The translations under genes and the position numbers were made by a program. DNA of 64,000 bases. It comes from an uncultured Actinomycetes bacterium (lineage in GTDB: Bacteria; Actinomycetota; Actinomycetes; Nanopelagicales; Nanopelagicaceae). The notes below the pieces were generated by a model, which did not search any database, was not told the origin of the DNA, and saw only the letters and a program-made list of their open reading frames with translations. Of this stretch, positions 1 through 64,000 are shown piece after piece. Position 1 is the stretch's first letter. Every line of letters starts with the position of its first letter. The stretch covers positions 1 through 64,000 of the forward strand of contig CAIPAI010000032.1 of the NCBI GenBank assembly GCA_903863015.1, written 5' to 3'.

Positions 1-2
1 TG

Positions 3-1562
3 CCACCGACAACTCCGAATCACGTCATGATTTACTTCTCTGAAAATCAAGTGAACTTCCGTTCCTTTACTTCTGCTTCTAACGAGTCGGGGGAGCAACT
101 TCTCTGCACCGAGTCCACCGATTCCAAGTGCGCACCGACGCTCACGAGCAAGTGGACACGTTTTGGTGCGGATTCATCCGTGGGTAATTGTGCGGTCGCG
201 CCGGAATCAATCTGCGTGAATTCGTTTTCGGCAATTTCCGAAGATGGCACCATCACCACCGGCATCCCTACGGAACGTGTTCATAAGAGCGATGGGGGAG
301 TTGTCTCAACGTACGACGGCACAACTAACTTAGGTTTTGCAGGTGGCTCATCCCCGTGGATTTGGACGATGGGAAGTGGTAATTCTGCGGTTGAGTACTT
401 AATGATCGGTGTCCTCGGGCAGGGCATGTTGGTGCGTAATGGCGCCTGGGATGTGGCGGATAAGAATTTGCGTTTTGCCATCTTCCCGATCAAGCGAGTA
501 ATGGGTGAGCGCTTTAAGGAATTCGCGCTGGAAGACGGATGTGTAGCCACAGACAACGGGGTCTGTTACGTTCGCCAACCGTTCGCTAAGAATTTGCGAT
601 TCAAAGTAGCTCTTCGCCTGCCGATTTCGATGTCGGGTTGGCTCAATGGCCGTCTACGCCAACCCAACGCGTACATCGAGGCTCATAACGCCAACTATTC
701 AGATTTGATTGTTGAAGCTGCCCCGACTGATGAGATCGTTGCCGGCGGATGGGTTCCCATTGACGCTAAGGCAGATGCTGTCATGAAGCGCCGCAACTTT
801 TACGCATCTGCTTCGGTGGTCAATAACAATTACGACGTACCCTCAATTAATCCGGATGATGCGGAAGCAGTAGATACTTTCAATACCTTCCCTGAAGTTC
901 TCGGCGATAAAGCGCTGAGTAATTACCTCGCGTGGCGACTCAATACTTCATCTCACGTGGATGCCGCCCCCATGCCTGCACCGGGAGCCAGCCCGACACC
1001 TATGCCGGCGCCGATGACGAATTGCAACACCGGAAAGGGAATTCAAGGGATCGTGGCCACCAACGCAGCCGTGTACGACCCGGGCGCACCTACTTTTGAT
1101 GCCGCAACCTCGACGTTGAATTACCGAGTAGCTTCTCCGCACTTGGCGAGTGATGGCACCGACAATCTAGGAACGTACGGATTCTCGATGCGTGCCGATC
1201 TGATTAAGTGCTACTACGGGCTCTCTACTCTGCCCACCTCGGCATCCGTATCCATCACTTATGGAACAGGTAGCGAACCGAAAATTTCCACGGTCGACCT
1301 CAAGGTGACGCGAGATTGGGTTTATCTCAACGCAAGTAACTTCACCTACTCTTCGCCTACGCTGAAAGTGAAGTTACTGGCGCCGCCGGCACCCACTCCA
1401 GTTGCTACTCCTGCACCCGTTGCGCCTGCGCCTATGGTGGCTCCTGCTCCGGTTGTTTCAAAGCCGGTATTGAAATCGATTACCTGCATGAAGGGTAAGA
1501 CGAAGAAGGTTGTGAAAGCGGTGACTCCGAAGTGTCCGACGGGTTACAAGAAAGTCGCTTAG
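3..1562 (+). CDS. Secreted surface protein with Pro/Ala linkers and a Cys/Lys-rich C-terminal tail (5' partial)
   Basis: The reading frame is open from the window edge, so the true start lies upstream and the N-terminus, including any signal peptide, is missing. About 510 residues are visible. The first 300 are a non-repetitive domain I do not recognise. A Pro/Ala/Met-rich linker (around residues 318-340) follows, then a second domain of about 120 residues, then a linker of repeated PAPV/PTPV units. The last 30 residues contain the pattern ITCMKGK...KCPTGYKK with two cysteines and many lysines. I associate this tail with exported proteins of planktonic actinobacteria; this is memory, not a search. 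The stop overlaps the stop of the convergent serine hydrolase by 4 bp (TTAG). Exported location and surface role are inference; the function is unknown. Confidence 0.7.
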   Translation, partial: PPTTPNHVMIYFSENQVNFRSFTSASNESGEQLLCTESTDSKCAPTLTSKWTRFGADSSVGNCAVAPESICVNSFSAISEDGTITTGIPTERVHKSDGGVVSTYDGTTNLGFAGGSSPWIWTMGSGNSAVEYLMIGVLGQGMLVRNGAWDVADKNLRFAIFPIKRVMGERFKEFALEDGCVATDNGVCYVRQPFAKNLRFKVALRLPISMSGWLNGRLRQPNAYIEAHNANYSDLIVEAAPTDEIVAGGWVPIDAKADAVMKRRNFYASASVVNNNYDVPSINPDDAEAVDTFNTFPEVLGDKALSNYLAWRLNTSSHVDAAPMPAPGASPTPMPAPMTNCNTGKGIQGIVATNAAVYDPGAPTFDAATSTLNYRVASPHLASDGTDNLGTYGFSMRADLIKCYYGLSTLPTSASVSITYGTGSEPKISTVDLKVTRDWVYLNASNFTYSSPTLKVKLLAPPAPTPVATPAPVAPAPMVAPAPVVSKPVLKSITCMKGKTKKVVKAVTPKCPTGYKKVA

Positions 1563-2698
1563 CCCTTTACGGCGATTTCATGCAGGATCCGGGCCGATTC
1601 AACTTCGTCGCTATCGACTAGGTTTGCGCTGAGTTTGACGATTACCGTTTTCTGAATCGGTAGCGCCATCACAATTTGCTCGTGCAGCCCGAGCATCATC
1701 GAAGTATTGGCGTACGGATGCCAGACGAATGCTCCGTAGCCCCAATTGTGGTCAAGAGTTTCCATCGGCGCCCATAGTCTTGCAAGCCATTGAGTATCTA
1801 CTTGTGCCGAAGGTGATAACAGAAGCGTTCCGAGTTTGACGTAATCGCGCGCTGCCGCGTTGTAGCAACAGAAGGCCTTCTCGATTCCGCCGTTCACATC
1901 AGTACTCCACGATGCGGCGTACTCAGCACCTAGTGGTTGCCAGAGACGCTCCTGCGCAAGTTGCACGAGGCTCTTTCCGGAGATCTTGCGCAGCACCATG
2001 CCGACCATCTGGGTATCTACGCTGCGGTAATCGCCCTTGGTGCCAGGTTCAAAGAGCATCTTGCGGTGGTTCTGAATGAAATAATTCATATCAGTTGTCG
2101 CATACATCTGTGCAATGGAGCGTCCCCACCCGGATGGACCTGAAGGGTAATCATCAGGAACGTCGATACCACCGCGCATATCGAGGAGATCGCCGATGGT
2201 GATTTTGTCGTACGAGGTACCGGTCTTCCACTCGGGGAGGATGTCCACGAGTAGGTCACTCTCCTTGAGTTTTCCCTCGGCAATAAATTGCCCAGCAAGA
2301 ATAGAAGTAATGCTCTTAGAGACAGAGTACGAAGGAAGTTTCTGATCTTTACTTATCCCCGCTGCGTACCACTCATGGGTGAGTTTGCCATCGCGATAGA
2401 TCAAGAGCGCGTTGGTGGCGGTGGCTTTCAGATACTCATCAAAGGTGACTGTTTTGCCGCGGAAGACCACGGTTTGTGGAAGCGTCTCCTGCGAACCCAC
2501 CTCTAATGGCTTCGGAGTTGAGCTCGCCGCAATGGGACTTGAGTTCATGTACTTCGGTGTATCCGTTGCCGCAGCAAAACCTACTCGTGCCACTTGAATC
2601 GGGTTGGGGTAACGGAAGCCAGCAAGCACGACCCAGAGCAGTACGAAGATCGTGAGCAGTGCGATGGCAGTTCTGCGCAGGAGCCGAACCAAGAACAT
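1559..2698 (-). CDS. Serine hydrolase of the beta-lactamase / 6-aminohexanoate-dimer hydrolase family
   Basis: This 379-aa protein begins with a basic stretch and a hydrophobic segment (about residues 10-28) typical of a signal anchor, so the catalytic domain should lie outside the membrane. The class C beta-lactamase nucleophile motif SxxK is present as S125-V-S-K128, and Y224-R-S226 fits the second motif (YxN/YxS). Family members hydrolyse esters, amides, small oligomers or peptidoglycan-like substrates; the sequence does not decide which. It lies 2 bp downstream of the amidohydrolase on the same strand, so the two are probably co-transcribed. Its stop codon overlaps that of the convergent surface-protein gene by 4 bp. 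The family is well supported, the substrate is not. Confidence 0.85.
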   Translation of the reverse strand: MFLVRLLRRTAIALLTIFVLLWVVLAGFRYPNPIQVARVGFAAATDTPKYMNSSPIAASSTPKPLEVGSQETLPQTVVFRGKTVTFDEYLKATATNALLIYRDGKLTHEWYAAGISKDQKLPSYSVSKSITSILAGQFIAEGKLKESDLLVDILPEWKTGTSYDKITIGDLLDMRGGIDVPDDYPSGPSGWGRSIAQMYATTDMNYFIQNHRKMLFEPGTKGDYRSVDTQMVGMVLRKISGKSLVQLAQERLWQPLGAEYAASWSTDVNGGIEKAFCCYNAAARDYVKLGTLLLSPSAQVDTQWLARLWAPMETLDHNWGYGAFVWHPYANTSMMLGLHEQIVMALPIQKTVIVKLSANLVDSDEVESARILHEIAVKG

Positions 2699-2700
2699 GG

Positions 2701-3933
2701 TTACCCTCCGAGAGAGAATTCAGTGGATGAGGTGGAACGTGCTACCACCTTACCCCTGGAGATCACCACTTTCGGAGGTAGATGATGATTCAGCACTTCG
2801 TGTACATCGTCGTGTGAGTGCACGAGCAGATCCGCTACTGCGCCCTCAGTAATTTTCTTAGGCGTCGCTCCGATGGCGCGTGATGCGCGTTCGGTGATCA
2901 TGTCGAAGAGATTTTCCATCCGCGCTCTCGTGTTGGCACCGAGGATATGCGCAGAGAGGAATGCGATCTCGAGCATGTTGTAGCGACCCCATGGGTAGTA
3001 AGGATCTTCGATGTCGTCGTGGCCGATACCAACGGCTTGCCCCATGTCGAAGAGTTCCAGAGCGCGAAGGTGGAGCGGTCCGGTATGTGGATCGGTGATG
3101 AAGCCCATCTGCGCTTGTTCGGCGAGTGCGGCCAATCTGCGGAAGGTCGGTTCTGGATAGAGCGCCATGGCGCGCGCGTGGCAACTCGTCACTTTGCCTT
3201 CGAGCCCGAATTCAAGTGCGGCCACTGCAAGCATTTCGCTGGTACGTAAGTTGGCATCGCCAGCATCATCATTGAGCATGGCAAGTCTGGTGCCGTGCTT
3301 CTGTGCCAACTTGGCCATCCGAGTCACATGTTCTTGTGATTGCGCATCCGTGTATTCAATCCACGGAATACCACCGACCACGTCGGCGCCTAACTTCATT
3401 GCTTCTTGTACATACTCTTCCGCACCTGGATCGCGGAGTAGACCATCTTGCGGGAATGCCACCACTTCAATCTTGATGACATCTTTGAGTTCATCGCGCA
3501 CCCGCATGACGCCCTTGATGCCTTCAAGTCGGGCTTTCGTGTCAGTGTCTACAAATGCTTGTATGTGGAGCACGCCATGTTTGATCGCGTTAAGTGCTGC
3601 AGCTTTTGCGTTGTCGTAGATCCAACTCTCGTGATACTTCTCTTTGATCTTTGATGCGAGCTCGATGCCTGTCATGGCGCCACCCATTGTGCCGGTGCCG
3701 TACTCGCCGATAGTCGCGTCACCAAATGAGCGGTACGTGTAGACCTTGCAGAGATGCATGTGACCGTCAACGAACGATGTTGATACGAGCGCGCCTTCTG
3801 CATCGATGGTTTCCCCGCCTGAAAGTGCCTCCTTGGAAATCGCGGAGATCTTCCCGCCAGTGATTCCCAGGTGAGCAGGGCCGTCGTGGCCACGGAGGCG
3901 TGCGTTATTGATGACGAGATCAAATGAGGTCAT
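2701..3933 (-). CDS. Cytosine-deaminase-like amidohydrolase with altered active site
   Basis: The 410-aa protein aligns along its length with E. coli cytosine deaminase CodA as I recall it: the HxH metal motif (H58, H60), the AFPQ(D/E)G stretch near 159-164, the LGADVVG stretch near 181-187, H252 and the GHDD motif at 304-307. The CodA segment holding metal ligand His214 and catalytic Glu217 reads N221 and A224 here, and the THVD histidine of CodA is Phe127. It may therefore hydrolyse a different substrate, use another metal geometry, or have lost activity. It is upstream of, and probably in one transcript with, the serine hydrolase. The start faces proA across a 46-bp divergent region. Amidohydrolase fold is near certain; cytosine deamination is doubtful. 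Confidence 0.8.
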   Translation of the reverse strand: MTSFDLVINNARLRGHDGPAHLGITGGKISAISKEALSGGETIDAEGALVSTSFVDGHMHLCKVYTYRSFGDATIGEYGTGTMGGAMTGIELASKIKEKYHESWIYDNAKAAALNAIKHGVLHIQAFVDTDTKARLEGIKGVMRVRDELKDVIKIEVVAFPQDGLLRDPGAEEYVQEAMKLGADVVGGIPWIEYTDAQSQEHVTRMAKLAQKHGTRLAMLNDDAGDANLRTSEMLAVAALEFGLEGKVTSCHARAMALYPEPTFRRLAALAEQAQMGFITDPHTGPLHLRALELFDMGQAVGIGHDDIEDPYYPWGRYNMLEIAFLSAHILGANTRARMENLFDMITERASRAIGATPKKITEGAVADLLVHSHDDVHEVLNHHLPPKVVISRGKVVARSTSSTEFSLGG

Positions 3934-3967
3934 GGATAGATCTAATCATGATCCAAAGTTGGGCGGG

Positions 3968-3973
3968 TACCCT
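3968..3973 (+). promoter_or_regulatory. Predicted -10 element of a leaderless proA promoter
   Basis: The hexamer TACCCT sits so that its last base is 6 nt from the proA ATG, placing the expected transcription start on the A of the start codon. No Shine-Dalgarno sequence fits before this ATG. Both facts agree with a leaderless mRNA, common in actinobacteria. No convincing -35 box is seen. Confidence 0.45.
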
Positions 3974-3979
3974 TAGGCC

Positions 3980-5224
3980 ATGGTTATTGCAGATTTAGCG
4001 GGCAGGGCGCGTACCGCCGCGCGGGCCCTGGCAGTAGCCACCCGAGCAGAGAAGGACGCGGCCCTGCTAGCGATGGCTGACGCATTAGAGGCGCGCACCG
4101 CTGAAATCCTGGCCGCCAATGTTCTCGATGTAGCCGCCGCGGCGAGCGCGGATAGCACTGGGCAATACCTCGATCGCCTCACTCTTACTTCTGCTCGCGT
4201 CACTTCGATGGCGAATGGATTGCGCCAGGTCGCCAGCCTTGCAGATCCGATTGGCGAAGTGATTCGCGATAACACCATGGCTAATGGTTTGAAGATTCGC
4301 CAAGTGCGCGTGCCTTTTGGTGTAGTCGGCATGATCTACGAGGCTCGTCCCAACGTCACTGTCGATGCGGCAGGTATTACCTTGAAGTCTGGTAGCGCTG
4401 TCCTGCTGCGTGGATCTTCGTCGGCGTCCAAGAGCAATGCCATTTTGGTAGAGGTGATGCGCGCAGCGCTTGCGACCACTTCGCTACCAGCAGATGTCGT
4501 ACAGCTCGTACCTTCTGAAGATCATGCCACCGTGAAAGACTTACTCACTGCCCGCGGACTAGTTGACTTAGTGATTCCACGTGGGGGAGCGAGCCTTATT
4601 CGTCGAGTGGTTGAAGAGAGCACTGTCCCAGTCATCGAAACCGGTGTCGGAAATTGCCATGTCTATGTCGATGAGTTTGCTGATCTCGAAAAAGCAGTCG
4701 CCATCGTGGTCAACTCAAAGGTGCATCGACCAAGTGTCTGCAATGCTGCGGAGACTCTCCTGGTGCACGAAAAGATAGCGAGCGCCTTCCTGCCGCGCAT
4801 CACTTCCGAACTCATCGCATCCGGCGTCACTATTCATGGCGACGCGGCATTTCTGGCATGTGACTCACACGTGGTGGCGGCCGAGGCTGACGATTGGGAT
4901 ATCGAATACGGCGCTCTCGAGATTGCAGCCCGGGTGGTTTCTTCTCTCGATGAAGCCGTGGAACATATCCGCACCCACGGCACCCAACACACGGAAGCGA
5001 TCGTTACTGAGTCCGCCGTAACTGCCCAACGGTTCGTGGCAACCCTTGATAGCGCGGCCATCATGATCAACGCCTCGACCCGCTTCACCGACGGTGAAGA
5101 GTTCGGTTTTGGCGCTGAAATTGGGATCTCCACCCAGAAATTGCATGCCCGTGGCCCGATGGGGCTCACGGAAATGACCAGCACCACATGGATCGTGAGT
5201 GGCGAGGGACAAATCCGGGGCTAA
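3980..5224 (+). CDS. proA: Glutamate-5-semialdehyde dehydrogenase (gamma-glutamyl phosphate reductase)
   Basis: This enzyme reduces gamma-glutamyl phosphate with NADPH to glutamate-5-semialdehyde, the second step of proline synthesis, in the cytoplasm. The 414-aa length is normal. The catalytic Cys254 lies in the conserved [11 protein letters not shown] stretch, and [11 protein letters not shown] near residues 375-385 and the [10 protein letters not shown] end motif are typical of ProA. The N-terminal 110 residues are Ala-rich and helical. It is followed by a small membrane-protein gene and then nadD, a neighbourhood found in many actinobacteria. proB is not in the window. The ATG appears to be leaderless. 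Confidence 0.97.
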
Positions 5225-5245
5225 TCCCTGGCTAGACTGACGCCC

Positions 5246-5374
5246 ATGTTCCATCTCCTTGCAGAAGAAGCTAAGCGTCAGATGTCGGCCCCCTCGGTTG
5301 CCTTTGGCGTCGTGGCTTTTGGCGCTCTCGCCTTCGGTCTCTACGTCGTTTTACGCCAAGACGTAGATAAGTAA
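5246..5374 (+). CDS. Small single-span membrane protein (42 aa)
   Basis: An ATG opens a 42-codon frame running from 21 bp after proA to 21 bp before nadD. The product has a short charged N-terminus (AEEAKRQ), one hydrophobic segment at about residues 15-36 rich in Phe, Gly, Ala and Val, and a polar RQDVDK tail. This is the layout of a one-helix membrane protein. It shows no recognisable domain. It lies in the same orientation as its neighbours and fills the gap almost exactly, which supports a real gene. Function unknown. Confidence 0.6.
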   Translation: MFHLLAEEAKRQMSAPSVAFGVVAFGALAFGLYVVLRQDVDK

Positions 5375-5395
5375 ACCGGTAGATAAGTAATCCGT

Positions 5396-6004
5396 ATGAG
5401 TGCGGAGAACGCGCTCGTCACGCGCCATGTCGCGCTCTTTGGCGGCACCTTCGACCCTGTGCATCACACGCATCGAGCCATCATTGATGCGGTCCTTGAT
5501 ACTGACCTCGTAGATTTAGTCCTCGTTCTTCCCGCGGGTGATCCTTGGCAGAAGAGTGAAGTGATTGCCTCCGCGAAAGATCGACTTGAAATGTGTCGCT
5601 TGGCACTCGGGGCGCACGCCGATGTAGAGATTTCCGATATCGAAATTCAACGCGATGGGCCGACGTACACCATCGATACGGTGCACGAACTTTTGAGGGA
5701 ACATCCCGAGTGGAAAATCTCCCTCGTACTAGGTGCAGACTCAGTAGCAAATTTTCATACCTGGCATCGCGCCGATCAACTCTCGGAACTCGTGGAAATT
5801 CTGGCGGTTGCCCGCCCCGGCCATGAATTGCATCCCGGGGCGCCGCTTGTGCATCCACTGCGCATCAATCGTGTGGATATGCCAGAGAGCTCGCTCTCAG
5901 CAACTGAGATTCGTGCCGAACTCAACGCCGGACGCGTTCCGCCAGGCTTAAATCCCGCTGTTCTGCACTACATTCATCAGCACTCGCTTTATGTGGGAGA
6001 CTGA
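5396..6004 (+). CDS. nadD: Nicotinate-nucleotide adenylyltransferase
   Basis: NadD joins ATP and nicotinate mononucleotide to make deamido-NAD, a required step of NAD synthesis. The 202-aa protein has the N-terminal nucleotide-binding motif GGTFDPVH (residues 16-23), the segment RDGPTYTIDT near 83-92, GADSVANFHTWH near 113-124, and a C-terminal SATEIR motif, all typical of the family. The motif normally read as HxGH is HHTH (residues 23-26), with Thr for Gly, which is unusual. It is followed within 8 bp by rsfS, as in many bacteria. Confidence 0.93.
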   Translation: MSAENALVTRHVALFGGTFDPVHHTHRAIIDAVLDTDLVDLVLVLPAGDPWQKSEVIASAKDRLEMCRLALGAHADVEISDIEIQRDGPTYTIDTVHELLREHPEWKISLVLGADSVANFHTWHRADQLSELVEILAVARPGHELHPGAPLVHPLRINRVDMPESSLSATEIRAELNAGRVPPGLNPAVLHYIHQHSLYVGD

Positions 6005-6011
6005 TCTCCTC

Positions 6012-6389
6012 ATGACAGCCACCTCAGTAGCGCGTAATAGCGCCAAAGTCGCAGTAGCGGCCGCACTCGACAAGATCGCCACCGAAGTTATCGCACTCGA
6101 TGTTTCCGAACATTTTGCGCTCGCTGACATCTTTGTCATTGCCAGCGGCAATAACGAACCACAGGTCAACGCCATCATCGACGAGATGGAACGCAAACTC
6201 CTAGAAATCGGCGAGAAAGCGATTCGTCGCGAGGGTGCTCGTGAAGGACGGTGGGTGCTGCTGGATTACGGCGACATGATCATTCACGTGATGCACTTTG
6301 AAGAGCGCGCCTACTACGACTTAGAACGCCTCTGGAAAGATTGCCCACGGTTAGATCTTGCTGAATTAGGCATCTCGAGTGGCGCGTAA
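6012..6389 (+). CDS. rsfS: Ribosomal silencing factor RsfS
   Basis: RsfS binds ribosomal protein L14 on the large subunit and blocks subunit joining when nutrients are scarce. The chosen ATG gives 125 residues; an in-frame ATG 21 bp upstream would overlap nadD. Conserved elements are [17 protein letters not shown] in the centre, the [16 protein letters not shown] stretch and the following [17 protein letters not shown], which match the RsfS/DUF143 family closely. It is the third member of the nadD operon, and its end overlaps the start of the phosphatase gene by 11 bp. Confidence 0.93.
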
Positions 6390-7044
6390 GTTACTGCTCT
6401 GGCGTCACGGTCGTACCGCATGGAATCTGGAGAATCGTTTTCAAGGCCATACCGATATTCCTCTTGACGAGACTGGCGTAGCGCAAGCAGCTCGCGCTGC
6501 TTCACTGCTCGCTTCTTTTGCTCCGCACTCTATTATCTGTAGCGATCTCGGACGCGCGCAGGCTACTGCCGCCCCGTTACTTGCATTAACCGGGCTGACT
6601 GCCGCGATAGAACCAGGTATTCGAGAGACGCATGGTGGGCAGTGGGAAGGTCGCACAGGGGCAGATATTCGTAGCACTGATGGCGAGAATTTTGCTCGAT
6701 GGGTCAATAGTGAAGATGTCGTTGCTGGCGATACGGGGGAGCGACGCAGTGAAGTAGCCGCGCGCGCAGTGGCCACGATTGAGAAAGCTCTGCAATCGGT
6801 GCCCGACGATGAGACGTTGATCGCAGTCACCCATGGCGGCACGGCCCGTTGTGTGATCGCCACCCTGCTCGATCTACCGCCTGATGCCTGGGGCGCCATC
6901 GGGGGCCTGGCGAATTGTTCGTGGTCAGTCCTCGAAGAGGTCGATCGACCTGACGGTTCACGGGGCTGGCGCCTCGTGGAACATAACGCGGGCACCCTGC
7001 CTGAGCCGGTACTCGGCGAGGAGTCTGGGCCTTCGCACTCCTAG
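6379..7044 (+). CDS. Histidine phosphatase family protein (phosphoglycerate-mutase-like)
   Basis: The 221-aa protein starts with a GTG inside the end of rsfS. It carries the RHG catalytic motif at residues 9-11, followed by [17 protein letters not shown], and a second catalytic His in [10 protein letters not shown] near residues 154-163. These are the marks of the broad-specificity phosphatase branch of the phosphoglycerate mutase superfamily. This gene commonly follows rsfS in actinobacteria, where some members act as phosphoglyceryl-glucose or phosphosugar phosphatases. The substrate cannot be fixed here. Its stop codon coincides with the first bases of a 12-bp tandem repeat. Confidence 0.88.
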
Positions 7045-7114
7045 CCCCACTCTCAGCCCCACTCTCAGCCCCACTCTCAGCCCCACTCTCAGCCCCACTC
7101 TCAGCCCCACTCTC
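7043..7114 (+). repeat. Six perfect tandem copies of a 12-bp repeat
   Basis: AGCCCCACTCTC is repeated six times without a mismatch, beginning at the last two bases of the phosphatase stop codon. A degenerate seventh copy (AGGCCCACCTCG) follows. The unit has no internal dyad symmetry. Perfect identity points to recent or ongoing copy-number change. No role is evident. Confidence 0.95.
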
Positions 7115-7162
7115 AGGCCCACCTCGGGTTCGCCTGCACGGAAAAAAAGGCATTCGGCTGAA

Positions 7163-7191
7163 TTGGTATTAATGCGTACATCGGCTATGTT
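7163..7191 (+). promoter_or_regulatory. Predicted sigma-70-type promoter of tRNA-Ala
   Basis: TTGGTA and TATGTT are separated by 17 bp. The -10 box ends 9 bp before the first base of the tRNA, so transcription would begin only two or three bases upstream of the mature 5' end. Confidence 0.6.
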
Positions 7192-7200
7192 GGCGATTCC

Positions 7201-7273
7201 GGGGCTGTGGCGCAGCTGGTAGCGCACCTGCATGGCATGCAGGGGGTCAGGGGTTCAAGTCCCCTCAGCTCCA
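7201..7273 (+). tRNA. tRNA-Ala (anticodon GGC)
   Basis: A 73-nt cloverleaf folds by eye. The acceptor stem GGGGCTG pairs with CAGCTCC through one G-U pair. The D stem is GCGC/GCGC, the anticodon stem CCTGC/GCAGG around the loop ATGGCAT, the variable loop 5 nt, and the T stem AGGGG/CCCCT around TTCAAGT. The anticodon GGC is at 7234-7236 and reads GCC and GCU alanine codons. The 3' CCA is not encoded. A promoter lies directly upstream, and a terminator hairpin overlaps the 3' end. Confidence 0.95.
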
Positions 7274-7291
7274 CTCAAAGAGTGGTTTCTT
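7271..7291 (+). terminator. Rho-independent terminator of tRNA-Ala
   Basis: CCACTC-AAA-GAGTGG forms a perfect 6-bp stem with a 3-nt loop and is followed by TTTCTT. The stem shares its first three bases with the 3' end of the tRNA, so processing and termination signals overlap. Confidence 0.6.
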
Positions 7292-7312
7292 CGGTACTTC
7301 TAAGGAGCCAAA

Positions 7313-8266
7313 ATGGCAGTCATCTCTCCTATCCCGCGTCATTGGGATGCCAGAGCGATCCCAGATCTCCACGGCAAGCGTTACCTCGTCACTGGGGGAA
7401 ATTCTGGTTTGGGATTTGAAACGGTGCGTGCGCTTGCAAGTCACGGCGCTGAAGTAGTGATGGCGAGTCGTAACCTTGCAAAGGCAGAAGTCGCCGCATC
7501 CAAAATTCGTGGCAATGTTCTTGTTGCTGAACTTGATCTTGCAAACCTTGCATCGATTGAAACATTTGCGCGCGAAATCACCTGGGATCATTTAGATGCG
7601 CTGATATTAAATGCTGGTGTGATGGCGACCCCGCTTCGTCACACTGTTGATGGATTTGAATTGCAGATGGGAACAAACCATTTAGGTCACTTCGCACTCG
7701 CGGCGCGCTTGCTCCAAAAGCTCCGAGGTGCACGCGTTGTTTCCGTGGCAAGCATGGCTCATCGGATGGCCGACTTCGATCAGAGTCGACTTAAAGAGCA
7801 GATGTGGATGAAGGGCGACGACGCGCTTAAGTACAACGCCTGGAAGACATATGGTCGGAGCAAGTTAGCCAACCTGCTCTTCACTCATGAGTTGCAACGT
7901 CGAAGCGATACTGGCGGCTGGGGAATTACCGCGCTCGCAGCTCACCCCGGTTGGTCCAATACCAATTTGCAGATGGTCGCCCCGGAGATGAAGGGTCAGG
8001 GTTTCGCGGCCTCGGCAACCTCTCTCGTAAACAAAGCCCTTGCACAATCTGCGCTCATGGGTGCGCTCCCGACGCTAGCGGCTGCGATCTTGCCCTCGAT
8101 CCCGGGCGGGGCATACCTCGGACCCGATGGCCTCGGGGAGTTGCGCGGCCACCCGAAATTGGTCAGAGCGCGTGATATTGCCTACGACCCACGCTTAGCA
8201 GGAGCGCTCTGGGGGATCAGCGAGGATCTCACCGGGCTTTCCTGGCGGGTACTCTTTGAACCCTGA
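7313..8266 (+). CDS. Short-chain dehydrogenase/reductase (retinol-dehydrogenase-like)
   Basis: A 317-aa SDR enzyme. The cofactor motif [11 protein letters not shown] lies near residues 25-35, NAGVMA of the central motif near 99-104, and the catalytic YGRSK (YxxxK) near 180-184. The extended C-terminus with [10 protein letters not shown] resembles the retinol dehydrogenase / WW-domain oxidoreductase-like branch. It should reduce or oxidise a carbonyl or alcohol with NAD(P)H; the substrate is unknown. AAGGAG at 7302-7307 is a good ribosome-binding site. The stop overlaps the leuS ATG by one base (TGATG), so the two genes are probably translationally coupled despite unrelated roles. Confidence 0.88.
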
Positions 8267-10740
8267 TGAGTGAGAATTTAGAGCCAGCCAAGCGCGAGGG
8301 TTACGACGTCCACGGGGTCCAAGAGAAGTGGCTCCCCGTCTGGGATGAGATCGCCCCCTTCCGGTCGGGGCGAGCAGATGATCCGCGGCCGAAGAAGTAC
8401 GTGCTCGACATGTTCCCTTATCCCTCCGGAGACCTTCATATGGGCCATGCCGAGGCGTATGCGCTCGGCGATGTCGTCGCCCGTTACTGGGTGCAACGCG
8501 GTTTCAATGTGATGCACCCGATCGGCTGGGATGCCTTCGGTCTACCTGCCGAGAATGCGGCCATCAAGCGGAATGAATCACCAGCGATCTGGACGTATGA
8601 AAACATCGCGGTGCAAAAAGCTTCGATGCGACGTTATGCATGTTCTTTCGATTGGGATCGCGTACTCAACACTTGTGACCCTGAGTATTACAAGTGGAAT
8701 CAGTGGCTCTTCATTCAAATGTTTAAGAAGGGTCTTGCTTACCGCAAAGCTTCCGCAGTGAATTGGTGTCCTTCATGCCAAACAGTGCTTGCTAACGAGC
8801 AAGTAGTCGGCGGTGAGTGTGAGCGTTGCGATACACCGGTAACGAAGAAGAAGCTGACCCAGTGGTATTTCAAGATCACTGATTACGCCGATCGTCTCCT
8901 TGATGACATGGAACAACTCGAAGGCAAGTGGCCGGAGAAAGTGCTCACCATGCAACGCAACTGGGTGGGACGCTCTGCTGGCGCCGATGTGGTCTTTCAA
9001 ATCGAAGGACGTAAAGATCCGGTCACGATTTACACCACGCGGCCCGACACGCTTTACGGCGCTACCTTTTTCGTAGTTGCAGCAGACGGAGATCTTGCCG
9101 CAGAACTCGCTGCTGATTCACCGGCAAAACAAGCATTCGATGATTACTTAGTTACCGTAAAACAAACGAGTGAAGTTGATCGTCTCTCCACCGATCGCCC
9201 TAAGACCGGTGTCTTCCTGGAGCGCTATGCCATCAATCCGGTGAACGGTGAGAAGTTGCCGATCTGGGCGAGTGATTACGTGCTTGCTGATTACGGTCAC
9301 GGCGCGATCATGGCAGTTCCGGCGCACGATCAACGCGACTTAGATTTTGCCCGTGAAATGAAGCTTCCCGTACGCATTGTGGTGGCGAGTGAAGATTCAG
9401 ATCCCAACGAGAGCGGTATTGCTACTGCCGGCGATGGCGTGCTGGTTAATTCTGGCGACCTCAATGGTCTTTCGAAGGTCGAAGCGATTGCCAAGATCAC
9501 CGCGCAACTTGAGAGTAAGAACCTCGGTAAGAGTGCAAAGAATTACCGTCTGCGCGATTGGCTGATTTCTCGTCAACGATATTGGGGAACTCCAATTCCG
9601 ATCATTCACTGTCCTAAGTGCGGTGAGGTCGCTGATGAAAACTTGCCAGTACTTCTGCCCGATGCCAAGGGATTAGATCTCAAACCCAAGGGAACATCAC
9701 CTCTAGGTGGCGCTCGCGATTGGGTAGAAGTGAAGTGCCCCACGTGTGGCGGCGATGCGCAGCGCGATACCGACACCATGGATACCTTCGTCGATTCATC
9801 CTGGTACTTCCTTCGTTACACCAGCAATACGCGCGACGATGTGCCCTTCGATTTAGAAGCAGTGAAAACCTGGATGCCGGTTGATCAATATGTCGGCGGC
9901 GTCACACATGCGATTCTGCACCTGCTCTACAGCCGTTTCTTCACCAAGGTGTTGCACGATCTAGGAATGCTCGATTTTGATGAACCATTCAGCCGTTTGC
10001 TCAATCAGGGCATGGTCGTGATGGATGGTTCTGCGATGAGTAAGAGCCGCGGCAACCTTGTCCGGCTCTCCGATGAACTTGCGGTTCATGGTGTCGATGC
10101 GATTCGTCTCTCGATGGTCTTCTCTGGTCCGCCAGAAGATGATGTCGATTGGGCCGAAGTCTCACCCGGCGGTTCGGCGAAGTTCTTAGCCCGCGCCTGG
10201 CGTCTCTCCGGAGATATCACCAGTCCCGTCGGTGTGGACTTCACCCAGGGCGATATTGCGCTCCGCAAGGTCACGCACAAAACGCTGCACGAAGCAGCGC
10301 AAGCAGTCGAGACCTTTAAGTTCAACGTTGCAGTTGCTCGCGTTATGGAACTCGTCAATGCCACTCGCAAGGCGATTGACTCAGGCGCCGGTCCAGCAGA
10401 TCCAGCTTCACGAGAAGCTGCCGAAACTGTTGCCATCATCTTGTCGCTCGTGGCTCCCTACACCGCAGAAGAGATGTGGGATCGACTCGGACATCAACCC
10501 ACGGTGGCACTTGCAGGTTGGCCAGTGGTAGATCCAGCGCTGCTCGTACAAGATTCAGTGACATGCGTGGTGCAGGTGAACGGGAAGATTCGCGAACGCC
10601 TTGAAGTCTCTCCAGATATCAGCGAAGCTGACCTGCATGCCCTCGCTATGGCGGCAGACGAAGTGAAGAAGAGCATTGGTGATGCAGCCATCAAGAACAT
10701 CATTGTTCGGCCACCGAAGCTCGTTAACATCGTGATCTGA
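8266..10740 (+). CDS. leuS: Leucyl-tRNA synthetase
   Basis: LeuRS charges tRNA-Leu with leucine. The 824-aa length is usual for a bacterial enzyme. The class I signature is HMGH within [18 protein letters not shown] (about residues 48-65), and the KMSKS loop is AMSKSRGN (about 590-597), a form also known in Streptomyces. A zinc-type cysteine cluster is seen in [22 protein letters not shown] near 166-187. The editing domain ([13 protein letters not shown], near 256-268) and the C-terminal anticodon-binding domain ([11 protein letters not shown]) are present. It overlaps the upstream SDR stop and is followed 6 bp later by the DegV gene. Confidence 0.98.
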
Positions 10741-10746
10741 TTTCAG

Positions 10747-11595
10747 ATGCGCACTCTGATCGTTGCTGACTCCACGGCATATATCCCTGCCGATTATGCG
10801 TCCAAACTTGGGATAGAAATTGTTCCCCTCCAAGTTCTTATCGGTGATAAATCGTATGAAGAGGGTGGCGAAGGCGCTGAGGCGATCCTGACCGCGCTTC
10901 GCCAAGGAGTAATGGCAACGACATCAAAGCCCACTCCCGAAAGATTTCTCGAGACCTACCGACGGGCAGCTGCCTCAGGTTACGAGGCTGTAGTGAGCAT
11001 TCACTTGTCTAAAGCAATTTCCGGGACGTATGACTCCGCATTGGTCGCGGCATCACAAGCGCCAATTCCTGTACATGTAGTGGATTCAAAATCGCTTGCT
11101 ATGGGCCTGGGATTCGCGGCAATTTCTGCAGCACATGCTGCTGAAGAAGAATTGGATGCAAGCGAGATCGCGCAGATTGCCACGACACGTGCACATGCCA
11201 CAGTCTCCTACTTCACCGTTGCCACACTCGAACAACTGCGCCGCAGCGGGCGTATCTCACGAGGCAGGGCGCTCATTGCAAGCGCGCTCGCCATTCGCCC
11301 TATCCTCACCATGGAAGATGGCGAGATCGTTGCTTTCGAAAAGGTACGCACCAGTTCCAAGGCGATTGAGCGCATTGTGGAGTTGGCCATCGCGGCAGCG
11401 CGTGGTCGTTCAGTGGATCTTGCGATCCATCATCTAGGTGCGCTGGATTTGGCGCACACCGTTTCTGATTTGATCCAAGGCGGCCTTGCTGAGGATGGTT
11501 TAGTTTCTGAAGTGATTGTGAGCGAAGTTGGTGCGGTTGTCGGCGCGCATACTGGACCTGGCATGATCGCTGTTGTAATTTCACCACGTATCTAG
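10747..11595 (+). CDS. DegV family fatty-acid-binding protein
   Basis: DegV/FakB-type proteins bind a fatty acid and present it to a fatty-acid kinase in phospholipid synthesis; partner genes are not in the window. The 282-aa protein has the N-terminal VADSTAYIP motif with the conserved Asp-Ser, the TSKPTPERF segment near residues 60-68, SIHLSKAISGTYDSA near 83-97 and a C-terminal GAVVGAHTGPGMIAV stretch. All are typical. In actinobacteria a degV gene often lies between leuS and comEA, as here. Confidence 0.92.
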   Translation: MRTLIVADSTAYIPADYASKLGIEIVPLQVLIGDKSYEEGGEGAEAILTALRQGVMATTSKPTPERFLETYRRAAASGYEAVVSIHLSKAISGTYDSALVAASQAPIPVHVVDSKSLAMGLGFAAISAAHAAEEELDASEIAQIATTRAHATVSYFTVATLEQLRRSGRISRGRALIASALAIRPILTMEDGEIVAFEKVRTSSKAIERIVELAIAAARGRSVDLAIHHLGALDLAHTVSDLIQGGLAEDGLVSEVIVSEVGAVVGAHTGPGMIAVVISPRI

Positions 11596-11622
11596 CGCAC
11601 AGAATCAAGTAAGGGAGCAGTA

Positions 11623-12045
11623 ATGAATCGTCGTTTCGTTTCGCTAGCCATCGCATCGACACTTCTTATTGCTTCCGCGCTCACCGGTTGTTCGGGCAAA
11701 GCAGACCCCGCTATCATGAAAGCGGATTGTTCGCGGATGGCAGACATTTTGGGATTTGTCTTGGATGATCTGACCACAATTAATGACGGCCTTTCCAAAC
11801 TCGATCTCTCCTCCTTCGCTGCTAAGCGAGCAGACTTGGCCGATCAAGAGAGGCGCCTTGCTGATTTGAAGATTACCGATGGCATTTTGGCTAATGACGT
11901 GAAGAAAGTTGATGAATCGCTCAAGGCCGTTATCGCCGATCTCAATGATGTGCAGAAGTCGGGACCGGCGGCCATCAAGAAGGCAGCGGCTGATATTGAT
12001 CACATGGCCGCGGCGGCTGAACGCGCCTCCGGAAGTTGCCTGTAA
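11623..12045 (+). CDS. Small predicted lipoprotein, unknown function
   Basis: The 140-aa product begins with a lipoprotein signal peptide: basic MNRR, a hydrophobic run and the lipobox LTGC, giving a predicted lipid-modified Cys at about residue 24. The mature part is mostly charged and helical, with a heptad-like Leu/Ala pattern suggesting a short coiled coil, and ends in a Cys (SGSCL). A ribosome-binding site, GGGAG, precedes the ATG. No domain is recognised. It lies between degV and comEA on the same strand; whether it helps DNA uptake cannot be said. Confidence 0.75.
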   Translation: MNRRFVSLAIASTLLIASALTGCSGKADPAIMKADCSRMADILGFVLDDLTTINDGLSKLDLSSFAAKRADLADQERRLADLKITDGILANDVKKVDESLKAVIADLNDVQKSGPAAIKKAAADIDHMAAAAERASGSCL

Positions 12046-12142
12046 CAATCCTGCCCTCACCCTGAGTTATCGACCGGGGCGCCCTTCCACATCGATTCCT
12101 CCGATCGGAACTCTCAAGAGCTCTGCAAAGTAATCTCCCGCC

Positions 12143-12814
12143 ATGCCTGCACTTCTCTTACGTCTGCCCTCCGCAAGTGACGCTTCCTTACTGGAGGTGA
12201 GTGAGGAGGAAACGTATGCGCCGACGCTGCGCGAACGGATCGCCCTTTCTCCGCGCAATCTGGTGGGCCTAGCGGTCATTCTCTTCTTTGCGTTGCTCTT
12301 TGCGGCCTGGCTCTTCTTCTCTGGGTCACCTGAAGTAGTAAGCGCACCCTCAACACGTCCGCAGATATCGAGTGAGTCTCTTGCGGGGTTAACGTCGACA
12401 GAAATGGCCACAGAAATTCCCGCAGAATTAGTAGTAGATGTCTCGGGAAAAGTTCTACACCCTGGTGTGTATCACTTAAGTGCAGGTGCTCGGGCAGAAG
12501 ACGCGCTCCTCGCTGCTGGAGGCGCGCTGCCTGGCGTTGATCTCTCCTCAATCAATCGCGCCGAAGTACTCACGGATGGAACACAGATTTTGGTAGGTGT
12601 CACGCTCTCTGGAAGTAACGGGGGCTTGCTGAGTTTGAATCATGCAAGCTCTAGTGAACTCGATGCGTTACCTGGTGTAGGTCCGGTCCTAGCGGGGCGG
12701 ATTGTGGCATGGCGCAAAGCTCATGGTCGTTTTACGTCGATTGATCAACTGCGAGATGTCAGTGGCGTGGGCGATGCGAAATTTGCTGATCTCAAATCAC
12801 TTATCCGACTTTAG
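12143..12814 (+). CDS. comEA: Competence protein ComEA (membrane-anchored DNA-binding receptor)
   Basis: ComEA binds double-stranded DNA outside the membrane and passes it to the ComEC channel. The 223-aa protein has a cytoplasmic N-terminus, one transmembrane segment near residues 38-58, an SLBB-type region (SGKVLHPGVYHLSAGARAED, about 99-118) and a C-terminal helix-hairpin-helix pair with LNHASSSELDALPGVGP and RDVSGVGDAKFADLK. The order matches actinobacterial ComEA. comEC follows with overlap, so the pair is a DNA-uptake unit. Confidence 0.93.
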   Translation: MPALLLRLPSASDASLLEVSEEETYAPTLRERIALSPRNLVGLAVILFFALLFAAWLFFSGSPEVVSAPSTRPQISSESLAGLTSTEMATEIPAELVVDVSGKVLHPGVYHLSAGARAEDALLAAGGALPGVDLSSINRAEVLTDGTQILVGVTLSGSNGGLLSLNHASSSELDALPGVGPVLAGRIVAWRKAHGRFTSIDQLRDVSGVGDAKFADLKSLIRL

Positions 12815-15089
12815 AAATCTCGTCGCCTCATGGGGCGACTTACGTTTACTTGCCCTCGCGCTCGGAATCTGGTCGGGGGTGCTTCTTTCTCACAGTTTCG
12901 GTTTCATTCCACTTCTCATAGCCGCGCTGGTCTCGTTGCTCATCACCGCCGCTCGCGGGCCCCGCACATTTCGTGTTGCACTCCTCTCTGTAGTGCTCTT
13001 TGGTGCAGTGCTGATGTATTTACGCACGCTCCCGTTGCATGAGTTAGAGAGATACGTGGGTAAGCGTGTAAATGTTGAGGTAGTTGTCACAGGTGATCCA
13101 GTTGCGCGGTCGCAAAAGTTTGGCTCAGTGCTAGGGGAGAGTTTTCGCACTCCCGCGCGATTAGAGATCTGTGAAGTTGGCGGTTCTCGTCTGCACTTGC
13201 GCGTCCCTGTCTCACTCGTGACTCCACATGGTGATTACACACCTAGCGAGAGAGTGCGATTCTCCGCTCGGGTGATCGCCCCTCACGGCGCGAGTGCTGG
13301 CACGTTGATTTCAATCGGTGCGGTGGAGCGCATTGGAAGTCCATCGCATCTGCAATCTTCGGCGATGAAGATCCGCCGTGGAATGCGCGACGCAGTAGAT
13401 CATCGCTCGCCGGATGTCGCGGGCTTACTTCCGGGATTGGTGTTGGGTGACACCTCGCAAGTTGATGCTCGGCTCACTGCAGACATGAAAACCACAGGTC
13501 TCACTCATCTCACTGCCGTGAGTGGGGCAAACCTAGCGATTCTTTCGGCATTAATTCTCTTTGTGATGAAGTGGGTGCGCTCCCCGAGATGGATCACCAT
13601 TGCAGTAGTCGCCCTCGTGCTTGCTTTCTTTGTGGTGTTGGTTCGCCCGCAGCCCTCGGTGATGCGGGCTGGTGCCATGGCTGTAGTCATGTTGGTGGCT
13701 TACGGCCGCGGAGTGAAGCGCGCCGCACTTCCGGCACTGGCTGCAGCAATCTTCTTCTTACTTCTCATCGATCCGTGGCAAGGGCTCACTTTTGGTTTTG
13801 CACTCTCGGTCGCTGCCACTGCGGGTCTGCTCCTGATTGCGCCTGGGTTGGCGTTGCGGTTTTCGCGACGGATGCCTTCGTGGCTAGCGCATGCATTAGC
13901 GATTCCGATTGCCGCACAGCTCATGTGTGCTCCGCTCATCCTGGCGCTCTCGGGAAATCTCTCAATCATCGGTGTGCTGGCTAATTGTGTAGCAGCGCCG
14001 TTGGTAGCGCCGGCGACGCTGCTGGGTTTACTCGCGGCAGTGCTCTCGGTTCTCTGGCTTCCGCTGGCTTCCTTTATTGCCTGGTGTGCTTGCATACCCA
14101 CCGGGTGTATCTCCTGGATCGCACACCACTGTGCGGCGCTACCTTTTGCATCTTTGCCGTGGGGTTCGTCTGCCATCGCTATTGCACTCTTCGTTCTCCT
14201 GCTTGTTCTCATGGTCTTACTCTTCAAAGTGCATGCTCGGACCGCTCGCATCTCACTGGTCACGATTCTTGTAGTGCTCATTGTCTCCGCCTATGTGCCG
14301 ACAGGATGGCCGCCGAGTAATTGGGTCATGGTGATGTGTGATGTGGGGCAAGGGGATGCGCTTGTCCTTAACGGTGGTGGCGGAAAATTTGTAGTCGTTG
14401 ATACGGGACCCGACCCGATCGCTATCGATCGGTGTTTGCGAAATGTGGGGGTCAATCACATCGCGCTCCTGCTGCTCACGCACGACCATGCAGATCACGT
14501 GGAAGGTCTCCCGGGAGTTCTTCGTGGACGGAGAGTCGATGAAATATGGAGCTCACCGCTAGATGATCCGCCGTATGAAGTCGCACGGGTGCGCAAGTGG
14601 TCGCAGATTATTCGTATGAAACGCGCTCCGGTAGGTCGCACGGTACGCATTGGCGAGTTGGAGATATCTCCGCTCTGGCCACAACGCATCATCGGAGAAT
14701 CTGCGCCAAATAATTCCAGCGTTGCGCTACTCGTCTCGATCAAAGGTATTCGCATCTTTCTTGCAGCCGACATGGAGGCTCCTGCGCAGGAAGAGTTGCT
14801 TTCCTTCTTGCTCCGTCATCGTGAAATCCCAGCGCGCAATGTCGATGTACTCAAGGTGGCACACCACGGTTCGGCAAAACAGAGCCCACTGCTTGCCGCT
14901 TATCTCCATCCGCTCTTTGCGTTAGTCAGTGTCGGAAAGGGCAATCCCTACCATCACCCGGCGCCACTCACGCTCCACCTCTTCGCGCACGCTCGCCTCT
15001 TTCGGACAGATCGGGATGGTTCGGTCGCGGTGGTCTCCCCGTTGGCCGTCGTGAAACCGAGGCGCACTATTTGGCGCCGCGCGGGCTAG
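12774..15089 (+). CDS. comEC: Competence protein ComEC/Rec2 (DNA-uptake channel)
   Basis: ComEC forms the membrane channel through which a single DNA strand enters during transformation. The chosen ATG overlaps comEA by 41 bp and gives about 771 residues; a GTG at 12702 would extend it into comEA, so the start is uncertain. Several N-terminal membrane spans precede the competence domain (GLVLGDTSQVD, LTHLTAVSGANLAI), followed by a long multi-span region. The C-terminal metallo-beta-lactamase-like domain has LTHDHADHVEGLPG and AHHGSAKQSP. Natural transformation is plausible for this organism, but pilus genes are not in the window. Confidence 0.92.
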   Translation: MRNLLISNHLSDFRNLVASWGDLRLLALALGIWSGVLLSHSFGFIPLLIAALVSLLITAARGPRTFRVALLSVVLFGAVLMYLRTLPLHELERYVGKRVNVEVVVTGDPVARSQKFGSVLGESFRTPARLEICEVGGSRLHLRVPVSLVTPHGDYTPSERVRFSARVIAPHGASAGTLISIGAVERIGSPSHLQSSAMKIRRGMRDAVDHRSPDVAGLLPGLVLGDTSQVDARLTADMKTTGLTHLTAVSGANLAILSALILFVMKWVRSPRWITIAVVALVLAFFVVLVRPQPSVMRAGAMAVVMLVAYGRGVKRAALPALAAAIFFLLLIDPWQGLTFGFALSVAATAGLLLIAPGLALRFSRRMPSWLAHALAIPIAAQLMCAPLILALSGNLSIIGVLANCVAAPLVAPATLLGLLAAVLSVLWLPLASFIAWCACIPTGCISWIAHHCAALPFASLPWGSSAIAIALFVLLLVLMVLLFKVHARTARISLVTILVVLIVSAYVPTGWPPSNWVMVMCDVGQGDALVLNGGGGKFVVVDTGPDPIAIDRCLRNVGVNHIALLLLTHDHADHVEGLPGVLRGRRVDEIWSSPLDDPPYEVARVRKWSQIIRMKRAPVGRTVRIGELEISPLWPQRIIGESAPNNSSVALLVSIKGIRIFLAADMEAPAQEELLSFLLRHREIPARNVDVLKVAHHGSAKQSPLLAAYLHPLFALVSVGKGNPYHHPAPLTLHLFAHARLFRTDRDGSVAVVSPLAVVKPRRTIWRRAG

Positions 15090-15099
15090 GCTTACCCGT

Positions 15100-16050
15100 A
15101 TGAATAGCCAACTCTTTCTCGCCTACGGGCCAGAGACACTGTTGGCTGATCGAGTAGTAGAAACCACAACAGCCGCGCTTAAAGCGCAATCCAATGATCT
15201 TGTCGTGGAGAGCGTCGAAGCCGGCGAAATCGATGATGCACGCTTTGGCGATCTCTTCGCCCCCTCGCTCTTTGGTGAAGCGCGCGCCGTAGTCATTCGC
15301 AACTTGCAAGATCTCGATAGCGAGATGAATCCTGCGCTGCTGGCTTACATCGCGGACCCCGATCCCACTATTACTGTCATCGCCCTCCACAAAGGGGGAG
15401 TGAAAGGTAAAGCGCTGTTAGAGGCGCTTCGCAAAGCAGGTGCGCGAGAGACTCCCTGCGAAGCGATGAAGCGCGATAGCGACAAGATTCAATTCCTCCG
15501 GACTGAAGCGCTTTCACGAGGACGCAAGATCTCACCCGATGCCGCCAAGGCACTTGTCGATGCGATCGGTTCGGATCTTCGAGAGTTGGCTAATAGTTTG
15601 AGCCAGCTCATCGCTGATACCGCGGGGGAGATCACCGTAGAAGCTGTCGAGCGTTTTCATGGCGGCCGTATCGAAGCGACCGGCTTCGATGTCACCGATG
15701 CCCTCCTTGAGGGGCGAGCAGGGGATGCCCTCGCTACGTTGCGACATGCCCTCGATACGGGAACAGATCCAGTCATGATCACCAGCGCTCTCGCTGGAGC
15801 GCTACGCACCTTGGCGCGCGTCGGTAGCGCACCGCGCTCCCTGCGCTCTGCTGAATTGGCCGGCGAGTTAGGGATGGCGCCCTGGCAGATCGATAAGGCT
15901 CGCCGCCAACTTCCCGGTTGGACCGGAGCGGGGATCGCTGCGGCTATCACCGAGGTGGCCCGCGCTGACGGAGCGGTCAAAGGCGGGGGAGCGGACCCCA
16001 TATTCGCCCTGGAGCGTGCGGTCATCGCCATCGCCCGGACCCGCACCTGA
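15100..16050 (+). CDS. holA: DNA polymerase III delta subunit
   Basis: HolA is the wrench of the clamp loader that opens the beta sliding clamp. The 316-aa size is usual. It has the DNA_pol3_delta layout: an N-terminal AAA+-like domain without Walker A (LFLAYGPETLLADRVV, then EAGEIDDARFGDLFAPSLFGEARAVVIRN reading across residues 39-67) and a helical C-terminal collar. The arrangement comEC-holA-rpsT is typical of actinobacteria. The gene starts 11 bp after comEC. Confidence 0.92.
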   Translation: MNSQLFLAYGPETLLADRVVETTTAALKAQSNDLVVESVEAGEIDDARFGDLFAPSLFGEARAVVIRNLQDLDSEMNPALLAYIADPDPTITVIALHKGGVKGKALLEALRKAGARETPCEAMKRDSDKIQFLRTEALSRGRKISPDAAKALVDAIGSDLRELANSLSQLIADTAGEITVEAVERFHGGRIEATGFDVTDALLEGRAGDALATLRHALDTGTDPVMITSALAGALRTLARVGSAPRSLRSAELAGELGMAPWQIDKARRQLPGWTGAGIAAAITEVARADGAVKGGGADPIFALERAVIAIARTRT

Positions 16051-16079
16051 CCGGTTTACGCTCGGAAACACCCCCCGGT

Positions 16080-16109
16080 TTGGGCGCTTCCCGCGCTCGC
16101 TGGTACTCT
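16080..16109 (+). promoter_or_regulatory. Possible rpsT promoter
   Basis: TTGGGC and TACTCT are 18 bp apart in the 119-bp gap between holA and rpsT. This is the best -35/-10 pair I find there. It would give a leader of about 55 nt. The match to consensus is moderate. Confidence 0.35.
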
Positions 16110-16169
16110 CTGGAGGCTCACTTAGAGCAGATCAGTCCTCAGAGGTAGTAGAAGCAAAGGAAGCATTCA

Positions 16170-16430
16170 GTGGCGAATATCAAGTCGCAGATCAAGCGGA
16201 TCAAGACGAACGAGAAGGCACGCGAACGCAACAAGGCCGCGAAGTCCTCGCTCAAGACCGCTGTGCGTCGCTTCCGTGACACTGCTGAGGCCGGCGATAA
16301 GAGCGCAACCACCGAAGCTCTCCGCCATGCATCTCGCCAGCTTGATGTGGCTGTGACCAAGGGTGTCATTCACGCCAATCAAGCCGCCAACAAAAAGTCG
16401 GCGATGGCTAAGCGCGCCGCTGCGCTTTAA
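16170..16430 (+). CDS. rpsT: 30S ribosomal protein S20
   Basis: An 86-aa, strongly basic protein beginning [20 protein letters not shown], the classic S20 N-terminus that binds the 5' domain of 16S rRNA. The start is GTG, preceded by AAGGAA. The helical Lys/Arg/Ala pattern and the C-terminal end [14 protein letters not shown] are typical. It is followed by lepA, and the short palindrome CCTCGCGAGG between them carries the lepA ribosome-binding site. Confidence 0.98.
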
Positions 16431-16448
16431 CCCCCTCGCGAGGCTCCG

Positions 16449-18314
16449 ATGCCTGCGCTCCCGTTAAACGAAGCATTTCTTCCGTCGCAAACTCCGCCGG
16501 AAAGCATCCGCAACTTTTGCATCATCGCGCACATCGATCACGGTAAATCTACGCTTGCTGATCGCATGCTCGGAATCACTGGCGTAGTTGAAGCACGCAA
16601 CATGCGCGCCCAATATCTCGATCGCATGGATATCGAACGTGAGCGCGGCATCACCATTAAGAGCCAAGCTGTGCGTCTGCCTTGGCGTTCTGGTCTCGAC
16701 GGCAAGCCCTATATCTTGAACATGATCGACACTCCTGGCCACGTCGACTTCACTTACGAAGTATCGCGCTCGCTGGCAGCGTGTGAAGGCGCCGTGCTCT
16801 TAGTTGATGCGGCCCAAGGAATTGAAGCTCAAACACTTGCCAACCTCTACTTGGCAATGGAAAACAACCTCACCATTATTCCCGTGTTGAATAAAATCGA
16901 TTTACCGGCAGCCCAACCTGATAAGTATGCCGACGAGTTAGCTCGTCTGATTGGTTGCGATCCTAGTGATTGTCTTCGCGTCTCTGGCAAGACCGGAATC
17001 GGCGTTGAAGAATTGCTCGATCAGATTGTGTTGCAAATTCCTTCGCCACAAGGTGATGCAGATGCACCCGCGCGAGCCATGATCTTCGATTCGGTTTACG
17101 ACACTTATCGGGGCGTGGTCACCTACGTTCGCGTGATCGATGGTCATCTCTCCGGCCGCGATCAAATCATGATGTTCTCGACAGGTGTACGCCACGAGAT
17201 GTTAGAAGTGGGTGTCATCTCTCCTGAGCCGATCGCTGGTAAAGGCCTTGGCGTCGGCGAAGTGGGTTACTTGATTACGGGCGTGAAGGATGTGCGCCAA
17301 TCACGTGTGGGTGACACGGTCACAAACGCAATTCGTCCGGCCACTGTGGCACTCGGCGGATATAAAGACCCTCGCCCTATGGTTTTCTCCGGGCTCTACC
17401 CAATGGATGGCGCGGATTACACGCAATTGCGTGAGGCGCTCGACAAGCTCCAACTCAACGATGCTGCGTTGGTCTATGAACCAGAGACTTCGGCTGCACT
17501 TGGTTTTGGCTTTCGCTGCGGCTTCCTGGGCTTGCTCCACTTAGAGATTGTGCGTGAGCGCCTTGAGCGCGAAGCCGGGCTTGATCTCATCTCTACCGCA
17601 CCCAACGTGGTCTACCGAGTCATCATGGAAGATGGCAAAGAGATCCGCGTGACCAACCCCAGCGAATTTCCCACCGGAAAGATTGGGCAAGTCTTTGAGC
17701 CAGTTGTGCGCGCCACCATTTTGGCGCCGAGCGAGTTCATTGGAACCATCATGGAACTCTGCCAACAACGTCGCGGTTCTTTGATGGGAATGGATTACCT
17801 CTCCGAAGATCGTATTGAAATTCGCTACTCGCTACCGTTGGCAGAGATCGTCTTCGACTTCTTCGATAACTTAAAGTCACGTACTCGCGGGTATGCATCT
17901 CTCGATTACGAACCCACCGGTGAGGAAGATGGCGATCTTGTGAAGGTCGATATTTTGCTCCAAGGTGAAGCAGTCGACGCGTTTAGCGCAATTGTGCACA
18001 AAGATAAGGCCTACGCCTACGGTGTGATGATGACGCAAAAATTGCGTGAACTCATTCCGCGGCAACAATTCGAGGTTCCTATTCAGGCGGCCATTGGTTC
18101 GCGTGTCATTGCCCGCGAAAGCATTCGAGCTATTCGTAAAGACGTTCTTGCTAAGTGCTACGGCGGTGACATTTCTCGTAAACGCAAACTTCTGGAAAAG
18201 CAGAAGGAAGGTAAGAAGAGAATGAAGATGGTGGGACGTGTAGAAGTTCCACAAGAAGCCTTCATTGCGGCGCTCTCTACCGATGCAGATGTGAAAGAGA
18301 AAACGAAGAAATGA
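16449..18314 (+). CDS. lepA: Elongation factor 4 (ribosome back-translocase LepA)
   Basis: LepA is a translational GTPase acting on stalled or assembling ribosomes. The 621-aa protein has G1 AHIDHGKST (about residues 27-35), G2 near [11 protein letters not shown]3 DTPGHVDF near 97-104, G4 NKIDLP near 151-156, the LepA domains III and V, and the C-terminal LepA-specific domain ending [20 protein letters not shown]. The length is normal for actinobacteria. Its stop overlaps the start of the MOSC gene by 4 bp. Confidence 0.98.
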
Positions 18315-18940
18315 AGCGCCTCCTCTCGGTAAATATTGCAGCAGTCGTGCACGAGGGGGAGTGGACCGGTTCTGTGGGCCGCACCGGAATAGATAAGCGT
18401 CCTGTTGAGCACCGAATTCTTGTGGCAAATGATCATGTCGAAGGCGATGCCGTTCTTGATGTGAAGGCACATGGCGGTCGCGATAAAGCGGTCTATGCGT
18501 ATGCCCGTGAAGATGGCGACTGGTGGGAGAACGAACTCGGAATTCAGATCGGCAACGGGCGCTTCGGAGAAAATCTCACCACGGAAGGCGTGGATGTCAC
18601 CGGCGCTCTTATCGGTGAGCGGTGGCGTATTGGATCAGCGCTCTTGGAAGTCGCTGAGCCGCGCATCCCATGCACCGTCTTTGCTGGTTTTTGGCAACGC
18701 CCTGGTTTGGTCAAGGAATTCACAGAGGCTGGTCGTCCGGGTGCTTACCTTCGTATTATTGAAGAAGGAATCGTGGGCTCCGGTGATGAAATTGTCATTG
18801 AGTCTCGCCCCGAACGAGCCGCCACTATTTCAGATGCATTCGCCGCAAAGAGTGGAGATCGCTCCCAACTTGTGTTGCTTGCTGAAACTTCTGCATTTTC
18901 GCCCGCTTGGCACGAGTGGATCGCGCGGATAGCGAAGTAG
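18311..18940 (+). CDS. MOSC domain protein (YiiM-like)
   Basis: A 209-aa single-domain MOSC protein. Members bind sulfur or molybdenum-cofactor ligands; YiiM-type proteins detoxify N-hydroxylated compounds with Moco. The conserved [19 protein letters not shown] (about residues 55-73), [11 protein letters not shown] (79-89), [21 protein letters not shown] with its Cys near 119, and [14 protein letters not shown] match the family. The ATG overlaps the lepA stop, so translation is probably coupled. The actual substrate is unknown. Confidence 0.87.
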
Positions 18941-18942
18941 TT

Positions 18943-20145
18943 ATGCCCGGGGACTTGCCTGTAGGTGAACCTGTGCCGCGCGATGGATCGCTTCCCGCGG
19001 GAGTGACGGCCGGTAAGAGACCTTTTGCTCTCTACATTCATATTCCTTTCTGTTCCCGCCGCTGCGGTTACTGTGATTTCAATACGTACACGATTGCCGA
19101 GTTGGGCGGCGATGAATCTATCGAGAAGCGTTACGTAGATGCTTTGATCGCCGAGATTGCCATGGCGCGCGTGATTGTGGGAGATCAGCAGGTAGAAACT
19201 ATTTTCTTTGGAGGTGGAACTCCCACGCTCCTTCCATCAAGTGAGATCACTCGAATTCTTAATGCGGTGCGCCTGCACTTTCGGCTCAGTGATGACGTAG
19301 AAATCACCACTGAGGCTAATCCAGATAGCGTTACCGCAGGGTCGCTCGGCGAATTGCGTGCTGCTGGAATTAATCGCATCTCGTTCGGGGTACAAAGCAC
19401 AACTACACATGTTCTCAAGACGCTTGATCGCACACACAACCCCGAGCAAGTTCCTGTCGTGGTGCAAGCCGCACGCGACGCGGGGTTTTCTCATATTAGT
19501 GTGGATTTAATTTATGGCACGCCGGGGGAGACGATCGAGGAGTGGAGGGATAGCGTGCTTTCGCTCCTCACTCTCCCCATCGACCACATCAGCGCATATT
19601 CGCTCATCGTTGAAGAGGGCACCAAACTTGGAGCGCAAGTTCGTCGTGGAGTACTTGCGATGCCCGATGAAGATCTCAACGCAGATAAATACATAGTCGC
19701 CGATGATCTCTTCACTTCGGCTGGGTTCTCGTGGTACGAAGTGAGTAATTGGGCCAAGCCTGGCGGTGCTTGTAAACACAACGAGATGTATTGGATGAAT
19801 AACGATTGGTGGGGACTCGGCGCGGGGGCCCATAGCCATGTAGATGGCGTGCGGTGGTGGAATAGAAAACTTCCTGCGGCCTACATCAAAGAGTTGCAAG
19901 AAGGAGCCTCACCAGCTCTTGCCCGTGAGATTCTCACAGATGACGAACGTGCATTTGAAGAGTTGATGTTGGGCATCAGGACCAGGGCAGGCCTACCGCT
20001 CTCCGCAGTCTCTCAAAGCGTCGCTGAGCAGGCTTTGGAAGATGGAAATCTTGACCCTGGGCAATATGCCTTAGGAAGAGTTGTACTTACTCGCTCTGGT
20101 CGGTTGATTGCTGACGCTCTTTTGCGTGCCTTCTCCGACGTCTAA
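18943..20145 (+). CDS. hemW: Radical SAM heme chaperone HemW (HemN-like)
   Basis: HemW is a radical SAM protein that binds heme and inserts it into respiratory enzymes; such proteins were long misnamed coproporphyrinogen III oxidase. The chosen ATG lies just after the MOSC stop and gives 400 residues. The cluster motif CSRRCGYC places Cys37, Cys41 and Cys44 in the CxxxCxxC pattern, followed by DFNTY. The motif GGGTPTLL and the TTEANPDS stretch are typical of HemN/HemW. The HemW order lepA-hemW-hrcA-dnaJ is common. The 3' end overlaps the convergent DedA gene by 59 bp. Confidence 0.92.
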   Translation: MPGDLPVGEPVPRDGSLPAGVTAGKRPFALYIHIPFCSRRCGYCDFNTYTIAELGGDESIEKRYVDALIAEIAMARVIVGDQQVETIFFGGGTPTLLPSSEITRILNAVRLHFRLSDDVEITTEANPDSVTAGSLGELRAAGINRISFGVQSTTTHVLKTLDRTHNPEQVPVVVQAARDAGFSHISVDLIYGTPGETIEEWRDSVLSLLTLPIDHISAYSLIVEEGTKLGAQVRRGVLAMPDEDLNADKYIVADDLFTSAGFSWYEVSNWAKPGGACKHNEMYWMNNDWWGLGAGAHSHVDGVRWWNRKLPAAYIKELQEGASPALAREILTDDERAFEELMLGIRTRAGLPLSAVSQSVAEQALEDGNLDPGQYALGRVVLTRSGRLIADALLRAFSDV

Positions 20146-20737
20146 TTATCAAGAAGGTAACCACAAGTATTAACAGAGCAAAGAATGAGTAGCCCATCCG
20201 AGAGATGATCTTCTCTACTTTGGCAAGGTTGTCGCTGGCTATGCGCCCAATGATCAGCGCGGCTGGCGCCCAGATGGCTGCACCGAGTGCGTTGCCCAGA
20301 AGGAAGCGGCCATATTTCATTCTCATGGTGCCGGCGATTGCCGGGACAAGTGCGCGCATCACCGCAACGAAACGTCCGAGGAAAACAGCCCAGGGTCCGT
20401 GCTTGTGTAGAAATTCTTCGGCCTTATTCCAATGCTCTTCTGAGACTCGCCTGCCTGGCTTTGATGTGCGCAAGCGGGGCCCGAGTATGCGTCCGATTTC
20501 ATATCCAGTGGAGTCGCCGATAATGGCGCCTAAAATCGCAATGGGTATGAGGATTGATAATTTCAAATGTCCAGTTGCGGTAGCTGCCCCTGCCACGATA
20601 AGTGTGGTTTCGGCGGGAAAGACGAGTCCTACAAACGCCGCGCCTTCGGCTATTGCGGCTACTGCCACGATGACGTAGACCCACGGGCCGGCGGCGGCAA
20701 CGAGGTCGAGAATATGTGAGACGAAAGTACTGATCAT
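20087..20737 (-). CDS. DedA family membrane protein
   Basis: DedA/VTT proteins are lipid scramblase- or flippase-like integral membrane proteins needed for envelope homeostasis. The 216-aa protein shows hydrophobic segments near residues 12-32, 40-72, 135-170 and 180-198. Family motifs are present: FPAETTLIVAGAATATGHL, GDSTGYEIGR, and the positively charged GRFVAVMRALVPAIAGTMRMKYGRFL. The C-terminal tail is very basic, then polar. It lies on the opposite strand between hemW and a DoxX-like gene, and its last 59 bp overlap the end of hemW. Confidence 0.9.
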   Translation of the reverse strand: MISTFVSHILDLVAAAGPWVYVIVAVAAIAEGAAFVGLVFPAETTLIVAGAATATGHLKLSILIPIAILGAIIGDSTGYEIGRILGPRLRTSKPGRRVSEEHWNKAEEFLHKHGPWAVFLGRFVAVMRALVPAIAGTMRMKYGRFLLGNALGAAIWAPAALIIGRIASDNLAKVEKIISRMGYSFFALLILVVTFLIIRRRRRHAKERQQSTDQSE

Positions 20738-20784
20738 GGCGTGTCTATCTTAGGGGTGCACCGAGGAACGTGCCTGTGATGCCG

Positions 20785-20790
20785 TACGGT
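20785..20790 (+). promoter_or_regulatory. Predicted -10 element of a leaderless DoxX-like gene
   Basis: TACGGT ends 6 nt before the ATG at 20797, the same geometry as at proA, so transcription would start at the start codon. The same hexamer is the -10 box of the ABC-transporter promoter at 52.6 kb. Confidence 0.45.
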
Positions 20791-20796
20791 GTTCAC

Positions 20797-21147
20797 ATGT
20801 CCTCTCACACTATTCATCTCATCCTCGCCCTGATTCTCTGCTTGATGTTCTTGCTCTCTGGCCTCATGAAGGCCAGCGGCAACGAGAAGGGACTCGCAGG
20901 CACTCGCGCGGTGAACGTCCCCGACGGTCTTGGTCGATTTACTGGAGCACTTGAGGCGCTCGGCGCGCTCGGCATCCTTATTGGTTTCAAGCTCACGCTC
21001 TTCGCATGGCTTGGATTCGTCGGGCTCTGGCTGATTATGGCAGGGGCTATCTTCTTCCACTTCCGCGCCAAAGACACTAAAGGGGCCATACCCGCATTCG
21101 TCGTACTGGTGCTCCTCTCTGTCGCGATCATCACCATCAACGCGTAG
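20797..21147 (+). CDS. DoxX-like small membrane protein
   Basis: The predicted product of about 116 residues has four hydrophobic segments (near residues 6-22, 47-63, 69-85 and 96-113), an early LSGLMKASGNEKG stretch and a central GALEALGALGILIGF segment, consistent with the DoxX/DoxD superfamily. Function in such small members is mostly unknown; some affect redox stress. Earlier in-frame starts exist at 20770, 20776 and 20779. I prefer 20797 because it has a well-placed -10 element. It diverges from dedA across a short gap. Confidence 0.7.
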   Translation: MSSHTIHLILALILCLMFLLSGLMKASGNEKGLAGTRAVNVPDGLGRFTGALEALGALGILIGFKLTLFAWLGFVGLWLIMAGAIFFHFRAKDTKGAIPAFVVLVLLSVAIITINA

Positions 21148-21153
21148 CGCACA

Positions 21154-21912
21154 ATGGCGAGTTCCGCAGGCGCGTTGGCGCTGGTCGGATCTGGTGAGTA
21201 TCTAGCGGAATCTTTCGATTTCGAACGATCTCTTGTCTTATCTGGTCAACGTCTTCGCGGGGATCTTGCAAAGTATTACGTGCAGATCCCAACGGCTGCT
21301 GGACACGAAAGTGCGCAGCGACGCGATTATTGGCGCAACCTTGGTGCCAGCGCCGCGTCGAGAATCGGGATCGAGCAAAAGTATTTAGCAGTACAAAATC
21401 GCGAAGATGCGCTTCACGTGGATGACGCATCGTTGGATGCGGTGGAAAATGCGGCGTTGATTTACTTCTCCGGAGGGGATCCCTATCTCTTGGCAGAAGC
21501 CATGGAGGGGACGGCGCTCTGGAAAGCCATTGTGCGTGCCTATTTAAATGGCGCCTCATTGGCGGGGTGTAGCGCGGGAGCGATGGCTTTCTGCTCGCAT
21601 CTCGTGGAGTTTCGTTCGTTGGGGCGCCACTCTCGTCCTGGTCTCGGATTAATTGGTGACCTTCAAGTCATTCCGCACTTTGATCGGATGCATGGTGCCT
21701 CGCGAGTTCGTTCGCTCTCTGGAAAGCCATGGTGGGAGGTGCCCACGTTAGGAATAGATGAGATGACGGCGGTGGTCTGGGAGGGCGGGGTCTGGCAGGT
21801 CTCGGGTCGCGGCGCCGCCTACCTCTTTGGAGATCCGCACGAAGAGCGGGTGGTGGCCCACGCCGGGGAGGCGCTCGAGCTACCTGCGCCCGTGGGCTCG
21901 CACGGGGGTTAA
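21154..21912 (+). CDS. Peptidase S51 / cyanophycinase-like family protein
   Basis: This 252-aa protein has the layout of the class I glutamine-amidotransferase-like serine hydrolases of family S51: an N-terminal LALVGSGEYL, the GGDPYLLAEAMEGTALW stretch near residues 109-125, and the nucleophile elbow AGCSAGAMAF with Ser near 144, followed by HFDRMHG holding a probable catalytic His. Known members cleave cyanophycin or aspartyl dipeptides. No cyanophycin synthetase is in the window, so substrate remains open. It starts 6 bp after the DoxX-like gene. Confidence 0.82.
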   Translation: MASSAGALALVGSGEYLAESFDFERSLVLSGQRLRGDLAKYYVQIPTAAGHESAQRRDYWRNLGASAASRIGIEQKYLAVQNREDALHVDDASLDAVENAALIYFSGGDPYLLAEAMEGTALWKAIVRAYLNGASLAGCSAGAMAFCSHLVEFRSLGRHSRPGLGLIGDLQVIPHFDRMHGASRVRSLSGKPWWEVPTLGIDEMTAVVWEGGVWQVSGRGAAYLFGDPHEERVVAHAGEALELPAPVGSHGG

Positions 21913-21925
21913 CTTCCACCTAGAA

Positions 21926-21952
21926 TTGGCACTCACATACGGACAGTGCCAA
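21926..21952 (+). promoter_or_regulatory. CIRCE-like operator for HrcA
   Basis: TTGGCACTC-N9-CAGTGCCAA lies 30 bp before the hrcA start. It matches the CIRCE element (TTAGCACTC-N9-GAGTGCTAA) with G-C changes at the third base of the outer half-site and loss of one base of symmetry, 8 of 9 paired positions. HrcA would bind here to repress its own operon in the absence of heat stress. Confidence 0.8.
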
Positions 21953-21981
21953 GAGTGGGCGCGTGAGAGAGCGGAGGTGCC

Positions 21982-22995
21982 ATGAGTAGAAAGCTCGAGG
22001 TCCTTCGCGCCATTGTGGAAGATTACGTCGCCACCGAAGAGCCCGTGGGCTCTAAGTCCCTCGCCGAACGTCATGCGCTGGGAGTTTCGCCGGCCACTAT
22101 CCGCAATGACATGGCGCTCTTGGAAGAAGAAGGTTTCATTACGCAACCTCATACCAGCGCGGGCCGAGTGCCTACCGACAAGGGGTATCGACTCTTCGTA
22201 GATCGCCTTGCAGGTGTGAAACCTCTTTCGGGTGCCGAGCGACGCGCCATCGAATCATTCCTTGAAGGCGCAGTTGATCTCGACGATGTCATCGGTCGCA
22301 CTGTTCGCTTGCTCTCGCAGATCACTCGCCAAGTCGCGGTGGTGCAATACCCTTCGCTTACTCGCTCGACAGTGCGTCATATTGAATTAGTTAATCTCGG
22401 TACGCGTCGAGTCATGATCGTGCTCATTACTGATACTGGTCGCGTTGAGCAACGAATTCTTGATGCGAAAGAAGAAGTCTCCGACATCTTGCTTGGCGAA
22501 TTGCGCGCCCGAGTGAATGCGCTCTGTGTAGGGAAACGACTCAACGAACTTCCTGATCTGTTGATTTCGGTTGCGCCGCGAGCTGACAAAGAAGAGCAGG
22601 TTCTCTCCAGTGTTGTGGTTTCCACCATTCTTGAAATGGCAATCGAACAGAGTGAAGAACGGATTGTGCTTTCGGGAACGGCAAACCTGGCACGACTCGG
22701 AACGGATTTCACGCATTCAGTGCGCCCAGTGCTCGAAGCGCTCGAAGAGCAAGTAGTGCTCCTTCGACTTCTTGGAGACGCGGCCGAGAGCATGACGGTA
22801 CGCATTGGACACGAACACGAATTACATAGTTTGCAAGGGACATCGCTTGTCGCAACCGGGTACGGTCGCGCGGGCGAACCAGTAGGAACGATGGGAATCC
22901 TTGGACCAACGCGCATGGATTACCCGGGCAGCATTGCATCTGTCCGAGCAGTAGCGCAGTACGTGGGACATTTCTTGACGGAAAGTGGTTCATAG
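21982..22995 (+). CDS. hrcA: Heat-inducible transcription repressor HrcA
   Basis: HrcA represses heat-shock operons at CIRCE sites. The 337-aa protein has an N-terminal winged helix ([20 protein letters not shown], then [18 protein letters not shown]) and the HrcA core with [20 protein letters not shown] and a C-terminal [20 protein letters not shown], all diagnostic. A strong GGAGG precedes the ATG, and a CIRCE element lies upstream. It is co-transcribed with dnaJ, whose GTG follows the hrcA stop by one base. Confidence 0.97.
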
Positions 22996-22996
22996 A

Positions 22997-24094
22997 GTGG
23001 CCGATCATTACGTAACGCTGGGTGTCGCACGCGAGGCCAGCGCAGATGAGATCAAGCGCGCATATCGCAAGTTGGCGCGAGAGTTGCATCCGGATGTGAA
23101 TCCAGATCCCACGACGCACGACAAATTTAAAGAAGTCACCGAAGCCTATGAAACTTTGAGCGACCCACAGAAGCGCCAGAACTACGACATGGGTGGCGGG
23201 AGCAGCTTTGGCGGCGGAGGTTTTGGTTTCGGCGATGTGATGGATGCTTTCTTCGGTGGCGGTGGTTCCCGTGGACCTAAGCCGCGAGTGCGTCGAGGAC
23301 AAGATGCGCTCATCCGTGTTGAGATCGATCTCCACGATGCAGTCTTTGGTGTTGATCACGAACTGCATGTAGATACCGCCGTGGGTTGTGAAAAATGCGA
23401 TGCCACCGGCTGTAAACCAGGAACCTCCACCAAGATCTGCGATATTTGTCGTGGGCGCGGTGAAGTTCAGCAAGTGGTGAAATCTTTCCTCGGACAAGTG
23501 ATGACGAGTCGGCCATGCAACTCTTGCCAAGGCCATGGAAGCACCATCATTTCTCCTTGCGTCGAGTGTGCCGGAGATGGACGTGTGCGATCACGTCGCA
23601 CGATCGAGATTCATATTCCAGCAGGTGTAGAGACCGGATCGCGATTGCGTCTTGATGGTCGGGGCGAAGTGGGTCCAGGCGGTGGGCCGGCTGGTGATCT
23701 CTATGTAGAAATGGTGGTTATCCCGCATCCGTCAATTGTGCGAGAGGGAGAAAACCTCCACCTGCCAATTTCAATTCCCATGACAGCGGCCGCGCTCGGT
23801 GCCACTGTCGAGGTTGAGACCCTTGACGGCATGGAAGAGGTTGATATCAAGCCTGGAATTCAAAGCGGAGAACAGATTATTTTGCGCGGGCTAGGTGTGG
23901 GTCGCTTGCGCCATCATGGGCGTGGCGACTTCGTTGTTCACGTAGAAGTTCTTACGCCTAGCAAGCTCGATGCTGAGCAAATTGAATTGCTCAGAAATCT
24001 TGCCCAAAAGCGCGATGAGGTTATGCCGGCAGGTGAGCACGAGCCGCTTGAAAGTGGGTTCATGTCGAAGATCAAGGATGCGTTTACCCGCTAA
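22997..24094 (+). CDS. dnaJ: Chaperone protein DnaJ (class I)
   Basis: DnaJ delivers clients to DnaK and stimulates its ATPase. The GTG start gives 365 residues. A J-domain with HPD (LARELHPDVNPD) comes first, then a Gly/Phe-rich region (GGGSSFGGGGFGFGD), then four zinc-binding CxxC repeats: CEKCDATG, CDICRGRG, CNSCQGHG and CVECAGDG, the first lacking the middle Gly. The C-terminal substrate domain follows. Linkage to hrcA marks it as the second, HrcA-controlled dnaJ of actinobacteria. dnaK and grpE are elsewhere. Its stop overlaps the rsmE start. Confidence 0.96.
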   Translation: MADHYVTLGVAREASADEIKRAYRKLARELHPDVNPDPTTHDKFKEVTEAYETLSDPQKRQNYDMGGGSSFGGGGFGFGDVMDAFFGGGGSRGPKPRVRRGQDALIRVEIDLHDAVFGVDHELHVDTAVGCEKCDATGCKPGTSTKICDICRGRGEVQQVVKSFLGQVMTSRPCNSCQGHGSTIISPCVECAGDGRVRSRRTIEIHIPAGVETGSRLRLDGRGEVGPGGGPAGDLYVEMVVIPHPSIVREGENLHLPISIPMTAAALGATVEVETLDGMEEVDIKPGIQSGEQIILRGLGVGRLRHHGRGDFVVHVEVLTPSKLDAEQIELLRNLAQKRDEVMPAGEHEPLESGFMSKIKDAFTR

Positions 24095-24825
24095 TGCTCT
24101 CCCTCTTCTTTGCTGACTCGGTAACGCAAGAGGTAGTCACGCTCGTTCCGAGTGAATCACGCCACGCTGAAAAGGTGTTGCGTATCGCCGTGGGTGAAGA
24201 GATCCGCGTAGCCGATCAACGCGGTGCGTGGGTCGAAGGTCCGGTCGACTCGCTCTCGCCGGTCAGCGTGCGGGTCGTGCGTCGCGGAGAAGATTTGCAT
24301 ACTGGAATTTCAGTTCTTCAAGCAATCACAAAAGGCGATGCGGCAACTGATGCCGTGGCACTACTTACAGAGGTGGGCGCCGAGGAAATTATTCCGTGGA
24401 ATGCTCATCACTCTATTGCTCGATGGGATGGCGAAAAGATCGCCAAAGCGAGAGATAAGTGGCAAGTTGTCGCAGAGGAATCAGCGAAGCAATCCCGTCG
24501 CGCGTTAGTTCCTCGCATCGGCGAAATGGTGTCATCAAAAGAATTACCGGAACTTATTTCGCGATTTATTGCCGTGGTAGTGCTGCACGAGAGCGCGCGT
24601 GTTGGAATCGATCACATTGATCTACCTAGCGAGGGCGAAGTGCTGATAGTTGTGGGGCCAGAAGGAGGCATCTCGGATGCCGAAATCGCGACCCTCGCAG
24701 AAAGTGCGCAGATAGTTCATCTCGGGCCACATGTCTTGCGATCCAAGAACGCAGGAGCGATCGCTGCTGCACTCATCTTGCAACGACGCAATTGGTATTC
24801 CAGTGCTAAGAATTTAGAGGAGTAG
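24094..24825 (+). CDS. rsmE: 16S rRNA (uracil1498-N3)-methyltransferase
   Basis: RsmE methylates U1498 in the decoding region of 16S rRNA using SAM. The 243-aa SPOUT-class protein shows an N-terminal PUA-like part (SRHAEKVLRIAVGEEI), the conserved QAITKGDAATDAVALLTEVGAEEIIPW reading across residues 73-98 and the C-terminal knot with GPEGGISDAEI and LGPHVLRSKNAGAIAA. Typical length. It overlaps the dnaJ stop by one base and is followed 2 bp later by the HIT gene, an order shared by many actinobacteria. Confidence 0.95.
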   Translation: MLSLFFADSVTQEVVTLVPSESRHAEKVLRIAVGEEIRVADQRGAWVEGPVDSLSPVSVRVVRRGEDLHTGISVLQAITKGDAATDAVALLTEVGAEEIIPWNAHHSIARWDGEKIAKARDKWQVVAEESAKQSRRALVPRIGEMVSSKELPELISRFIAVVVLHESARVGIDHIDLPSEGEVLIVVGPEGGISDAEIATLAESAQIVHLGPHVLRSKNAGAIAAALILQRRNWYSSAKNLEE

Positions 24826-24827
24826 AG

Positions 24828-25160
24828 ATGGAAAGAAATTGCCTCTTCTGCAAGATTGTCGCGGGCGAGATTCCGGCAAAAATTGTGGCAAGTAACGAAT
24901 TGGCGATCGCATTCAACGACATCTCCCCAGTAGCGCCCACACACCTGCTGGTCATCCCCAAAGCTCACTACGAAAACGTCTCGGAATTGACCAGGGAAGA
25001 TGGCGCCTCACTCCTAGCGCTGCTCTCCCTGGCCGGAGAGGTGGCCGCCGGAGTGGACTTTCGACTGGTCTTCAACTCGGGTGCAGGGGTCGGGCAGAGC
25101 GTCTTTCACGCTCACGGGCATCTCCTTGCTGGGCGAGATTTCGCCTGGCCACCCGGCTAA
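24828..25160 (+). CDS. HIT family nucleotide-binding hydrolase (HinT-like)
   Basis: HinT-type proteins hydrolyse nucleoside phosphoramidates such as AMP-lysine. The 110-aa length is normal. It begins with NCLFCKIVAGEIPAK, has the PVAPTHLLVIPKAH strand, and ends with the histidine triad FHAHGHLLAG (HxHxHxx). The two N-terminal Cys could bind zinc. It is in the rsmE-phoH-ybeY operon. Confidence 0.93.
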   Translation: MERNCLFCKIVAGEIPAKIVASNELAIAFNDISPVAPTHLLVIPKAHYENVSELTREDGASLLALLSLAGEVAAGVDFRLVFNSGAGVGQSVFHAHGHLLAGRDFAWPPG

Positions 25161-25165
25161 GTAAG

Positions 25166-26161
25166 ATGGCATCAATGGATTCTCGAACTTCTACGCTCCG
25201 CATCCCTGCCAGTCTGCCCTCGGTCGCGCTGCTGGGTGCAGGTGACTCTTTCCTGAAGGTCATCGAGCACGCTTTCCCGACCATTGAGTTCTTGGTCCGG
25301 GGTAATCAGATGATGCTTACCGGTGACTCTCCCGAGCTCGCGATGGCTGAGAGACTTATCTCCGAGCTGGTCATGATCATTCGTTCTGGTCAACCACTCT
25401 CTGATGAAGCGGTGGCTCGTTCCATCAAGATGCTGCGCGATGAGCCTCACGAAAAGCCCGCTGAAGTACTCTCGCTCAATATTCTTTCAAACCGTGGGAA
25501 AACAATTCGACCCAAGACTCTCAATCAGAAGCATTACGTGGATGCCATCGATAAGAACACGATCGTCTTTGGTATTGGGCCTGCTGGTACCGGTAAGACT
25601 TACCTTGCCGTAGCGAAAGCCGTTCAGGCGCTGCAAGCAAAACAAGTTTCCCGAATCATTCTTACTCGCCCGGCGGTTGAAGCCGGGGAGCGCCTGGGTT
25701 TCTTGCCGGGAACACTTTACGAGAAGATCGATCCATATCTACGTCCGCTCTACGACGCACTTCACGACATGATCGAGCCCGAATCTATTCCTAAGTTAAT
25801 GCAGTCCGGTGTTATTGAAGTAGCGCCGCTTGCTTACATGCGCGGTCGCACACTGAATGACGCATTCATTATTCTTGATGAAGCGCAGAACACCACGCCC
25901 GAGCAGATGAAGATGTTTCTTACGCGCCTGGGCTTTGGTTCCAAGATTGTCGTTACTGGAGACGTCACTCAAGTTGATCTTCCGCATGGAAATCAATCGG
26001 GCCTGCGCGTGGTTACCGAGATTCTTGATGGTGTCGAAGATGTTGCATTCATGTCGCTCACCTCGGCAGACGTTGTGCGCCATAAGTTAGTGGGCGACAT
26101 CGTCGATGCGTACAGTCGCTGGGATGCCACCCATGCCTCACCTAGGCGAGTGGATCGTTGA
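25166..26161 (+). CDS. phoH: PhoH-like ATPase/helicase
   Basis: PhoH-family proteins are P-loop NTPases with RNA-related functions, often next to ybeY. The 331-aa protein has an N-terminal KH-like part (FLVRGNQMMLTGD), Walker A GPAGTGKTYLAV near residues 137-148, the TRPAVEAGERLGFLPG motif, Walker B FIILDEAQNTTPEQMKMFLTR and VVTGDVTQVDLP. Highly typical. Its stop overlaps the TTG start of ybeY, suggesting coupled translation; the pair probably acts in ribosome or RNA quality control. Confidence 0.95.
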   Translation: MASMDSRTSTLRIPASLPSVALLGAGDSFLKVIEHAFPTIEFLVRGNQMMLTGDSPELAMAERLISELVMIIRSGQPLSDEAVARSIKMLRDEPHEKPAEVLSLNILSNRGKTIRPKTLNQKHYVDAIDKNTIVFGIGPAGTGKTYLAVAKAVQALQAKQVSRIILTRPAVEAGERLGFLPGTLYEKIDPYLRPLYDALHDMIEPESIPKLMQSGVIEVAPLAYMRGRTLNDAFIILDEAQNTTPEQMKMFLTRLGFGSKIVVTGDVTQVDLPHGNQSGLRVVTEILDGVEDVAFMSLTSADVVRHKLVGDIVDAYSRWDATHASPRRVDR

Positions 26162-26613
26162 ATATAGATCTGGCAAACGAGTCGGAGTTCGAGATTGACG
26201 CAGATCGTCTCTCCGACCTCTTTAATTTCTTGATCTTGGCCCTTGGCATACACCCAAACGCCGAGTTATCCGTGGTTTTTGTCGACGAGGAGCAGATGAC
26301 GAAACTCCATGTTCAATGGATGGACGAGCCAGGTGCAACAGATGTGCTCTCCTTTCCCATGGATGAAGTCTCTCCACATACGTTCTCTGGCAACGTTGAC
26401 GACGAAGCGCCGATCTTGGGTGACCTGGTGCTCTGCCCTGCTTTTGCACAGCGGCAAGCAGAGCAAGCCGGTCAGAACCTAGAGCAAGAACTTGAATTGC
26501 TCTCGACTCATGGCATCTTGCACCTCCTTGGCTATGACCATGCTGAGGAAGACGAAGAAGTCACCATGTTCGCTTTACAGAATGCCTTGCTCGCAGAGTG
26601 GCGGGCGCTCTAA
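26158..26613 (+). CDS. ybeY: Endoribonuclease YbeY
   Basis: YbeY is a zinc-dependent endoribonuclease needed for 16S rRNA 3'-end maturation and 70S quality control. The 151-aa protein has the zinc motif HGILHLLGYDH near residues 121-131, and VDEEQMTKLHVQWMDEPGATDVLSFPMD reading across 43-70. It probably starts with TTG inside the phoH stop (TTGA). Its stop overlaps the start of the CBS-domain gene (TAATG). Confidence 0.95.
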   Translation: MNIDLANESEFEIDADRLSDLFNFLILALGIHPNAELSVVFVDEEQMTKLHVQWMDEPGATDVLSFPMDEVSPHTFSGNVDDEAPILGDLVLCPAFAQRQAEQAGQNLEQELELLSTHGILHLLGYDHAEEDEEVTMFALQNALLAEWRAL

Positions 26614-27902
26614 TGAATCCGATCCAAGTAGTACTGGCGCTGCTCTTTGTAGTTTTCGCCGGATTTTTGGCCGGTACCGAAGCGGCCCTTACCTCAATCT
26701 CGCGCTATCGCGTTGATGAGATGGTCGACGCAAAGCAACGCGGTGCCGTCACCGTTAAGCGAGTCTTGGCAGATGCTCCGCGATACCTCAATGTGATTCT
26801 CTTCGTGCGCAAAGCATGCGAGCTCACTGCCACGCTTCTGGTCGCTCTCATTTTCTTGGATCATATTGTGAGCCAAACAGTTGCCTTGGCTTACACCGTG
26901 GGTCTCATGCTCGTAGTGCTTTACGTCTTGGTGGGCGTCGGACCGCGAACGCTAGGAAAGCAACGTCCTGAGAGTTGGGTACGTCCCGGAGCTAGTGCTG
27001 CGGTAGCGCTGGCCTTCATTCTGGGTCCGGTCACGCGCATCCTTATTGGCATCGGTAACGCCATCACCCCCGGAAAAGGATTCCGCGAAGGTCCCTTTGC
27101 TTCCGCTGAAGAACTTAAAGATCTAGTCGATCAGGCGCGCGAACGTGGGCTCGTGGAAGAAGACGAGCACGAAATGATCCATTCAGTTTTTGAATTGGGC
27201 GAAACATTTGTACGTGAACTCATGGTTCCGCGGACTGAAGTGGTGTGGATCGAGAGCGATCGAAATGTGCGCCAAGCGCTCTCACTCGCGCTCCGTTCAG
27301 GATTCTCGCGCATCCCTGTTATTGGCGAGAGCGTCGATGACATTGTTGGCATCGTTTATCTCAAGGATCTAGCAAAGCGCGCGCAAGCCGATCAACAGAA
27401 CGGTTCTCAAGTTCCGGTAAGCGAAGCCATGCGACCAGCTACCTTCGTTCCTGAGAGCAAAGCGGCTGATGAGCTTCTCCGAGAGATGCAGAGCCAACAG
27501 ATCCATATGGTGGTAGTTATCGATGAGTACGGCGGCACTGCTGGATTGATCACCATCGAAGATATTCTTGAAGAGATCGTGGGCGAGATCGAAGATGAGT
27601 ACGACACTGACGATTCCGCTGTTGAATGGTTGGGCGAAAATAAGGCTCGAGTCTTTGCTCGAGTTCATCTAGAAGATTTGGCAAGCGAGTTCGATGTGGA
27701 ATTCACTGACGAACAACTTTCGGATGTTGATTCTGTCGGGGGATACATGGCCAAAGAGCTGGGTCGAGTACCGCTACCCGGAAGCCACGTTGAAGTCGGT
27801 GGCCTTCGTTTTACCGCAGAGCGGCCGATCGGACGACGCAAGCGCCTTGGTACTGTGTTGGTTGAACGACTGATCAGTGAAGAAGGTGAAGAGAATGAGT
27901 GA
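26613..27902 (+). CDS. CNNM/CorC-type membrane protein with CBS domains (HlyC/CorC family)
   Basis: The 429-aa product has an N-terminal DUF21/CNNM membrane domain with four hydrophobic stretches in the first 150 residues, two CBS domains ([28 protein letters not shown] region near 205-235 and [29 protein letters not shown] region near 290-318 read in parts) and a CorC_HlyC C-terminal domain. Such proteins take part in magnesium or cobalt transport. An ATG overlapping the ybeY stop is preferred to the GTG 15 bp upstream. Gene order phoH-ybeY-CBS-era is the classic actinobacterial arrangement. Confidence 0.93.
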
Positions 27903-28173
27903 GAACGAGAAGCTTCGTACTCTGGCAAGGAGCACGGCTGTACGCCTTGAACGAAATCAGGGCGCTGCTGTTCGTGATCTCACCGGCCGTACATATGCGG
28001 CCACCAATGTCGTTCTTCCTTCACTCACTTTAGACGCCCTCGAGGCCACGCTCGCGGCGGCCATTTCGAGTGGCGCAACTGGAATCGAAGCGTTCTCTAT
28101 CTGGGGAGAGCCGGCCTCTGCCCGTGCGTTGACTGCGATGAATGAATTTGCGCCCCAAGCCGAGCAAGTGTGA
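27895..28173 (+). CDS. Rv2365c-like small protein, degenerate cytidine-deaminase fold
   Basis: A 92-aa protein between the CBS protein and era, the position occupied in mycobacteria and streptomycetes by a conserved protein often annotated as cytidine deaminase (Rv2365c in M. tuberculosis). Features such as GAAVRDLTGRTYAATNV and LTLDALEATLAAAISSG echo the beginning of a cytidine deaminase. It contains no Cys and no His, so the zinc site (H/C-A-E and PCxxC) is absent and it cannot be an active deaminase. It overlaps its neighbours at both ends. A structural role with Era or in the operon is possible but unproven. Confidence 0.75.
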   Translation: MSENEKLRTLARSTAVRLERNQGAAVRDLTGRTYAATNVVLPSLTLDALEATLAAAISSGATGIEAFSIWGEPASARALTAMNEFAPQAEQV

Positions 28174-29072
28174 AGCGCTCCGGGTTTGTTGCGATAGTTG
28201 GAAGACCCAACACTGGGAAGTCCACCCTTACTAATGCACTTGTGGGCACCAAGGTGGCGATTACCTCATCCAAGCCACAGACTACGCGTCACACGATTCG
28301 CGGCATTGTAAATACTGAAGATTCACAAATTATTCTCGTTGATACCCCGGGCATACATCGTCCGCGCACACTCTTGGGCGAGCGCCTCAATGAACTCGTG
28401 CGCGCTGCATACGCCGACGTTGAAGTTATTGCCATGTGTTTACCAGCGAACGAAGAGTGCGGCACGGGAGATCAATTTATTTGTCATGAACTCTCCGCTG
28501 CCTATAAAACCAAACGCATTGCTTTGCTGACAAAGATCGACACCATTCCTAAGGCGGAGCTGCCAGGCAAGCTTATTGAAGTTGCGGAATTGGCGAAGAA
28601 GTCAGGGTTCGAATGGGACGAAATTGTTCCCGTATCGGCGCTCACCGGTGAGCAATTAGCAGTAGTTATTGACGTGCTCTCGGGCGCCTTGCCTGAAGGT
28701 GGGATGCTCTACCTCGACGGTGAAGTCACCGACGAACCACAAGACATTATGGTGGCTGAGTTAATTCGTGAGGCGGCCCTTGAGGGCGTCCGTGATGAAT
28801 TGCCACACTCCATCGCTGTCATGGTGGAGGAGATCGTTCCAAGAACGTCCGGAAAGAAGATCACCGACGTCCGCGCCTTCATTTATGTAGAGCGTCCGAG
28901 TCAGAAGTCGATCGTGATTGGCACGGGCGGGGCTCGCCTTAAAGACGTAGGCACTCGAGCTCGCCATGCGATCGAGGCATATTTAGGAACACCGATTTTC
29001 CTTGACTTACACGTCAAGGTTGCTAAAGAGTGGCAGAGCGATCCTAAGGCGCTTAACCGATTGGGTTGGTGA
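28170..29072 (+). CDS. era: GTPase Era
   Basis: Era binds the 3' end of 16S rRNA and checks small-subunit maturation. The 300-aa protein has G1 GRPNTGKST near residues 11-19, G2/switch region TTRHTIRGI, G3 DTPGIH near 56-61, G4 TKID near 122-125 and a complete C-terminal KH domain (GTGGARLKDVGTRARHAIEAY). A GTG start overlaps the upstream stop, and its own stop overlaps the glnE ATG by one base. With ybeY and rsmE nearby, the operon concentrates 16S maturation functions. Confidence 0.97.
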   Translation: MKRSGFVAIVGRPNTGKSTLTNALVGTKVAITSSKPQTTRHTIRGIVNTEDSQIILVDTPGIHRPRTLLGERLNELVRAAYADVEVIAMCLPANEECGTGDQFICHELSAAYKTKRIALLTKIDTIPKAELPGKLIEVAELAKKSGFEWDEIVPVSALTGEQLAVVIDVLSGALPEGGMLYLDGEVTDEPQDIMVAELIREAALEGVRDELPHSIAVMVEEIVPRTSGKKITDVRAFIYVERPSQKSIVIGTGGARLKDVGTRARHAIEAYLGTPIFLDLHVKVAKEWQSDPKALNRLGW

Positions 29073-31960
29073 TGGAGAAGAGGCGAGCCACCGAGCGGGG
29101 ATTCTTTGCGCGCTCCGGTTTTCTAGATACCACCCAGGCCGAAATTTTGATGGGCCTCTTGCCTTCGCGAGAAGTCTTTGCCGATGCCCTTTCACATGCT
29201 GCAGATCCGGACCAGGCGCTCGCACTCCTTGTGCGTTTGATCGAGGCCGATCAGGCGGTGGCACAGACTTTGTTAGTTGATGCTTTGCTGACAGATCGCA
29301 TCGTTGCGCTTCTCGGGGCCAGCGCCTCTTTGGGAGAGCATCTCATTCGCTTCCCCGGAGACATCACCCTGCTGCTGGGTGAAGATCTAGCTTCAGCGCC
29401 CCAACTCTTCCTCCCGGCGTCAACGTGGTTGGAGAGTGCTAATGCGTTACGCGTAAATTACCGGCGCGCACTTCTTCAAATAGCGGCAGCTGATCTCACA
29501 GGTACTCGCGGTTTTGAAGCGACCTCGCTGGCGCTCTCAGATTTGGCGGATCGAGCTCTTGAGGCCGCATTACTCATTGCGCGCCAAGAGACCGGAATTT
29601 CGGATACTGAACTAGCGATCATTGCGATGGGTAAGTGTGGGGCGCGGGAGCTGAATTACATTTCAGATGTCGATGTCATCTTCGTTGCCGACGATGTTGA
29701 TGGCGAGCAATTGCGCAATGCCACCAAACTGGCCACTCAGGTGATGCGTGCCTGCCACGAAACCACGAGCGAAGGTTCGCTCTGGGAAGTTGACGCAGGA
29801 TTACGTCCCGAAGGAAAAGATGGTCCGCTCGTGCGAACCATTGAAAGTCACACGGCTTACTACGAGCGCTGGGCGCAACCTTGGGAATTTCAGGCGCTGT
29901 TAAAGGCACGTACCGCTGCTGGTAGCAAGGAGGTCGGTGCTCGATTTATTGCCATGGCCTCTATCGGTACGTGGAGTGTGGCAGAGAAGCCCACCTTTGT
30001 TGATGACGTCCGAAAGATGCGCAAACGTGTAGAAGAGCATATTCCGAGTAAGGATGCAGATCGACATCTCAAACTAGGTGTAGGCGGCTTGCGTGATGTG
30101 GAGTTTGCAGTTCAACTTTTGCAACTAGTTCACGGCAAGGCCGACGAAGATCTTCGCGTGCAGAGCACCATGTCGGCGCTGCGTGCACTGAGTGCTGCTG
30201 GTTATGTAGGGCGCGAGGACGGCGCTGCGTTACTTGAAGCCTATGGCTGGATGCGAACGCTCGAACATCGCATTCAACTCAACCAACTCAAGCGTAGTCA
30301 TCTCATTCCAGAAGCTGAGGGGGACCTCAGGCGGATCGCTCGGTCGATGGCGTACGAGTCGAGTGCTGAGCTCCTCCAGCAGTGGCGCGAACGACGATCA
30401 CTGGTCCGCAGTATTCATGAGAAGCTCTTCTTTAGGCCGCTTCTCTCGGCAGTGGCGCGGTTAGCGGCAGATGAACAACGCCTCACCCCAGAAGCTGCAC
30501 AAGCGCGACTCTTAGCTCTCGGTTATAGAGATCCAGTAGGAGCCCTAGCGCATATTCAAGCGCTCACATCAGGAGTATCTCGCCGCGCTGCCATTCAACG
30601 TCAATTGCTTCCGGCGATGTTGGAGTGGTTCACCCAGGGTCCCGATCCAGATGCCGGGCTCTTTGCCTTTAGACAAGTTTCGGATGCGCTCGGTGATACG
30701 CCTTGGTATTTGCGGATGTTGCGCGATAGTGGAGCCACCGCCCAACGACTTGCGCTGGTGCTCTCCTCGTCGCGTTATGCATCTGAACTCATCTTGCGGG
30801 CGCCAGAGGCGACCGCCATGCTAGATGACGATGGCGATCTAGCGCCCCGCGGTGTGGAGCAATTAACTCTTGAATCACTCAAAGTCGTTCGTCGCCAAGA
30901 CGAAAGTGATAAGGCCATTGAATCCGTCCGTGCGGTACGGCGGCGCGAACTCTTTCGTACTGCAGTAGCCGACTTGCTTGGCACGCTCTCGGTTGCCGAA
31001 GTGGGTGACGCGCTCAGTGATGTTGCGGGCGCCACTTTAGAAGCAGCGTGCGACGCTGCGAGCCGCGCATACATCAGGGAACACGGACCGCTCACCATAA
31101 AGTTCTCTGTTATCGCGCTTGGTCGTCTCGGTGGAAACGAGATGAGTTACCAGAGTGATGCAGATGTGCTCTTCGTGCATGAGTACCTTCCAGGAACCGA
31201 TGAGAAGGTGGGGACCGATACGGCGCATTGGATCGCGGGGGAGATGCGACGGCTCACCTCGCTTCCGAATCCTGAGCCACCGTTGATTATTGATCCCGAT
31301 CTGCGTCCCGACGGAAAACAAGGTCCGTTGGTTCGGTCTCTCTCGGCTTATGCGCACTATTACGCAGAGCAGGCCCTGCTGTGGGAGCGACAAGCGCTGC
31401 TCCGCGCCCGGCCCATTGCTGGCGACAAAGAACTCGGAGAACGTTTCACAGCGCTCATCGATTTTTATAGATATCCCGTCTCGGGTATCGGAATGAATGA
31501 CTTTCGCGAGATGCGTCGCCTGAAGGCTCGTGTGGAATCCGAACGCTTGCCGAGAGGTGCAGATAAGTCGCTCCATCTCAAGCTAGGTCCTGGCGGCTTA
31601 TCCGATGTCGAATGGATGGCTCAGTACTTGCAATTAAAATATGCAGGAAAGCATCCACGGCTACGTATCACCGGGACTCTCGAAGTACTCAATCGTGCGG
31701 TGGCGGCAAATTTACTGGCGATTGCCGATGCAGCGACGCTCTCCGATGCGTGGTTACTGGCAACTCGTATCCGTAATGCAGTCATGTTGGTAACTGCTAG
31801 ACACTCTGATGAAGTGCCGAAAGCTGCCGAAAGTGCACGCGCGGTCTCGCAGGTGCTTGGTTTTGCTTCAGGCGAAGCGCTCATGGAAGAGTGGCGCCGG
31901 CAGAGTCGGCGAGCACGCGCAGTCTTTGAGCGGCTCTTTTATGAGGATGGCAATGAGTAA
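29072..31960 (+). CDS. glnE: Bifunctional glutamine synthetase adenylyltransferase / adenylyl-removing enzyme
   Basis: GlnE adenylylates and de-adenylylates glutamine synthetase in response to nitrogen status. The 962-aa length is normal. Two nucleotidyltransferase domains are visible: the N-terminal one with MGKCGARELNYISDVDVIFV (about 190-209) and the C-terminal one with LGRLGGNEMSYQSDADVLFV (about 686-705). Each is followed by a helical domain with an LKLGVGGLRDVEF or LKLGPGGLSDVEW motif. ATG overlaps the era stop; TTG and GTG codons directly upstream are alternatives. Direct era-glnE adjacency is less usual than the earlier order. The glnE end overlaps the transporter start by 8 bp. Confidence 0.95.
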   Translation: MEKRRATERGFFARSGFLDTTQAEILMGLLPSREVFADALSHAADPDQALALLVRLIEADQAVAQTLLVDALLTDRIVALLGASASLGEHLIRFPGDITLLLGEDLASAPQLFLPASTWLESANALRVNYRRALLQIAAADLTGTRGFEATSLALSDLADRALEAALLIARQETGISDTELAIIAMGKCGARELNYISDVDVIFVADDVDGEQLRNATKLATQVMRACHETTSEGSLWEVDAGLRPEGKDGPLVRTIESHTAYYERWAQPWEFQALLKARTAAGSKEVGARFIAMASIGTWSVAEKPTFVDDVRKMRKRVEEHIPSKDADRHLKLGVGGLRDVEFAVQLLQLVHGKADEDLRVQSTMSALRALSAAGYVGREDGAALLEAYGWMRTLEHRIQLNQLKRSHLIPEAEGDLRRIARSMAYESSAELLQQWRERRSLVRSIHEKLFFRPLLSAVARLAADEQRLTPEAAQARLLALGYRDPVGALAHIQALTSGVSRRAAIQRQLLPAMLEWFTQGPDPDAGLFAFRQVSDALGDTPWYLRMLRDSGATAQRLALVLSSSRYASELILRAPEATAMLDDDGDLAPRGVEQLTLESLKVVRRQDESDKAIESVRAVRRRELFRTAVADLLGTLSVAEVGDALSDVAGATLEAACDAASRAYIREHGPLTIKFSVIALGRLGGNEMSYQSDADVLFVHEYLPGTDEKVGTDTAHWIAGEMRRLTSLPNPEPPLIIDPDLRPDGKQGPLVRSLSAYAHYYAEQALLWERQALLRARPIAGDKELGERFTALIDFYRYPVSGIGMNDFREMRRLKARVESERLPRGADKSLHLKLGPGGLSDVEWMAQYLQLKYAGKHPRLRITGTLEVLNRAVAANLLAIADAATLSDAWLLATRIRNAVMLVTARHSDEVPKAAESARAVSQVLGFASGEALMEEWRRQSRRARAVFERLFYEDGNE

Positions 31961-33209
31961 CGATTCGAGCATGTACCAGGGGAGTGTCGATCGGCCCGTA
32001 CTTAAGGCCATCGTCGCGAATGTTCGCGATTTCCCCCGCGCACTCTCCTGGAGTGCGCTGCTTTCGGGACTTTTGATTGTTCTCATCTCGTGTACCGGCC
32101 CGGTGGCGATGTTGGTGCAAGCAGCGCACGCTGGTCATCTCACCGATACGCAAACTGCTACCTGGCTCTGGTCGTGCTGGATTGGGTCGGGACTCTTTGG
32201 TCTTTATCTTTCGCTGAGATTGCGGATGCCGATGATCGGCGCCTGGTCCACACCATCAATCGCACTCTTACTCACGGGTCTTGCTGAACATTCATTAAAA
32301 GATGCCGTAGGCGCTTACTTCATTGCAGCAGTGGTCATCATCTTGATCGGCGTCACTGGTATCTTCAAGAAGATTTTGATGCTCGCGCCGCCACCCGTCA
32401 TTATGGCGATGCTTGCGGGTGTGCTCTTTGAATTTGGCGTCGGAGTTTTTAAAGTGCTTCCGGATCAACCTGGAATCGTTATCGCAATGGTGGCCGGATA
32501 CTTCGTCGCCCGTAGATTTGGTTGGCGAGCTCCGGTCATTGCAAGTGTTATCGCAGGTCTTGCGGTAGCTTTTGCACTTCGCGAAGTGCACTCGCCTCAT
32601 CTGCATGTGGCACTTGCGAAACCTGAGTGGGTCAATCCCACTTTCTCGGTCAGTGCGCTCATCACGCTTGCGATCCCACTTATTCTTCTCACGCTTACTT
32701 CGCAGTACGCCCCTGGTATGGCCGTTATGACCTCTTACGGATACGAGGCGCCCATCAATCGTTCGCTGGTCACCGGTGGCTTGATTTCACTTGCCGGCGC
32801 TGGATTTGTGGGAAGTGGGGTGAACTCTGCAGCTATCACCGCAGCTATCGGTGCGGGCGACCATGCAGAGCCAGATAAGACGCGTCGATATACCGCCGGT
32901 GTAGTCTGCGGCATTGCTTACGTCATTGTCGGACTGCTCGGTTCCACGCTCCTCGGTCTCTTCGGTGCCCTCCCGGCGCCGCTACTCGCAGCCCTTGCTG
33001 GTCTAGGTATTTTGCCGGCCATCGGCAATAGCGCACACGAGGCGATGGCAAACCCGGAGTATCGCGAAGCTGCGCTCATTACTCTGCTCGTCACCGTCTC
33101 CGGGATCCATCCCCTCCAACTCGGTTCACCCTTCTGGGGGCTGCTTGCGGGCATCGCCACGCACCAAGTGGTGGCATTTGGACGGCGCCGAGGTGATCAG
33201 GTAAGGTAG
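31953..33209 (+). CDS. benE: BenE-family benzoate/H+ symporter-like transporter
   Basis: The product of about 418 residues has 11 or 12 hydrophobic segments. The early SALLSGLLIVLISCTGPVAML stretch, the APPPVIMAMLAGVLF stretch and GSGVNSAAITAAIGAGDHAEPD near residue 280 match BenE-type benzoate transporters of the nucleobase/ascorbate transporter fold. It would import benzoate or a related aromatic acid. I chose the ATG preceded by GAGGATGG, which overlaps the glnE end. It is the first gene of the accessory catabolic region. Its stop codon lies inside a perfect inverted repeat. Confidence 0.82.
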   Translation: MSNDSSMYQGSVDRPVLKAIVANVRDFPRALSWSALLSGLLIVLISCTGPVAMLVQAAHAGHLTDTQTATWLWSCWIGSGLFGLYLSLRLRMPMIGAWSTPSIALLLTGLAEHSLKDAVGAYFIAAVVIILIGVTGIFKKILMLAPPPVIMAMLAGVLFEFGVGVFKVLPDQPGIVIAMVAGYFVARRFGWRAPVIASVIAGLAVAFALREVHSPHLHVALAKPEWVNPTFSVSALITLAIPLILLTLTSQYAPGMAVMTSYGYEAPINRSLVTGGLISLAGAGFVGSGVNSAAITAAIGAGDHAEPDKTRRYTAGVVCGIAYVIVGLLGSTLLGLFGALPAPLLAALAGLGILPAIGNSAHEAMANPEYREAALITLLVTVSGIHPLQLGSPFWGLLAGIATHQVVAFGRRRGDQVR

Positions 33210-33225
33210 TTGAAGATTCAACTAC
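33206..33225. promoter_or_regulatory. Perfect 20-bp inverted repeat, candidate MarR-type operator
   Basis: GTAGTTGAA-GA-TTCAACTAC is a perfect 9-bp inverted repeat with a 2-bp centre. It covers the benE stop codon and ends 13 bp before the dioxygenase start, with AGGAGG between. Size and symmetry fit a dimeric winged-helix repressor such as MarR. The absence of a T-run argues against a terminator. Which regulator binds is unknown. Confidence 0.6.
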
Positions 33226-33238
33226 TTCAGGAGGAAGC

Positions 33239-34024
33239 ATGAGAGCGGCGGCGATCTACCTCAGCCATGGCGCTCCGCCGCTCGTCGATGATCCGTACTG
33301 GCCCACCCAATTGCGCACGTGGACCGATCACATGGATGCGCGCTCCGGAAAGCCTTCAGCCATTTTGGTAGTGAGTGCGCATTGGGAATCGGCGCCGTTG
33401 ACCATTGGAGCGATCGAACAGGGTGTGCCGCTCTTTTATGACTTCTACGGTTTCCCGCAGAAGTATTACCAAGTGCAATACAAGTCGCCGGGCGCTGCTG
33501 CACTCGCTGCAGAAGTAAGTGCCCTCATGCCCGACCATGAGGAGATCGCCCATCAACCCGATCGGGGTTTGGACCACGGCGCTTATGTTCCCTTAACGGT
33601 GATGTATCCGAATGCAGACGTTCCGGTATTACAAATTTCCATGCCCACTCTGGATCCTGCCAAACTCTTTGAACTCGGTCGCAGGCTTGCACCTCTGCGC
33701 GATCAAGGTGTGATGATCATGGCTTCTGGCTTTACCACTCATGGTCTTCCGTATATCGACTTTTCAAATCCACACAGCAAGGCACCAACGTGGTCGGTGG
33801 AATTTGATGCCTGGATGACCGAGGCGCTTTCGCGTGGAGATATAGACACGTTAATGGATTTCAAACATCGAGCGCCAGGAATGCCTTATGCGCATCCAAC
33901 GACTGAACACTTCGCACCACTCTTTGTTGCACTCGGCGCATCGATTGAGCCCACCGCAAATCCCAGCACTCAAGTTGATGGATATTGGTATGGCCTCTCG
34001 AAGCGATCTTTACAACTCGCTTAA
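33239..34024 (+). CDS. DODA/LigB-type extradiol ring-cleavage dioxygenase
   Basis: The 261-aa protein belongs to the class III extradiol dioxygenase superfamily, 4,5-DOPA dioxygenase branch (YgiD-like). Probable metal ligands are His in YLSHGAPPLVDD (residue 10), VVSAHWESAPL (around 47) and the DHGAYVPL motif (around 115), with a C-terminal His in PYAHPTTEHFAPLFVALGA. It should open a catecholic ring with O2. An excellent AGGAGG site precedes the ATG, and a 20-bp inverted repeat upstream suggests dedicated regulation. It is separate from the HpaD dioxygenase at 45.4 kb; the substrate is unknown. Confidence 0.85.
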   Translation: MRAAAIYLSHGAPPLVDDPYWPTQLRTWTDHMDARSGKPSAILVVSAHWESAPLTIGAIEQGVPLFYDFYGFPQKYYQVQYKSPGAAALAAEVSALMPDHEEIAHQPDRGLDHGAYVPLTVMYPNADVPVLQISMPTLDPAKLFELGRRLAPLRDQGVMIMASGFTTHGLPYIDFSNPHSKAPTWSVEFDAWMTEALSRGDIDTLMDFKHRAPGMPYAHPTTEHFAPLFVALGASIEPTANPSTQVDGYWYGLSKRSLQLA

Positions 34025-34031
34025 CTCTTGC

Positions 34032-35459
34032 TCATGACCGTAGGGCTTTAGTTAATTCCACAATCACTGCCAACGTTTCATGGACGTCTGCTTCGGTGGT
34101 GCGGAAATTCGTAAAGCACGGACGTAGCCATACCTCTCCGTCGATGACGGCTTGGCTGAGATAGACGCGGCCATCAGATTGAATTGCGTCGCAGAGGGCA
34201 GTGTTGAAAGCATTCAGGTCTGCCACTTCCTCTGGTACTGCTCTTAGCGGCACGATTGAAAGAGCGGGACGGAAAGGCATTACGGCGAATCCAGGAGTTG
34301 CTGTCGCGAGGTCGTGTAGCAATTGTGCCTGTTGTAGATTTTGTGAAATAGCAGACCTAAATTCATCAGCGCCATGAACCATGAACGCTAACCAGAGTTT
34401 CAGGGCGCGCAGTGGCCTGGAGTACTCCAATGTGTAATCGACAGCATTCAGTAAGGCTCCATCGTGCGGGATATACGCCTCTTCGTGGCTAAATACCGAG
34501 ACCAACGAGTTTCGATCACGCACCATGACAGCGCTGCATGCCTTTGGAACATACATCCACTTGTGCGCATCAATGCTGATCGAGTCGGCTCGTGCAAGGC
34601 CGGAGAAAGCTGATGCTCGCTCTTGGGTGGCTGCGGCTGGCAGTCCATAGGCACCGTCAATATGAAGCCAGATTCCGAACTCTTCGCACACATCGGCAAT
34701 TGCATCGATGGGATCGACGGCTCCGATGAGGGTAGTGCCACCCGTTGCAACTACTGCGATGGGCGTCAATCCCTCGGAAATATCTGAAGTAATCATCTCG
34801 CGGAGCGCAGCAGGCGCGAGGCGTCGCTCGCTATCGATCGGGACGCTGCGCACATTGCGCGATCCAATTCCCAGTAGTTCTATTCCGCGCCTCACTGAGT
34901 AATGCGCATCTGCAGAACAGTAAACGACAGGTTTGGCGTTTCCCAGTCCGTTGAACCGACTTCCAGGGATGGCCCTCTCGCGGGCGGCCACTAGTGCGGT
35001 GATATTGCTGATGGTGCCACCGCTGGTAAATGCCCCACCCCCAGAGGGGAAGCCGAGAAACTCGCCGAGCCATTGCAATGTTTGATGATCCATGAGGCTT
35101 GCTGCTCTGGCATCAAGAGCTAAGTTGACGTCGTAAGAGTGGGCAAGCAGATCGGCAAGCGCGCCAATTTCCAATCCACTTGAACCAATGTAGGCCAAGT
35201 AGCGCGGGCGTGATTGCGCAAGTGAAGTATCAAGCACTTCGGCAGCCAGATCTAGCCCCGCCATAGCGCTCATGCCTGATTTGGGAAGCGGTTCGTGCAA
35301 GCGCGTAATCAGTGACTCGCTAGGTACGTGTTCTTCCTCGCGTGCGTGGTCAAAGTCTTTCCAAGCGCGCAAGACGATTTGAGCGGCATGATGGAGAGCT
35401 GCTTCCCGATCTGCTCCGAGGGTAAGTGGATTGCCACGTTTTGACTCGGAGTTACTCAC
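34032..35459 (-). CDS. PLP-dependent group II amino-acid decarboxylase (aromatic-L-amino-acid-decarboxylase-like)
   Basis: This 475-aa enzyme should decarboxylate an amino acid to its amine with pyridoxal phosphate. Lys300 in SIDAHKWMYVPK is the Schiff-base lysine; the substrate-side HIDGAYG with the PLP-contacting Asp and ATGGTTLIGAVDP just before it are conserved, as is FTSGGTISNITAL near residues 140-152. Resemblance is to aromatic amino acid, histidine and tyrosine decarboxylases; the exact substrate cannot be read. It is downstream of an APC permease in a two-gene operon (6-bp gap), a layout common for decarboxylase/transporter pairs. Confidence 0.85.
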   Translation of the reverse strand: MSNSESKRGNPLTLGADREAALHHAAQIVLRAWKDFDHAREEEHVPSESLITRLHEPLPKSGMSAMAGLDLAAEVLDTSLAQSRPRYLAYIGSSGLEIGALADLLAHSYDVNLALDARAASLMDHQTLQWLGEFLGFPSGGGAFTSGGTISNITALVAARERAIPGSRFNGLGNAKPVVYCSADAHYSVRRGIELLGIGSRNVRSVPIDSERRLAPAALREMITSDISEGLTPIAVVATGGTTLIGAVDPIDAIADVCEEFGIWLHIDGAYGLPAAATQERASAFSGLARADSISIDAHKWMYVPKACSAVMVRDRNSLVSVFSHEEAYIPHDGALLNAVDYTLEYSRPLRALKLWLAFMVHGADEFRSAISQNLQQAQLLHDLATATPGFAVMPFRPALSIVPLRAVPEEVADLNAFNTALCDAIQSDGRVYLSQAVIDGEVWLRPCFTNFRTTEADVHETLAVIVELTKALRS

Positions 35460-35465
35460 AAGGAG

Positions 35466-36965
35466 TTAGTTAACCAGATCCTTGAGCATCTCTTCATTTT
35501 CGTTTCGGCGAATAGTTGAAACAACGACGCCTACGACAAAAATAACGAAGGGCAGGAGGATGAGGAACCATCCCAGAGGACTGAGCCCCCAAGATTGCGT
35601 CGTTGGGTCTACGCCCTTAGCTACGGTGCCAGCGAGTAAGCCAAAGCGTGACATGAGGAGGTACTCCCCGAGACCCAAGCCAATGATGGCGAGAATAGGA
35701 GCGATGAGAGTGTTCCACGGACGAGTATCTTCCTTGGTTTTCTGGAAGTAACGAATCACCGCGAGGGAAACCAATATCTCGACTAAGACCATGGCTACTA
35801 CAGAGAGACCGCTAAACCAGTAGAAGAGATTAAGGACTGGATCGAGACCGCGAACCGCAAAAATGATCACGACAAGTGCGCCTACGGCTGCCGTTGAGTA
35901 GGTGGCATTGCTTGGAGCGCCTTGCTTATTTACCTTGGCGAGTGCTGAAGGCAGAACTCCGGCGCGACCCATGGAGAAGAAGTAACGTGCGATGGAGTTG
36001 TGGAATGCCAGGAGTCCAGCGAAGAGACTTGAGATAACTAACCAACTCATTAAAGTAGCGAGCCACGATCCCACATATTGATCCGCCATCGTGAAGAGTA
36101 CGTTGGCTGGATTCACCAATGGCACATCTCCGACGCTGGAGTATTCAACGACTTTATCCACTACCTTGCTCGCGCCCATGCCATTGACCATTGCGAGAGT
36201 GGTTATGACAAAGAGCCCAGTAATCAAAAGGATGGAGATATAAGTGGCGCGTGGTACGACGCGCTTGGGATCTTTTGATTCCTCACCATAAATTGCAGAA
36301 GCTTCAAATCCGATGAAGGAGGCGAAAGCGAAGGAGAGCGCGATACCGGCAGTGCCATTGAGGCCACCGGCAAAAATGTTGGATGGGTTAAATGAAGCAC
36401 CCAGATTAAAATTCTCAGGCCCACCTTGTACCAAGATTGCAATTGCTAGAACAAAAAGTGAGAGAACTTCGGCGATCATGAAAACACCGAGCACCTTCGC
36501 TCCTACGTCGACTGCGCGGAGTGAAAGAAGAGTAACGACGGCCCAAGCGATGAGTGTCCATGCCCACCAAGGCATATCAAGGCCGAGAGATTCTTTCATC
36601 TGCCCTGCAGCGACAGCGCCAAAGAATCCGAAGATGGCAACTTGCACCGCGATATATGCGAGCAGGGAGACGAATGCGGCACCCACACCAGCTCGAGTGC
36701 CGAGTCCGCGACCAACGTAGGCAAAGAATGCGCCCGTGTTCGTAACGCGATGGCTCATGGCCGCGTATCCCACGCTGAAAAGTAGAAGAGCGAGGCCGAC
36801 CGCGAGGTAGGCACCAGGAACGGCAGCTCCATCACCGAGCACCACAGCTACGGGAACTGCGCCAGTCATGCCGACCAGTGGAGAGGCGGCAGCAACGACG
36901 AAGAAGACCACGCCCCAGACGCCAAGTCGATTCTTCTTTAAAGTTTCTCCCTGAGTTTGTGACAT
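35466..36965 (-). CDS. APC-superfamily amino acid/amine permease
   Basis: The 499-aa protein has about 12 hydrophobic segments. The N-terminal GVWGVVFFVVAAASPLVGMTG stretch and the GFEASAIYGEESKDPKRVVPRA motif after helix 6 are typical of amino acid-polyamine-organocation permeases. I prefer the ATG preceded by AAGGAGA over the GTG one codon upstream. Being immediately upstream of the decarboxylase, it probably imports the amino acid or exchanges it for the amine; glutamine-synthetase-like and amidotransferase genes nearby suggest amine handling. Confidence 0.88.
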   Translation of the reverse strand: MSQTQGETLKKNRLGVWGVVFFVVAAASPLVGMTGAVPVAVVLGDGAAVPGAYLAVGLALLLFSVGYAAMSHRVTNTGAFFAYVGRGLGTRAGVGAAFVSLLAYIAVQVAIFGFFGAVAAGQMKESLGLDMPWWAWTLIAWAVVTLLSLRAVDVGAKVLGVFMIAEVLSLFVLAIAILVQGGPENFNLGASFNPSNIFAGGLNGTAGIALSFAFASFIGFEASAIYGEESKDPKRVVPRATYISILLITGLFVITTLAMVNGMGASKVVDKVVEYSSVGDVPLVNPANVLFTMADQYVGSWLATLMSWLVISSLFAGLLAFHNSIARYFFSMGRAGVLPSALAKVNKQGAPSNATYSTAAVGALVVIIFAVRGLDPVLNLFYWFSGLSVVAMVLVEILVSLAVIRYFQKTKEDTRPWNTLIAPILAIIGLGLGEYLLMSRFGLLAGTVAKGVDPTTQSWGLSPLGWFLILLPFVIFVVGVVVSTIRRNENEEMLKDLVN

Positions 36966-37063
36966 CACTTCTCCTTGCGTGGGAACGTATGGATACGAAC
37001 GATGCGGTAAGCATCTCTCAGGGAATTGGCCGGGTCAAGCAAATAAGTAACTTTTTTCTCAGG

Positions 37064-37069
37064 TATTGT
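37064..37069 (+). promoter_or_regulatory. Predicted -10 element upstream of the acetoacetate-decarboxylase-like gene
   Basis: TATTGT ends 7 nt before the ATG at 37077, so the transcript would be leaderless or nearly so. No Shine-Dalgarno fits this start. A -35 box is not clear. Confidence 0.35.
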
Positions 37070-37076
37070 GAAGGCT

Positions 37077-37886
37077 ATGAGTGATTCAAAAGGATTCCTG
37101 CCACCCCTTACGCCGACCGGTCAGAGCGCGCTTGTGCCCGAAATGCCCTGGTATTACTCCGGAACTCTCCTCACCGTTGAATATCGGACCGAGCCCGGGT
37201 ACGTGCGAGCGCTCCTGCCTGACGATGTCGAATTGGCCGATGAAGATCCTGATGCGGTCGCGTTGATTTGGGCTGATTGGCAATCATGCAGTGAAGGCGG
37301 TGCCGAGCTACTTGACCCAGTGCGTTCGCAATATTTGGAGGCGTTCGCGGTAGTGCGCTGCAAGTTCCAAGGTGTTACCTACAGCCGATGTGTCCTCATC
37401 TGGGTAACTAAAGATTTTGCTATTGGCCGAGGTTGGTTCCAGGGCTACCCAAAGAAGTTTGGCAATATCGCGGTAACACGTATCTTCAACCACGGTAAAG
37501 CTTCGCCTCGCCTTGAAGCAGGTGCCAAGCTCGGTGCATCACTTGCTGCATACGATCATCGCTTAGCGAGCGCACTTGTCACTTTGCGCGAACCGGCGAA
37601 GAGCAATGGATTTGTGAATGGCCATCCCATGCTCCATCACCGTCTCATGCCTTCCATCACGATTGGCGCCGGCTACTCGATGGATCAAGTAGTGACGATG
37701 GGTGGAGTTGAAGCAGATCTCGGAACACCTTGGGTAGGAGATGCCCAACTCACGCTGGCGGATTCACAATGGGATGAGTTGAAGTCTGTTCTGCCCGTGA
37801 AGGAAATCATCGCCGGTTACTACCGCGAAGTAGGCGTGAAGTTTGCCGGTGGAACGCTCCTTGAGGATCGTTCCCGCCCGGTTTAG
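37077..37886 (+). CDS. Acetoacetate decarboxylase family protein
   Basis: The 269-aa protein belongs to the acetoacetate-decarboxylase-like superfamily. The Schiff-base lysine motif is visible as GYPKKFG with Lys126/Lys127, preceded by the sheet YSRCVLIWVTKDFAIGRGW. Family members decarboxylate beta-keto acids, or act as aldolase-dehydratases on pyruvate adducts, so the reaction is open. Its stop overlaps the stop of the convergent glutamine-synthetase-like gene by 4 bp (TTAG). A GTG 9 bp upstream is an alternative start. Location between the amine genes and the P450s suggests a catabolic role. Confidence 0.8.
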   Translation: MSDSKGFLPPLTPTGQSALVPEMPWYYSGTLLTVEYRTEPGYVRALLPDDVELADEDPDAVALIWADWQSCSEGGAELLDPVRSQYLEAFAVVRCKFQGVTYSRCVLIWVTKDFAIGRGWFQGYPKKFGNIAVTRIFNHGKASPRLEAGAKLGASLAAYDHRLASALVTLREPAKSNGFVNGHPMLHHRLMPSITIGAGYSMDQVVTMGGVEADLGTPWVGDAQLTLADSQWDELKSVLPVKEIIAGYYREVGVKFAGGTLLEDRSRPV

Positions 37887-39211
37887 AAATCTTGAAGGTA
37901 TTCGGTGATTTCCCAATCGCTGACGTGTTGGTTGTAGCGATCCACTTCGTCGCGCTTGAGTGCGATGAATGAGTTGAAGAGTAATTCCCCGAGCGCATCC
38001 TTTAACACATCATTTGCTTCGAGCTCGTCGAGCGCCTTTGCCAATGTCCCTGGTAATACTGCAGCAATTTCGTCATCGTATGCCCAGCCAGCGATCGGAT
38101 CTGGTGGCGTGATCTTCTTCTTAATTCCATCAAGTCCGGCCGCAAAGATGGCAGCCATTACTAAGTAGGCATTTGCCGCACCGTCAGCAACCCGGACCTC
38201 GATGCGGGTTCCTTCGCCTCTTTCGGGTGGAATACGCATGTAGGTACTGCGATTGTCGTGTCCCCAGTTGATTCGGTAAGGCGCTAATGAATCGGGACGG
38301 ATCCGGCGGTATGAATTGACGGTGGGGTTAGTGAGCGCTGTCATGGCAGGAGCGTGTTTGATAACGCCACCGATAAAGTGGAGGGTTGTTTCGCTCAACT
38401 CACTGCCAGCATGCATGACGTTCTTGCCATTCTTGTCGACGAGAGAGACGTGCATGTGGAAGCCGCTACCGCCTTCGTCATTCCATGGCTTACCCATAAA
38501 CGTGGCGTATACGCCGGCGCGCGCAGCAATGTCTTTCACTGCGTACTTCATCAGGAAAGTACGGTCAGCAGCATCCATAGCTTCGCTATGCCAGAGATTA
38601 ATTTCGTACTGTGATGGCGAAAATTCATGGTTGCCGGCAAAGGTTCCGATGTTGAATTCACCGAGATTGCGGAGCATGGACAAGAAGAGGCCGTTGGGAT
38701 CTACGAGTGCGCCCGTCATGTAAACGCGACCGGTCTTTTCAATCGCTCGCTTGAAATGCCCGTGCTCATCAAGCTTGGCAACGTAGAACTCAAGTTCGGG
38801 ACCAGCTATTGGTGTGAGTCCTAAAGATTTGTACTCGTTAAGAATATTTCCGAGCACAGTGCGCGGAGAGACTTGGTTAGGAGTGCCGTCTGGATCAAGG
38901 GCGTGTGCAATAACCATCGCGACGCCAGGATCCCAAGGGATCGGGCGCAACGTGGGCCAATCGATGTCGGTGAGCAAATCGGGGAGTCCGTCCGCAAGCG
39001 AGGCATGTCCGCTCTCGATGACGCCACCCACTGTGCTGGTGATCCAGACCCCTTGGCAGAATGCTGGGCCGTGTGCTGCTGAGCGAGCGAGCTCTGAGAC
39101 GAGTAGATCCTTCGAGCGCGCAATACCAAGGACGTCGACATAAGCAACGCGCAGGATGTCGATTCCTAAGGCCTTCAGTTCGATCGCCTTGCTAGTGAGG
39201 TCGGTGCTCAT
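37883..39211 (-). CDS. Glutamine-synthetase-like gamma-glutamyl-amine ligase
   Basis: A 442-aa member of the GlnA fold. Conserved elements are GPELEFYV (metal Glu, about 137-144), AGNHEFSPSQYEINLWHSE (about 207-225), GFHMHVSL (about 270-277) and RIRPDSLAPYRINWGHDNR near 318-336. The loop holding the adenylylated Tyr of canonical type I enzymes (NLYDLPPE) is missing, replaced by DPIAGWAYDDE, so GlnE control is unlikely. Context with a decarboxylase, a permease and two amidotransferase-fold hydrolases points to PuuA/IpuC/AtdA1-type gamma-glutamylation of an amine rather than ammonia assimilation. This is inference. Confidence 0.82.
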   Translation of the reverse strand: MSTDLTSKAIELKALGIDILRVAYVDVLGIARSKDLLVSELARSAAHGPAFCQGVWITSTVGGVIESGHASLADGLPDLLTDIDWPTLRPIPWDPGVAMVIAHALDPDGTPNQVSPRTVLGNILNEYKSLGLTPIAGPELEFYVAKLDEHGHFKRAIEKTGRVYMTGALVDPNGLFLSMLRNLGEFNIGTFAGNHEFSPSQYEINLWHSEAMDAADRTFLMKYAVKDIAARAGVYATFMGKPWNDEGGSGFHMHVSLVDKNGKNVMHAGSELSETTLHFIGGVIKHAPAMTALTNPTVNSYRRIRPDSLAPYRINWGHDNRSTYMRIPPERGEGTRIEVRVADGAANAYLVMAAIFAAGLDGIKKKITPPDPIAGWAYDDEIAAVLPGTLAKALDELEANDVLKDALGELLFNSFIALKRDEVDRYNQHVSDWEITEYLQDF

Positions 39212-39235
39212 GCTGACTCCTTGGTTCTCATGGCT

Positions 39236-39251
39236 AGGCAGCGAGCTGCCT
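39236..39251. promoter_or_regulatory. Inverted repeat in the divergent region upstream of the GS-like gene
   Basis: AGGCAG-CGAG-CTGCCT is a perfect 6-bp inverted repeat 25 bp upstream of the GS-like start, between it and the divergent amidotransferase gene. It could be an operator or a 5'-leader hairpin. Very AT-rich DNA follows at 39270-39300, likely holding the opposing promoters. Confidence 0.35.
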
Positions 39252-39339
39252 GACCGTTTGCATCCGTACGATTCTAGAGATAGATAAAGAATTTAGATAT
39301 ATCCTCGCCATTTTTCCCCCAATCAGGCAACATGGGCGC

Positions 39340-40044
39340 GTGCGCGCCCTCTTCATTCAACATGATCCGTTTAGCCCTACTGGCCCTGTGGGCGAAGCCT
39401 TTGCCGATCTTGGGTATGAGATCTCTGAATTTCTTGTGGTGCCACACGCAGATTTTCACTCCCCGAACGTCGTTGCGAAGTGGCCGGACTTCTCCGATTA
39501 CGACCTCCTAGTGCCGATGGGATCACCTTGGGGCGCGTGGGATGAAGCCAAAATTGGTAGTTGGCTCCTGCCTGAGTTGGAGCTTTTGAAGGCGGCCCAC
39601 GAGAGCGAGATCCCCATCTTTGGAATCTGTTTCGGCGGCCAATTGATGGCCCGAGCACTTGGTGGTTCAGTTGCCCCCGGGCCGCGCCCCGAGATCGGCT
39701 GGTTTCCCGTGCATAGCGATCGGCCAGAGTTGATTGCTGAAGGGCCGTGGTTTCAATTCCATTACGACCGGTGGACTCTTCCCGCTCACATCAAGGAGAT
39801 CGCTCGCACACCAGTGGCTTCGCAGGCCTTTGTGAGTGGACGGACGCTTGGCATCCAATTCCATCCAGAAGTAATTACCTCCACTTTGCAGGGGTGGATT
39901 GATAATGGGGGGGAGGGCGCGGTCGCCGGAGATGGGCAATCAGTTAAAGCGCTTATCAATATGACTAGAGCACAAGAAGTTGCGGCGATTGCTCGCGCAC
40001 ACACATTGGTAAAGAATTTTGTGAGTCAGGTAGTGAAAGCATGA
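39340..40044 (+). CDS. Class I glutamine-amidotransferase-fold hydrolase (GMP-synthase-domain-like)
   Basis: The 234-aa protein has the nucleophile elbow FGICFGGQLMARALGG with Cys97 and the catalytic His-Glu pair in IQFHPEV near residues 170-175, so the triad is intact. As a stand-alone domain it resembles AtdA2/PuuD-like hydrolases that cleave gamma-glutamyl amides. Divergence from the GS-like gene resembles the GS-like/amidotransferase pair of aniline and isopropylamine pathways. The start is GTG with no clear ribosome-binding site. Its stop overlaps the P450 ATG (ATGA), so it is co-translated with the P450. Confidence 0.8.
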   Translation: MRALFIQHDPFSPTGPVGEAFADLGYEISEFLVVPHADFHSPNVVAKWPDFSDYDLLVPMGSPWGAWDEAKIGSWLLPELELLKAAHESEIPIFGICFGGQLMARALGGSVAPGPRPEIGWFPVHSDRPELIAEGPWFQFHYDRWTLPAHIKEIARTPVASQAFVSGRTLGIQFHPEVITSTLQGWIDNGGEGAVAGDGQSVKALINMTRAQEVAAIARAHTLVKNFVSQVVKA

Positions 40045-41234
40045 GTGACTTACAAGCCTTTCTTTCAGCAGTCACTGTGGAAGATCTTGAGCGAGATCCT
40101 TACCCGATCTACCAACGGTTACGAGAGTCCCAAGAAATCGGTTACTTGCCTTGTGTGGATCTATGGCTTGCCACGTGTTGGGGCGATGTCGCCACGGTAG
40201 GTACCGAGAACACAATCTATTCGGCCGAGCTGGGAGGCAATAGTCCACTCGATATCGCTTTCGACGGACCAAGCGTGTTGACCATGGAAGGTCCTCATCA
40301 CTTAGCGCTGCGCCAGAGCATGGATGAGAAATATCGCCCCAAGAACGTTTCCAATTGGATTGAAGATGTTGTCAGGCCCATTGCGCGCGCCCAGGTAGCG
40401 AAATTAACTTCAGGGAAAGTGGATCTGCTCTCGCAATACTTTGAGCCGATCTCCGTCCTCTCCCTCGGCGCAGTTCTGGGTGTGGGTCATCTTGATGATT
40501 CGACTCTTCGCCGATGGTTCTACGGGTTACGCGAAGGTGCCATCAATTACGAATCCTCGCAAGACAGGTTTGCCGAAAGTGCGATTATCGCCCGTGAAAT
40601 CGATGAAACGATGGCTGAAGTATTTGATCGGTTAGAACAACACCCAGATGACTCCACCATTTCGCACATGCTCTTCACGGGGATGCCCGAGGGGCAGATG
40701 CGCTCGCGAAATGCGCTCATGCCCACGATCAAGGTGATGTTGTTGGGAGGGGCGCAAGAGCCGGGACACGGCGCTGCTTCAACTATGTATGGATTACTTT
40801 CGAACCCAGATCAACTCGCGGCGGTACTAGCCGAACGCTCTTTGATTCCCGTTGCGGTCGATGAAGGCGTTCGTTGGGTCTCTCCCATCGGAACCCAGGT
40901 TCGAGAAACTCAGAGTGACGTAATCCTGGGAAGCACCGCGATCGGTAAGGGTGCGCGTGTAGCTGCTGTGTTGTCTTCCGCTAACCGCGACACGGCAGTC
41001 TTCGGCGCGAGCGCCGATGAGTTTGATATCAACCGCGAGAAGCGTGCGCACGCTGGCTTTGGATTTGGCCGCCACTTCTGCACTGGTCATGCTTTTTCGA
41101 AGCAGCAAATAGCAATAGCTCTTGAAGAGTTGTTAGCTCGCTTCCCGGAGATGTCGTTAAACCCAGATCATGAAGTGCGCTTTGAAGGGTGGGAATTCAG
41201 GGCTCCCACTGCACTGCACGTTATCTTGCAGTAA
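40041..41234 (+). CDS. Cytochrome P450 of the CYP255/GcoA type (aromatic O-demethylase-like)
   Basis: The 397-aa P450 has ExxR (E275-x-x-R278) and the heme loop FGFGRHFCTG with Cys347. It aligns, from memory, with the guaiacol O-demethylase GcoA of Amycolatopsis: shared stretches include HPDDS, GMP.GQ, PTI.V.LLG, QEPGHG.AST, DEG.RW.SPI and the end GPT/APT-S/A-LHV. The I helix has Glu-Pro (E240-P241), as GcoA does, instead of the usual acid-Thr pair. GcoA pocket residues F75, V241, G245, I292 and F395 correspond to F74, V232, G236, I283 and F386, but F169 is Ala167, T296 is Val287 and A295 is Gln286. The likely role is O-demethylation or hydroxylation of a substituted methoxyphenol; ferredoxin and reductase genes lie 7 kb downstream. 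Confidence 0.88.
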   Translation: MSDLQAFLSAVTVEDLERDPYPIYQRLRESQEIGYLPCVDLWLATCWGDVATVGTENTIYSAELGGNSPLDIAFDGPSVLTMEGPHHLALRQSMDEKYRPKNVSNWIEDVVRPIARAQVAKLTSGKVDLLSQYFEPISVLSLGAVLGVGHLDDSTLRRWFYGLREGAINYESSQDRFAESAIIAREIDETMAEVFDRLEQHPDDSTISHMLFTGMPEGQMRSRNALMPTIKVMLLGGAQEPGHGAASTMYGLLSNPDQLAAVLAERSLIPVAVDEGVRWVSPIGTQVRETQSDVILGSTAIGKGARVAAVLSSANRDTAVFGASADEFDINREKRAHAGFGFGRHFCTGHAFSKQQIAIALEELLARFPEMSLNPDHEVRFEGWEFRAPTALHVILQ

Positions 41235-41237
41235 ATA

Positions 41238-41267
41238 AGTTGAAGTAACGTTTACTCGAACTCAACT
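41238..41267. terminator. Possible bidirectional terminator between convergent P450 genes
   Basis: AGTTGA/TCAACT encloses AGTAA-CGT-TTACT, giving an interrupted hairpin spanning the 17-bp gap and the end of the second P450 gene. There is no T-run, so this is a weak candidate. Confidence 0.25.
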
Positions 41268-42517
41268 CGTACAGGCAATCGCTTAATGCCATGGACGAAA
41301 TTGCTGCGCAAGTAATCCGTCTCGCCGATACGCTCCATATGTTTTACTCGAGGCAGTAGTTGCGTAAACATAATCTGCATCTCAAGCCTGGCGAGTGCAT
41401 TGCCCATGCACATATGTGGTCCACCACGGCCAAATGCCATGTGTTCGTTGGGCTTACGGGTCACATCGAAGGTATATGGATTGGTGAAAGTCTCCGGATC
41501 ACGGTTGCCGGATGCAAACCAGACCACTACTTTCTCGCCCTTCTTAATCTTCTTCCCATGCATCTCCACATCGCGCGTTGCGGTGCGACGGAAGTGATAG
41601 ACCGGGCTTGCTTGGCGCAGGAATTCTTCGATGGCCCAAGGGATGAGTTCTGGCTTGGCCTTGAGAAGCGCCATTTGCTCAGGATGATCTATAAGCGCGT
41701 TCATCGAGTGAGTGATGGCGTGACGAGTCGTTTCGTTACCTGCAATAACGATGAGCAGGAAGTAGTTCCGGAAGTCGCGATCGTCTAGCGCTAAACCATC
41801 GGTGGGAACGTTGTGTGCAAGTTGGGAGACCAAATCGTTCTCACTCTTACCGCGACGTGCTTCTCGTAACTTGAATCCGTAATCAAAAACTTCCAATGCG
41901 GCAGGGGATCGGAAGGGGAGGAGGCGGTACTTCTCGCTCTCTGCGCTATCGAGGAGTACGTCGGTGTGTTCTGGGTCGGTGTTACCCACCATGCGATTTC
42001 CCCAGTTAATCAGTTGGCCGGTATCCGTATCTGGCACTCCGAGCATGCGTGCTAATACGCGAATCGGGAAATCAGCGCTTACCTCTTTCACGAACTCGAA
42101 TTGATTCTTTGAGAATGCTGCGTCGAGAGTGGTCTTAGTCAGTGCCTCTAGAAAGTTTGTATACCCTGCGACGGATTTTGGCGTGAAGTTATCCATCATC
42201 AATTTGCGGAGGACGCGATGACGGTTCCCGTCTGTTTCTAGCATGGAGCGACGCACCTCGAGTTGTTCTTCGTCTAGCTCCTCAAGATTGGTGCCCTGCT
42301 CACTATTAAACGTTTCGGTATCGCGCAGCACTGACACGATGTCGGCATACCGCGTGAGTGACCAGAAGCCTGCTCCACCTTCTTCGTTGCTCCAATGGCA
42401 TGGGTCTTCGCTGCGCATCTGCTCGAAGAGGGACCACGGAGCGCCGTTCTCAAATAAACTCATATCTGCAAGTGATACATCGCGAAGGTTGCGTGATGTT
42501 CCAGTGCTTGCCGCCAT
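41252..42517 (-). CDS. Cytochrome P450 (CYP124/125/142-like)
   Basis: The 421-aa P450 has the I-helix motif AGNETTR near residues 251-257, ExxR in WAIEEFLRQASP, and the heme loop AFGRGGPHMCMG with Cys370. The loop has one more residue than the textbook FGxGxHxCxG, a form I associate with mycobacterial CYP124/125-type enzymes that oxidise steroid side chains, terpenoids or branched lipids. It is convergent with the GcoA-like P450 and divergent from a MarR gene. The ferredoxin and reductase at 47.2-48.6 kb may serve both P450s. Substrate unknown. Confidence 0.87.
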   Translation of the reverse strand: MAASTGTSRNLRDVSLADMSLFENGAPWSLFEQMRSEDPCHWSNEEGGAGFWSLTRYADIVSVLRDTETFNSEQGTNLEELDEEQLEVRRSMLETDGNRHRVLRKLMMDNFTPKSVAGYTNFLEALTKTTLDAAFSKNQFEFVKEVSADFPIRVLARMLGVPDTDTGQLINWGNRMVGNTDPEHTDVLLDSAESEKYRLLPFRSPAALEVFDYGFKLREARRGKSENDLVSQLAHNVPTDGLALDDRDFRNYFLLIVIAGNETTRHAITHSMNALIDHPEQMALLKAKPELIPWAIEEFLRQASPVYHFRRTATRDVEMHGKKIKKGEKVVVWFASGNRDPETFTNPYTFDVTRKPNEHMAFGRGGPHMCMGNALARLEMQIMFTQLLPRVKHMERIGETDYLRSNFVHGIKRLPVRVEFE

Positions 42518-42639
42518 CAGATTCTCCCAATCATTCGGATCAAAACGAATTTACCTTATCTCTTCCATCAAATGAAGTAGGGATATTTCGGGCACATTCT
42601 CTAATTTGCCACTATCCTGGCGCGCAGGGGGAGATATCA

Positions 42640-43137
42640 ATGGCCGGTGCACATACGCTCAGCGAGACCGAGCGCGCAGTTCAGGAGCGCCTCGACAGTT
42701 TGCCGATCGACTTCGAGGCGATGGCTGCTGTTTCTAATCTCTTCCGCGCCGCAAACGCCGTAAGAAATCACCTCGAGCGCACCGCGCTGGCTCCTAGCGG
42801 TATGACATGGACTGGCTTTGTAGTTCTCTGGGTGGTCTGGATCTGGTCACCGATCGAGACGCGGGACATTGCATCTGAAGCGGGAATCTCGAAGGCCACA
42901 CTGACTGGTGTGCTAAATACGCTTGAGGGCCGCGGTTGGCTTGAGCGTCAACGGAGTTCAGAAGACGGACGCCTCATGGTGGTCACTCTGACGCCGGCGG
43001 GGTCAAAGTTAATGAAGAAGCTCTTCCCGAAGTTCAATGATCAAGAAATTGCCACCGTGTCGCAGGTGCCTCGTGCCGAGTTAGAGAAATTCACTGCCAA
43101 CTTGCGCTCACTTACTCGATCAGTTGAAGGAAGTTAG
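42640..43137 (+). CDS. MarR-family transcriptional regulator
   Basis: A 165-aa winged-helix protein. The recognition helix region reads IASEAGISKATLTGVLNTLEGR followed by the wing RQRSSEDGRLMVVTLTPAG, the typical MarR pattern with the DxR-type DGR. GGGGGAG precedes the ATG; the open frame continues upstream, but that part overlaps the divergent P450 gene. It probably senses an aromatic ligand and controls the P450 and hpa genes. The palindrome at 43922 is a candidate target. The stop overlaps the convergent hydrolase stop by 4 bp. Confidence 0.88.
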   Translation: MAGAHTLSETERAVQERLDSLPIDFEAMAAVSNLFRAANAVRNHLERTALAPSGMTWTGFVVLWVVWIWSPIETRDIASEAGISKATLTGVLNTLEGRGWLERQRSSEDGRLMVVTLTPAGSKLMKKLFPKFNDQEIATVSQVPRAELEKFTANLRSLTRSVEGS

Positions 43138-43853
43138 CCGATCCGTTCGCGGAACTTCTTAAATATTGAAAGTTGATCGGAATCAATCTCCCATCGATCC
43201 TCCGGATGCCATTGCACGGCGACCCCGTTCGCTCCATCTACCGTGAGGGCTTCGATGCAACCGTCGGTGGAGTAGGCAACGGCGCGGACACCACTTCCTA
43301 ATTTCGCTACTGATTGATGGTGGTAGCACGAGCTTGTCACCACTGGCAGTTCGAGGCCGAATTCGTCCCATGCTTTTTCGAAGACCACATCATGCGTCAG
43401 ATGACGATGTGGCGGTTCGATGTGCTGATTCAAGGTGCCACCAAGAGCGACGTTAAGTAGATGCATTCCTCGGCAGAGCGCGAGGAAGGGGATGTCTTCA
43501 GCGAGCACGTGCTTCATCAGGGCCAGATCGTTTGCGTCCTGGACATCATCGATGTCGTAGAGGTGCTCAGAGTTGGGTTGCTCGCCATAGGTCGCAGGAT
43601 TGATGTCTCCGCCACCGGCAAAGAGCACCCCGTCGAAACCTTTTAACCGCTCGTGCCAATCGGAGGAATCCTGGGTGGGCAGGAGCGTGACCGGATCCAA
43701 GCCCGCAGCCCAAAGCCCTTCGAGGAGCATTCGAGCAGAGACCACGCCTCGAAACCGGAGCGCGCTCGCGCTCTCTGTGAAGCGTCCTAGGAGGGCGACC
43801 TTGGGTCGAACGCCAGTTGAATTCTCGGATGCTGGGCTCATCTGGCTCCTCAT
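43134..43853 (-). CDS. Gamma-glutamyl-gamma-aminobutyrate hydrolase family protein (PuuD-like)
   Basis: The 239-aa class I amidotransferase-fold hydrolase has the GVLFAGGGDINPATYGE motif near residues 75-91, the nucleophile elbow LALCRGMHLLN with Cys near 124, and the catalytic VQWHPED near 215-221. These are the marks of PuuD/peptidase C26. PuuD releases GABA from gamma-glutamyl-GABA in putrescine breakdown. With the GS-like gene 4 kb away it may complete a gamma-glutamylation route. An alternative start at 43841 is possible. It diverges from hpaE over 87 bp containing a perfect palindrome. Confidence 0.88.
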   Translation of the reverse strand: MRSQMSPASENSTGVRPKVALLGRFTESASALRFRGVVSARMLLEGLWAAGLDPVTLLPTQDSSDWHERLKGFDGVLFAGGGDINPATYGEQPNSEHLYDIDDVQDANDLALMKHVLAEDIPFLALCRGMHLLNVALGGTLNQHIEPPHRHLTHDVVFEKAWDEFGLELPVVTSSCYHHQSVAKLGSGVRAVAYSTDGCIEALTVDGANGVAVQWHPEDRWEIDSDQLSIFKKFRERIG

Positions 43854-43921
43854 TGGGCTCTTCAGGCTCGAATTCGCGTACTTTGGGCTACCTAAAAAGA
43901 ATATCTGGTGGCATCCTATAC

Positions 43922-43937
43922 CGTTAGGATCCTAACG
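43922..43937. promoter_or_regulatory. Perfect 16-bp palindrome upstream of hpaE, candidate operator
   Basis: CGTTAGGATCCTAACG is a perfect palindrome in the intergenic region between the PuuD-like gene and hpaE, ending 4 bp before the hpaE ATG. TATACC at 43918-43923 could be an overlapping -10 box. Binding there would block hpaE transcription or translation start. MarR (42640) or GntR (63824) proteins are candidate binders. Confidence 0.55.
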
Positions 43938-43940
43938 ATT

Positions 43941-45419
43941 ATGGGAATGAGGGAGATGTCCAAGATCGTCGTTGCGGGAGTATCTGTTGATACCGGGCAT
44001 TTCATCGGTGGTCAGCGGGTCTACTCTGCGCAGACTTTTTCAGATCACTCGCCGATTGATGGCTCCTTTCTGGGCGAAATCTCGCGCGGTGGGGCAGCAG
44101 AAATCGATCTCGCTGTTTCGGCCGCTCGCGCGGCATTCCCGGGTTGGGCAAAGACTCCTCGGGTCGAGCGCGCACGCATCATGCACGCCATCGCAGATGG
44201 CGTTGAAGCTCGCTTAGAAGAGTTAGCCCAAGTTGAGACCCACGATAACGGAGCACTCATCCGTTCACATCGTCGTGGCGTGATGCCTCGAGTTGCTCAC
44301 AATTTCCGCTTCTTCGCTGATTGGTTACTTAACGAGTTGCATCACGATCCATTCGAAACACGTGGGCATACCAACGTAGTTTCTTGGGATCCATCTGGTG
44401 TGGCCGCACTCATCACTCCGTGGAATGCGCCACTTATGCTGGCAAGTTGGAAGATTGCACCTGCGCTCGCATCAGGTGACACCGTGATTTTGAAACCTGC
44501 TGAGTGGACGCCGCTGAGCGCTTCTCTCCTCTGCGACATTGCGAAAGAAGCAGGTTTGCCAGATGGTGTTTTCAATGTGGTGCAAGGTTTCGGAAATGAG
44601 GCAGGAGCCGCGCTCGTGGCCCATCCGGGAATTTCACGGATCTCATTTACCGGCTCGGTACCCACTGCAAAACTCGTTGCTCGAGCCGCAGCAGATAATT
44701 TGACGCCATGTTCGCTTGAGTTAGGCGGTAAGAGCCCGCTTATCGTCATGGACGATGCTGATTTGGAACTTGCAGTCACTCTCGCCGTTGAGCAGTACGA
44801 CAATGCTGGGCAAGTCTGCTTAGCTGGAACGCGCCTACTGGTGCACGAAAAGATTCGTGAAGATTTTCTGACCGGCTTTAAAGAGCGCGTCTCCAAGATT
44901 GTGCAAGGTGATCCTCGTGTTGATGGAACTGATATTGGGCCGCAGATTCACGAGAAACAATTCACCAAAATTCTTGGCTACATTAATCGCGCGAAAGCAG
45001 CAGGTGCTGACGTAGAAGTAGGCGGGGGAGCGAACGAAAACCTAGGTGGTCTCTATATCCACCCGACGTTGATTTCACACGCCGCTCCCGGCAGTGAAAT
45101 TCTCACTGACGAAGTGTTTGGCCCAGTATTAACGCTGCAAACATTTTCAACTGACGAAGAAGCCGTATCGATGGCCAATGGAACTGAGTTTGGGCTCGCC
45201 GCTGTACTCGTTTCAGGTAATCGCGAAAGAGCAGAGCGCATCTCCGAGCAGTTGGTTGCCGGCACTACCTGGGTCAATTGTTTCTTCGTGCGCGATCTCC
45301 GTGCTCCATTCGGTGGGGCACGTAAGTCTGGTGTGGGTCGCGAAGGCGGTTCCTGGTCTTTTGATTTTTATTCTGAACTAAAAAATACAGTGTTCTCACC
45401 AAACGGCTGGAGGGATTGA
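43941..45419 (+). CDS. hpaE: Aldehyde dehydrogenase, 5-carboxymethyl-2-hydroxymuconate-semialdehyde dehydrogenase (HpaE-like)
   Basis: HpaE oxidises the ring-cleavage aldehyde of homoprotocatechuate with NAD. The protein of about 492 residues has the catalytic Cys in DNAGQVCLAGTRLLVH, the Glu motif LELGGKSP, and the Rossmann stretch ALASGDTVILKPAEWTPLSA. The C-terminal VRDLRAPFGGARKSGVGREGGSWSF closely follows E. coli HpaE. The start may be 43941 or 43956; neither has a well-spaced ribosome-binding site. hpaD begins right after the stop, so hpaE-hpaD-hpaG form one operon. Confidence 0.9.
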   Translation: MGMREMSKIVVAGVSVDTGHFIGGQRVYSAQTFSDHSPIDGSFLGEISRGGAAEIDLAVSAARAAFPGWAKTPRVERARIMHAIADGVEARLEELAQVETHDNGALIRSHRRGVMPRVAHNFRFFADWLLNELHHDPFETRGHTNVVSWDPSGVAALITPWNAPLMLASWKIAPALASGDTVILKPAEWTPLSASLLCDIAKEAGLPDGVFNVVQGFGNEAGAALVAHPGISRISFTGSVPTAKLVARAAADNLTPCSLELGGKSPLIVMDDADLELAVTLAVEQYDNAGQVCLAGTRLLVHEKIREDFLTGFKERVSKIVQGDPRVDGTDIGPQIHEKQFTKILGYINRAKAAGADVEVGGGANENLGGLYIHPTLISHAAPGSEILTDEVFGPVLTLQTFSTDEEAVSMANGTEFGLAAVLVSGNRERAERISEQLVAGTTWVNCFFVRDLRAPFGGARKSGVGREGGSWSFDFYSELKNTVFSPNGWRD

Positions 45420-45420
45420 G

Positions 45421-46320
45421 ATGGGCGAGGTAGTTGGAGCGGGGCTTTTGGCACATGTACCTACGATCATGTTGCCGAAAGAAGTGCGTTACGAACTCAA
45501 CGAAGGGAAAGAGATTTCTCTTGTTACGGGTCTGGAGCGTCTACGTAAAGAAGTCTTTGAAACCGCCGATTACGACACCGTTGTCGTACTTGACTCTCAC
45601 TGGGCTACGACCGTCGAGTTTGTGACCACGTCGCACGAGCGCCGTACCGGCAAGTACACCTCTGAGGAATTACCTCGTGGCATGTCTTCGGTCCCTTATG
45701 ATTTTAAGGGCGATCCTGAACTAGCTATCGAAATCAGCAAGTATGCCGAGAAGCACGGCACGTGGATTACGCCTATCGACGACCCTCACCTACCGACGTT
45801 TTACGCGACGTTGAATCTTTGGAAGTACCTAGGTGAAGGTTTAGACAAGCAATGGGTCAGTATCGGTTGCTGCCAAACTGCCGAGACTGAAGATAACCTG
45901 CGTCTCGGTCGCGCACTCGGAGATGCCATCGATAAGTTGGATCGCAAGGTGCTATTGCTCGCTTCGGGTGCGCTTTCACACACTTTCTATCCGCTCCAAG
46001 AATTGCGCAAACACGAAGCAAGCGACATCTCACACATCTTCACGCCGGAAGCCCGTGAAGCTGATCTTGAGCGGATCGAATGGTTTAAGAGCGGGGATCA
46101 CGATCAAGTACTGCGAACGATGCCGGAGTTTTATAAGTACAAGCCAGAGGCGCGATTTGGTCACTATCTCATGATGATTGGTGCGCTTGGAGAGAATGAG
46201 TGCACCGCACCAGGGCGCCTCTTCAGCGAGTATGAGAACTCAATTGGAACCGGACAGGTACATATCTGGTTTGATCAACCGGAAGCTGGCTGGACCGCAA
46301 AGCTGAATGCCAGTGTCTAA
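45421..46320 (+). CDS. hpaD: 3,4-dihydroxyphenylacetate 2,3-dioxygenase (HpaD, class III extradiol type)
   Basis: HpaD opens the homoprotocatechuate ring between C2 and C3 using Fe(II) and O2. The 299-aa protein aligns with E. coli HpaD as I recall it: AHVPTI near residues 11-16, VVLDSHWATT near 56-65 with a metal His, KYTSEELPRGM, the FKGDPELA stretch, LLASGALSHTF near 179-189 and the C-terminal SIGTGQVHIWF. The family assignment is strong. It lies between hpaE and hpaG in one operon, and its end overlaps the hpaG start by 14 bp. Confidence 0.92.
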   Translation: MGEVVGAGLLAHVPTIMLPKEVRYELNEGKEISLVTGLERLRKEVFETADYDTVVVLDSHWATTVEFVTTSHERRTGKYTSEELPRGMSSVPYDFKGDPELAIEISKYAEKHGTWITPIDDPHLPTFYATLNLWKYLGEGLDKQWVSIGCCQTAETEDNLRLGRALGDAIDKLDRKVLLLASGALSHTFYPLQELRKHEASDISHIFTPEAREADLERIEWFKSGDHDQVLRTMPEFYKYKPEARFGHYLMMIGALGENECTAPGRLFSEYENSIGTGQVHIWFDQPEAGWTAKLNASV

Positions 46321-47200
46321 GAATGTAGAGACACGGAGAATTCTCCTTGATGGGTATCCGGCTGAGGTAGTGCGCCACGGGGACGTTCTCGTAGCCGGAG
46401 ACGGAAGAGAAGTAGCCATTGCAGATGCTACGCACTTGGCTCCAGTGGAACCTACCAAAATCATTGCAGTGCATCTGAACTTTCAGAGCCGTACTGACGA
46501 GTTCATGACCAAGCTCCCTCCTGCGCCTACTTACTTCCACAAACCCATCACGGCATTGAATTCCCACCATGGTGATGTGGTTCGCCCGCAGGGATGTAAG
46601 TGGCTCAATTATGAAGGCGAGATCGTTATTGTCATCGGACGAACTTGTCGCAACATTTCTCCCAAGGATGCCGCCGATTACATTGCCGGGTACACCATCG
46701 GCAATGATTACGGTTTGCACGATTTTAGAGATACCGATGCCGGTTCAATGCTGCGTGTAAAGGGGAGCGACACTCTTGCTCCGGTTGGTCCTGGCTTAGT
46801 TCGTAATTGGGATTTCAGAAATAAGCAGATCCGTACATTGGTAAATGGAGTTGTGAAGCAAGATGACAACACCAAAAATATGGAGTGGGACATGCACTAC
46901 TTGGTCGCTGACATCGCGCGTACCATCACCCTTGTTCCCGGCGACATCCTCTTCTCGGGTACGCCAGCATTTTCACGTCCTGTGCAACCAGGCGATTTAG
47001 TCGAAGTCGAAGTCGAAGGCTTGGGAATGCTCAGTAATCGAATCGTAGAAGGCCCAACGCCGATCCGCACAGATGTGGGCGCGCAACCCACGGAGAGTGA
47101 AGAGGTTATCTCCACAGCCCTTGGCGGGGATTGGGAATTCCGCGGTATACGTACGCCATCTAAAGATCTCTACCCATCTCGAATTGAGGAGAAGAAGTGA
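46307..47200 (+). CDS. hpaG: Fumarylacetoacetate hydrolase family protein (HpaG-like isomerase/decarboxylase)
   Basis: HpaG converts the 5-oxo-pent-3-ene-tricarboxylate intermediate by decarboxylation and isomerisation. The 297-aa protein has an N-terminal 60-residue part and the FAH core: YFHKPITALNSHHGDVVRP, the metal Glu region NYEGEIVIVIGR, GYTIGNDYGLHDFRDTDAG and DILFSGTPAFSRPVQPGD. Within an operon with hpaE and hpaD the HpaG role is most likely, though FAH-family hydratases look similar. Hydratase, isomerase and aldolase genes of the lower pathway (hpaH, hpaF, hpaI) are not recognised in the window. Confidence 0.85.
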   Translation: MPVSKNVETRRILLDGYPAEVVRHGDVLVAGDGREVAIADATHLAPVEPTKIIAVHLNFQSRTDEFMTKLPPAPTYFHKPITALNSHHGDVVRPQGCKWLNYEGEIVIVIGRTCRNISPKDAADYIAGYTIGNDYGLHDFRDTDAGSMLRVKGSDTLAPVGPGLVRNWDFRNKQIRTLVNGVVKQDDNTKNMEWDMHYLVADIARTITLVPGDILFSGTPAFSRPVQPGDLVEVEVEGLGMLSNRIVEGPTPIRTDVGAQPTESEEVISTALGGDWEFRGIRTPSKDLYPSRIEEKK

Positions 47201-47382
47201 AGATTCACGTTGACATGGAGAAATGCCAGCATTACGGACAATGTGTCTTCGAAGCTGAAGATGTTTTCTCTTTAGGCGATGATGGGAAGTTGATTTACAA
47301 GGTTGATGTTGATGATAGTCGTCGCGCGGACGTGGAGTCCGCCGTCGATGTATGTCCGATGCAAGCCATTACGGTCGAGTAG
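47197..47382 (+). CDS. [3Fe-4S] ferredoxin, P450-type
   Basis: A 61-aa acidic ferredoxin. CQHYGQC (Cys10, Cys16) and the later CPMQ give three Cys with Tyr in the place of the second ligand, the pattern of [3Fe-4S] ferredoxins that feed bacterial P450s. A GTG start overlaps the hpaG stop. It is followed by an FAD ferredoxin reductase, so this is a complete electron chain for the two P450s on the island. Confidence 0.92.
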   Translation: MKIHVDMEKCQHYGQCVFEAEDVFSLGDDGKLIYKVDVDDSRRADVESAVDVCPMQAITVE

Positions 47383-47388
47383 TCGTTC

Positions 47389-48567
47389 TTGAAGGTTCTT
47401 ATCGTTGGTGCCGGGCTGGCGGGATTACGGACAGCAGAGTCCCTCCGTGGCGCGGGCTTTGCTGGCGAGATCACGCTCGTGGGGGATGAGCCTTACTTTC
47501 CGTATAACCGGCCACCACTTTCAAAAGATGCACTTGCTAACGGGCTAGAAATAGCGGACCTTGAGTTCAAGCGACGTGAAAGCGTCGCAGACGTAACCTG
47601 GATATTTGATGATTCTGCAACCAGCACTGATTATCAACAGCGGGGTGTGCTTCTTAAATCTGGGCGTCTCGAGTCTTTCGACGTCTTGGTTGCGGCTACA
47701 GGTATTCGCCCTCGCACGCTCAACGTTCCTGGTGCTGAGAAGAGCAAGTTTTCGCTCCGTAACTTTGCGGAAGCGCAAGAGCTCCGTACTTCGATGTTGG
47801 GTGTCCAAAGAATTGTGATTGTCGGCGCAGGTTTCATTGGTTGTGAGATTGCGGCGACGGCTCGCAAACTTGGAATTGACGTAGCAGTGGTGGCGGCCGA
47901 TCCAGAGCCGATGTTTCGGCCACTCGGTGCAGAGTTTGGCCATGCCATGAAACATCGCCATGAAGCACATGGCGTGAGCTTTCACATGAACGCGAAAATC
48001 GCGGGGTATCTCGGAGGGGAGAGCGCCACCGGGGTATCTCTGGAGAGTGGCGAAGAAATTCTGGGTGACTTGTTGATCGAGGCCATCGGATCACTTCCCA
48101 ACACTGAATGGTTAGCGGGGGGATCTCTCGATCTCAAAGACGGCGTGCTCGTCGATTCTTCGATGCGTGCCACGGCCCCTAGCGATGTCTCTATTTACGC
48201 TGTAGGTGATGTTGCTCGATATGCATTCGATCTCTTCGATACCACTCCTCGCAGAATTGAACATTGGAATCTCCCTACGGAGACAGGTCGTCGAGCAGGC
48301 AAGTCGATTGCTCATTTTCTTCACACAGGTGAAGTACTTGCCGAGTCGGTTAATTTTGTCCCATCATTTTGGTCGGATCAATATGAAGATAATCTGCAAT
48401 CTTTTGGGATGCCCGGCATCGCTGACTCTATAAACGTGGTTGAAGGCGATCTCATGGGCGATTGTGTGGTCGAGTATTTGCGTGGCAATAAAGTTGTGGG
48501 AGTCGTCGGTGTAAATACCAGCGCGAAATTAGCGCCGTATCGGAAGAGTTTTCAAGAAACTAATTGA
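47389..48567 (+). CDS. FAD-dependent ferredoxin reductase
   Basis: The 392-aa protein belongs to the BenC/HcaD/putidaredoxin-reductase family. The FAD Rossmann motif IVGAGLAGLRTAESLR is at residues 4-19, PYNRPPLSK near 42-50, the NAD-binding VIVGAGFIGCEIAATARKLG near 143-162, and the YAVGDVARY motif near 271-279. It passes electrons from NAD(P)H to the ferredoxin encoded just upstream. The start is TTG. Its end overlaps the convergent TauE gene by 8 bp. Confidence 0.92.
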   Translation: MKVLIVGAGLAGLRTAESLRGAGFAGEITLVGDEPYFPYNRPPLSKDALANGLEIADLEFKRRESVADVTWIFDDSATSTDYQQRGVLLKSGRLESFDVLVAATGIRPRTLNVPGAEKSKFSLRNFAEAQELRTSMLGVQRIVIVGAGFIGCEIAATARKLGIDVAVVAADPEPMFRPLGAEFGHAMKHRHEAHGVSFHMNAKIAGYLGGESATGVSLESGEEILGDLLIEAIGSLPNTEWLAGGSLDLKDGVLVDSSMRATAPSDVSIYAVGDVARYAFDLFDTTPRRIEHWNLPTETGRRAGKSIAHFLHTGEVLAESVNFVPSFWSDQYEDNLQSFGMPGIADSINVVEGDLMGDCVVEYLRGNKVVGVVGVNTSAKLAPYRKSFQETN

Positions 48568-49273
48568 GTACGTCAGAGAGCGTGACAGCAGCAAAGATAA
48601 AGAGGAATGTAGCCAGGGCGCGTTGGCGAAGCAGCGGATTAATGCGCTGAGTGAAACGGGCTGCGAGTAAGACGCCAAGTCCGGCAGCCAATCCGAGGAA
48701 GAGCGTATGCGTAGGCGGCATCACTCGTTTGCCAGCGAGCGCCGAGAGGGCGTTGATGGCTAAAACGAATGAACTTGTTCCTACTGCAACAGACATTTTT
48801 AATTTGCTGATGAGGCGAAGCGCTGGAATGACCACAAAGCCAGCCCCAACGCCAAGGGCACCGGCCGCACTTCCTGCTAGCGCTGCACCGATCCAACCCT
48901 TCCAACTTGCGCTGGGCACCTCGCTCTTACTCCGTCGGAAGAGAGAGGCTGAGGAAGTGAAGAGCAGGATAGATAGCAAAATAGCGGTGAGAGTATTCGA
49001 TGCATTGCGCATGAGATAACCAACGATGATGGCTGCGGGAATTGAGAGCACGAGAAAGGGCAGAGCTGCCCGGAAGTCGATCTCGCCTCGACGTGTAACC
49101 ACCATGGTGTTGACTGCTCCCGAGATGAGCACGACCGAGAGTCCGGCGATAGAGGCTTCGCTGTAGGTCATGTTGAGTAGATGGACCGCGAGCGGAACAG
49201 TAAGTGAACCAGCGCCAGCTCCGAAGAAGGCCATAAAGCAGCCGAGTACTACACCGACGAGCAGTATCTCCAT
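48560..49273 (-). CDS. TauE/SafE family sulfite/organosulfonate exporter
   Basis: A 237-aa integral membrane protein with about eight hydrophobic segments and the family's internal duplication: GCFMAFFGAGAGSLTVPLAV in the first half and GSAAGALGVGAGFVVIPAL in the second. These carriers export sulfite, sulfoacetate or similar anions. Its ATG overlaps the sulfatase stop (TGATG), indicating a sulfatase-exporter operon in which it may move sulfate-derived anions. Confidence 0.88.
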   Translation of the reverse strand: MEILLVGVVLGCFMAFFGAGAGSLTVPLAVHLLNMTYSEASIAGLSVVLISGAVNTMVVTRRGEIDFRAALPFLVLSIPAAIIVGYLMRNASNTLTAILLSILLFTSSASLFRRSKSEVPSASWKGWIGAALAGSAAGALGVGAGFVVIPALRLISKLKMSVAVGTSSFVLAINALSALAGKRVMPPTHTLFLGLAAGLGVLLAARFTQRINPLLRQRALATFLFIFAAVTLSDVLN

Positions 49274-50853
49274 CAGGCAGAAGCCTTTGGCTTGCGACCT
49301 TCGTCTGCCAACGCCATCATTTCGCGTGCAAGCTTTTCAAAGGCTTCGCCACGCTCGTTTTTATGGGAGTCGGTGGAAAAGAGATTTTTACCATCGTCTG
49401 CGTCGCTTGAGCGATCGTAGAGTTCGCCGTATTCCTGACCTGCGTAGGCGGTGAGTCGGTAATCAGGTGTAATAAGAGTACGCAGTCGTACCGGCCCAGA
49501 CATGCCTTCAAGGCCGAAGGGCTGATCTTCTTCCACGATGAGCGCATCGCGCCAGGGTTTCTTTGATTTACCAACGAGTGATCGTCCCTGAATACCTCGC
49601 CAACCACGGCATCCAGTGAGTTCGAGAAGCGTCGGCGCAATATCAGCGCTGGAAACGAGGCGATCATCAATCCCTAGATCGAGCATGGGTCCAGATATGA
49701 GAAGTGGCACCCGAGTTACTGCTTCGTAGTGCACAAAATGCTTAAGCATTAAACCGTGATCGCCAAAGAGATCGCCGTGATCGGTGGTGAAGACGATGAT
49801 GAGCGGGCGATCTTTGGTGGCTTCGCGAGCAGCGCTCACTATCTTTCCTACGGCTTGATCAACAAATTGAATCTGGCCAATCTGCGCACGCAGAGCATCT
49901 TGGAATTGCTCCACTGTAGGCGCCCATGTCATCGTGGGATCTTCCGGGGGAGTACCGCGGTGCGCGGCTATCTGTTGGAGATGCGGCGGCGACTCCGAGT
50001 GCGATGCGAAGAACGTTTCTGGAAGTGGCAGCGTGGTTGGATCTATATCCGGCATGAATTCTGCAGGCGGAGCAAATGGATGATGTGGATCAGGGAAAGA
50101 TACAAAGCAGAGGAAAGGATCCTCTGAGCTCGCAGCATCCTTTAAGCGCGCGGTGGCGCGCTCAACTACGAAAGATGATGGGTGGAGCTCTGCCGGTACT
50201 TGGGAAACGTAAACCTGATCCCAGTCGGCGCGCCTATCCTTTGAGTTTTGCCAACCAGCGAGCTCTTCAAGGTTGGCTCCACGCGATTTAGCCCAATGCC
50301 AGTAATGGCCACTTGGTCGATCGCCATGACCTACAGCTAAATCAACAGTGTCGAAGCCGTAGTAGTCAGTTGGTAATTCGATGTAGCCCTCGCGATGTCT
50401 TTCGGAGTTCTCCCATTGCTGCCAATCCTTACCTTCTCCGATTCCTGAGTAGACGCGAGCGTCGGGAAGGTCGTTGAGAACTTCTGGGGCGTGCTCTTCG
50501 ATATCTGCGAGTTGGAATCCTTCATAGGGCCAACCCATTGTCTGGAAGTGTAATTTTCCAATAGCAGAAGTCTTGTAACCGGTGCGGCGCATCGAGCGCA
50601 TAAAAGTTTCTGCTTGCCAATCGAGAGTGACGCCGTTTGTTCGTGTTCCGTGAACGGAGGGCCACCGCCCCGTTGCGATCGTTGCGCGGTTCGGCATGCA
50701 GGTTGGGTTAGCAACGTAAGCCCGGGTAAAACGTCGACTATCGAGTGCGATGGCATCGATGTGGGGAGTGCTGATCGGGAGATCTTTATTGGCATGACCT
50801 AGATGGTCGGCGCGAAGTTGGTCGGCGACAATCACTAAGACGTTAGGGCGCAT
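49273..50853 (-). CDS. Sulfatase (formylglycine-type, arylsulfatase/choline-sulfatase-like)
   Basis: The 526-aa enzyme should hydrolyse a sulfate ester. Cys52 in NPTCMPNRAT sits in the CxPxR motif, whose Cys is converted to formylglycine. Metal ligands are seen in IVADQLRADHLG (Asp11) and TTDHGDLFGDHGL. No N-terminal signal peptide is apparent from the chosen start; an upstream extension starting at 50937 has no sense as a signal. No formylglycine-generating enzyme gene is in the window. The gene forms an operon with the TauE exporter and lies next to an amidohydrolase, which may act on the same compound. Confidence 0.9.
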   Translation of the reverse strand: MRPNVLVIVADQLRADHLGHANKDLPISTPHIDAIALDSRRFTRAYVANPTCMPNRATIATGRWPSVHGTRTNGVTLDWQAETFMRSMRRTGYKTSAIGKLHFQTMGWPYEGFQLADIEEHAPEVLNDLPDARVYSGIGEGKDWQQWENSERHREGYIELPTDYYGFDTVDLAVGHGDRPSGHYWHWAKSRGANLEELAGWQNSKDRRADWDQVYVSQVPAELHPSSFVVERATARLKDAASSEDPFLCFVSFPDPHHPFAPPAEFMPDIDPTTLPLPETFFASHSESPPHLQQIAAHRGTPPEDPTMTWAPTVEQFQDALRAQIGQIQFVDQAVGKIVSAAREATKDRPLIIVFTTDHGDLFGDHGLMLKHFVHYEAVTRVPLLISGPMLDLGIDDRLVSSADIAPTLLELTGCRGWRGIQGRSLVGKSKKPWRDALIVEEDQPFGLEGMSGPVRLRTLITPDYRLTAYAGQEYGELYDRSSDADDGKNLFSTDSHKNERGEAFEKLAREMMALADEGRKPKASA

Positions 50854-50857
50854 GACT

Positions 50858-52516
50858 TTATCCTTCCAGGCTTCCGTACTTACACTCTCCGGCGACCATC
50901 GTTGCCTGGACTTTACTCTCAAGGAGGGAACTTCCATCGTCGTTCCAGTCGATTTGGCGGTCGAGTAGAACTAAGTCTGCAGCGAATCCTTCCTGGATTT
51001 GCCCTCGCCATCCTTCTGTTCGATTTTGGCGTGCTCCGCCTTCAGTCATTGACCGTAAGCCATCGAGTAGTGAAATCTTTTGAACATCGTTCGGAGAAGC
51101 TTCAAGATCGCGGAGATCTCGCCGATGGGCAGTGACGACTATTCGCTTCCAGTCGGGTTCGGAAACAGGTGCGTCAGAAGAGAGAGCTAAGGGGATGCCA
51201 GCATCTAAAACGCTACGTAAGGGTTGATTAGCTCGAGCTCGAGTAATTCCAAGTTTTGCATCATTACCTTGCCCGACCATCCAACGAATTAACGGATTCG
51301 TATTCAACCCGATTCCAGCTTCGCTCATTCTGCGCATATTGGATTCGCTCAAGTAGTTACCGTGAATCAAGTAATGCCCAGCTGTTCTACCATCTTTTTG
51401 TGCTCGAATTATCGACTCGATGATGGCCTCGGACGTGGCATCTCCCGTTGAGTGAAGCCCTGCCTGCCAACCTCGTCGGTGAATCTCGTGAACTATGAGA
51501 TCAAGTTCGCGGAGACGTTCATCGTCTGAGGAACCTTCGATTGTCATATGCCCACACGTGCCGTCGTCGTACGCCTCTTTCATCCATGAAGTTCTACTGC
51601 GGGGGACTCCGTCGGCAAAAATCTTTACCTGATCGATACCGAGAAAAGCGTGGGGGAGAAGTGGACGTGCCCTGCCGAAGTTCTCAAGGCCACTGGCGAT
51701 ATCTTTCACATTACTACCGCCGAGCCCGCTAAAGAGCAGCATCAATGTGGTGCGAATTGGTAGCTCTTCTGATTCAGCAAGGTCTTGATAGATAGCGAGA
51801 GCTTCCTCGCCGGCTGCACCGCCAAGGAGTGAGTCCGCACCCGGTCCAATTCCCGGTTCTGTAAAGGCGGTGATTCCGCGAGAGAGCAAATCTTCTACGC
51901 CCAACATGATTGCACTTCTTAAGTCCGCTCGACTGGGAGGAGGCATCTTTGCTAGCACGAGTGCGGATGCAGATTCGAAGAGTAAGCCGGTAGGGGTGCC
52001 ATCGGAGTAGCGATCGATCCGTCCACCAATCGGATCAGGAGTATGCGCATCTATTCCTGCGTGCGTTAGTGCACTCTTATTTACTAAGGTGCTATGGCCC
52101 GTGAAGTCGCCCAATACGGTCGGTGCGTTAATGCCAGCTTCGGCGATGAGGGCACCTGTAGGGCGTTGCTCAGGGCCATCTCCTTTCAAAGAAGTGATGT
52201 CCCAACCTTGACCTCGGATCCATCCGTTCTTTTCAGGAAGCGCGCTGCGAAGGGTTGCAACAAAACGCTCGTTACTCTCTGCGCTGCGGAGGTCAACCGC
52301 GGTGAACGCTCTTCCCATTTCAACAAGGTGTAGATGTGAATCGTCGATGCCCGCGATCAAGGTCCTCCCGTGCAGATCGAAATTCTCACCTTCTCTTGCC
52401 CGTCGTTCGCTGGACAACGAGATTGCGGCAATTTGCCCGGCGCGCACGCTCACATCGAAAAGGGTTGATGGGCTCTGGGCTAACGAAACATTTCTAAAGG
52501 TAATTTGAGAAGGCAC
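50858..52516 (-). CDS. YtcJ-like amidohydrolase (amidohydrolase family 3)
   Basis: The 552-aa protein matches YtcJ-type metal-dependent hydrolases: an N-terminal beta-sandwich strand, the metal motif DDSHLHLVEMGR near residues 58-69, GFPTGLLFESA-like segment (PTGLLFESASALV) and the C-terminal LSSDAPVSEPDW and EGFAADLVLLDRQIDW. Substrates of the family are amides, imides or formamides; some act on N-substituted formamides. It begins with GTG, and the stop is 5 bp before the sulfatase, so the three genes are one operon. The C-terminal end is normal. Confidence 0.85.
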   Translation of the reverse strand: MPSQITFRNVSLAQSPSTLFDVSVRAGQIAAISLSSERRAREGENFDLHGRTLIAGIDDSHLHLVEMGRAFTAVDLRSAESNERFVATLRSALPEKNGWIRGQGWDITSLKGDGPEQRPTGALIAEAGINAPTVLGDFTGHSTLVNKSALTHAGIDAHTPDPIGGRIDRYSDGTPTGLLFESASALVLAKMPPPSRADLRSAIMLGVEDLLSRGITAFTEPGIGPGADSLLGGAAGEEALAIYQDLAESEELPIRTTLMLLFSGLGGSNVKDIASGLENFGRARPLLPHAFLGIDQVKIFADGVPRSRTSWMKEAYDDGTCGHMTIEGSSDDERLRELDLIVHEIHRRGWQAGLHSTGDATSEAIIESIIRAQKDGRTAGHYLIHGNYLSESNMRRMSEAGIGLNTNPLIRWMVGQGNDAKLGITRARANQPLRSVLDAGIPLALSSDAPVSEPDWKRIVVTAHRRDLRDLEASPNDVQKISLLDGLRSMTEGGARQNRTEGWRGQIQEGFAADLVLLDRQIDWNDDGSSLLESKVQATMVAGECKYGSLEG

Positions 52517-52599
52517 TTAGCGTTTCTAGGGCATCTTTCCGGTGGCGTCAACGTGCTGAGGTCGGCTTACTCAGGGTCGGCGTGTCGAAAATAAAAGTA

Positions 52600-52628
52600 T
52601 TGTCATTGGAGAATTACTCCGCTACGGT
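52600..52628 (+). promoter_or_regulatory. Promoter of the ABC transporter operon
   Basis: TTGTCA and TACGGT are separated by exactly 17 bp, a good match to an actinobacterial housekeeping promoter. The expected start is near 52635 and the leader would be about 40 nt with GGAGG before the ATG. Confidence 0.6.
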
Positions 52629-52632
52629 CAGA

Positions 52633-52650
52633 CCGTTCGTACGCAAACGG
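52633..52650. promoter_or_regulatory. Candidate operator overlapping the transcription start
   Basis: CCGTT-N8-AACGG surrounds the hexamer CGTACG, itself a palindrome. It covers the predicted transcription start of the ABC operon, where a bound repressor would block initiation. Confidence 0.4.
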
Positions 52651-52672
52651 ATTTTGATACCCGGAGGTTTAC

Positions 52673-53776
52673 ATGCTCAAGACAAGTACCCTGTCCAGAA
52701 TCGCGGCGAGTGCGCTCATCGCTTCAGTGGCTTTTGCCCCCGGCGCTTTCGCCGCCAATAAGCCTGCTCCGAAACCGGTAACGAAGACGACCGCTAAGCC
52801 AGTCGCCAAGCCGGTGGCCGCGCCTTCGGGACCGTGCGCAATCGTGACGCCAGCTCCAACGCTGCAAACAATCAAAATTGCTGGAACTCAGATCAACACG
52901 ACCGCTGCCGTTCTCGCAGCTGATAAGGCTAATTGCTTTGCCAAGTACGGAATCAAGTTGGCTTGGACCGACGCGTTCCCTGCGCCGGGCGTTGCTCTCA
53001 CGGCACTCGCCGGGGGATCTATTGAAGTGACATACGCACCCACAGTGCCGATCATCAACTTCGTAGTAAACGCTGGCTTGAAGGCCAAGATTTTGGCACC
53101 AGGCGACGGATACGCCCCAGGGCAACAAGCGAAGATTCTCGATAGCGGTACCTCAAAGATGAACGATGACACCGCCGTCCTGGTTAAGACTGGTGGTTCA
53201 ATTAAGTCTTGGGCCGATCTTGAAGGTAAGACGGTCGCCGTCCCAGCCCGCAAGGCTCAGCTCGAAGTCACCATCGCTGCCAAGGTTCGCGAAGATGGCG
53301 GAGATCCCAGCAAGGTGAAGTTCCTTGCTCTCGGAATGCCAGACATGGCTGCCGCTATCAAGAAGGGCGATATTGACGCCGGTGGCGTTGTAGAGCCTTT
53401 TGGCACATCTGGACTTGCTGATGGGCTTACGCTTCTCGGATTCCCAGCTGCTGGTTTCTTCAATGATGGTGGCGCTGTCGGAGTTTGGTTGGCAACGGAC
53501 GCCTGGGCATCCGCTCATCGCGATCTTGCGCTTGCTTTCCAGAAAGCTATGAGTGAGTCGAACGCCTGGGCTGCAGCTCCTGCAAACCTCTCCAAGGTTC
53601 GGGCAGAAATTCCTAAGATCACTGGTGTTACAGCAGCTGAAGCAGCGGCAAGCAATATCCCATTCTTGCCGACCGCAGCAGTTACAGCATCGGATATTTC
53701 TAGTGTGGCAACCAAGATGAACTTCCTGGGCTACATCTCAAAGAAGGTTGATGCCGCTTCGCTACTATTTAAGTAG
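52673..53776 (+). CDS. NMT1/SsuA-type ABC transporter substrate-binding protein
   Basis: The 367-aa protein has a signal peptide (LSRIAASALIASVAFAPGAFA) with a signal peptidase I site and no lipobox cysteine. A Lys/Pro/Ala/Thr-rich linker of about 25 residues follows before the binding domain, which has TIKIAGTQINTTAAVLAADK, the PAPGVALTALAGGSIEVTYAP stretch and the SWADLEGKTVAVP motif of nitrate/sulfonate/taurine-binding proteins. Ligands in this group include taurine, alkanesulfonates, thiamine precursors and aromatic sulfonates. How it is retained without a lipid is unclear; the basic linker may hold it to the envelope. Confidence 0.88.
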   Translation: MLKTSTLSRIAASALIASVAFAPGAFAANKPAPKPVTKTTAKPVAKPVAAPSGPCAIVTPAPTLQTIKIAGTQINTTAAVLAADKANCFAKYGIKLAWTDAFPAPGVALTALAGGSIEVTYAPTVPIINFVVNAGLKAKILAPGDGYAPGQQAKILDSGTSKMNDDTAVLVKTGGSIKSWADLEGKTVAVPARKAQLEVTIAAKVREDGGDPSKVKFLALGMPDMAAAIKKGDIDAGGVVEPFGTSGLADGLTLLGFPAAGFFNDGGAVGVWLATDAWASAHRDLALAFQKAMSESNAWAAAPANLSKVRAEIPKITGVTAAEAAASNIPFLPTAAVTASDISSVATKMNFLGYISKKVDAASLLFK

Positions 53777-53823
53777 TAGCAACTGCTCGCAATCGGCTGG
53801 TAATTAGTACGAAAGGGTCGGTC

Positions 53824-54576
53824 GTGAGGTTTGCGAATCCGAAGAACTGGCTGTGGCTCATCTCCCTCGGGGGATCGATCCTCATCTGGCAATTGGTTTC
53901 CGTAAATCTCAACGACCGGCCTTTTCCGTCTGCATCGAAAATCTCTAACGCCCTATGGGCGATGCTTCAAACGGGCGAGTTTTGGGGCGACTTAGGAGTC
54001 ACCTTTTTAATTGCCATGGTGGGTCTCATAATCGGCATAGTCCTTGCTGTACCGCTGGGGTTGTTGGTGGGGCTCAACGAGTTTGCCTTTAGATCTACCA
54101 AGTTCATCCTGGACTTCTTGAAAGTAATTCCCCCCATCGTGGTACTTCCGCTCGTCTTGCTTATGTTTGGTACCACCATAAAATTCAGCATTACGCTCGT
54201 GGTGTTTGGCGTTCTCTTCTCCGTGATTGTGCAAGCAACATATGGAGTGCGGGATACCGATCCGGTGTTGTTAGATACGCTTTCGGCATTCAACGCTTCT
54301 AAATATGCGCGCTTAAAGTATGCGGTGTTACCTTCGGCCCTACCTTTCATTGCTACCGGTACGAAAATCGCAACTTCTGCAGCAGTCATTGTGTCAATCG
54401 TTACCGGCCTGGTGGGTAGCGGCCCCGGGTTAGGTCACTCCCTCTCTGTTGCAGAAACCGGCGGTAACTTTCCCAATGTCTACGCCTATGTCGTCGTCTT
54501 AGGAGTTGTCGGAATCCTCGTTAATATGCTGGTCTCTGCGATAGATAAGCGGATTATTTTTTGGCGAGGTAAATAA
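53824..54576 (+). CDS. ABC transporter permease (SsuC/TauC-like), first
   Basis: The 250-aa membrane protein has six hydrophobic segments and the EAA-like loop ASKYARLKYAVLPSALPFIATG near residues 158-179 that contacts the ATPase. The N-terminal region matches binding-protein-dependent permeases of the sulfonate/nitrate group. The start is GTG. Its stop overlaps the ATG of the second permease. Two different permeases imply a heterodimeric channel. Confidence 0.9.
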   Translation: MRFANPKNWLWLISLGGSILIWQLVSVNLNDRPFPSASKISNALWAMLQTGEFWGDLGVTFLIAMVGLIIGIVLAVPLGLLVGLNEFAFRSTKFILDFLKVIPPIVVLPLVLLMFGTTIKFSITLVVFGVLFSVIVQATYGVRDTDPVLLDTLSAFNASKYARLKYAVLPSALPFIATGTKIATSAAVIVSIVTGLVGSGPGLGHSLSVAETGGNFPNVYAYVVVLGVVGILVNMLVSAIDKRIIFWRGK

Positions 54577-55346
54577 TGCTCGCACTTTTGCGTCGATTTC
54601 TTATTTCGAGTTGGCTTGTGGTGGTTCTGTTACTTTTCTGGTGGAAAGTATCGGCAAATTCAGAAAGTTACTTTTGGCCACCGCTAAGTCAAATCGCTTC
54701 CCAATTCAAAACGAACTGGCTTTTCGCAAACGTTGCAGATGATGTGCTTCCAAGTTTGAAGAATCTTGCTGTTGGTTATTTTATCGGCGCCCCATTGGCA
54801 CTTTTTGTAGGTGCTCATTTAGGACTCAGCGAAATTGCACAGAAAATATTTTCGCCACTTGTTAACTTCTTCCGGTCGATTCCTGGGGTAGCACTGGTCC
54901 CTATCTTCATCATGCTCTTCGGTATCGGTGATCAATCTCGACGTGTCTCCATCGCTGTTGCGGTTTTCTTCCCTACCCTGATAGCCACAATCGAAGCGGT
55001 GCGTACCTCTGATGCAGTGCTGTTGGACGTATCTCGCAGCTTTAGATTTTCATCTTTTCAGAGTCTCTGGCGAGTGCGTGTTCCAAGCGGGGCACCGATG
55101 ATCTCGTCGGGTCTTCAGGTGAGCTTGCAGGTGGGATTCATAGTTATGATCGTGAGCGAAATGCTGGGTGCTTTTCGAGGGTTAGGAGCATTCACGGTGG
55201 AGGCGCAACAATCATTCATGATTATTGATATGTGGACTGGCATCATCATGCTAGGAATTTTGGGTTACATCTTCAACGTAATATTCGAGTTAATAGAAAA
55301 GCGGGCCCTTCGCTGGTATCGCGGACAGAAAGGCCTCACCTCATGA
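54576..55346 (+). CDS. ABC transporter permease (SsuC/TauC-like), second
   Basis: A 256-aa membrane protein with six hydrophobic segments and the loop SFRFSSFQSLWRVRVPSGAPMISSG near residues 150-174 read in parts, typical of the ssuC family. It is translationally coupled to the first permease and to the ATPase, whose ATG overlaps its stop (ATGA). Confidence 0.9.
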   Translation: MLALLRRFLISSWLVVVLLLFWWKVSANSESYFWPPLSQIASQFKTNWLFANVADDVLPSLKNLAVGYFIGAPLALFVGAHLGLSEIAQKIFSPLVNFFRSIPGVALVPIFIMLFGIGDQSRRVSIAVAVFFPTLIATIEAVRTSDAVLLDVSRSFRFSSFQSLWRVRVPSGAPMISSGLQVSLQVGFIVMIVSEMLGAFRGLGAFTVEAQQSFMIIDMWTGIIMLGILGYIFNVIFELIEKRALRWYRGQKGLTS

Positions 55347-56131
55347 CCCACCCTATGCGCACCGGAGCACGCCTCGAGCTTAAAGACGTGACGAAAACTT
55401 ATACGGGACACGGAGCAGATAAGCACGTACTAGATCACATTAGTTGCATTGTGGAGCCGGGAGAGTTCCTCTCAATTGTGGGTCCCAGTGGTGTGGGAAA
55501 AACAACTCTCCTTCGCCTCTTAACTGGCTTAACGCCCGTTACTAGTGGCGAGATCTTGCTTGATGGGAAGAAAGTCACATCTCCTCCTGAAGATCTGGCA
55601 ATCGTATTACAGGAGTACACGCGCTCTCTTATGCCCTGGCTAACGGTGGAGAAGAATATTGAACTTCCATTGAAGTTAAAGAAAATTGCCAAAGATGAGC
55701 GAGGGGAACGAGTTCAATCCGCGATTATCGAAGTGGGGCTGGAAGGAAATGGTTCTCGCTATCCATGGCAGCTCTCGGGGGGAATGCAACAACGCGTTGC
55801 GATTGCTCGCGCCCTTGCCAGTAGGCCCCGAATTCTCGTCATGGATGAGCCGTTTGCATCGGTTGATGCCCAGACACGCTTAGATCTTGAAGATTTGGTG
55901 CTTAAGGTAAGAGATGATTTCGGTATCACTACGTTGCTTGTTACCCATGACATGGACGAGGCGGTCTATTTAGCCGATCGTGTGTTAGTGCTGACAGGTA
56001 AACCCGCACATGTAGCTGCTGAGATTGCAGTTCCCCTTGTGTACCCTCGAGATCAGGTCGAAACACGAGCTCATCCAGATTTCGGACATCTACGCGGCGA
56101 GATCTATCAACTGATCAGAGGCAAGCGGTAA
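55343..56131 (+). CDS. ABC transporter ATP-binding protein (SsuB/TauB-like)
   Basis: The 262-aa ATPase has Walker A GPSGVGKTT, the Q-loop IVLQEYTRSLMPWLTV, the signature LSGGMQQRVAIARAL, Walker B ILVMDEPFASVD and the H-loop LLVTHDMDEAVYLADRV. It drives the two permeases encoded upstream. A longer open frame reads back into the permease, but the ATG overlapping the permease stop is the sensible start. Confidence 0.95.
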   Translation: MTHPMRTGARLELKDVTKTYTGHGADKHVLDHISCIVEPGEFLSIVGPSGVGKTTLLRLLTGLTPVTSGEILLDGKKVTSPPEDLAIVLQEYTRSLMPWLTVEKNIELPLKLKKIAKDERGERVQSAIIEVGLEGNGSRYPWQLSGGMQQRVAIARALASRPRILVMDEPFASVDAQTRLDLEDLVLKVRDDFGITTLLVTHDMDEAVYLADRVLVLTGKPAHVAAEIAVPLVYPRDQVETRAHPDFGHLRGEIYQLIRGKR

Positions 56132-56133
56132 TT

Positions 56134-57069
56134 ATGAGCAAAGTTCGTTGGGTCCTCGTCCTCAGTGAGAACTGGACGATCGTTGATCCTAACGACATGA
56201 AAGCTCTGGTTCGGATCGCCCAAGAGGCCGAAGGCGCCGGCATTGATGCGGTGATGTTGAGCGAGCACATCGTTTTGGGACGCTCTGCCGGCTCGAATGG
56301 TGTGATGGATAACCCACGAGAATATGCATACCCCGGAAATCAACCGCCAGATATGTCATGGCCGAATTCAATCGTGTTGCTTTCGGCCATTGCGGCAGTG
56401 ACTGAAAAATTACGCCTCGTTGGAGGCGCAATTATCGCGCCGTTACGTCACCCGCTCTTACTTGCAAAAGAGATCGCAACTCTCGACCGGCTTTCGGAAG
56501 GTCGGTTCGTCATGTTGCCGACGGTGAGTTGGCACGAAGATGAATACGCAGCATTGGGTATTCCCTTTAATCGCCGCGGCGCCATTCTTGATGAACAGCT
56601 CGAAGTGCTCGCTAAGTGTTGGCAGCCTGGGCCGGTGAGCCATCATGGCGAGTTCTTTAATTTCGACGACGTCTGGGTAGAACCACGACCGCAACGTGAA
56701 GATGGGCCTCGTCTCTGGTTCGGTGGGCAAGAGATGCATGCACCGCTGCTTCGCCGCCTCGTCAAGTACGGTCACGGTTTTAATCCGCTGGGTGTTCCTT
56801 CTAGCGCTGATATGGACGCGCTGCAGAGCGGGCTCGAGGAGGCGGGGCGTTCACTCTCGGATATCGAATTAGTGGGTGGGATCAATGGAAAGTTTGAAAC
56901 GCCCGATTCACTTCTTGATCTAGACCAAGTTCTTGAGCCACTTCCTGCGAAGGTGGCGGCAGGTTTTGAGACCATCTGCTTCAAGCCGTCAATGTATATA
57001 GATGATGCCAAGCAGATGGGTGCCTTCTGTCGCTCATTGATAAAGAAGAGCGATGCCTTACTGAGCTAG
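56134..57069 (+). CDS. Luciferase-like (LLM) flavin/F420-dependent oxidoreductase
   Basis: The 311-aa protein has the LLM-fold pattern: EGAGIDAVMLSEHIVLGR near residues 31-48, KLRLVGGAIIAPLRHPLLLAKEIATLDRLSEGRF near 93-126 read in parts, and FGGQEMHAPLLRRLVKYGHGF near 196-216. Such enzymes are FMN-dependent monooxygenases (as in sulfonate, nitrilotriacetate or dibenzothiophene use) or F420-dependent dehydrogenases. Being 2 bp after the ABC operon it may oxidise the imported compound, as SsuD does. Cofactor cannot be told from sequence. Its end overlaps the convergent EamA gene by 12 bp. Confidence 0.85.
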   Translation: MSKVRWVLVLSENWTIVDPNDMKALVRIAQEAEGAGIDAVMLSEHIVLGRSAGSNGVMDNPREYAYPGNQPPDMSWPNSIVLLSAIAAVTEKLRLVGGAIIAPLRHPLLLAKEIATLDRLSEGRFVMLPTVSWHEDEYAALGIPFNRRGAILDEQLEVLAKCWQPGPVSHHGEFFNFDDVWVEPRPQREDGPRLWFGGQEMHAPLLRRLVKYGHGFNPLGVPSSADMDALQSGLEEAGRSLSDIELVGGINGKFETPDSLLDLDQVLEPLPAKVAAGFETICFKPSMYIDDAKQMGAFCRSLIKKSDALLS

Positions 57070-57930
57070 TTCTTTCTTCTTACTGCTTGCAAGGTATGAA
57101 CCAATCAGCACGAGTGGGAAACCGATGAGGGTTCCAGTGGTGATCTTCTCGCTCAGGAAAATTATTCCCAGAATGATTGCCACGGCTGGATTTACGTATG
57201 TAACAAGCGTGACGCGAATAGGGCCAATGGTTTTGATGAGCTCAAACAGCACCAAAAAGGCCGTAGCCGTGCAAACCACACCAAGGACGATGACTGAAAG
57301 TATCCCCTGAGTGGTCGGTTGGACTGAGTGCCAGGTCATGATCGAAGTAGGAGCGTAAATGATGGCAACCATCGCGGCGGAGACTCCCACCAGCCCGATG
57401 ATGGAGACGCCTTGTAATTTACGAGCGGCAATTGCTGGCGCGAGTGAATAACCAAAGGCCACGAGTATGAGTTGCACGATAGATCGCGTATCGACTCTGC
57501 CCGCATTGATATCGAGCCCCACTAAACTCACAACACCGATGAAACCAATCGCCATACCGATGAGTCGGCGGCTCTGGAAAACCGTCTTATCGCCCATTAA
57601 GAAATTGACGATGATTCCGGTCAGCGGCACGGTGGCAAGCATGAGGCCAGCAAAGCCAGAAGAGACGCGGGTTTCCGAATCATTGAGTAACCACCAGGGG
57701 CCGACCATTTCCAGAACGGCGAACACCAGAACCCATCGCCATGCCTTTATGGCCGGCATGAGATCGCCGCGTTTGGCAGCAAATGGGATCAGGAGAACTG
57801 CCGCGATAGCGGTGCGGAGAAAGACCACAATGATGGGGGAGAAGTCAGCAATAGCCACCTTGATGAGGAGGTATGGAATACCCCAGATCAGGCAGAGCGC
57901 GGAGAAGAGCAGAAACTCGCGTTTAGTCAC
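57058..57930 (-). CDS. EamA/DMT-family transporter
   Basis: A 290-aa membrane protein with ten hydrophobic segments and two EamA repeats: LIWGIPYLLIKVAIADFSPI in the first and the C-terminal NPAVAIILGIIFLSEKITTGTLIGFPLVLIG read in parts. DMT carriers export metabolites or amino acids; the substrate is unknown. It is convergent with the LLM gene (12-bp overlap) and precedes the small-protein gene in orientation only by coincidence. Confidence 0.88.
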   Translation of the reverse strand: MTKREFLLFSALCLIWGIPYLLIKVAIADFSPIIVVFLRTAIAAVLLIPFAAKRGDLMPAIKAWRWVLVFAVLEMVGPWWLLNDSETRVSSGFAGLMLATVPLTGIIVNFLMGDKTVFQSRRLIGMAIGFIGVVSLVGLDINAGRVDTRSIVQLILVAFGYSLAPAIAARKLQGVSIIGLVGVSAAMVAIIYAPTSIMTWHSVQPTTQGILSVIVLGVVCTATAFLVLFELIKTIGPIRVTLVTYVNPAVAIILGIIFLSEKITTGTLIGFPLVLIGSYLASSKKKELAQ

Positions 57931-57961
57931 TAAGTGACCTTATCAGCGAGCAATGGGATCC

Positions 57962-58405
57962 TTAAGCAACCCGCTCTTCATTGATGAGTGTGCGCTTGGT
58001 GCAGATGCCATTTTCAAACCATTGCCAGACACGTGAGCGCTTATTGCCGGTGGCGTCGAGCTGAATCATCTCGTAGAAGTAGCCGCTGGGATCATCCTTG
58101 CGCACCCAGGTGAGCATCATGGTGTTTACGTCAACCTCCCAAGCGCGACCGGTGATGCGATCGGTATCAAACCAGAGTTGCCCGTCTTTGTACTTGGCCG
58201 GAAAGTGGATCACTTCATGGCGACCATCGTCGTAATCGTAAGTATTGATTTGGTAGTACTCGTACGGACCTTCGGTAGGAAATGAATTCTCGAGGCGGGC
58301 CTCATGGCGCTCCACAAAGTTTCCTTGTTGATCAACCCAGACGTAGTGACCCATCCACTTACCTTCGTGGCGTGCCAGCAATGGCATCTCTTCGCGGATT
58401 CCCAT
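57962..58405 (-). CDS. Small conserved lipocalin-like (DUF3598-like) protein
   Basis: The likely ATG gives 147 residues; a longer frame to 58510 has no sensible N-terminus. The sequence is rich in aromatic and charged residues, with HEGKWMGHYVWVDQQG near 12-27, RITGRAWEVDV near 85-95, and DDPSGYFYEMIQLDATG near 105-121. This is the beta-barrel pattern of DUF3598/lipocalin-like proteins. No enzyme residues are evident. An AT-rich stretch at 58440-58482 upstream may hold its promoter. Function unknown. Confidence 0.7.
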   Translation of the reverse strand: MGIREEMPLLARHEGKWMGHYVWVDQQGNFVERHEARLENSFPTEGPYEYYQINTYDYDDGRHEVIHFPAKYKDGQLWFDTDRITGRAWEVDVNTMMLTWVRKDDPSGYFYEMIQLDATGNKRSRVWQWFENGICTKRTLINEERVA

Positions 58406-58481
58406 GATGATCCCTTCGGTGACGATTCCGATACTTTGGATACAAACTAACTTGCATAATCTATCGAAATAAATTTTAATA

Positions 58482-59909
58482 TCAACCCTCTGGCCACCAC
58501 CACGGGTCACGCCCGGTTGATGAATTAATTAAAAGCGATTGTCGACGATAAAACCGCCGGATAGAAATTTTACCCATTCGCGAGCCACCAATTCCGGAGA
58601 GTTTGAAAGCTTGTTTCTCGCCCTCATGCATGACGCCGGTGAGCGCGGCATCATTAATGCTCACAGCGCCAGCATCAATCTGTCGTCCTAGTTTCTTAGC
58701 GCGTTCCTCATCTCCGAAGATGGCGGCGGAGAGACCGTAAATGGTGTCGTTGGCGAGAGAGAGTACCTCTTCATCGCTCGTAAATTTCATGACTGGAATA
58801 ATCGGTCCAAAAGTTTCTTCAGTCATGACCTTCATCGAGTGATTTACATTGGTGAGGATGGTTGGTTCGAGATAGGCACCGCCGCCGAGGATCTTTAATT
58901 CCCCGCCAGCAGTTGCCACTGCGCCTTTGGCGTAGGCATCTTCAAGATGGCTTTGAATAGTGGCAATTTGGTCTTCCGCGATCATGGGGCCAATGCCGCG
59001 TCCCTCAAGATCCGGGTAGTTAACGCCGAGCGCCGAAGCCATGGGGGAGATGCGCGAAACGAATTCATCGTGAAGAGATTCGTGAATATAGACGCGTTCA
59101 ATCGAAAGGCAGCTCTGTCCGGAGTTCGCAGTGGCGCCCCAGAGAATTCCGGGAACTGCGCGATCTAGGTTGGCGCCTGGCAGCACGATTGCTGGATCTT
59201 TTCCGCCTAATTCAAGTGATGCGGGTATGAAATTGCGGGCGGCATTTTCTGCGACGATGCGGCCGGTTTCTACGCTTCCGGTGAAGCAGACCAGATCAAC
59301 GAGCGGAATCAGTGCGGCACCGGTTTCGCCTGCTCCTTCGATGAGACCAACGACTTCACCGATCTCTGGAACATCGATGAGTGTCTTTTCCAAAGGTGCT
59401 AAGAATCGCGGGGTGATTTCGCTGGGTTTGATGATGACGGCGCACCCTGCGGCAAGTGCTGGGATGGCATCAATCAATGCAAGAAGGAGTGGGAAGTTCC
59501 ACGGGCTGATGATTCCCACAAGCGGGTATGGACGTATGGAAGGGGCTACTGAGACACCAGGCATTGTGGTCTGTTGAATGGTTTCTTCATCGAGCAGTTC
59601 GACAACTTGACCGGCCCAGCGCTTTAAGCCATCGACACTCACTTGTACTTCAATGCTGCTCTCGGTTCGACGACCCGTATCTTCGGTGAGAGCTTGAGCA
59701 AGTTCGTCCTTGTGTGCAATGAGTGCATCACGCCACCGAAGGAGTACTTCGGCGCGATGTGTTGGACCGGCATCTTGCCACCGCTTTTGATTTGCCCGGA
59801 GGCGACTTGTGAGAGCAACTAATTCCTCATGCGAGGGAGCCTCGAGTGGGCGATCGTTCAAGCCGGTGCGAGGATTCCTTACTTGCACGCCTGCATCTAG
59901 ATTGCTCAC
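58482..59909 (-). CDS. Aldehyde dehydrogenase family protein
   Basis: With the GTG that overlaps the upstream stop (GTGA) the protein is 475 residues, a normal ALDH length. Catalytic motifs are SLELGGKDP (Glu) and ANSGQSCLSIERVYIH (Cys), and the cofactor stretch is ALAAGCAVIIKPSEITP. It oxidises an aldehyde with NAD(P). A longer frame to 60041 overlaps the nitrilase-like gene and reads as an out-of-frame tail, so I reject it. It is coupled to the nitrilase-like gene, suggesting successive steps. Confidence 0.88.
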   Translation of the reverse strand: MSNLDAGVQVRNPRTGLNDRPLEAPSHEELVALTSRLRANQKRWQDAGPTHRAEVLLRWRDALIAHKDELAQALTEDTGRRTESSIEVQVSVDGLKRWAGQVVELLDEETIQQTTMPGVSVAPSIRPYPLVGIISPWNFPLLLALIDAIPALAAGCAVIIKPSEITPRFLAPLEKTLIDVPEIGEVVGLIEGAGETGAALIPLVDLVCFTGSVETGRIVAENAARNFIPASLELGGKDPAIVLPGANLDRAVPGILWGATANSGQSCLSIERVYIHESLHDEFVSRISPMASALGVNYPDLEGRGIGPMIAEDQIATIQSHLEDAYAKGAVATAGGELKILGGGAYLEPTILTNVNHSMKVMTEETFGPIIPVMKFTSDEEVLSLANDTIYGLSAAIFGDEERAKKLGRQIDAGAVSINDAALTGVMHEGEKQAFKLSGIGGSRMGKISIRRFYRRQSLLINSSTGRDPWWWPEG

Positions 59910-60970
59910 TTCGATTCCCAATTTCGTGCCAAGTTCTCGATCGCTTCGCGATGGTGCGATAAGAAGTAAGAACGCTCTGCAGTGGCGTCGGCTAGACCAT
60001 TCGGAGCATCGACATTGTGGCGCGCATATTCTTGAGCCCACATCGCGGTCTTGGTGCGCGCAAGCAGATTTCCCATGGCGGGTTTGGCTTTATGGCGACG
60101 CACAGCGCTGAGATCGATAGCGGCATTTGCCACCATTGATTCGCCAAAGCCCGCCTCGGCAAGAACGAGTCCGGTGTAATCGAGTACTTTGCTCATTCCG
60201 TCGGTGGAATTCGCAGGCACGGGTGATCCGTAAAGGCCGCCTGAGTTGGCGCTCACCAAGTAGCAGCCGCTCTCCCAAGCGCGTGCGCGCTTTGCAACAT
60301 CTTTGGGCGTGAGCGCAGGTGAGCCCACTTCACTCGTGGAGTGCACGAGCACTTCGGCACCCCGTAGCGCGAAGGCGCGCGCAAGTTCTGGATATTGAAT
60401 CTCTTCGCTGGCGATAGCCGCGAGATTTCCGATTTCAGTTTTTACTACGGGGAAAACTGCATCGATGCCGTAGAGATCTAAATACTTATCCCATACATCC
60501 CAGGGACTGGGGGAGAACATGGAGTGCAAGCGGCGATAGCGGAGCACTACTTCGCCGCTCGGGTCGATGATGAAAGATGTTTGAAAGTAGAGCTCGGCAA
60601 AATTGGGATCGCTCTCGTACACATTTCCGGAAAGGAACGTAGAGTGCTTCTGAGCCACTTCACCTAATTTTTCGTATTCGACTCCGGCTGGATCGAGCGC
60701 CGCCTTCTCTTTCCATGCAGGCACTGCATCGCCCATGGGGTAACCGGTGAGGAAGTACTCGGGGAGCACGACGAGTTTGATATCTCCGCCGAGAAAGGCG
60801 TTAGCGGCTCCGATATTTGCCGAGATGCGCGAGATCGAGGAGAGCATCGCAGCGCGGGCTTCTTCGTGATTGCAATTATTGACAGCTTCGGTGCGCGCTT
60901 GCAGAGCGAGTGCCCGATAGTGAGTTCGCTCTTCGGTAAATGGTTTGTTCTTCGCGCCGACAAAAGTCAT
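59906..60970 (-). CDS. Nitrilase-superfamily protein with altered catalytic triad
   Basis: The 354-aa protein has the carbon-nitrogen hydrolase fold. The Glu motif LVVLPEYFLTGYP (Glu71) is intact, but the Lys motif is YRRLHS (Arg147 for the usual Lys) and the Cys motif reads IASEEIQYPELAR with Ser188 in the nucleophile position. The expected Glu-Lys-Cys triad is therefore Glu-Arg-Ser. Either it is a pseudoenzyme or a Ser-using variant, or the alignment hides a shifted Cys; the only nearby residues are Ala. It is co-transcribed with the NTF2-like gene upstream and the ALDH downstream. Confidence 0.8.
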   Translation of the reverse strand: MTFVGAKNKPFTEERTHYRALALQARTEAVNNCNHEEARAAMLSSISRISANIGAANAFLGGDIKLVVLPEYFLTGYPMGDAVPAWKEKAALDPAGVEYEKLGEVAQKHSTFLSGNVYESDPNFAELYFQTSFIIDPSGEVVLRYRRLHSMFSPSPWDVWDKYLDLYGIDAVFPVVKTEIGNLAAIASEEIQYPELARAFALRGAEVLVHSTSEVGSPALTPKDVAKRARAWESGCYLVSANSGGLYGSPVPANSTDGMSKVLDYTGLVLAEAGFGESMVANAAIDLSAVRRHKAKPAMGNLLARTKTAMWAQEYARHNVDAPNGLADATAERSYFLSHHREAIENLARNWESK

Positions 60971-61419
60971 GACTTACTCGCTGGAGTAACCCAATCGCCG
61001 GCGCCATATGGATCGGGAAGTGGTTGAGAAGCGTGCTCATGCACAATTCCCCACTTGCCCGTCTCGTCTTTGCGCAGCACCCAGGTGAATCGAAGGCGGA
61101 GCATGTCTGCTTTGCCATGTGCTTGGTAATCGAGATCAAGAATTCCCTGAATGCTCACCAACGATTCGTTGCCGATCATCTCGGGACCTTCGATCCAGCG
61201 ATGACCAGTGACTCCCATCGGCGAGGTTTGATAGGCACTCCACCCGCGGGCCACATTTTCATAACCGTGGCTCGCCCAACGAGGCCCCTCGATGAAGACA
61301 TAGACCTCTTCGCTCTGCTCGTAGCCGTTTAAGACACCGGGGATTTCACGGGCTTCGATTGCCACCATGAAAGCCTCAAGGGCGCTTAGAGCGGAACGGC
61401 ATTCCGCCTCGTGGAACAT
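60967..61419 (-). CDS. SnoaL/NTF2-like protein (DUF4440-type)
   Basis: A 150-aa cone-shaped-barrel protein with a typical NTF2 pattern: helix ALSALEAFMVAIEAREIPGVL near residues 9-29, the strand VYVFIEGPRWASHGYENVARGWSAY near 39-63 and the WGIVHEHASQPL end near 124-135, ending a few residues on with PASKS. Such proteins are isomerases, dehydratases or non-catalytic binding proteins. Its stop overlaps the nitrilase-like ATG. It diverges from the quinone-oxidoreductase-like gene across 66 bp. Confidence 0.8.
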   Translation of the reverse strand: MFHEAECRSALSALEAFMVAIEAREIPGVLNGYEQSEEVYVFIEGPRWASHGYENVARGWSAYQTSPMGVTGHRWIEGPEMIGNESLVSIQGILDLDYQAHGKADMLRLRFTWVLRKDETGKWGIVHEHASQPLPDPYGAGDWVTPASKS

Positions 61420-61485
61420 GTCGGAGAATCTACTAGGAAGAGGGGGTACTTGCCCAGAGGGGGTGCAAGGGCGTTAACTCCTCCT

Positions 61486-62415
61486 GTGTCCGACAATTCC
61501 GCCCTCATCGCAACTGCCGCCAATGAGCTCACTCTTGGCCTCGGTTCCCCTGCTATTCCCGGAGAGGTCGAACTTGAACTGGTCATTTCCCAGATCTCAC
61601 CACTCGACCGGCAGGTAGTTGCTGGCTTCTTCCCGCCGGCCAAACCGTGGCCCTTGATTCCTGGGACAGCGGCGGTAGCAAAGGACGCGGACGGCAATCA
61701 CTACTTTGCATTCGCGGAAAGTGTGGGTGGCGGTCTCACGCGAGATGGCATTCATGCACAGCGCTTCTCGTTGCCGCAATCGGTGCTTCACCCGATCCCC
61801 ACTGGTTGCGATTATGTTGCCATCGCGTCAGCGGTTACCTCGCTCGCCACTGCGCGTTCGATTCTGCAAGATATCGCCAAAGTAAAGAGCGGAGATACTC
61901 TCCTTATTCTCGGTGGTACCGGTTCGGTGGGTCAGGCCAGTATCGCCGTAGGGCGTGCGCTCGGTCTCACCATGGCGGTCGCATCTCGTGATGGTGCTGA
62001 CATTGATGGTGTGCGCGGCGTTCGTAACGATGCAATTGCGGAAGGTGCTCGCGCAATCCTCGGTCGTGGTGCAGATGTCATCATCGACCCTGTCGGCGGG
62101 GAAATTACTGGAAATGCAATGAGCGCAGGCGCTCCCGATTGCAAGCACATCCTCCTGGGGTTCAGCTCGGGCGCCATGATGCCCATCCTCGCCCCCAAGT
62201 TCCTCGGTGGAGAGCATCAACTCATCGGTTTCAATCTCCTCCGTCGTTCTCATGAAGGGTTGGCAGAACACGTGCGAGCTGCTGTGCAAGACGTGATCGC
62301 AGGAGGTTTTGCTCCAGAAATAGATTCCATTCATCCGCTCGCTGATGGTGTTGCTGCTTATGCACACGCGGCTAAAGTTCGCGGTCGTGTGCTCCTGCAA
62401 GGAAGTGGAGCATGA
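61486..62415 (+). CDS. Quinone-oxidoreductase-like medium-chain dehydrogenase
   Basis: The 309-aa product (GTG start) has the MDR pattern: an N-terminal GroES-like part with PWPLIPGTAAVAK, and the Rossmann motif LLILGGTGSVGQASIAVGRALG near residues 140-161, followed by GRGADVIIDPVGGE. There is no zinc-binding Cys cluster, as in zeta-crystallin-like quinone reductases. It reduces a C=C or carbonyl with NADPH; the substrate is unknown. A frame opening at 61411 reaches into the divergent promoter region and is unlikely to be the start. Its stop overlaps the next gene (ATGA). Confidence 0.83.
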   Translation: MSDNSALIATAANELTLGLGSPAIPGEVELELVISQISPLDRQVVAGFFPPAKPWPLIPGTAAVAKDADGNHYFAFAESVGGGLTRDGIHAQRFSLPQSVLHPIPTGCDYVAIASAVTSLATARSILQDIAKVKSGDTLLILGGTGSVGQASIAVGRALGLTMAVASRDGADIDGVRGVRNDAIAEGARAILGRGADVIIDPVGGEITGNAMSAGAPDCKHILLGFSSGAMMPILAPKFLGGEHQLIGFNLLRRSHEGLAEHVRAAVQDVIAGGFAPEIDSIHPLADGVAAYAHAAKVRGRVLLQGSGA

Positions 62416-63827
62416 ATACACAATTCGATCTCATCGTTATAGGCGCGGGGACTACGGGCATTCCATGTGCCGTAGAAGCCGCCAATCTCGGTGCGAAAGT
62501 CTTGTTGCTTGAAAAATCTCACGAAGTAGGTGGCACGCTCTTCACTTCTGGTGGTCATATGTCAGGAGCCGGCACTAAGCGCCAAAAGGAACGTGGAATT
62601 GAAGATTCGCACGCGGCGCACCTGGCAGACATAGATCGCATTAGTCATGGAACCGCTCGAAAAGATCTCTCAACGCTTGCCGTAACCCTTGGAACTGAAA
62701 CCATCGATTGGTTAGATGATCAAGGTTTCGAATTTCACGAAAAGGCACCGCGGATTGTTTACGGACACGAACCCTACGGAATTGCTCGCACCTACTATGG
62801 AACAGAATCCGGACTCTCAATTTTAAAAGTTCTCAAGCGATTACTTGACGAACGCATCGCCCTTGGGGGTATTGACCTGCGGCTCAATACGGGGGCGACA
62901 TCTCTCATCGAAGAGGGCGGAGTGGTAGCGGGTGTGCGTACATCCGCTGGTGATTTCACGGCCAAGAACGTCGTCATTGCTACCGGTGGCTTTGGTGCTA
63001 ATCCAGAAATGTTTGCCCGACTGGAAGGTGCGCCGCTGGTTTCTGCGGCGTGGCCCACCTCTACCGGAGATGGAATCGCCATGGCTGAAGAGGTCGGGGC
63101 GGCGATCGCTGGGGCTGGCACTTACCTTCCGACATTTGGTGGTCTTCCGTCGCCGGACGGCGGAGTTCGTATCCGTTGGGACGACCGTCCACTCTTAGTC
63201 GCTAAAGAGCGACCACCACACGAAATTTATGTCGATCGAAGCGGTAATCGTTGGGTTGCAGAAGATGAGCCAAGTATCGATATTAAAGAGCACGCACTTG
63301 TCGGCATTGAGGGAATGACCTTCTGGACTTTCTTCGATTCGGCAGCGCTCGAGGCGAGCCAACCTATGGTGATCGGTTGGAGTACTGATGATCTGAAAGC
63401 GCACGCAAATGTGCTTCCGGGAGTTTTTTCTGGAAATACTATTGAAGAGACCGCCGCGCACATGGGTGTAGACCCTGCTGGTCTTGTCTCAACCGTGGCC
63501 CGTTACAACGAGCATGTGGCCGCGGGTGTAGATACTGATTTTGGAAGGATGCACCTCCCGGCTCCCATTGCGCAGGCTCCGTTTTACGCTATTCAAAATC
63601 ATGCAGTTACTTTGATTACGTTCTCGGGCATTGATGTGGATGTGAACTTGCGTGTACGTAAGGCTGACGGATCGATCATCCCAGGGCTTTACGCTGCAGG
63701 AGAGGCGTTGGGTGCGGCTGCAACGATGGGCAAGTCTTTCTGTGGCGGTTTGTTGGCGATGCCGGCAATTGCTTTCGGTCGACATATCGCTCGCGAACTT
63801 GCAGGAGCCGGAAGTTTTTCACAATGA
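62412..63827 (+). CDS. FAD-dependent fumarate-reductase/3-ketosteroid-dehydrogenase-like oxidoreductase
   Basis: The 471-aa protein has the FAD Rossmann motif IVIGAGTTGIPCAVEAANLG near residues 8-27, VGGTLFTSGGHMSGAG near 39-54, and the C-terminal GLYAAGEALGAAATMGKSFCGGLLAMPAIAFGRHIA (about 424-460). This is the fumarate-reductase/SdhA flavoprotein superfamily, which also includes 3-ketosteroid dehydrogenases and urocanate-reductase-like enzymes. It could desaturate a substrate from the neighbouring genes. It overlaps the upstream gene and the GntR ATG at its end. Confidence 0.85.
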   Translation: MNTQFDLIVIGAGTTGIPCAVEAANLGAKVLLLEKSHEVGGTLFTSGGHMSGAGTKRQKERGIEDSHAAHLADIDRISHGTARKDLSTLAVTLGTETIDWLDDQGFEFHEKAPRIVYGHEPYGIARTYYGTESGLSILKVLKRLLDERIALGGIDLRLNTGATSLIEEGGVVAGVRTSAGDFTAKNVVIATGGFGANPEMFARLEGAPLVSAAWPTSTGDGIAMAEEVGAAIAGAGTYLPTFGGLPSPDGGVRIRWDDRPLLVAKERPPHEIYVDRSGNRWVAEDEPSIDIKEHALVGIEGMTFWTFFDSAALEASQPMVIGWSTDDLKAHANVLPGVFSGNTIEETAAHMGVDPAGLVSTVARYNEHVAAGVDTDFGRMHLPAPIAQAPFYAIQNHAVTLITFSGIDVDVNLRVRKADGSIIPGLYAAGEALGAAATMGKSFCGGLLAMPAIAFGRHIARELAGAGSFSQ

Positions 63828-64000
63828 GTGAGCGCGGCTTCAATCGTGTGGCGGGTGAGTTGCGCAAGCAGATTCTCGCTGGAGAGTTAGCGCAGGGCGT
63901 GCGACTCCCGAGCGAAGCAGAATTATCCACGCAACATTCGGTAAGTCGTTCAACGGTCCGCGAGGCGCTTCGTGTTTTAGAATCGCAAAATCTCATTGTC
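63824..64000 (+). CDS. GntR-family transcriptional regulator (3' partial)
   Basis: Only the first 59 residues lie in the window. They contain the GntR winged helix: LRKQILAGELAQGVRLPSEAELSTQHSVSRSTVREALRVLESQNLIV, read in parts, with the SxSTVREALRxLE recognition helix. The ATG overlaps the flavoprotein stop. FadR-type effector domains follow in the family; the type cannot be told here. It probably controls the divergent 61-64 kb genes. Confidence 0.9.
   Translation, partial: MSERGFNRVAGELRKQILAGELAQGVRLPSEAELSTQHSVSRSTVREALRVLESQNLIV

Follow-up and report, generated by a model that had tools for sequence, protein, structure and literature searches.

Which aromatic compound is degraded by a locus that joins a GcoA-like cytochrome P450 to genes for extradiol ring cleavage? 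A sequence-only reading of the window (the whole stretch of 64,000 nucleotides that was analysed, from an uncultured Nanopelagicaceae bacterium) had proposed that a P450 turns homovanillate or 4-hydroxyphenylacetate into homoprotocatechuate, which would then enter meta-cleavage. The answer that we favour, by a narrow balance of probability, is that the island is the lake version of a widespread actinobacterial cluster, carried by many soil bacteria too, that would degrade tyramine-type amines under a gamma-glutamyl shield.

Profile and structure-chain matches located every gene named by the sequence-only reading between positions 31953 and 48567: the BenE importer, both P450s, the MarR regulator, HpaE, HpaD, HpaG, the ferredoxin, and its reductase (Table 1). 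The same span holds further genes that were absent from that reading, i.e., a YgiD-like LigB enzyme, a PLP decarboxylase, an APC permease, an MppR-like enzyme, a GS-like ligase, and two enzymes of the glutamine amidotransferase fold. The start of the GcoA-like P450 gene (P450_1) overlaps the stop of the preceding hydrolase gene (ATGA). The palindrome announced in that reading was also found. It is perfect over 16 bp, lies upstream of hpaE, and has one copy in the window, with 0.15 expected (up to three mismatches); the three other genomes of the genus carry its 14-bp core, again upstream of hpaE. It is probably the operator on which MarR is predicted to act before hpaE.

Table 1. Features of the island, with their positions in the window and supporting matches.
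Feature	Position	Strand	Evidence
BenE-type aromatic acid/H+ symporter	31953..33209	+	PF03594 386.7 bits; kept in G005, G020
YgiD-like LigB (4,5-DOPA-dioxygenase-like) enzyme	33239..34024	+	NF007914 154.8 bits, cut-off 233
PLP group-II amino acid decarboxylase	34032..35459	-	PF00282 203 bits
APC-family amine/amino-acid permease	35466..36968	-	PF13520 94 bits
ADC/MppR-like enzyme (acetoacetate-decarboxylase/MppR-like)	37068..37886	+	best PDB MppR 4jm3 154 bits, 4zbo 133 bits
GS-like gamma-glutamyl-amide ligase (proposed)	37883..39211	-	PF00120 340 bits
Class-I glutamine amidotransferase (GATase)-fold hydrolase	39340..40044	+	PF00117 46 bits
GcoA-like P450 (P450_1), proposed aryl-O-demethylase	40041..41234	+	GcoA chains at ~1e-78
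Second P450 (P450_2), CYP125/124/268-like, proposed ring hydroxylase	41252..42517	-	
MarR regulator	42640..43137	+	PF01047 53.8 bits
Peptidase C26/PuuD-like amidase	43134..43853	-	PF07722 137 bits
Palindrome CGTTAGGATCCTAACG, probable MarR operator of hpaE promoter	43922..43937	.	copy count and genus conservation
HpaE-like semialdehyde dehydrogenase (ALDH)	43947..45419	+	TIGR02299 508 bits, cut-off 638
HpaD-like type II extradiol dioxygenase (LigB)	45421..46320	+	TIGR02298 138 bits, cut-off 316
HpaG-like decarboxylase/isomerase, single FAA-hydrolase domain	46307..47200	+	TIGR02303 196 bits, cut-off 276; best PDB 1gtt
CxxHxxC...CP ferredoxin, 61 aa	47197..47382	+	motif
Ferredoxin reductase (Pyr_redox_2 + Reductase_C)	47389..48567	+	

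Conservation of the cluster and the Hpa partners

We compared 47 complete 20-kb loci, each located through its HpaD-like gene and comprising this gene with 10-kb flanks; two are from the window's genus. Presence was called at 35% to 60% identity, set gene by gene. Overall, 80 loci were inspected, and in the underlying scan at least 586 stretches were found to encode a relative of the HpaD-like protein. The MppR-like, HpaE-like, and HpaG-like genes occur in 47/47 complete loci each, the GS-like ligase gene in 46, MarR in 41, the C26 amidase and P450_2 in 40 each, the APC permease in 30 (at least 35% identity), the ferredoxin and the reductase in 29 each, and the GATase-fold hydrolase in 23. The GcoA-like P450 is found in two, both from the window's genus; the cluster's core P450 is P450_2 (40 versus 2 of 47), not P450_1. 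The heme Cys and the Glu-Thr-Thr of AGNETT are kept in 51/51 relatives of P450_2, for which ring hydroxylation is our guess. An LLM oxidoreductase, present in 12 loci, is not accounted for by the scheme proposed below. BenE is too far from the HpaD-like gene to be captured by the 10-kb flanks, in the genus as well, and little can be read from its absence in the 47 loci. The flanks likewise stop short of the PLP decarboxylase gene, which was not seen in these loci and occurs in cis in eight class-level clusters (50% to 67% identity).

Gene order is collinear in G005 and G020 for the block minus the YgiD-like gene, and in G032 as far as its 8.8-kb contig reaches. The YgiD-like gene is absent at the corresponding place in G005 and G020 and is probably accessory. 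The core set is kept in Streptomyces, Actinomadura, Nonomuraea, Aurantimicrobium, Mycolicibacterium, and Rhodococcus, and a Novosphingobium plasmid carries part of it. The sequence-only reading had called for conserved linkage in relatives, and this is borne out across the complete loci. A chance neighbourhood of unrelated catabolic genes is contradicted by this conservation from Streptomyces to Rhodococcus and, in part, on the Novosphingobium plasmid; the downstream sulfatase, amidohydrolase, and ABC genes, confined to the genus among the 47 loci (40% identity), would fit it, and we regard it as highly improbable.

The HpaE-, HpaD-, and HpaG-like proteins all score under the NCBIfam equivalog cut-offs. 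HpaF (PF02962) had no match in genomes G000, G005, and G020 and none in 12 of the 16 genomes searched; three of the 16 exceeded the cut-off, and 14 control genomes gave none. HpaH (TIGR02312) had no match in the same three genomes, none in 11 of the 16, and none above the cut-off in any. HpaB was not found in 15 of the 16, three tested members of the genus included. HpaI-type (PF03328) matches occur in 16/16, and the only strong one in G000 is CitE-like (112 bits of 443). Since HpaF, HpaH, and HpaB were not found, other enzymes must fill in, and the isomerase step of our scheme is left without an assigned enzyme for want of HpaF. Given the low Hpa scores and the missing HpaF and HpaH, homoprotocatechuate is probably not the ring cut by the cluster.

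These results also bear on the substrates first suggested. Free homovanillate or 4-hydroxyphenylacetate could be converted to homoprotocatechuate by P450, through O-demethylation or hydroxylation, and follow the ordinary Hpa route, with the GS-like and amidase genes serving otherwise. The HpaE/D/G-like set and the BenE importer speak for this, as does a Rhizobium etli plasmid that joins a 49%-identical P450 to annotated HpaD, HpaE, HpaF, and HpaB; the pairing itself is thus also found elsewhere. The near-constant GS-like gene (46/47) and C26 gene (40/47) argue against it, together with the missing partners and low scores, and we consider it unlikely.

The GcoA-like P450 and probable O-demethylation

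P450_1 is 39.1% identical to the GcoA chain 6hqk over 386 columns, this chain being a variant at residue 169, and 39.8% identical to PDB 8u09. By the rule of CYP nomenclature, a family requires at least 40% identity to its members. The residues of the guaiacol pocket (Phe75, Val241, Gly245, and Phe395) and the heme Cys356 are all identical in P450_1, in agreement with its earlier description as GcoA-like. It has Ala at 169, the majority state of CYP255A according to the available part of PMC6628648. In the tree, GcoA and 8u09 share one clade (100/99) and P450_1 falls in a separate sister clade (96/92) of 17 rows, of which 16 come from genomes holding an hpa meta-cleavage cluster; the GcoA side (91/82) includes the P450 of G347, whose gene is in cis with the cluster. 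The Thr296 column has Gln in 15 of the 17 rows; a one-residue gap is shared with distant rows, and the pairwise alignment with GcoA places the gap at 296 itself. No GcoB-type three-domain reductase lies beside P450_1, and a separate ferredoxin and reductase are found at 47197-48567 instead. Of the related AgcA, the excerpt of PMC13101465 describes a 4-alkyl cavity.

The check proposed earlier, co-occurrence of CYP255-like P450s with HpaD, gave a positive result: among genomes with a P450 at least 41% identical, 11 of 12 hold this HpaD clade (own genome included), versus 29 of 394 overall. Beyond the genus, four GcoA-like P450s lie within 11 kb of hpaD and a fifth (G347) at 15 kb. VanA-like genes occur in 8 of 122 locus pieces, seven with a VanB-like neighbour (raw counts, no background control). 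The common genes purU, folD, and gabT are near in seven, four, and three of the 122 pieces, again as raw counts without background control; purU or folD is in nine, and some copies of the three genes are 8 to 9 kb from hpaD. No folD, purU, VanAB, or GabT gene is found in the window. The VanA-like and folD/purU genes in the relatives' loci, with the kept GcoA pocket, support the O-demethylation part of the earlier reading, and P450_1 is probably an aryl-O-demethylase, to judge from its sequence.

A candidate pathway under a gamma-glutamyl shield

The catalytic Glu, His, and Arg columns, five in all, are kept in the GS-like ligase, and in 58 of 59 rows, that of the window among them, Leu stands in place of the ammonia-flap Glu (GYEAP motif); the alignment at the second ammonia site is unreliable. 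The enzyme may be a glutamyl organic amide synthetase (GoaS), a type with the GS fold that uses an organic amine as acceptor where GS uses ammonia. We rejected a genuine glutamine synthetase because the flap Glu is lost and the score on the GlnA profile (310 bits) is under its cut-off (429). The ligase has 279 bits on the PuuA profile (cut-off 650) and the C26 amidase 53 bits on that of PuuD (cut-off 266). Cys and WHPED of the latter are kept in 59/59 relatives, and Cys and His-Pro-Glu of the GATase-fold hydrolase in 32/32. Relatives have a second ALDH beside C26, whose top NCBIfam family is PuuC (579 and 543 bits of 850 in the two proteins tested). It was present in 31 of the 40 complete loci that have C26 and in none of the 7 that lack it. 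The carbon count of our scheme had given a PuuC substrate and GABA before the family of this ALDH was known, although its presence beside C26 in some clusters had already been noted. A GABA transaminase is above the curated cut-off in two clusters, with a partial copy in a third, where the stretch begins inside the gene. The window's genus has no PuuC-type ALDH at 55% identity or more (best 46%, on another contig); with neither this enzyme nor GabT nearby, step 6 below rests on relatives.

The MppR-like enzyme keeps Lys129 (QGxPK) in 59/59 relatives, in the window, and in both PDB chains. We take this Lys to be the Schiff-base Lys of MppR/Sbi00515-type aldolase-dehydratases, and 4zbo to be Sbi00515. 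The score on the NCBIfam MppR profile is 171 bits (cut-off 380). MppR-like proteins have been proposed as the aldolase in a meta pathway, and the cleavage direction has been suggested for Sso1221/1222 (PMC7820114, as far as the excerpt goes). We propose that the enzyme is a hydratase-aldolase standing in for HpaH and HpaI. The PDB matches of the PLP decarboxylase include DOPA and tyrosine decarboxylases, and it is proposed to turn Tyr or DOPA into the amine.

In the proposed scheme, the permease would take up the amine or its amino acid, from which the decarboxylase would form the amine (step 1), and the GS-like ligase would couple this amine (tyramine or 3-methoxytyramine) to the gamma-carboxyl of glutamate (step 2). 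P450_1, with the ferredoxin and reductase, would strip the O-methyl of 3-methoxytyramine-type substrates as formaldehyde (step 3a) and P450_2 would hydroxylate the monophenol (step 3b), both routes leading to gamma-glutamyl-dopamine. The HpaD-like enzyme would cleave the ring, the HpaE-like one oxidise the aldehyde, and the HpaG-like one decarboxylate (step 4). The MppR-like enzyme would hydrate and split the 2-oxo-3-enoate into pyruvate and gamma-glutamyl-4-aminobutyraldehyde (step 5), from which the ALDH and the C26 amidase would yield GABA and glutamate (step 6). We infer the exact amine, the step order, and the retention of the glutamyl group through ring cleavage. We give an even chance to the full version, in which glutamate would stay on the amine from O-demethylation and ring hydroxylation to extradiol cleavage and the aldol split, the gamma-glutamyl-aminobutyraldehyde would enter the Puu route, the MppR-type enzyme would replace HpaH/HpaI, and exchangeable front ends (P450_2, GcoA-like P450, VanAB, decarboxylase) would broaden the substrates.

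Glutamylation might instead serve uptake, detoxification, or the P450 steps only, the glutamyl group being removed before ring cleavage as in the aniline or isopropylamine pathways and an amine oxidase or transaminase turning dopamine into homoprotocatechuate. In the NpaA1/AtdA1 systems the shield does not survive the oxidation step (in the part of PMC11335346 available), two amidase-type genes are present, and class-III aminotransferases lie in the same R. etli island. However, no amine oxidase recurs among the extra ORFs of the loci (at least 150 aa, outside known genes, in 58 loci of at least 15 kb; recurring in at least four loci at 30% identity). Judged by eye, these are TetR regulators, VanA, ABC transporters, Actinomadura flanking genes, and spurious frames. 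Moreover, PuuC, C26, and GabT best match the release of a glutamyl-aminobutyrate unit, and early removal of the shield seems to us quite unlikely. The same shield logic might also concern another amine, either a benzylamine, for instance vanillylamine, with beta-alanine as the end product, or a ring amine, for instance anisidine: no gene measures the side chain directly, and NpaA1-type ligases are broad in the excerpt of PMC11335346. The PuuC-like and GabT partners and the aromatic-type amino acid decarboxylase indicate an aminoethyl side chain, which makes such amines rather unlikely.

Comparison with known systems

If true, the gamma-glutamyl scheme would give a function to a gene cluster present in many actinobacteria and explain a GS-like ligase beside ring-cleavage genes in streptomycetes and lake actinobacteria. 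It would offer a catabolic place for the MppR fold and a new natural role for GcoA-like demethylases, on shielded methoxytyramine rather than lignin guaiacol. Cultured carriers exist (Aurantimicrobium minutum, Streptomyces species), which makes the hypothesis directly testable.

P450_1 resembles the CYP255A aryl-O-demethylases GcoA, AgcA, and SyoA in pocket residues, heme Cys, and Ala at 169 (available parts of PMC6628648 and PMC6021390), but it belongs to a sister clade, in which most rows have Gln at the Thr296 column, and is accompanied by a separate ferredoxin and reductase instead of GcoB. Like the homoprotocatechuate pathway (HpaDEFGHI), the window has HpaD-, HpaE-, and HpaG-like genes in one operon; it differs in that no HpaF, HpaH, or HpaB was found in the genome and in the MppR-like enzyme of all 47 loci. 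The latter shares the Lys and QGxPK with MppR/Sbi00515 and, in our proposal, works in the direction of cleavage. With the Puu putrescine pathway (PuuA-B-C-D), the cluster has in common the GS-like ligase, C26 amidase, and APC permease, to which relatives add the PuuC-type ALDH and GabT, whereas no PuuB-type oxidase was seen to recur and a ring-cleavage module stands in its stead. Shell proteins were not noticed in the window cluster, in contrast to the actinobacterial ARO microcompartment 2-aminophenol locus, which also serves meta-cleavage of an aminated aromatic (PMC10470539). Finally, aromatic amines are glutamylated before oxidation in the aniline and 1-naphthylamine systems (AtdA1, NpaA1), as described in the available part of PMC11335346. 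A GS-like ligase and a GATase-like hydrolase are common to both; these systems use a Rieske dioxygenase, whereas the cluster has P450s and its shield is proposed to persist through ring cleavage.

Gene content and conservation of the cluster

All the genes listed by the sequence-only reading (an aromatic-acid importer, two P450s, HpaE, HpaD, HpaG, ferredoxin, its reductase and a MarR regulator) were found in the island by sequence and profile comparison. The span holds seven further genes, which alter its meaning: a YgiD-like LigB, a group-II PLP decarboxylase, an APC permease, an enzyme with the acetoacetate-decarboxylase fold and MppR as its nearest relative, a GS-like ligase, and two glutamine-amidotransferase-fold hydrolases. 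The host genome (1.94 Mb, 99.5% complete) belongs to a family of mostly small genomes. The 5' edge of the island is the glnE stop codon, overlapped by benE, and its 3' extent reaches at least the ferredoxin reductase. One hydrolase gene overlaps the GcoA-like P450 gene by ATGA, a junction found in all three other genomes of the genus (G005, G020, G032). G005 and G020 lack the YgiD-like gene at this position, which points to either a recent gain here or a loss there. The downstream sulfatase, amidohydrolase, ABC transporter, and LLM (F420-type oxidoreductase) genes keep the same order in these two genomes.

The co-occurrence of a GcoA-like P450 with hpaD, proposed as a check on the pairing, was borne out. 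HpaD-like relatives occur in 29 of 394 class genomes, own included (the others at 58-74% identity), and GcoA-like P450 relatives at 41% or more in 12, own included; the two draws of 394 genomes were taken as identical because their handles agree. Eleven of the 12 P450-bearing genomes also have an HpaD-like relative (hypergeometric 5e-13, kinship ignored); they represent four families, and the exception, G259, a fifth. The 41% cut-off separates relatives at 42% and above from those at 38% and below, and in a looser set of 18 P450 genomes (E up to 1e-50) 11 carry an HpaD-like gene. We chose the identity cut-offs, some after seeing the tables, and the counts depend on them.

The 20-kb stretches around HpaD-like genes reveal one recurrent cluster. 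A scan with the HpaD alignment (E up to 1e-3) found an encoded relative in at least 586 stretches, of which the best 80 were analysed; these include Streptomyces, Kitasatospora, Actinomadura, Nonomuraea, Aurantimicrobium, Mycolicibacterium, Rhodococcus, and Aeromicrobium. The 47 loci longer than 20 kb, two of them from the window's genus, form the tally set, excluding 33 of 20 kb or less. The decarboxylase and BenE are found in none of the 47, whose 10-kb flanks stop short of both genes even in the genus; the decarboxylase lies in cis (50-67% identity) in 8 class-level clusters. The second P450 and the ferredoxin occur together in 28 loci, the P450 alone in 12, the ferredoxin alone in 1, and neither in 6. 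GcoA-like P450s at 46-47% identity lie about 4.6 kb from hpaD in two shorter loci (L126, L129), and at 7.8, 10.7, and 15 kb in G364, G434, and G347; in the remaining P450-bearing genomes they are on another contig or far from hpaD. The tally and these distances place the second P450 in the cluster core and mark the GcoA-like P450 as an optional front end.

Features of the cluster and related loci, with occurrence among the 47 complete loci
Feature	Location	Complete loci
YgiD-like LigB	33239-34024	
MppR-like enzyme	37068-37886	47
Hydrolase overlapping the GcoA-like P450 gene	39340-40044	
GcoA-like P450	40041-41234 (+)	2, both of the window's genus
Second P450, CYP125/268-like	41252-42517 (-)	40
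HpaE/HpaD/HpaG-like set	43947-47200	HpaE 47, HpaG 47
GS-like ligase		46
MarR regulator		41
C26, PuuD-like amidase		40
Permease		30
Ferredoxin		29
Reductase		29
GATase, the hydrolase at 39340-40044		23
TauE/SafE exporter, arylsulfatase-like, and amidohydrolase genes	48560-52516	
F420-type LLM oxidoreductase (TIGR03619)	56134-57069	12, homologues at 50% or more
SSADH-like gene	58482-60041	
Thiolase-like, acyl-CoA-dehydrogenase-like, and CitE-like genes	L205 9967-13515	
Second set, G364	L076 1323-6300	
Second set, G434	L079 5674-14555	
Novosphingobium plasmid pABRDHK22 cluster	L196 5753-15870	
Third P450, S. canus plasmid	L197 13672-15122	
Rhizobium etli plasmid island	L198 1-15279	

The proposed palindromic operator was recovered as one perfect palindrome upstream of hpaE, beside the MarR gene. 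It is present in a single copy in the window, so a site repeated through the island was rejected. Its core recurs in all three further members of the genus, and the hpaE promoters of most relatives have other palindromes or none. The MarR protein probably acts on this palindrome.

The exporter, arylsulfatase-like, and amidohydrolase genes follow the island immediately, in an order shared with G005 and G020, and could release aryl sulfates or phenolic amides as feed for the cluster. Some 8-12 kb past the window, on the same contig, thiolase-like and acyl-CoA-dehydrogenase-like ORFs (identified by eye) and a CitE-like gene stand in a row. Adjoining the cluster in G364 and G434 is a second set (GS-like 27-29%, GATase 35-37%, P450 40-41%, PuuC-like ALDH 55%), perhaps another shielded-amine pathway.

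The GcoA-like P450 and probable O-demethylation

The first P450 shares 39.1% identity with GcoA chain 6hqk, in which residue 169 is changed to Ala, so that the wild type would have one identity fewer. Its assignment as GcoA-like held: Phe75, Val241, Gly245, Phe395, and the heme Cys are kept, with Ala at 169, the residue of most CYP255A sequences according to PMC6628648. These pocket residues are those of an O-demethylase, and a role as N-dealkylase of gamma-glutamyl amides was rejected on this ground. In a 28-row tree, in which some forks are open and several branches long, GcoA groups with 8u09 (100/99), and the window protein falls in a separate 17-row clade (96/92). Sixteen of these 17 rows come from genomes with an hpa meta-cleavage cluster, which in R. 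etli is a classical one. The G347 P450, although encoded in cis with the cluster, groups on the GcoA side (91/82). The AgcA loop is described in PMC13101465 as admitting 4-alkyl groups. At this loop the window clade departs from GcoA in two ways: 15 of its 17 rows have Gln in the Thr296 column, and there is a gap of one residue. The difference is weak, because the gap is also found in distant rows and pairwise alignment shifts it to 296.

The genes near the clusters support O-demethylation as the probable front-end reaction. Among 122 locus pieces, to which some genomes contribute two, VanA-like genes occur in 8, 7 of them with a VanB-like gene (VanA_C Pfam in the one tested), and purU occurs in 7 and folD in 4, both common genes for which background nearness may matter. 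Nine pieces carry formaldehyde- or formate-handling genes. A demethylase is in cis in two (G434, L179), the GcoA-like P450 lies elsewhere in the genome in four folD/purU pieces (G448, G455, G469, G299), and no recognisable demethylase was found for three (G418, G377, S. canus plasmid).

In the S. canus plasmid cluster there is also a third P450, a very near match of PDB chain 8q5j (860 bits), with its own ferredoxin and with folD and purU nearby; G377 holds a 92% copy of this P450.

The proposed shielded amine and its probable route to GABA

The GS-like protein scores under the cut-offs of GlnA (310 of 429 bits), type III (303 of 470), and PuuA (279 of 650). All 59 rows retain its five catalytic Glu, His, and Arg columns. 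The column where the Glu of glutamine synthetase serves the ammonia flap has Leu instead in 58 of 59, and the alignment is unreliable in the second ammonia-site region. A ligase role in polyamine or ethanolamine use was rejected; it leaves the presence of the gene in nearly all ring-cleavage loci unexplained.

Benzylamines or ring amines are possible substrates. An aminoethyl side chain, and hence tyramine, dopamine, and 3-methoxytyramine, is favoured by the aromatic-type decarboxylase and by the partners that lead towards GABA; 3-methoxytyramine occurs in plant phenolic amides. No recurring amine oxidase was found when the ORFs still unassigned in 58 loci of at least 15 kb were compared (families judged by eye), in a recurrence check run twice, the second time with looser rules.

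On an aminoethyl side chain, the established chemistry of the homoprotocatechuate route would give pyruvate, CO2, and a 4-aminobutyraldehyde that keeps the glutamyl group on its amine, the substrate of PuuC. This carbon count predates the family assignment of a second ALDH that stands beside C26 in some clusters; the PuuD-likeness of C26 and the presence of this ALDH were already known. The top NCBIfam family of this ALDH is PuuC in both proteins tested (579 and 543 bits, equivalog cut-off 850), against 479 and 466 bits for HpaE. Among the complete loci it accompanies C26 in 31 of 40 and is missing from all 7 that lack C26. GABA transaminases (749 and 752 bits, cut-off 639) lie in the cluster stretches of Alpinimonas and a Microbacteriaceae MAG, and a partial one (520 bits) at the edge of the stretch examined in G243; G138 and G476 have class-III aminotransferases close to the cluster, but these are not GabT. 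The window's genus has no close PuuC (best 46%, outside the cluster), and the window contains no GabT, folD, purU, or VanAB. The SSADH-like gene is a candidate for the last steps in this genus.

Among 16 cluster-bearing genomes, HpaF has no match in 12, nor in any of G000 (the host), G005, and G020; HpaH has no match in 11 and is above the cut-off in none, and HpaB has no match in 15. PF03328 matches occur in all 16, with one strong (CitE-like) and two near 2e-6 in the host. The CitE-like gene at contig position 74675 was rejected as HpaI. The active-site Lys of the MppR-like enzyme is kept in 59 of 59 relatives, and PMC7820114 proposes that MppR relatives act as aldolase in a meta pathway when Saccharolobus grows on phenol.

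Comparison with known systems

The pathway parts are of known kinds and their combination looks new. In titles and abstract openings of open-access literature, with subscription papers mostly outside the scope, we found no paper on bacterial catabolism via gamma-glutamyl-tyramine or -dopamine or on this cluster, and none for PDB 8q5j/8u09; as a sign of novelty this is weak. A version of the cluster is also found on the Novosphingobium plasmid pABRDHK22 (HpaD-like 61%, HpaG-like 75%, ADC 55%, P450_2-like 41%), where another member of the GS family (32%) takes the place of the ligase.

The homoprotocatechuate island of the R. etli plasmid encodes HpaB/flavin reductase together with class-III aminotransferases and a kinase of the APH fold. 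There, a 49%-identical P450 is found with an APC permease, HpaB, genes annotated hpaD, hpaE, and HpaF, and an ALDH that is 39% identical to the window's HpaE. This plasmid is a second, conventional pairing of this type of GcoA-like P450 with homoprotocatechuate genes.

Follow-up and report, generated by a model that had tools for sequence, protein, structure and literature searches.

A gene at positions 59906-60970 of the minus strand of the window (the whole 64,000-nucleotide stretch of Nanopelagicaceae DNA that was analysed) encodes a 354 aa protein of the nitrilase fold, in which the catalytic Lys and Cys are replaced by Arg and Ser. The best explanation, to which we assign a probability of roughly 60%, is that this Glu-Arg-Ser (E-R-S) protein belongs to a distinct, ancient and widespread bacterial subfamily of the nitrilase superfamily, that its active site was remodelled as a unit, and that it is a putative catabolic enzyme encoded in an operon with an aldehyde dehydrogenase (ALDH) and a DUF3598 protein.

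A nitrilase-fold protein with a Glu-Arg-Ser triad

Pfam analysis assigns a CN_hydrolase domain (PF00795) to the protein, whose gene begins with ATG, at 101.8 bits against a cut-off of 23.2 (E = 5e-29). The AlphaFold2 (AF2) model, derived from a 54-row alignment, has a mean pLDDT of 93.1 and a pTM of 0.92, and its best solved matches in Foldseek are the aliphatic amidase 2uxy (E = 6e-21), the H. pylori formamidase and mouse Nit2. The solved structures that match it best in sequence are those of NitFhit, aliphatic amidase and formamidase. The CN_hydrolase domain and the alpha-beta-beta-alpha fold make the protein a member of the nitrilase superfamily; the Glu-Lys-Cys (E-K-C) triad of that superfamily is absent. 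Furthermore, the scores against the NCBIfam equivalogs of the aliphatic amidase/formamidase group fall far below the curated cut-offs (57.4 against 427 and 59.5 against 406 bits).

When the protein is aligned with PDB nitrilases and amidases and with relatives, the catalytic Glu position is taken by E71, the Lys position by R147 (LRYRRLHS versus QKYRKI) and the Cys position by S188 (IASEEIQYPE versus LIICDDGNYPE). This alignment, together with the codons GAG, CGC and AGC, confirms the first-pass annotation, which had read these residues at the Glu-Lys-Cys positions of a full-length gene. In the AF2 model, Ser188 opens a helix (188-192) straight after a strand (181-187), which is the nucleophile-elbow position; E71 closes strand 64-71, R147 lies just past strand 141-146, H210 is near the end of strand 207-211, and K223 sits in the first turn of helix 222-234. 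From this secondary structure and the alignment, we infer that the active-site side chains converge.

The host genome encodes two other nitrilase-like proteins (L002 and L003), both of which keep a normal E-K-C triad, and the triad change is therefore specific to the gene at 59906-60970. Genomes of the same genus carry copies that are 94-95% identical, with the triad residues unchanged. Comparison with the copy in one same-genus genome gives a dN of 0.036 and a dS of 1.84 (dN/dS about 0.02), and the gene is therefore under strong purifying selection. This ratio and the identical residues in relatives rule out a decaying gene or a sequencing error.

A rebuilt active site fixed across several phyla

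A total of 84,980 species genomes were scanned with patterns that avoid R147 and S188, and the best 80 of the 553 relatives obtained were kept, so that the sample is skewed to close relatives. Among these best 80, Ser188 is found in 80 and Arg147 in 79, with a single Gln (L077). Separate draws of 296 and 378 genomes contributed six more members, all of them E-R-S. Over 99 distinct members, Ser188 never varies and Arg147 is missing once, leaving Glu-Arg-Ser in 98 and Glu-Gln-Ser in one.

Conservation extends well beyond the triad, to a nine-residue signature whose codons in the window lie on the minus strand: Glu71 (GAG, 60758-60760), Gln130 (CAA, 60581-60583), Arg147 (CGC, 60530-60532), Asp158 (GAT, 60497-60499), Ser188 (AGC, 60407-60409), Glu190, His210 (CAC, 60341-60343), Glu214 (GAA, 60329-60331) and Lys223 (AAA, 60302-60304). 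Although overall identity among members is only about 55% across several phyla, the complete signature is present in 96 of the 99, a count that includes the six members from the independent draws; the exceptions are R147Q, E190D and H210N, once each. Glu71 is invariant. Gln130 occurs in 99/99 members and in none of the relatives aligned, most Cys-bearing relatives having Asn there. Similarly, Lys at position 223 is confined to the E-R-S clade among the sequences aligned, the position being Trp in most Cys-bearing relatives. Compared with Cys-bearing relatives, the clade has thus undergone four joint replacements at conserved positions, all now fixed: Gln for Asn at 130, Arg for Lys at 147, Ser for Cys at 188 and Lys for Trp at 223. 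The first-pass annotation had counted two of three catalytic residues as changed; the replacement of Lys and Cys stands, but the change is larger, affecting at least four conserved positions.

Asp158 is invariant in the clade and lies 11 residues after R147, in a loop where the alignment is ambiguous; this is the spacing between the catalytic Lys and the fourth catalytic Glu in MtCPA (Lys121, Glu132; PMC4812014) and in human beta-ureidopropionase (K196, E207; PMC10741476). Mapped by way of a Cys-bearing relative, S213 and E214 correspond to two residues lining the pocket of MtCPA, Ala183 and Ile184 (PMC4812014). His210, present in 98 of the 99 members and Asn once, is also His in Glu-Arg-Cys (E-R-C) relatives and in tandem E-K-C relatives.

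The elbow alignment is without gaps and unambiguous in E-R-S and E-R-C members, and a search across the E-R-S clade for a conserved Cys that might serve the site found none. Hence, a shifted alignment or a replacement Cys can be ruled out.

Phylogeny and relatives with other triads

With columns 147 and 188 excluded from the tree calculation, the E-R-S proteins group in a single clade (bootstrap 100, SH-aLRT 98), which answers affirmatively the question, raised at first pass, of whether Arg-Ser is conserved as a clade. No Lys-Cys member was found inside it, and the nearest Cys-bearing relatives form separate clades. The phyla represented are Actinomycetota, Cyanobacteria, Bacteroidota (with a Kapabacteria MAG among the members), Pseudomonadota, Bacillota (a Sporosarcina) and Acidobacteriota; the family is sparse in each phylum, being found in 12 of 244 cyanobacteria and, in the draws from other phyla, in at most about 1-2% of genomes. 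In a first tree, degenerate N-terminal domains of tandem proteins fell within the E-R-S clade, a placement that was judged to be long-branch attraction (branch 2.13, partial-length alignment), and these domains were omitted from a second tree. Apparently long E-R-S ORFs at two loci (L035 and L060), in which Pfam detects no further domain, are probably the result of read-through and not of fusion. A gammaproteobacterial E-R-S protein (L140:3549-5510, plus strand) has a Tat-type signal (MAGDFTRRDFLGIGGAAAAG) in front and is probably exported.

The nearest outgroups show partial states of the site change. E-R-C paralogues (L139, L164 and L166), found in two Rhodospirillales genomes, share with the E-R-S proteins the Arg at the Lys position, Glu190 and His210, but retain Cys, Asn130 and Trp223, and look like a state between E-K-C and E-R-S. 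All three types are present among today's sequences. The order E-K-C to E-R-C to E-R-S may be proposed from these sequences, an order on which the deep branches of the tree are not decisive; a joint clade of E-R-S and E-R-C was not recovered in the tree without columns 147 and 188.

In the same two Rhodospirillales genomes (loci L128-L139 of G458, a 2.9 Mb MAG from Lake Baikal with 19 matches, and L162-L171 of G651) the group has expanded, with E-R-S, E-R-C, Glu-Lys-Ala (E-K-A) and E-K-C proteins side by side. These genomes also encode tandem two-domain nitrilase-like proteins (ORFs of 674-701 aa; L130, L132, L133, L167, L170 and L171), in which the first domain is degenerate and the second carries E-K-C. 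Other related clades carry Ala, Gly or Val at the Cys position. Five proteins (L135, L136, L141, L143 and L190) have Val or Thr there, with a two-residue deletion right after, and the four Val-bearing ones form their own clade (bootstrap 100). A related Glu-Lys-Ala clade (L010, L012, L015 and L173) spans haloarchaea and bacteria; at its Tsukamurella locus (L015), a cyclase-family gene adjoins and indolepyruvate oxidoreductase genes are nearby.

A conserved operon with an aldehyde dehydrogenase and a DUF3598 protein

In the window, the gene order is SnoaL-like, E-R-S, ALDH, DUF3598, all on the minus strand. The stop of the SnoaL_3-like gene (60967-61419) overlaps the E-R-S start (ATGA), and the GTG start of the ALDH gene (58482-59909), whose product has the catalytic Cys and Glu motifs, overlaps the E-R-S stop (GTGA). 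The DUF3598-type protein, a ten-stranded beta-barrel of 147 aa, is encoded at 57962-58405. The ALDH/DUF3598 arrangement recurs in several phyla, in keeping with the earlier view that the gene is embedded in an operon.

Neighbouring genes were clustered over 84 loci by conservation score, so that opposite-strand shadow ORFs in GC-rich loci do not win. The ALDH gene is at +1 on the same strand in 49 of the 84 loci (54 loci in all), and the DUF3598 cluster is found in 38; each occurs near E-R-S genes across five named phyla. The unbroken E-R-S/ALDH/DUF3598 trio is seen, for example, in Sporosarcina (L036), a Rhodospirillaceae MAG (L063) and several Nostocales. Outside this three-gene core the neighbours vary. 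A SnoaL_3-like homologue is close to the E-R-S gene in five loci. A dihydropyrimidinase-like amidohydrolase is found at 11 loci in four phyla, and other recurrent neighbours, some of them named by eye from their sequence, include isochorismatase-like hydrolases, a DUF4437 cupin, DUF1838, a CaiB-type CoA transferase, HMG-CoA-lyase-like, LeuC/D-like and BKACE proteins, and MFS and ABC importers. These neighbours point to catabolism, and the amidohydrolases among them suggest a nitrogen-containing ring, so that the pathway possibly degrades nitrogen heterocycles.

Also in the window, an ABC importer (binding protein, two permeases and ATPase; 52673-56131, plus strand) is a possible uptake system, with a weaker tie to the operon; in Nonomuraea, related permeases adjoin E-R-S genes. 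Divergent from the operon are a quinone-oxidoreductase-like gene (61411-62415, plus strand) and a gene for an FAD-dependent fumarate-reductase/ketosteroid-dehydrogenase-like protein (62412-63827, plus strand), a relative of which is also near the Kapabacteria E-R-S gene (L033). Inspection by eye of positions 43908-48567 (plus strand) identified homoprotocatechuate-type ring-cleavage-like genes, for an aldehyde dehydrogenase, an extradiol dioxygenase, a fumarylacetoacetate-hydrolase family protein and a ferredoxin reductase.

In the cyanobacterial genomes sampled, a DUF3598 protein is present in all 12 that have an E-R-S protein versus 18 of 244 overall (hypergeometric p = 2.6e-16, shared ancestry ignored); in one of these genomes the two genes are unlinked, more than 1 Mb apart. 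The model of the DUF3598 protein is a ten-stranded barrel (pLDDT 95.9), with plant BFA1, a Nostoc DUF3598 structure, phycobiliprotein lyases and nitrobindin as its nearest structures. Of 29 cyanobacterial loci, 19 (L066:7191-7961, plus strand, and 18 others) have a red-chlorophyll-catabolite-reductase-like gene close to the E-R-S gene, and in most Nostocales loci it lies just upstream. This gene and the likeness of DUF3598 to phycobiliprotein lyases and nitrobindin provide a lead towards a tetrapyrrole pathway, and only a lead, since no such reductase gene was seen at the E-R-S loci of other phyla.

Proposed function and alternative explanations

Since nine putative pocket residues are fixed in several phyla, the E-R-S protein is most likely an active, re-tooled catabolic enzyme and not a relic or dead protein. 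For its catalysis, order of steps and class of substrate, we propose that a small C-N or C=O substrate would still be bound at the usual place in the pocket, where Arg147 and Ser188 would hold an oxyanion or carboxylate and Glu71, with Asp158, would act as general base. Bond cleavage would then proceed through attack by Ser188, or by an activated water held by Ser188, replacing the Cys thioester route, and the product or its partner would be an aldehyde or semialdehyde that is handed to the ALDH. The dedicated ALDH suggests that an aldehyde is either consumed or formed. Certain observations count against this explanation. Arg is a poor proton donor, the genes around the three-gene core vary, and the fold can be maintained without a nucleophile, as it is in the related clades that have Ala, Gly or Val in place of Cys. 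Cys-to-Ser replacement leaves human beta-ureidopropionase inactive (C233S; PMC10741476) and strongly diminishes the activity of MtCPA (C158S; PMC4812014); such losses in canonical enzymes would argue against E-R-S catalysis, yet in the E-R-S proteins the surroundings of the residue appear to have changed too.

The earlier proposal, that selection maintains the protein for a role other than standard nitrilase chemistry, is supported by the purifying selection, the multi-phylum clade, the co-substituted residues and the conserved operon. What that chemistry might be allows several answers. Tentatively, and at somewhat less than even odds, the subfamily switched the nitrilase fold from Cys-thioester hydrolysis to another chemistry built on Ser188, Arg147 and the new Lys223, as a serine enzyme or a Lys/Arg-based lyase, and passes an aldehyde to its dedicated dehydrogenase in an undescribed catabolic pathway. 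A true serine hydrolase, forming an acyl-ester on Ser188 with the aid of Glu71 and possibly Lys223 or His210 and acting on an amide, carbamoyl or ester substrate, is conceivable but on the unlikely side. Ser188 is invariant and placed at the nucleophile elbow, the new invariant Lys223 and the retained His210 offer candidate partners, and amidohydrolase and isochorismatase neighbours fit such a role; however, these two residues are putative contacts of Ser188 judged from sequence, His210 is present in Cys-bearing relatives too, Glu by itself is a weak base for Ser, and related enzymes are inactivated or crippled when their Cys is changed to Ser (PMC10741476, PMC4812014). Less credible again is an enzyme that does not hydrolyse its substrate (a lyase, isomerase, hydratase or decarboxylase), with Lys223 or Arg147 handling a carbonyl or carboxylate and the product feeding the ALDH. 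The ALDH partner and the changes of Trp to Lys and Lys to Arg alongside that of Cys to Ser would suit it, whereas the pocket location of Lys223 is putative and the open-access literature searched yielded no example of such chemistry on a nitrilase fold.

It is improbable that the E-R-S protein performs no catalysis and is a pseudoenzyme that senses a ligand or forms a structural or regulatory subunit of the ALDH. The loss of Cys and Lys, the related clades with Ala, Gly or Val, the tandem proteins that couple a degenerate nitrilase domain to an E-K-C domain, and the tight coupling of the E-R-S gene to that of the ALDH are all compatible with such a role; against it, the ALDH gene is not adjacent at many loci, and the former active-site residues, with the signature in 96 of 99 members at about 55% identity, show no relaxed constraint and are held more strictly than would be expected for a site released from catalysis. 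Finally, Pfam and the fold speak for superfamily membership, but it is highly implausible that the gene is decaying or encodes an ordinary nitrilase or amidase whose Cys is misaligned or lies elsewhere; this reading is contradicted by the gap-free elbow, the lack of a conserved Cys and the dN/dS of about 0.02.

Relationship to known systems and significance

The best PDB matches by both sequence and structure, AmiE (2uxy) and AmiF (2dyu, 5g3o), share with the E-R-S protein the alpha-beta-beta-alpha fold, the catalytic Glu and, in the ambiguously aligned loop, an acidic residue after the Lys/Arg position, and differ from it in the exchanges of Lys for Arg, Cys for Ser and Asn for Gln, at about 20% identity. 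Beta-ureidopropionase and N-carbamoylputrescine amidohydrolase (8pt4, 5h8i) likewise have the superfamily fold and an acidic residue 11 after Lys, the possible counterpart of Asp158, and the dihydropyrimidinase-like neighbours of E-R-S genes recall pyrimidine degradation; these enzymes, however, are canonical Glu-Lys-Glu-Cys proteins that Cys-to-Ser replacement kills or cripples. The bacterial E-R-S clade appears to be undescribed, and it may be included in the uncharacterised 'class 13' nitrilase subgroup of CDD. Searches of the open-access literature covered inactive and Ser-type nitrilases, DUF3598/DUF1838 and the gene set; they found neither a report of the clade nor a similarity-network survey of the superfamily. 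The sole precedent found there for natural E-K-S or E-R-S triads is the cephalopod symplectin/vanin-like proteins, among which Ser arose several times in squid (PMC5541922). The squid proteins share the natural E-R-S triad with the bacterial clade, but belong to the eukaryotic biotinidase/pantetheinase family, have an extra base domain, and bear Ser in several lineages, not in one clade; that study contains no assay of them (PMC5541922).

For annotation, the names 'carbon-nitrogen hydrolase' and 'nitrilase-related' assign a function that the E-R-S residues do not support. With E-K-C, E-R-C and E-R-S proteins coexisting today, the clade represents a test case for the rebuilding of a catalytic site. 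The findings also indicate an unrecognised catabolic module, comprising the E-R-S protein, the ALDH and the DUF3598 protein, in soil, freshwater and cyanobacterial genomes, through which the DUF3598 protein gains a partner.
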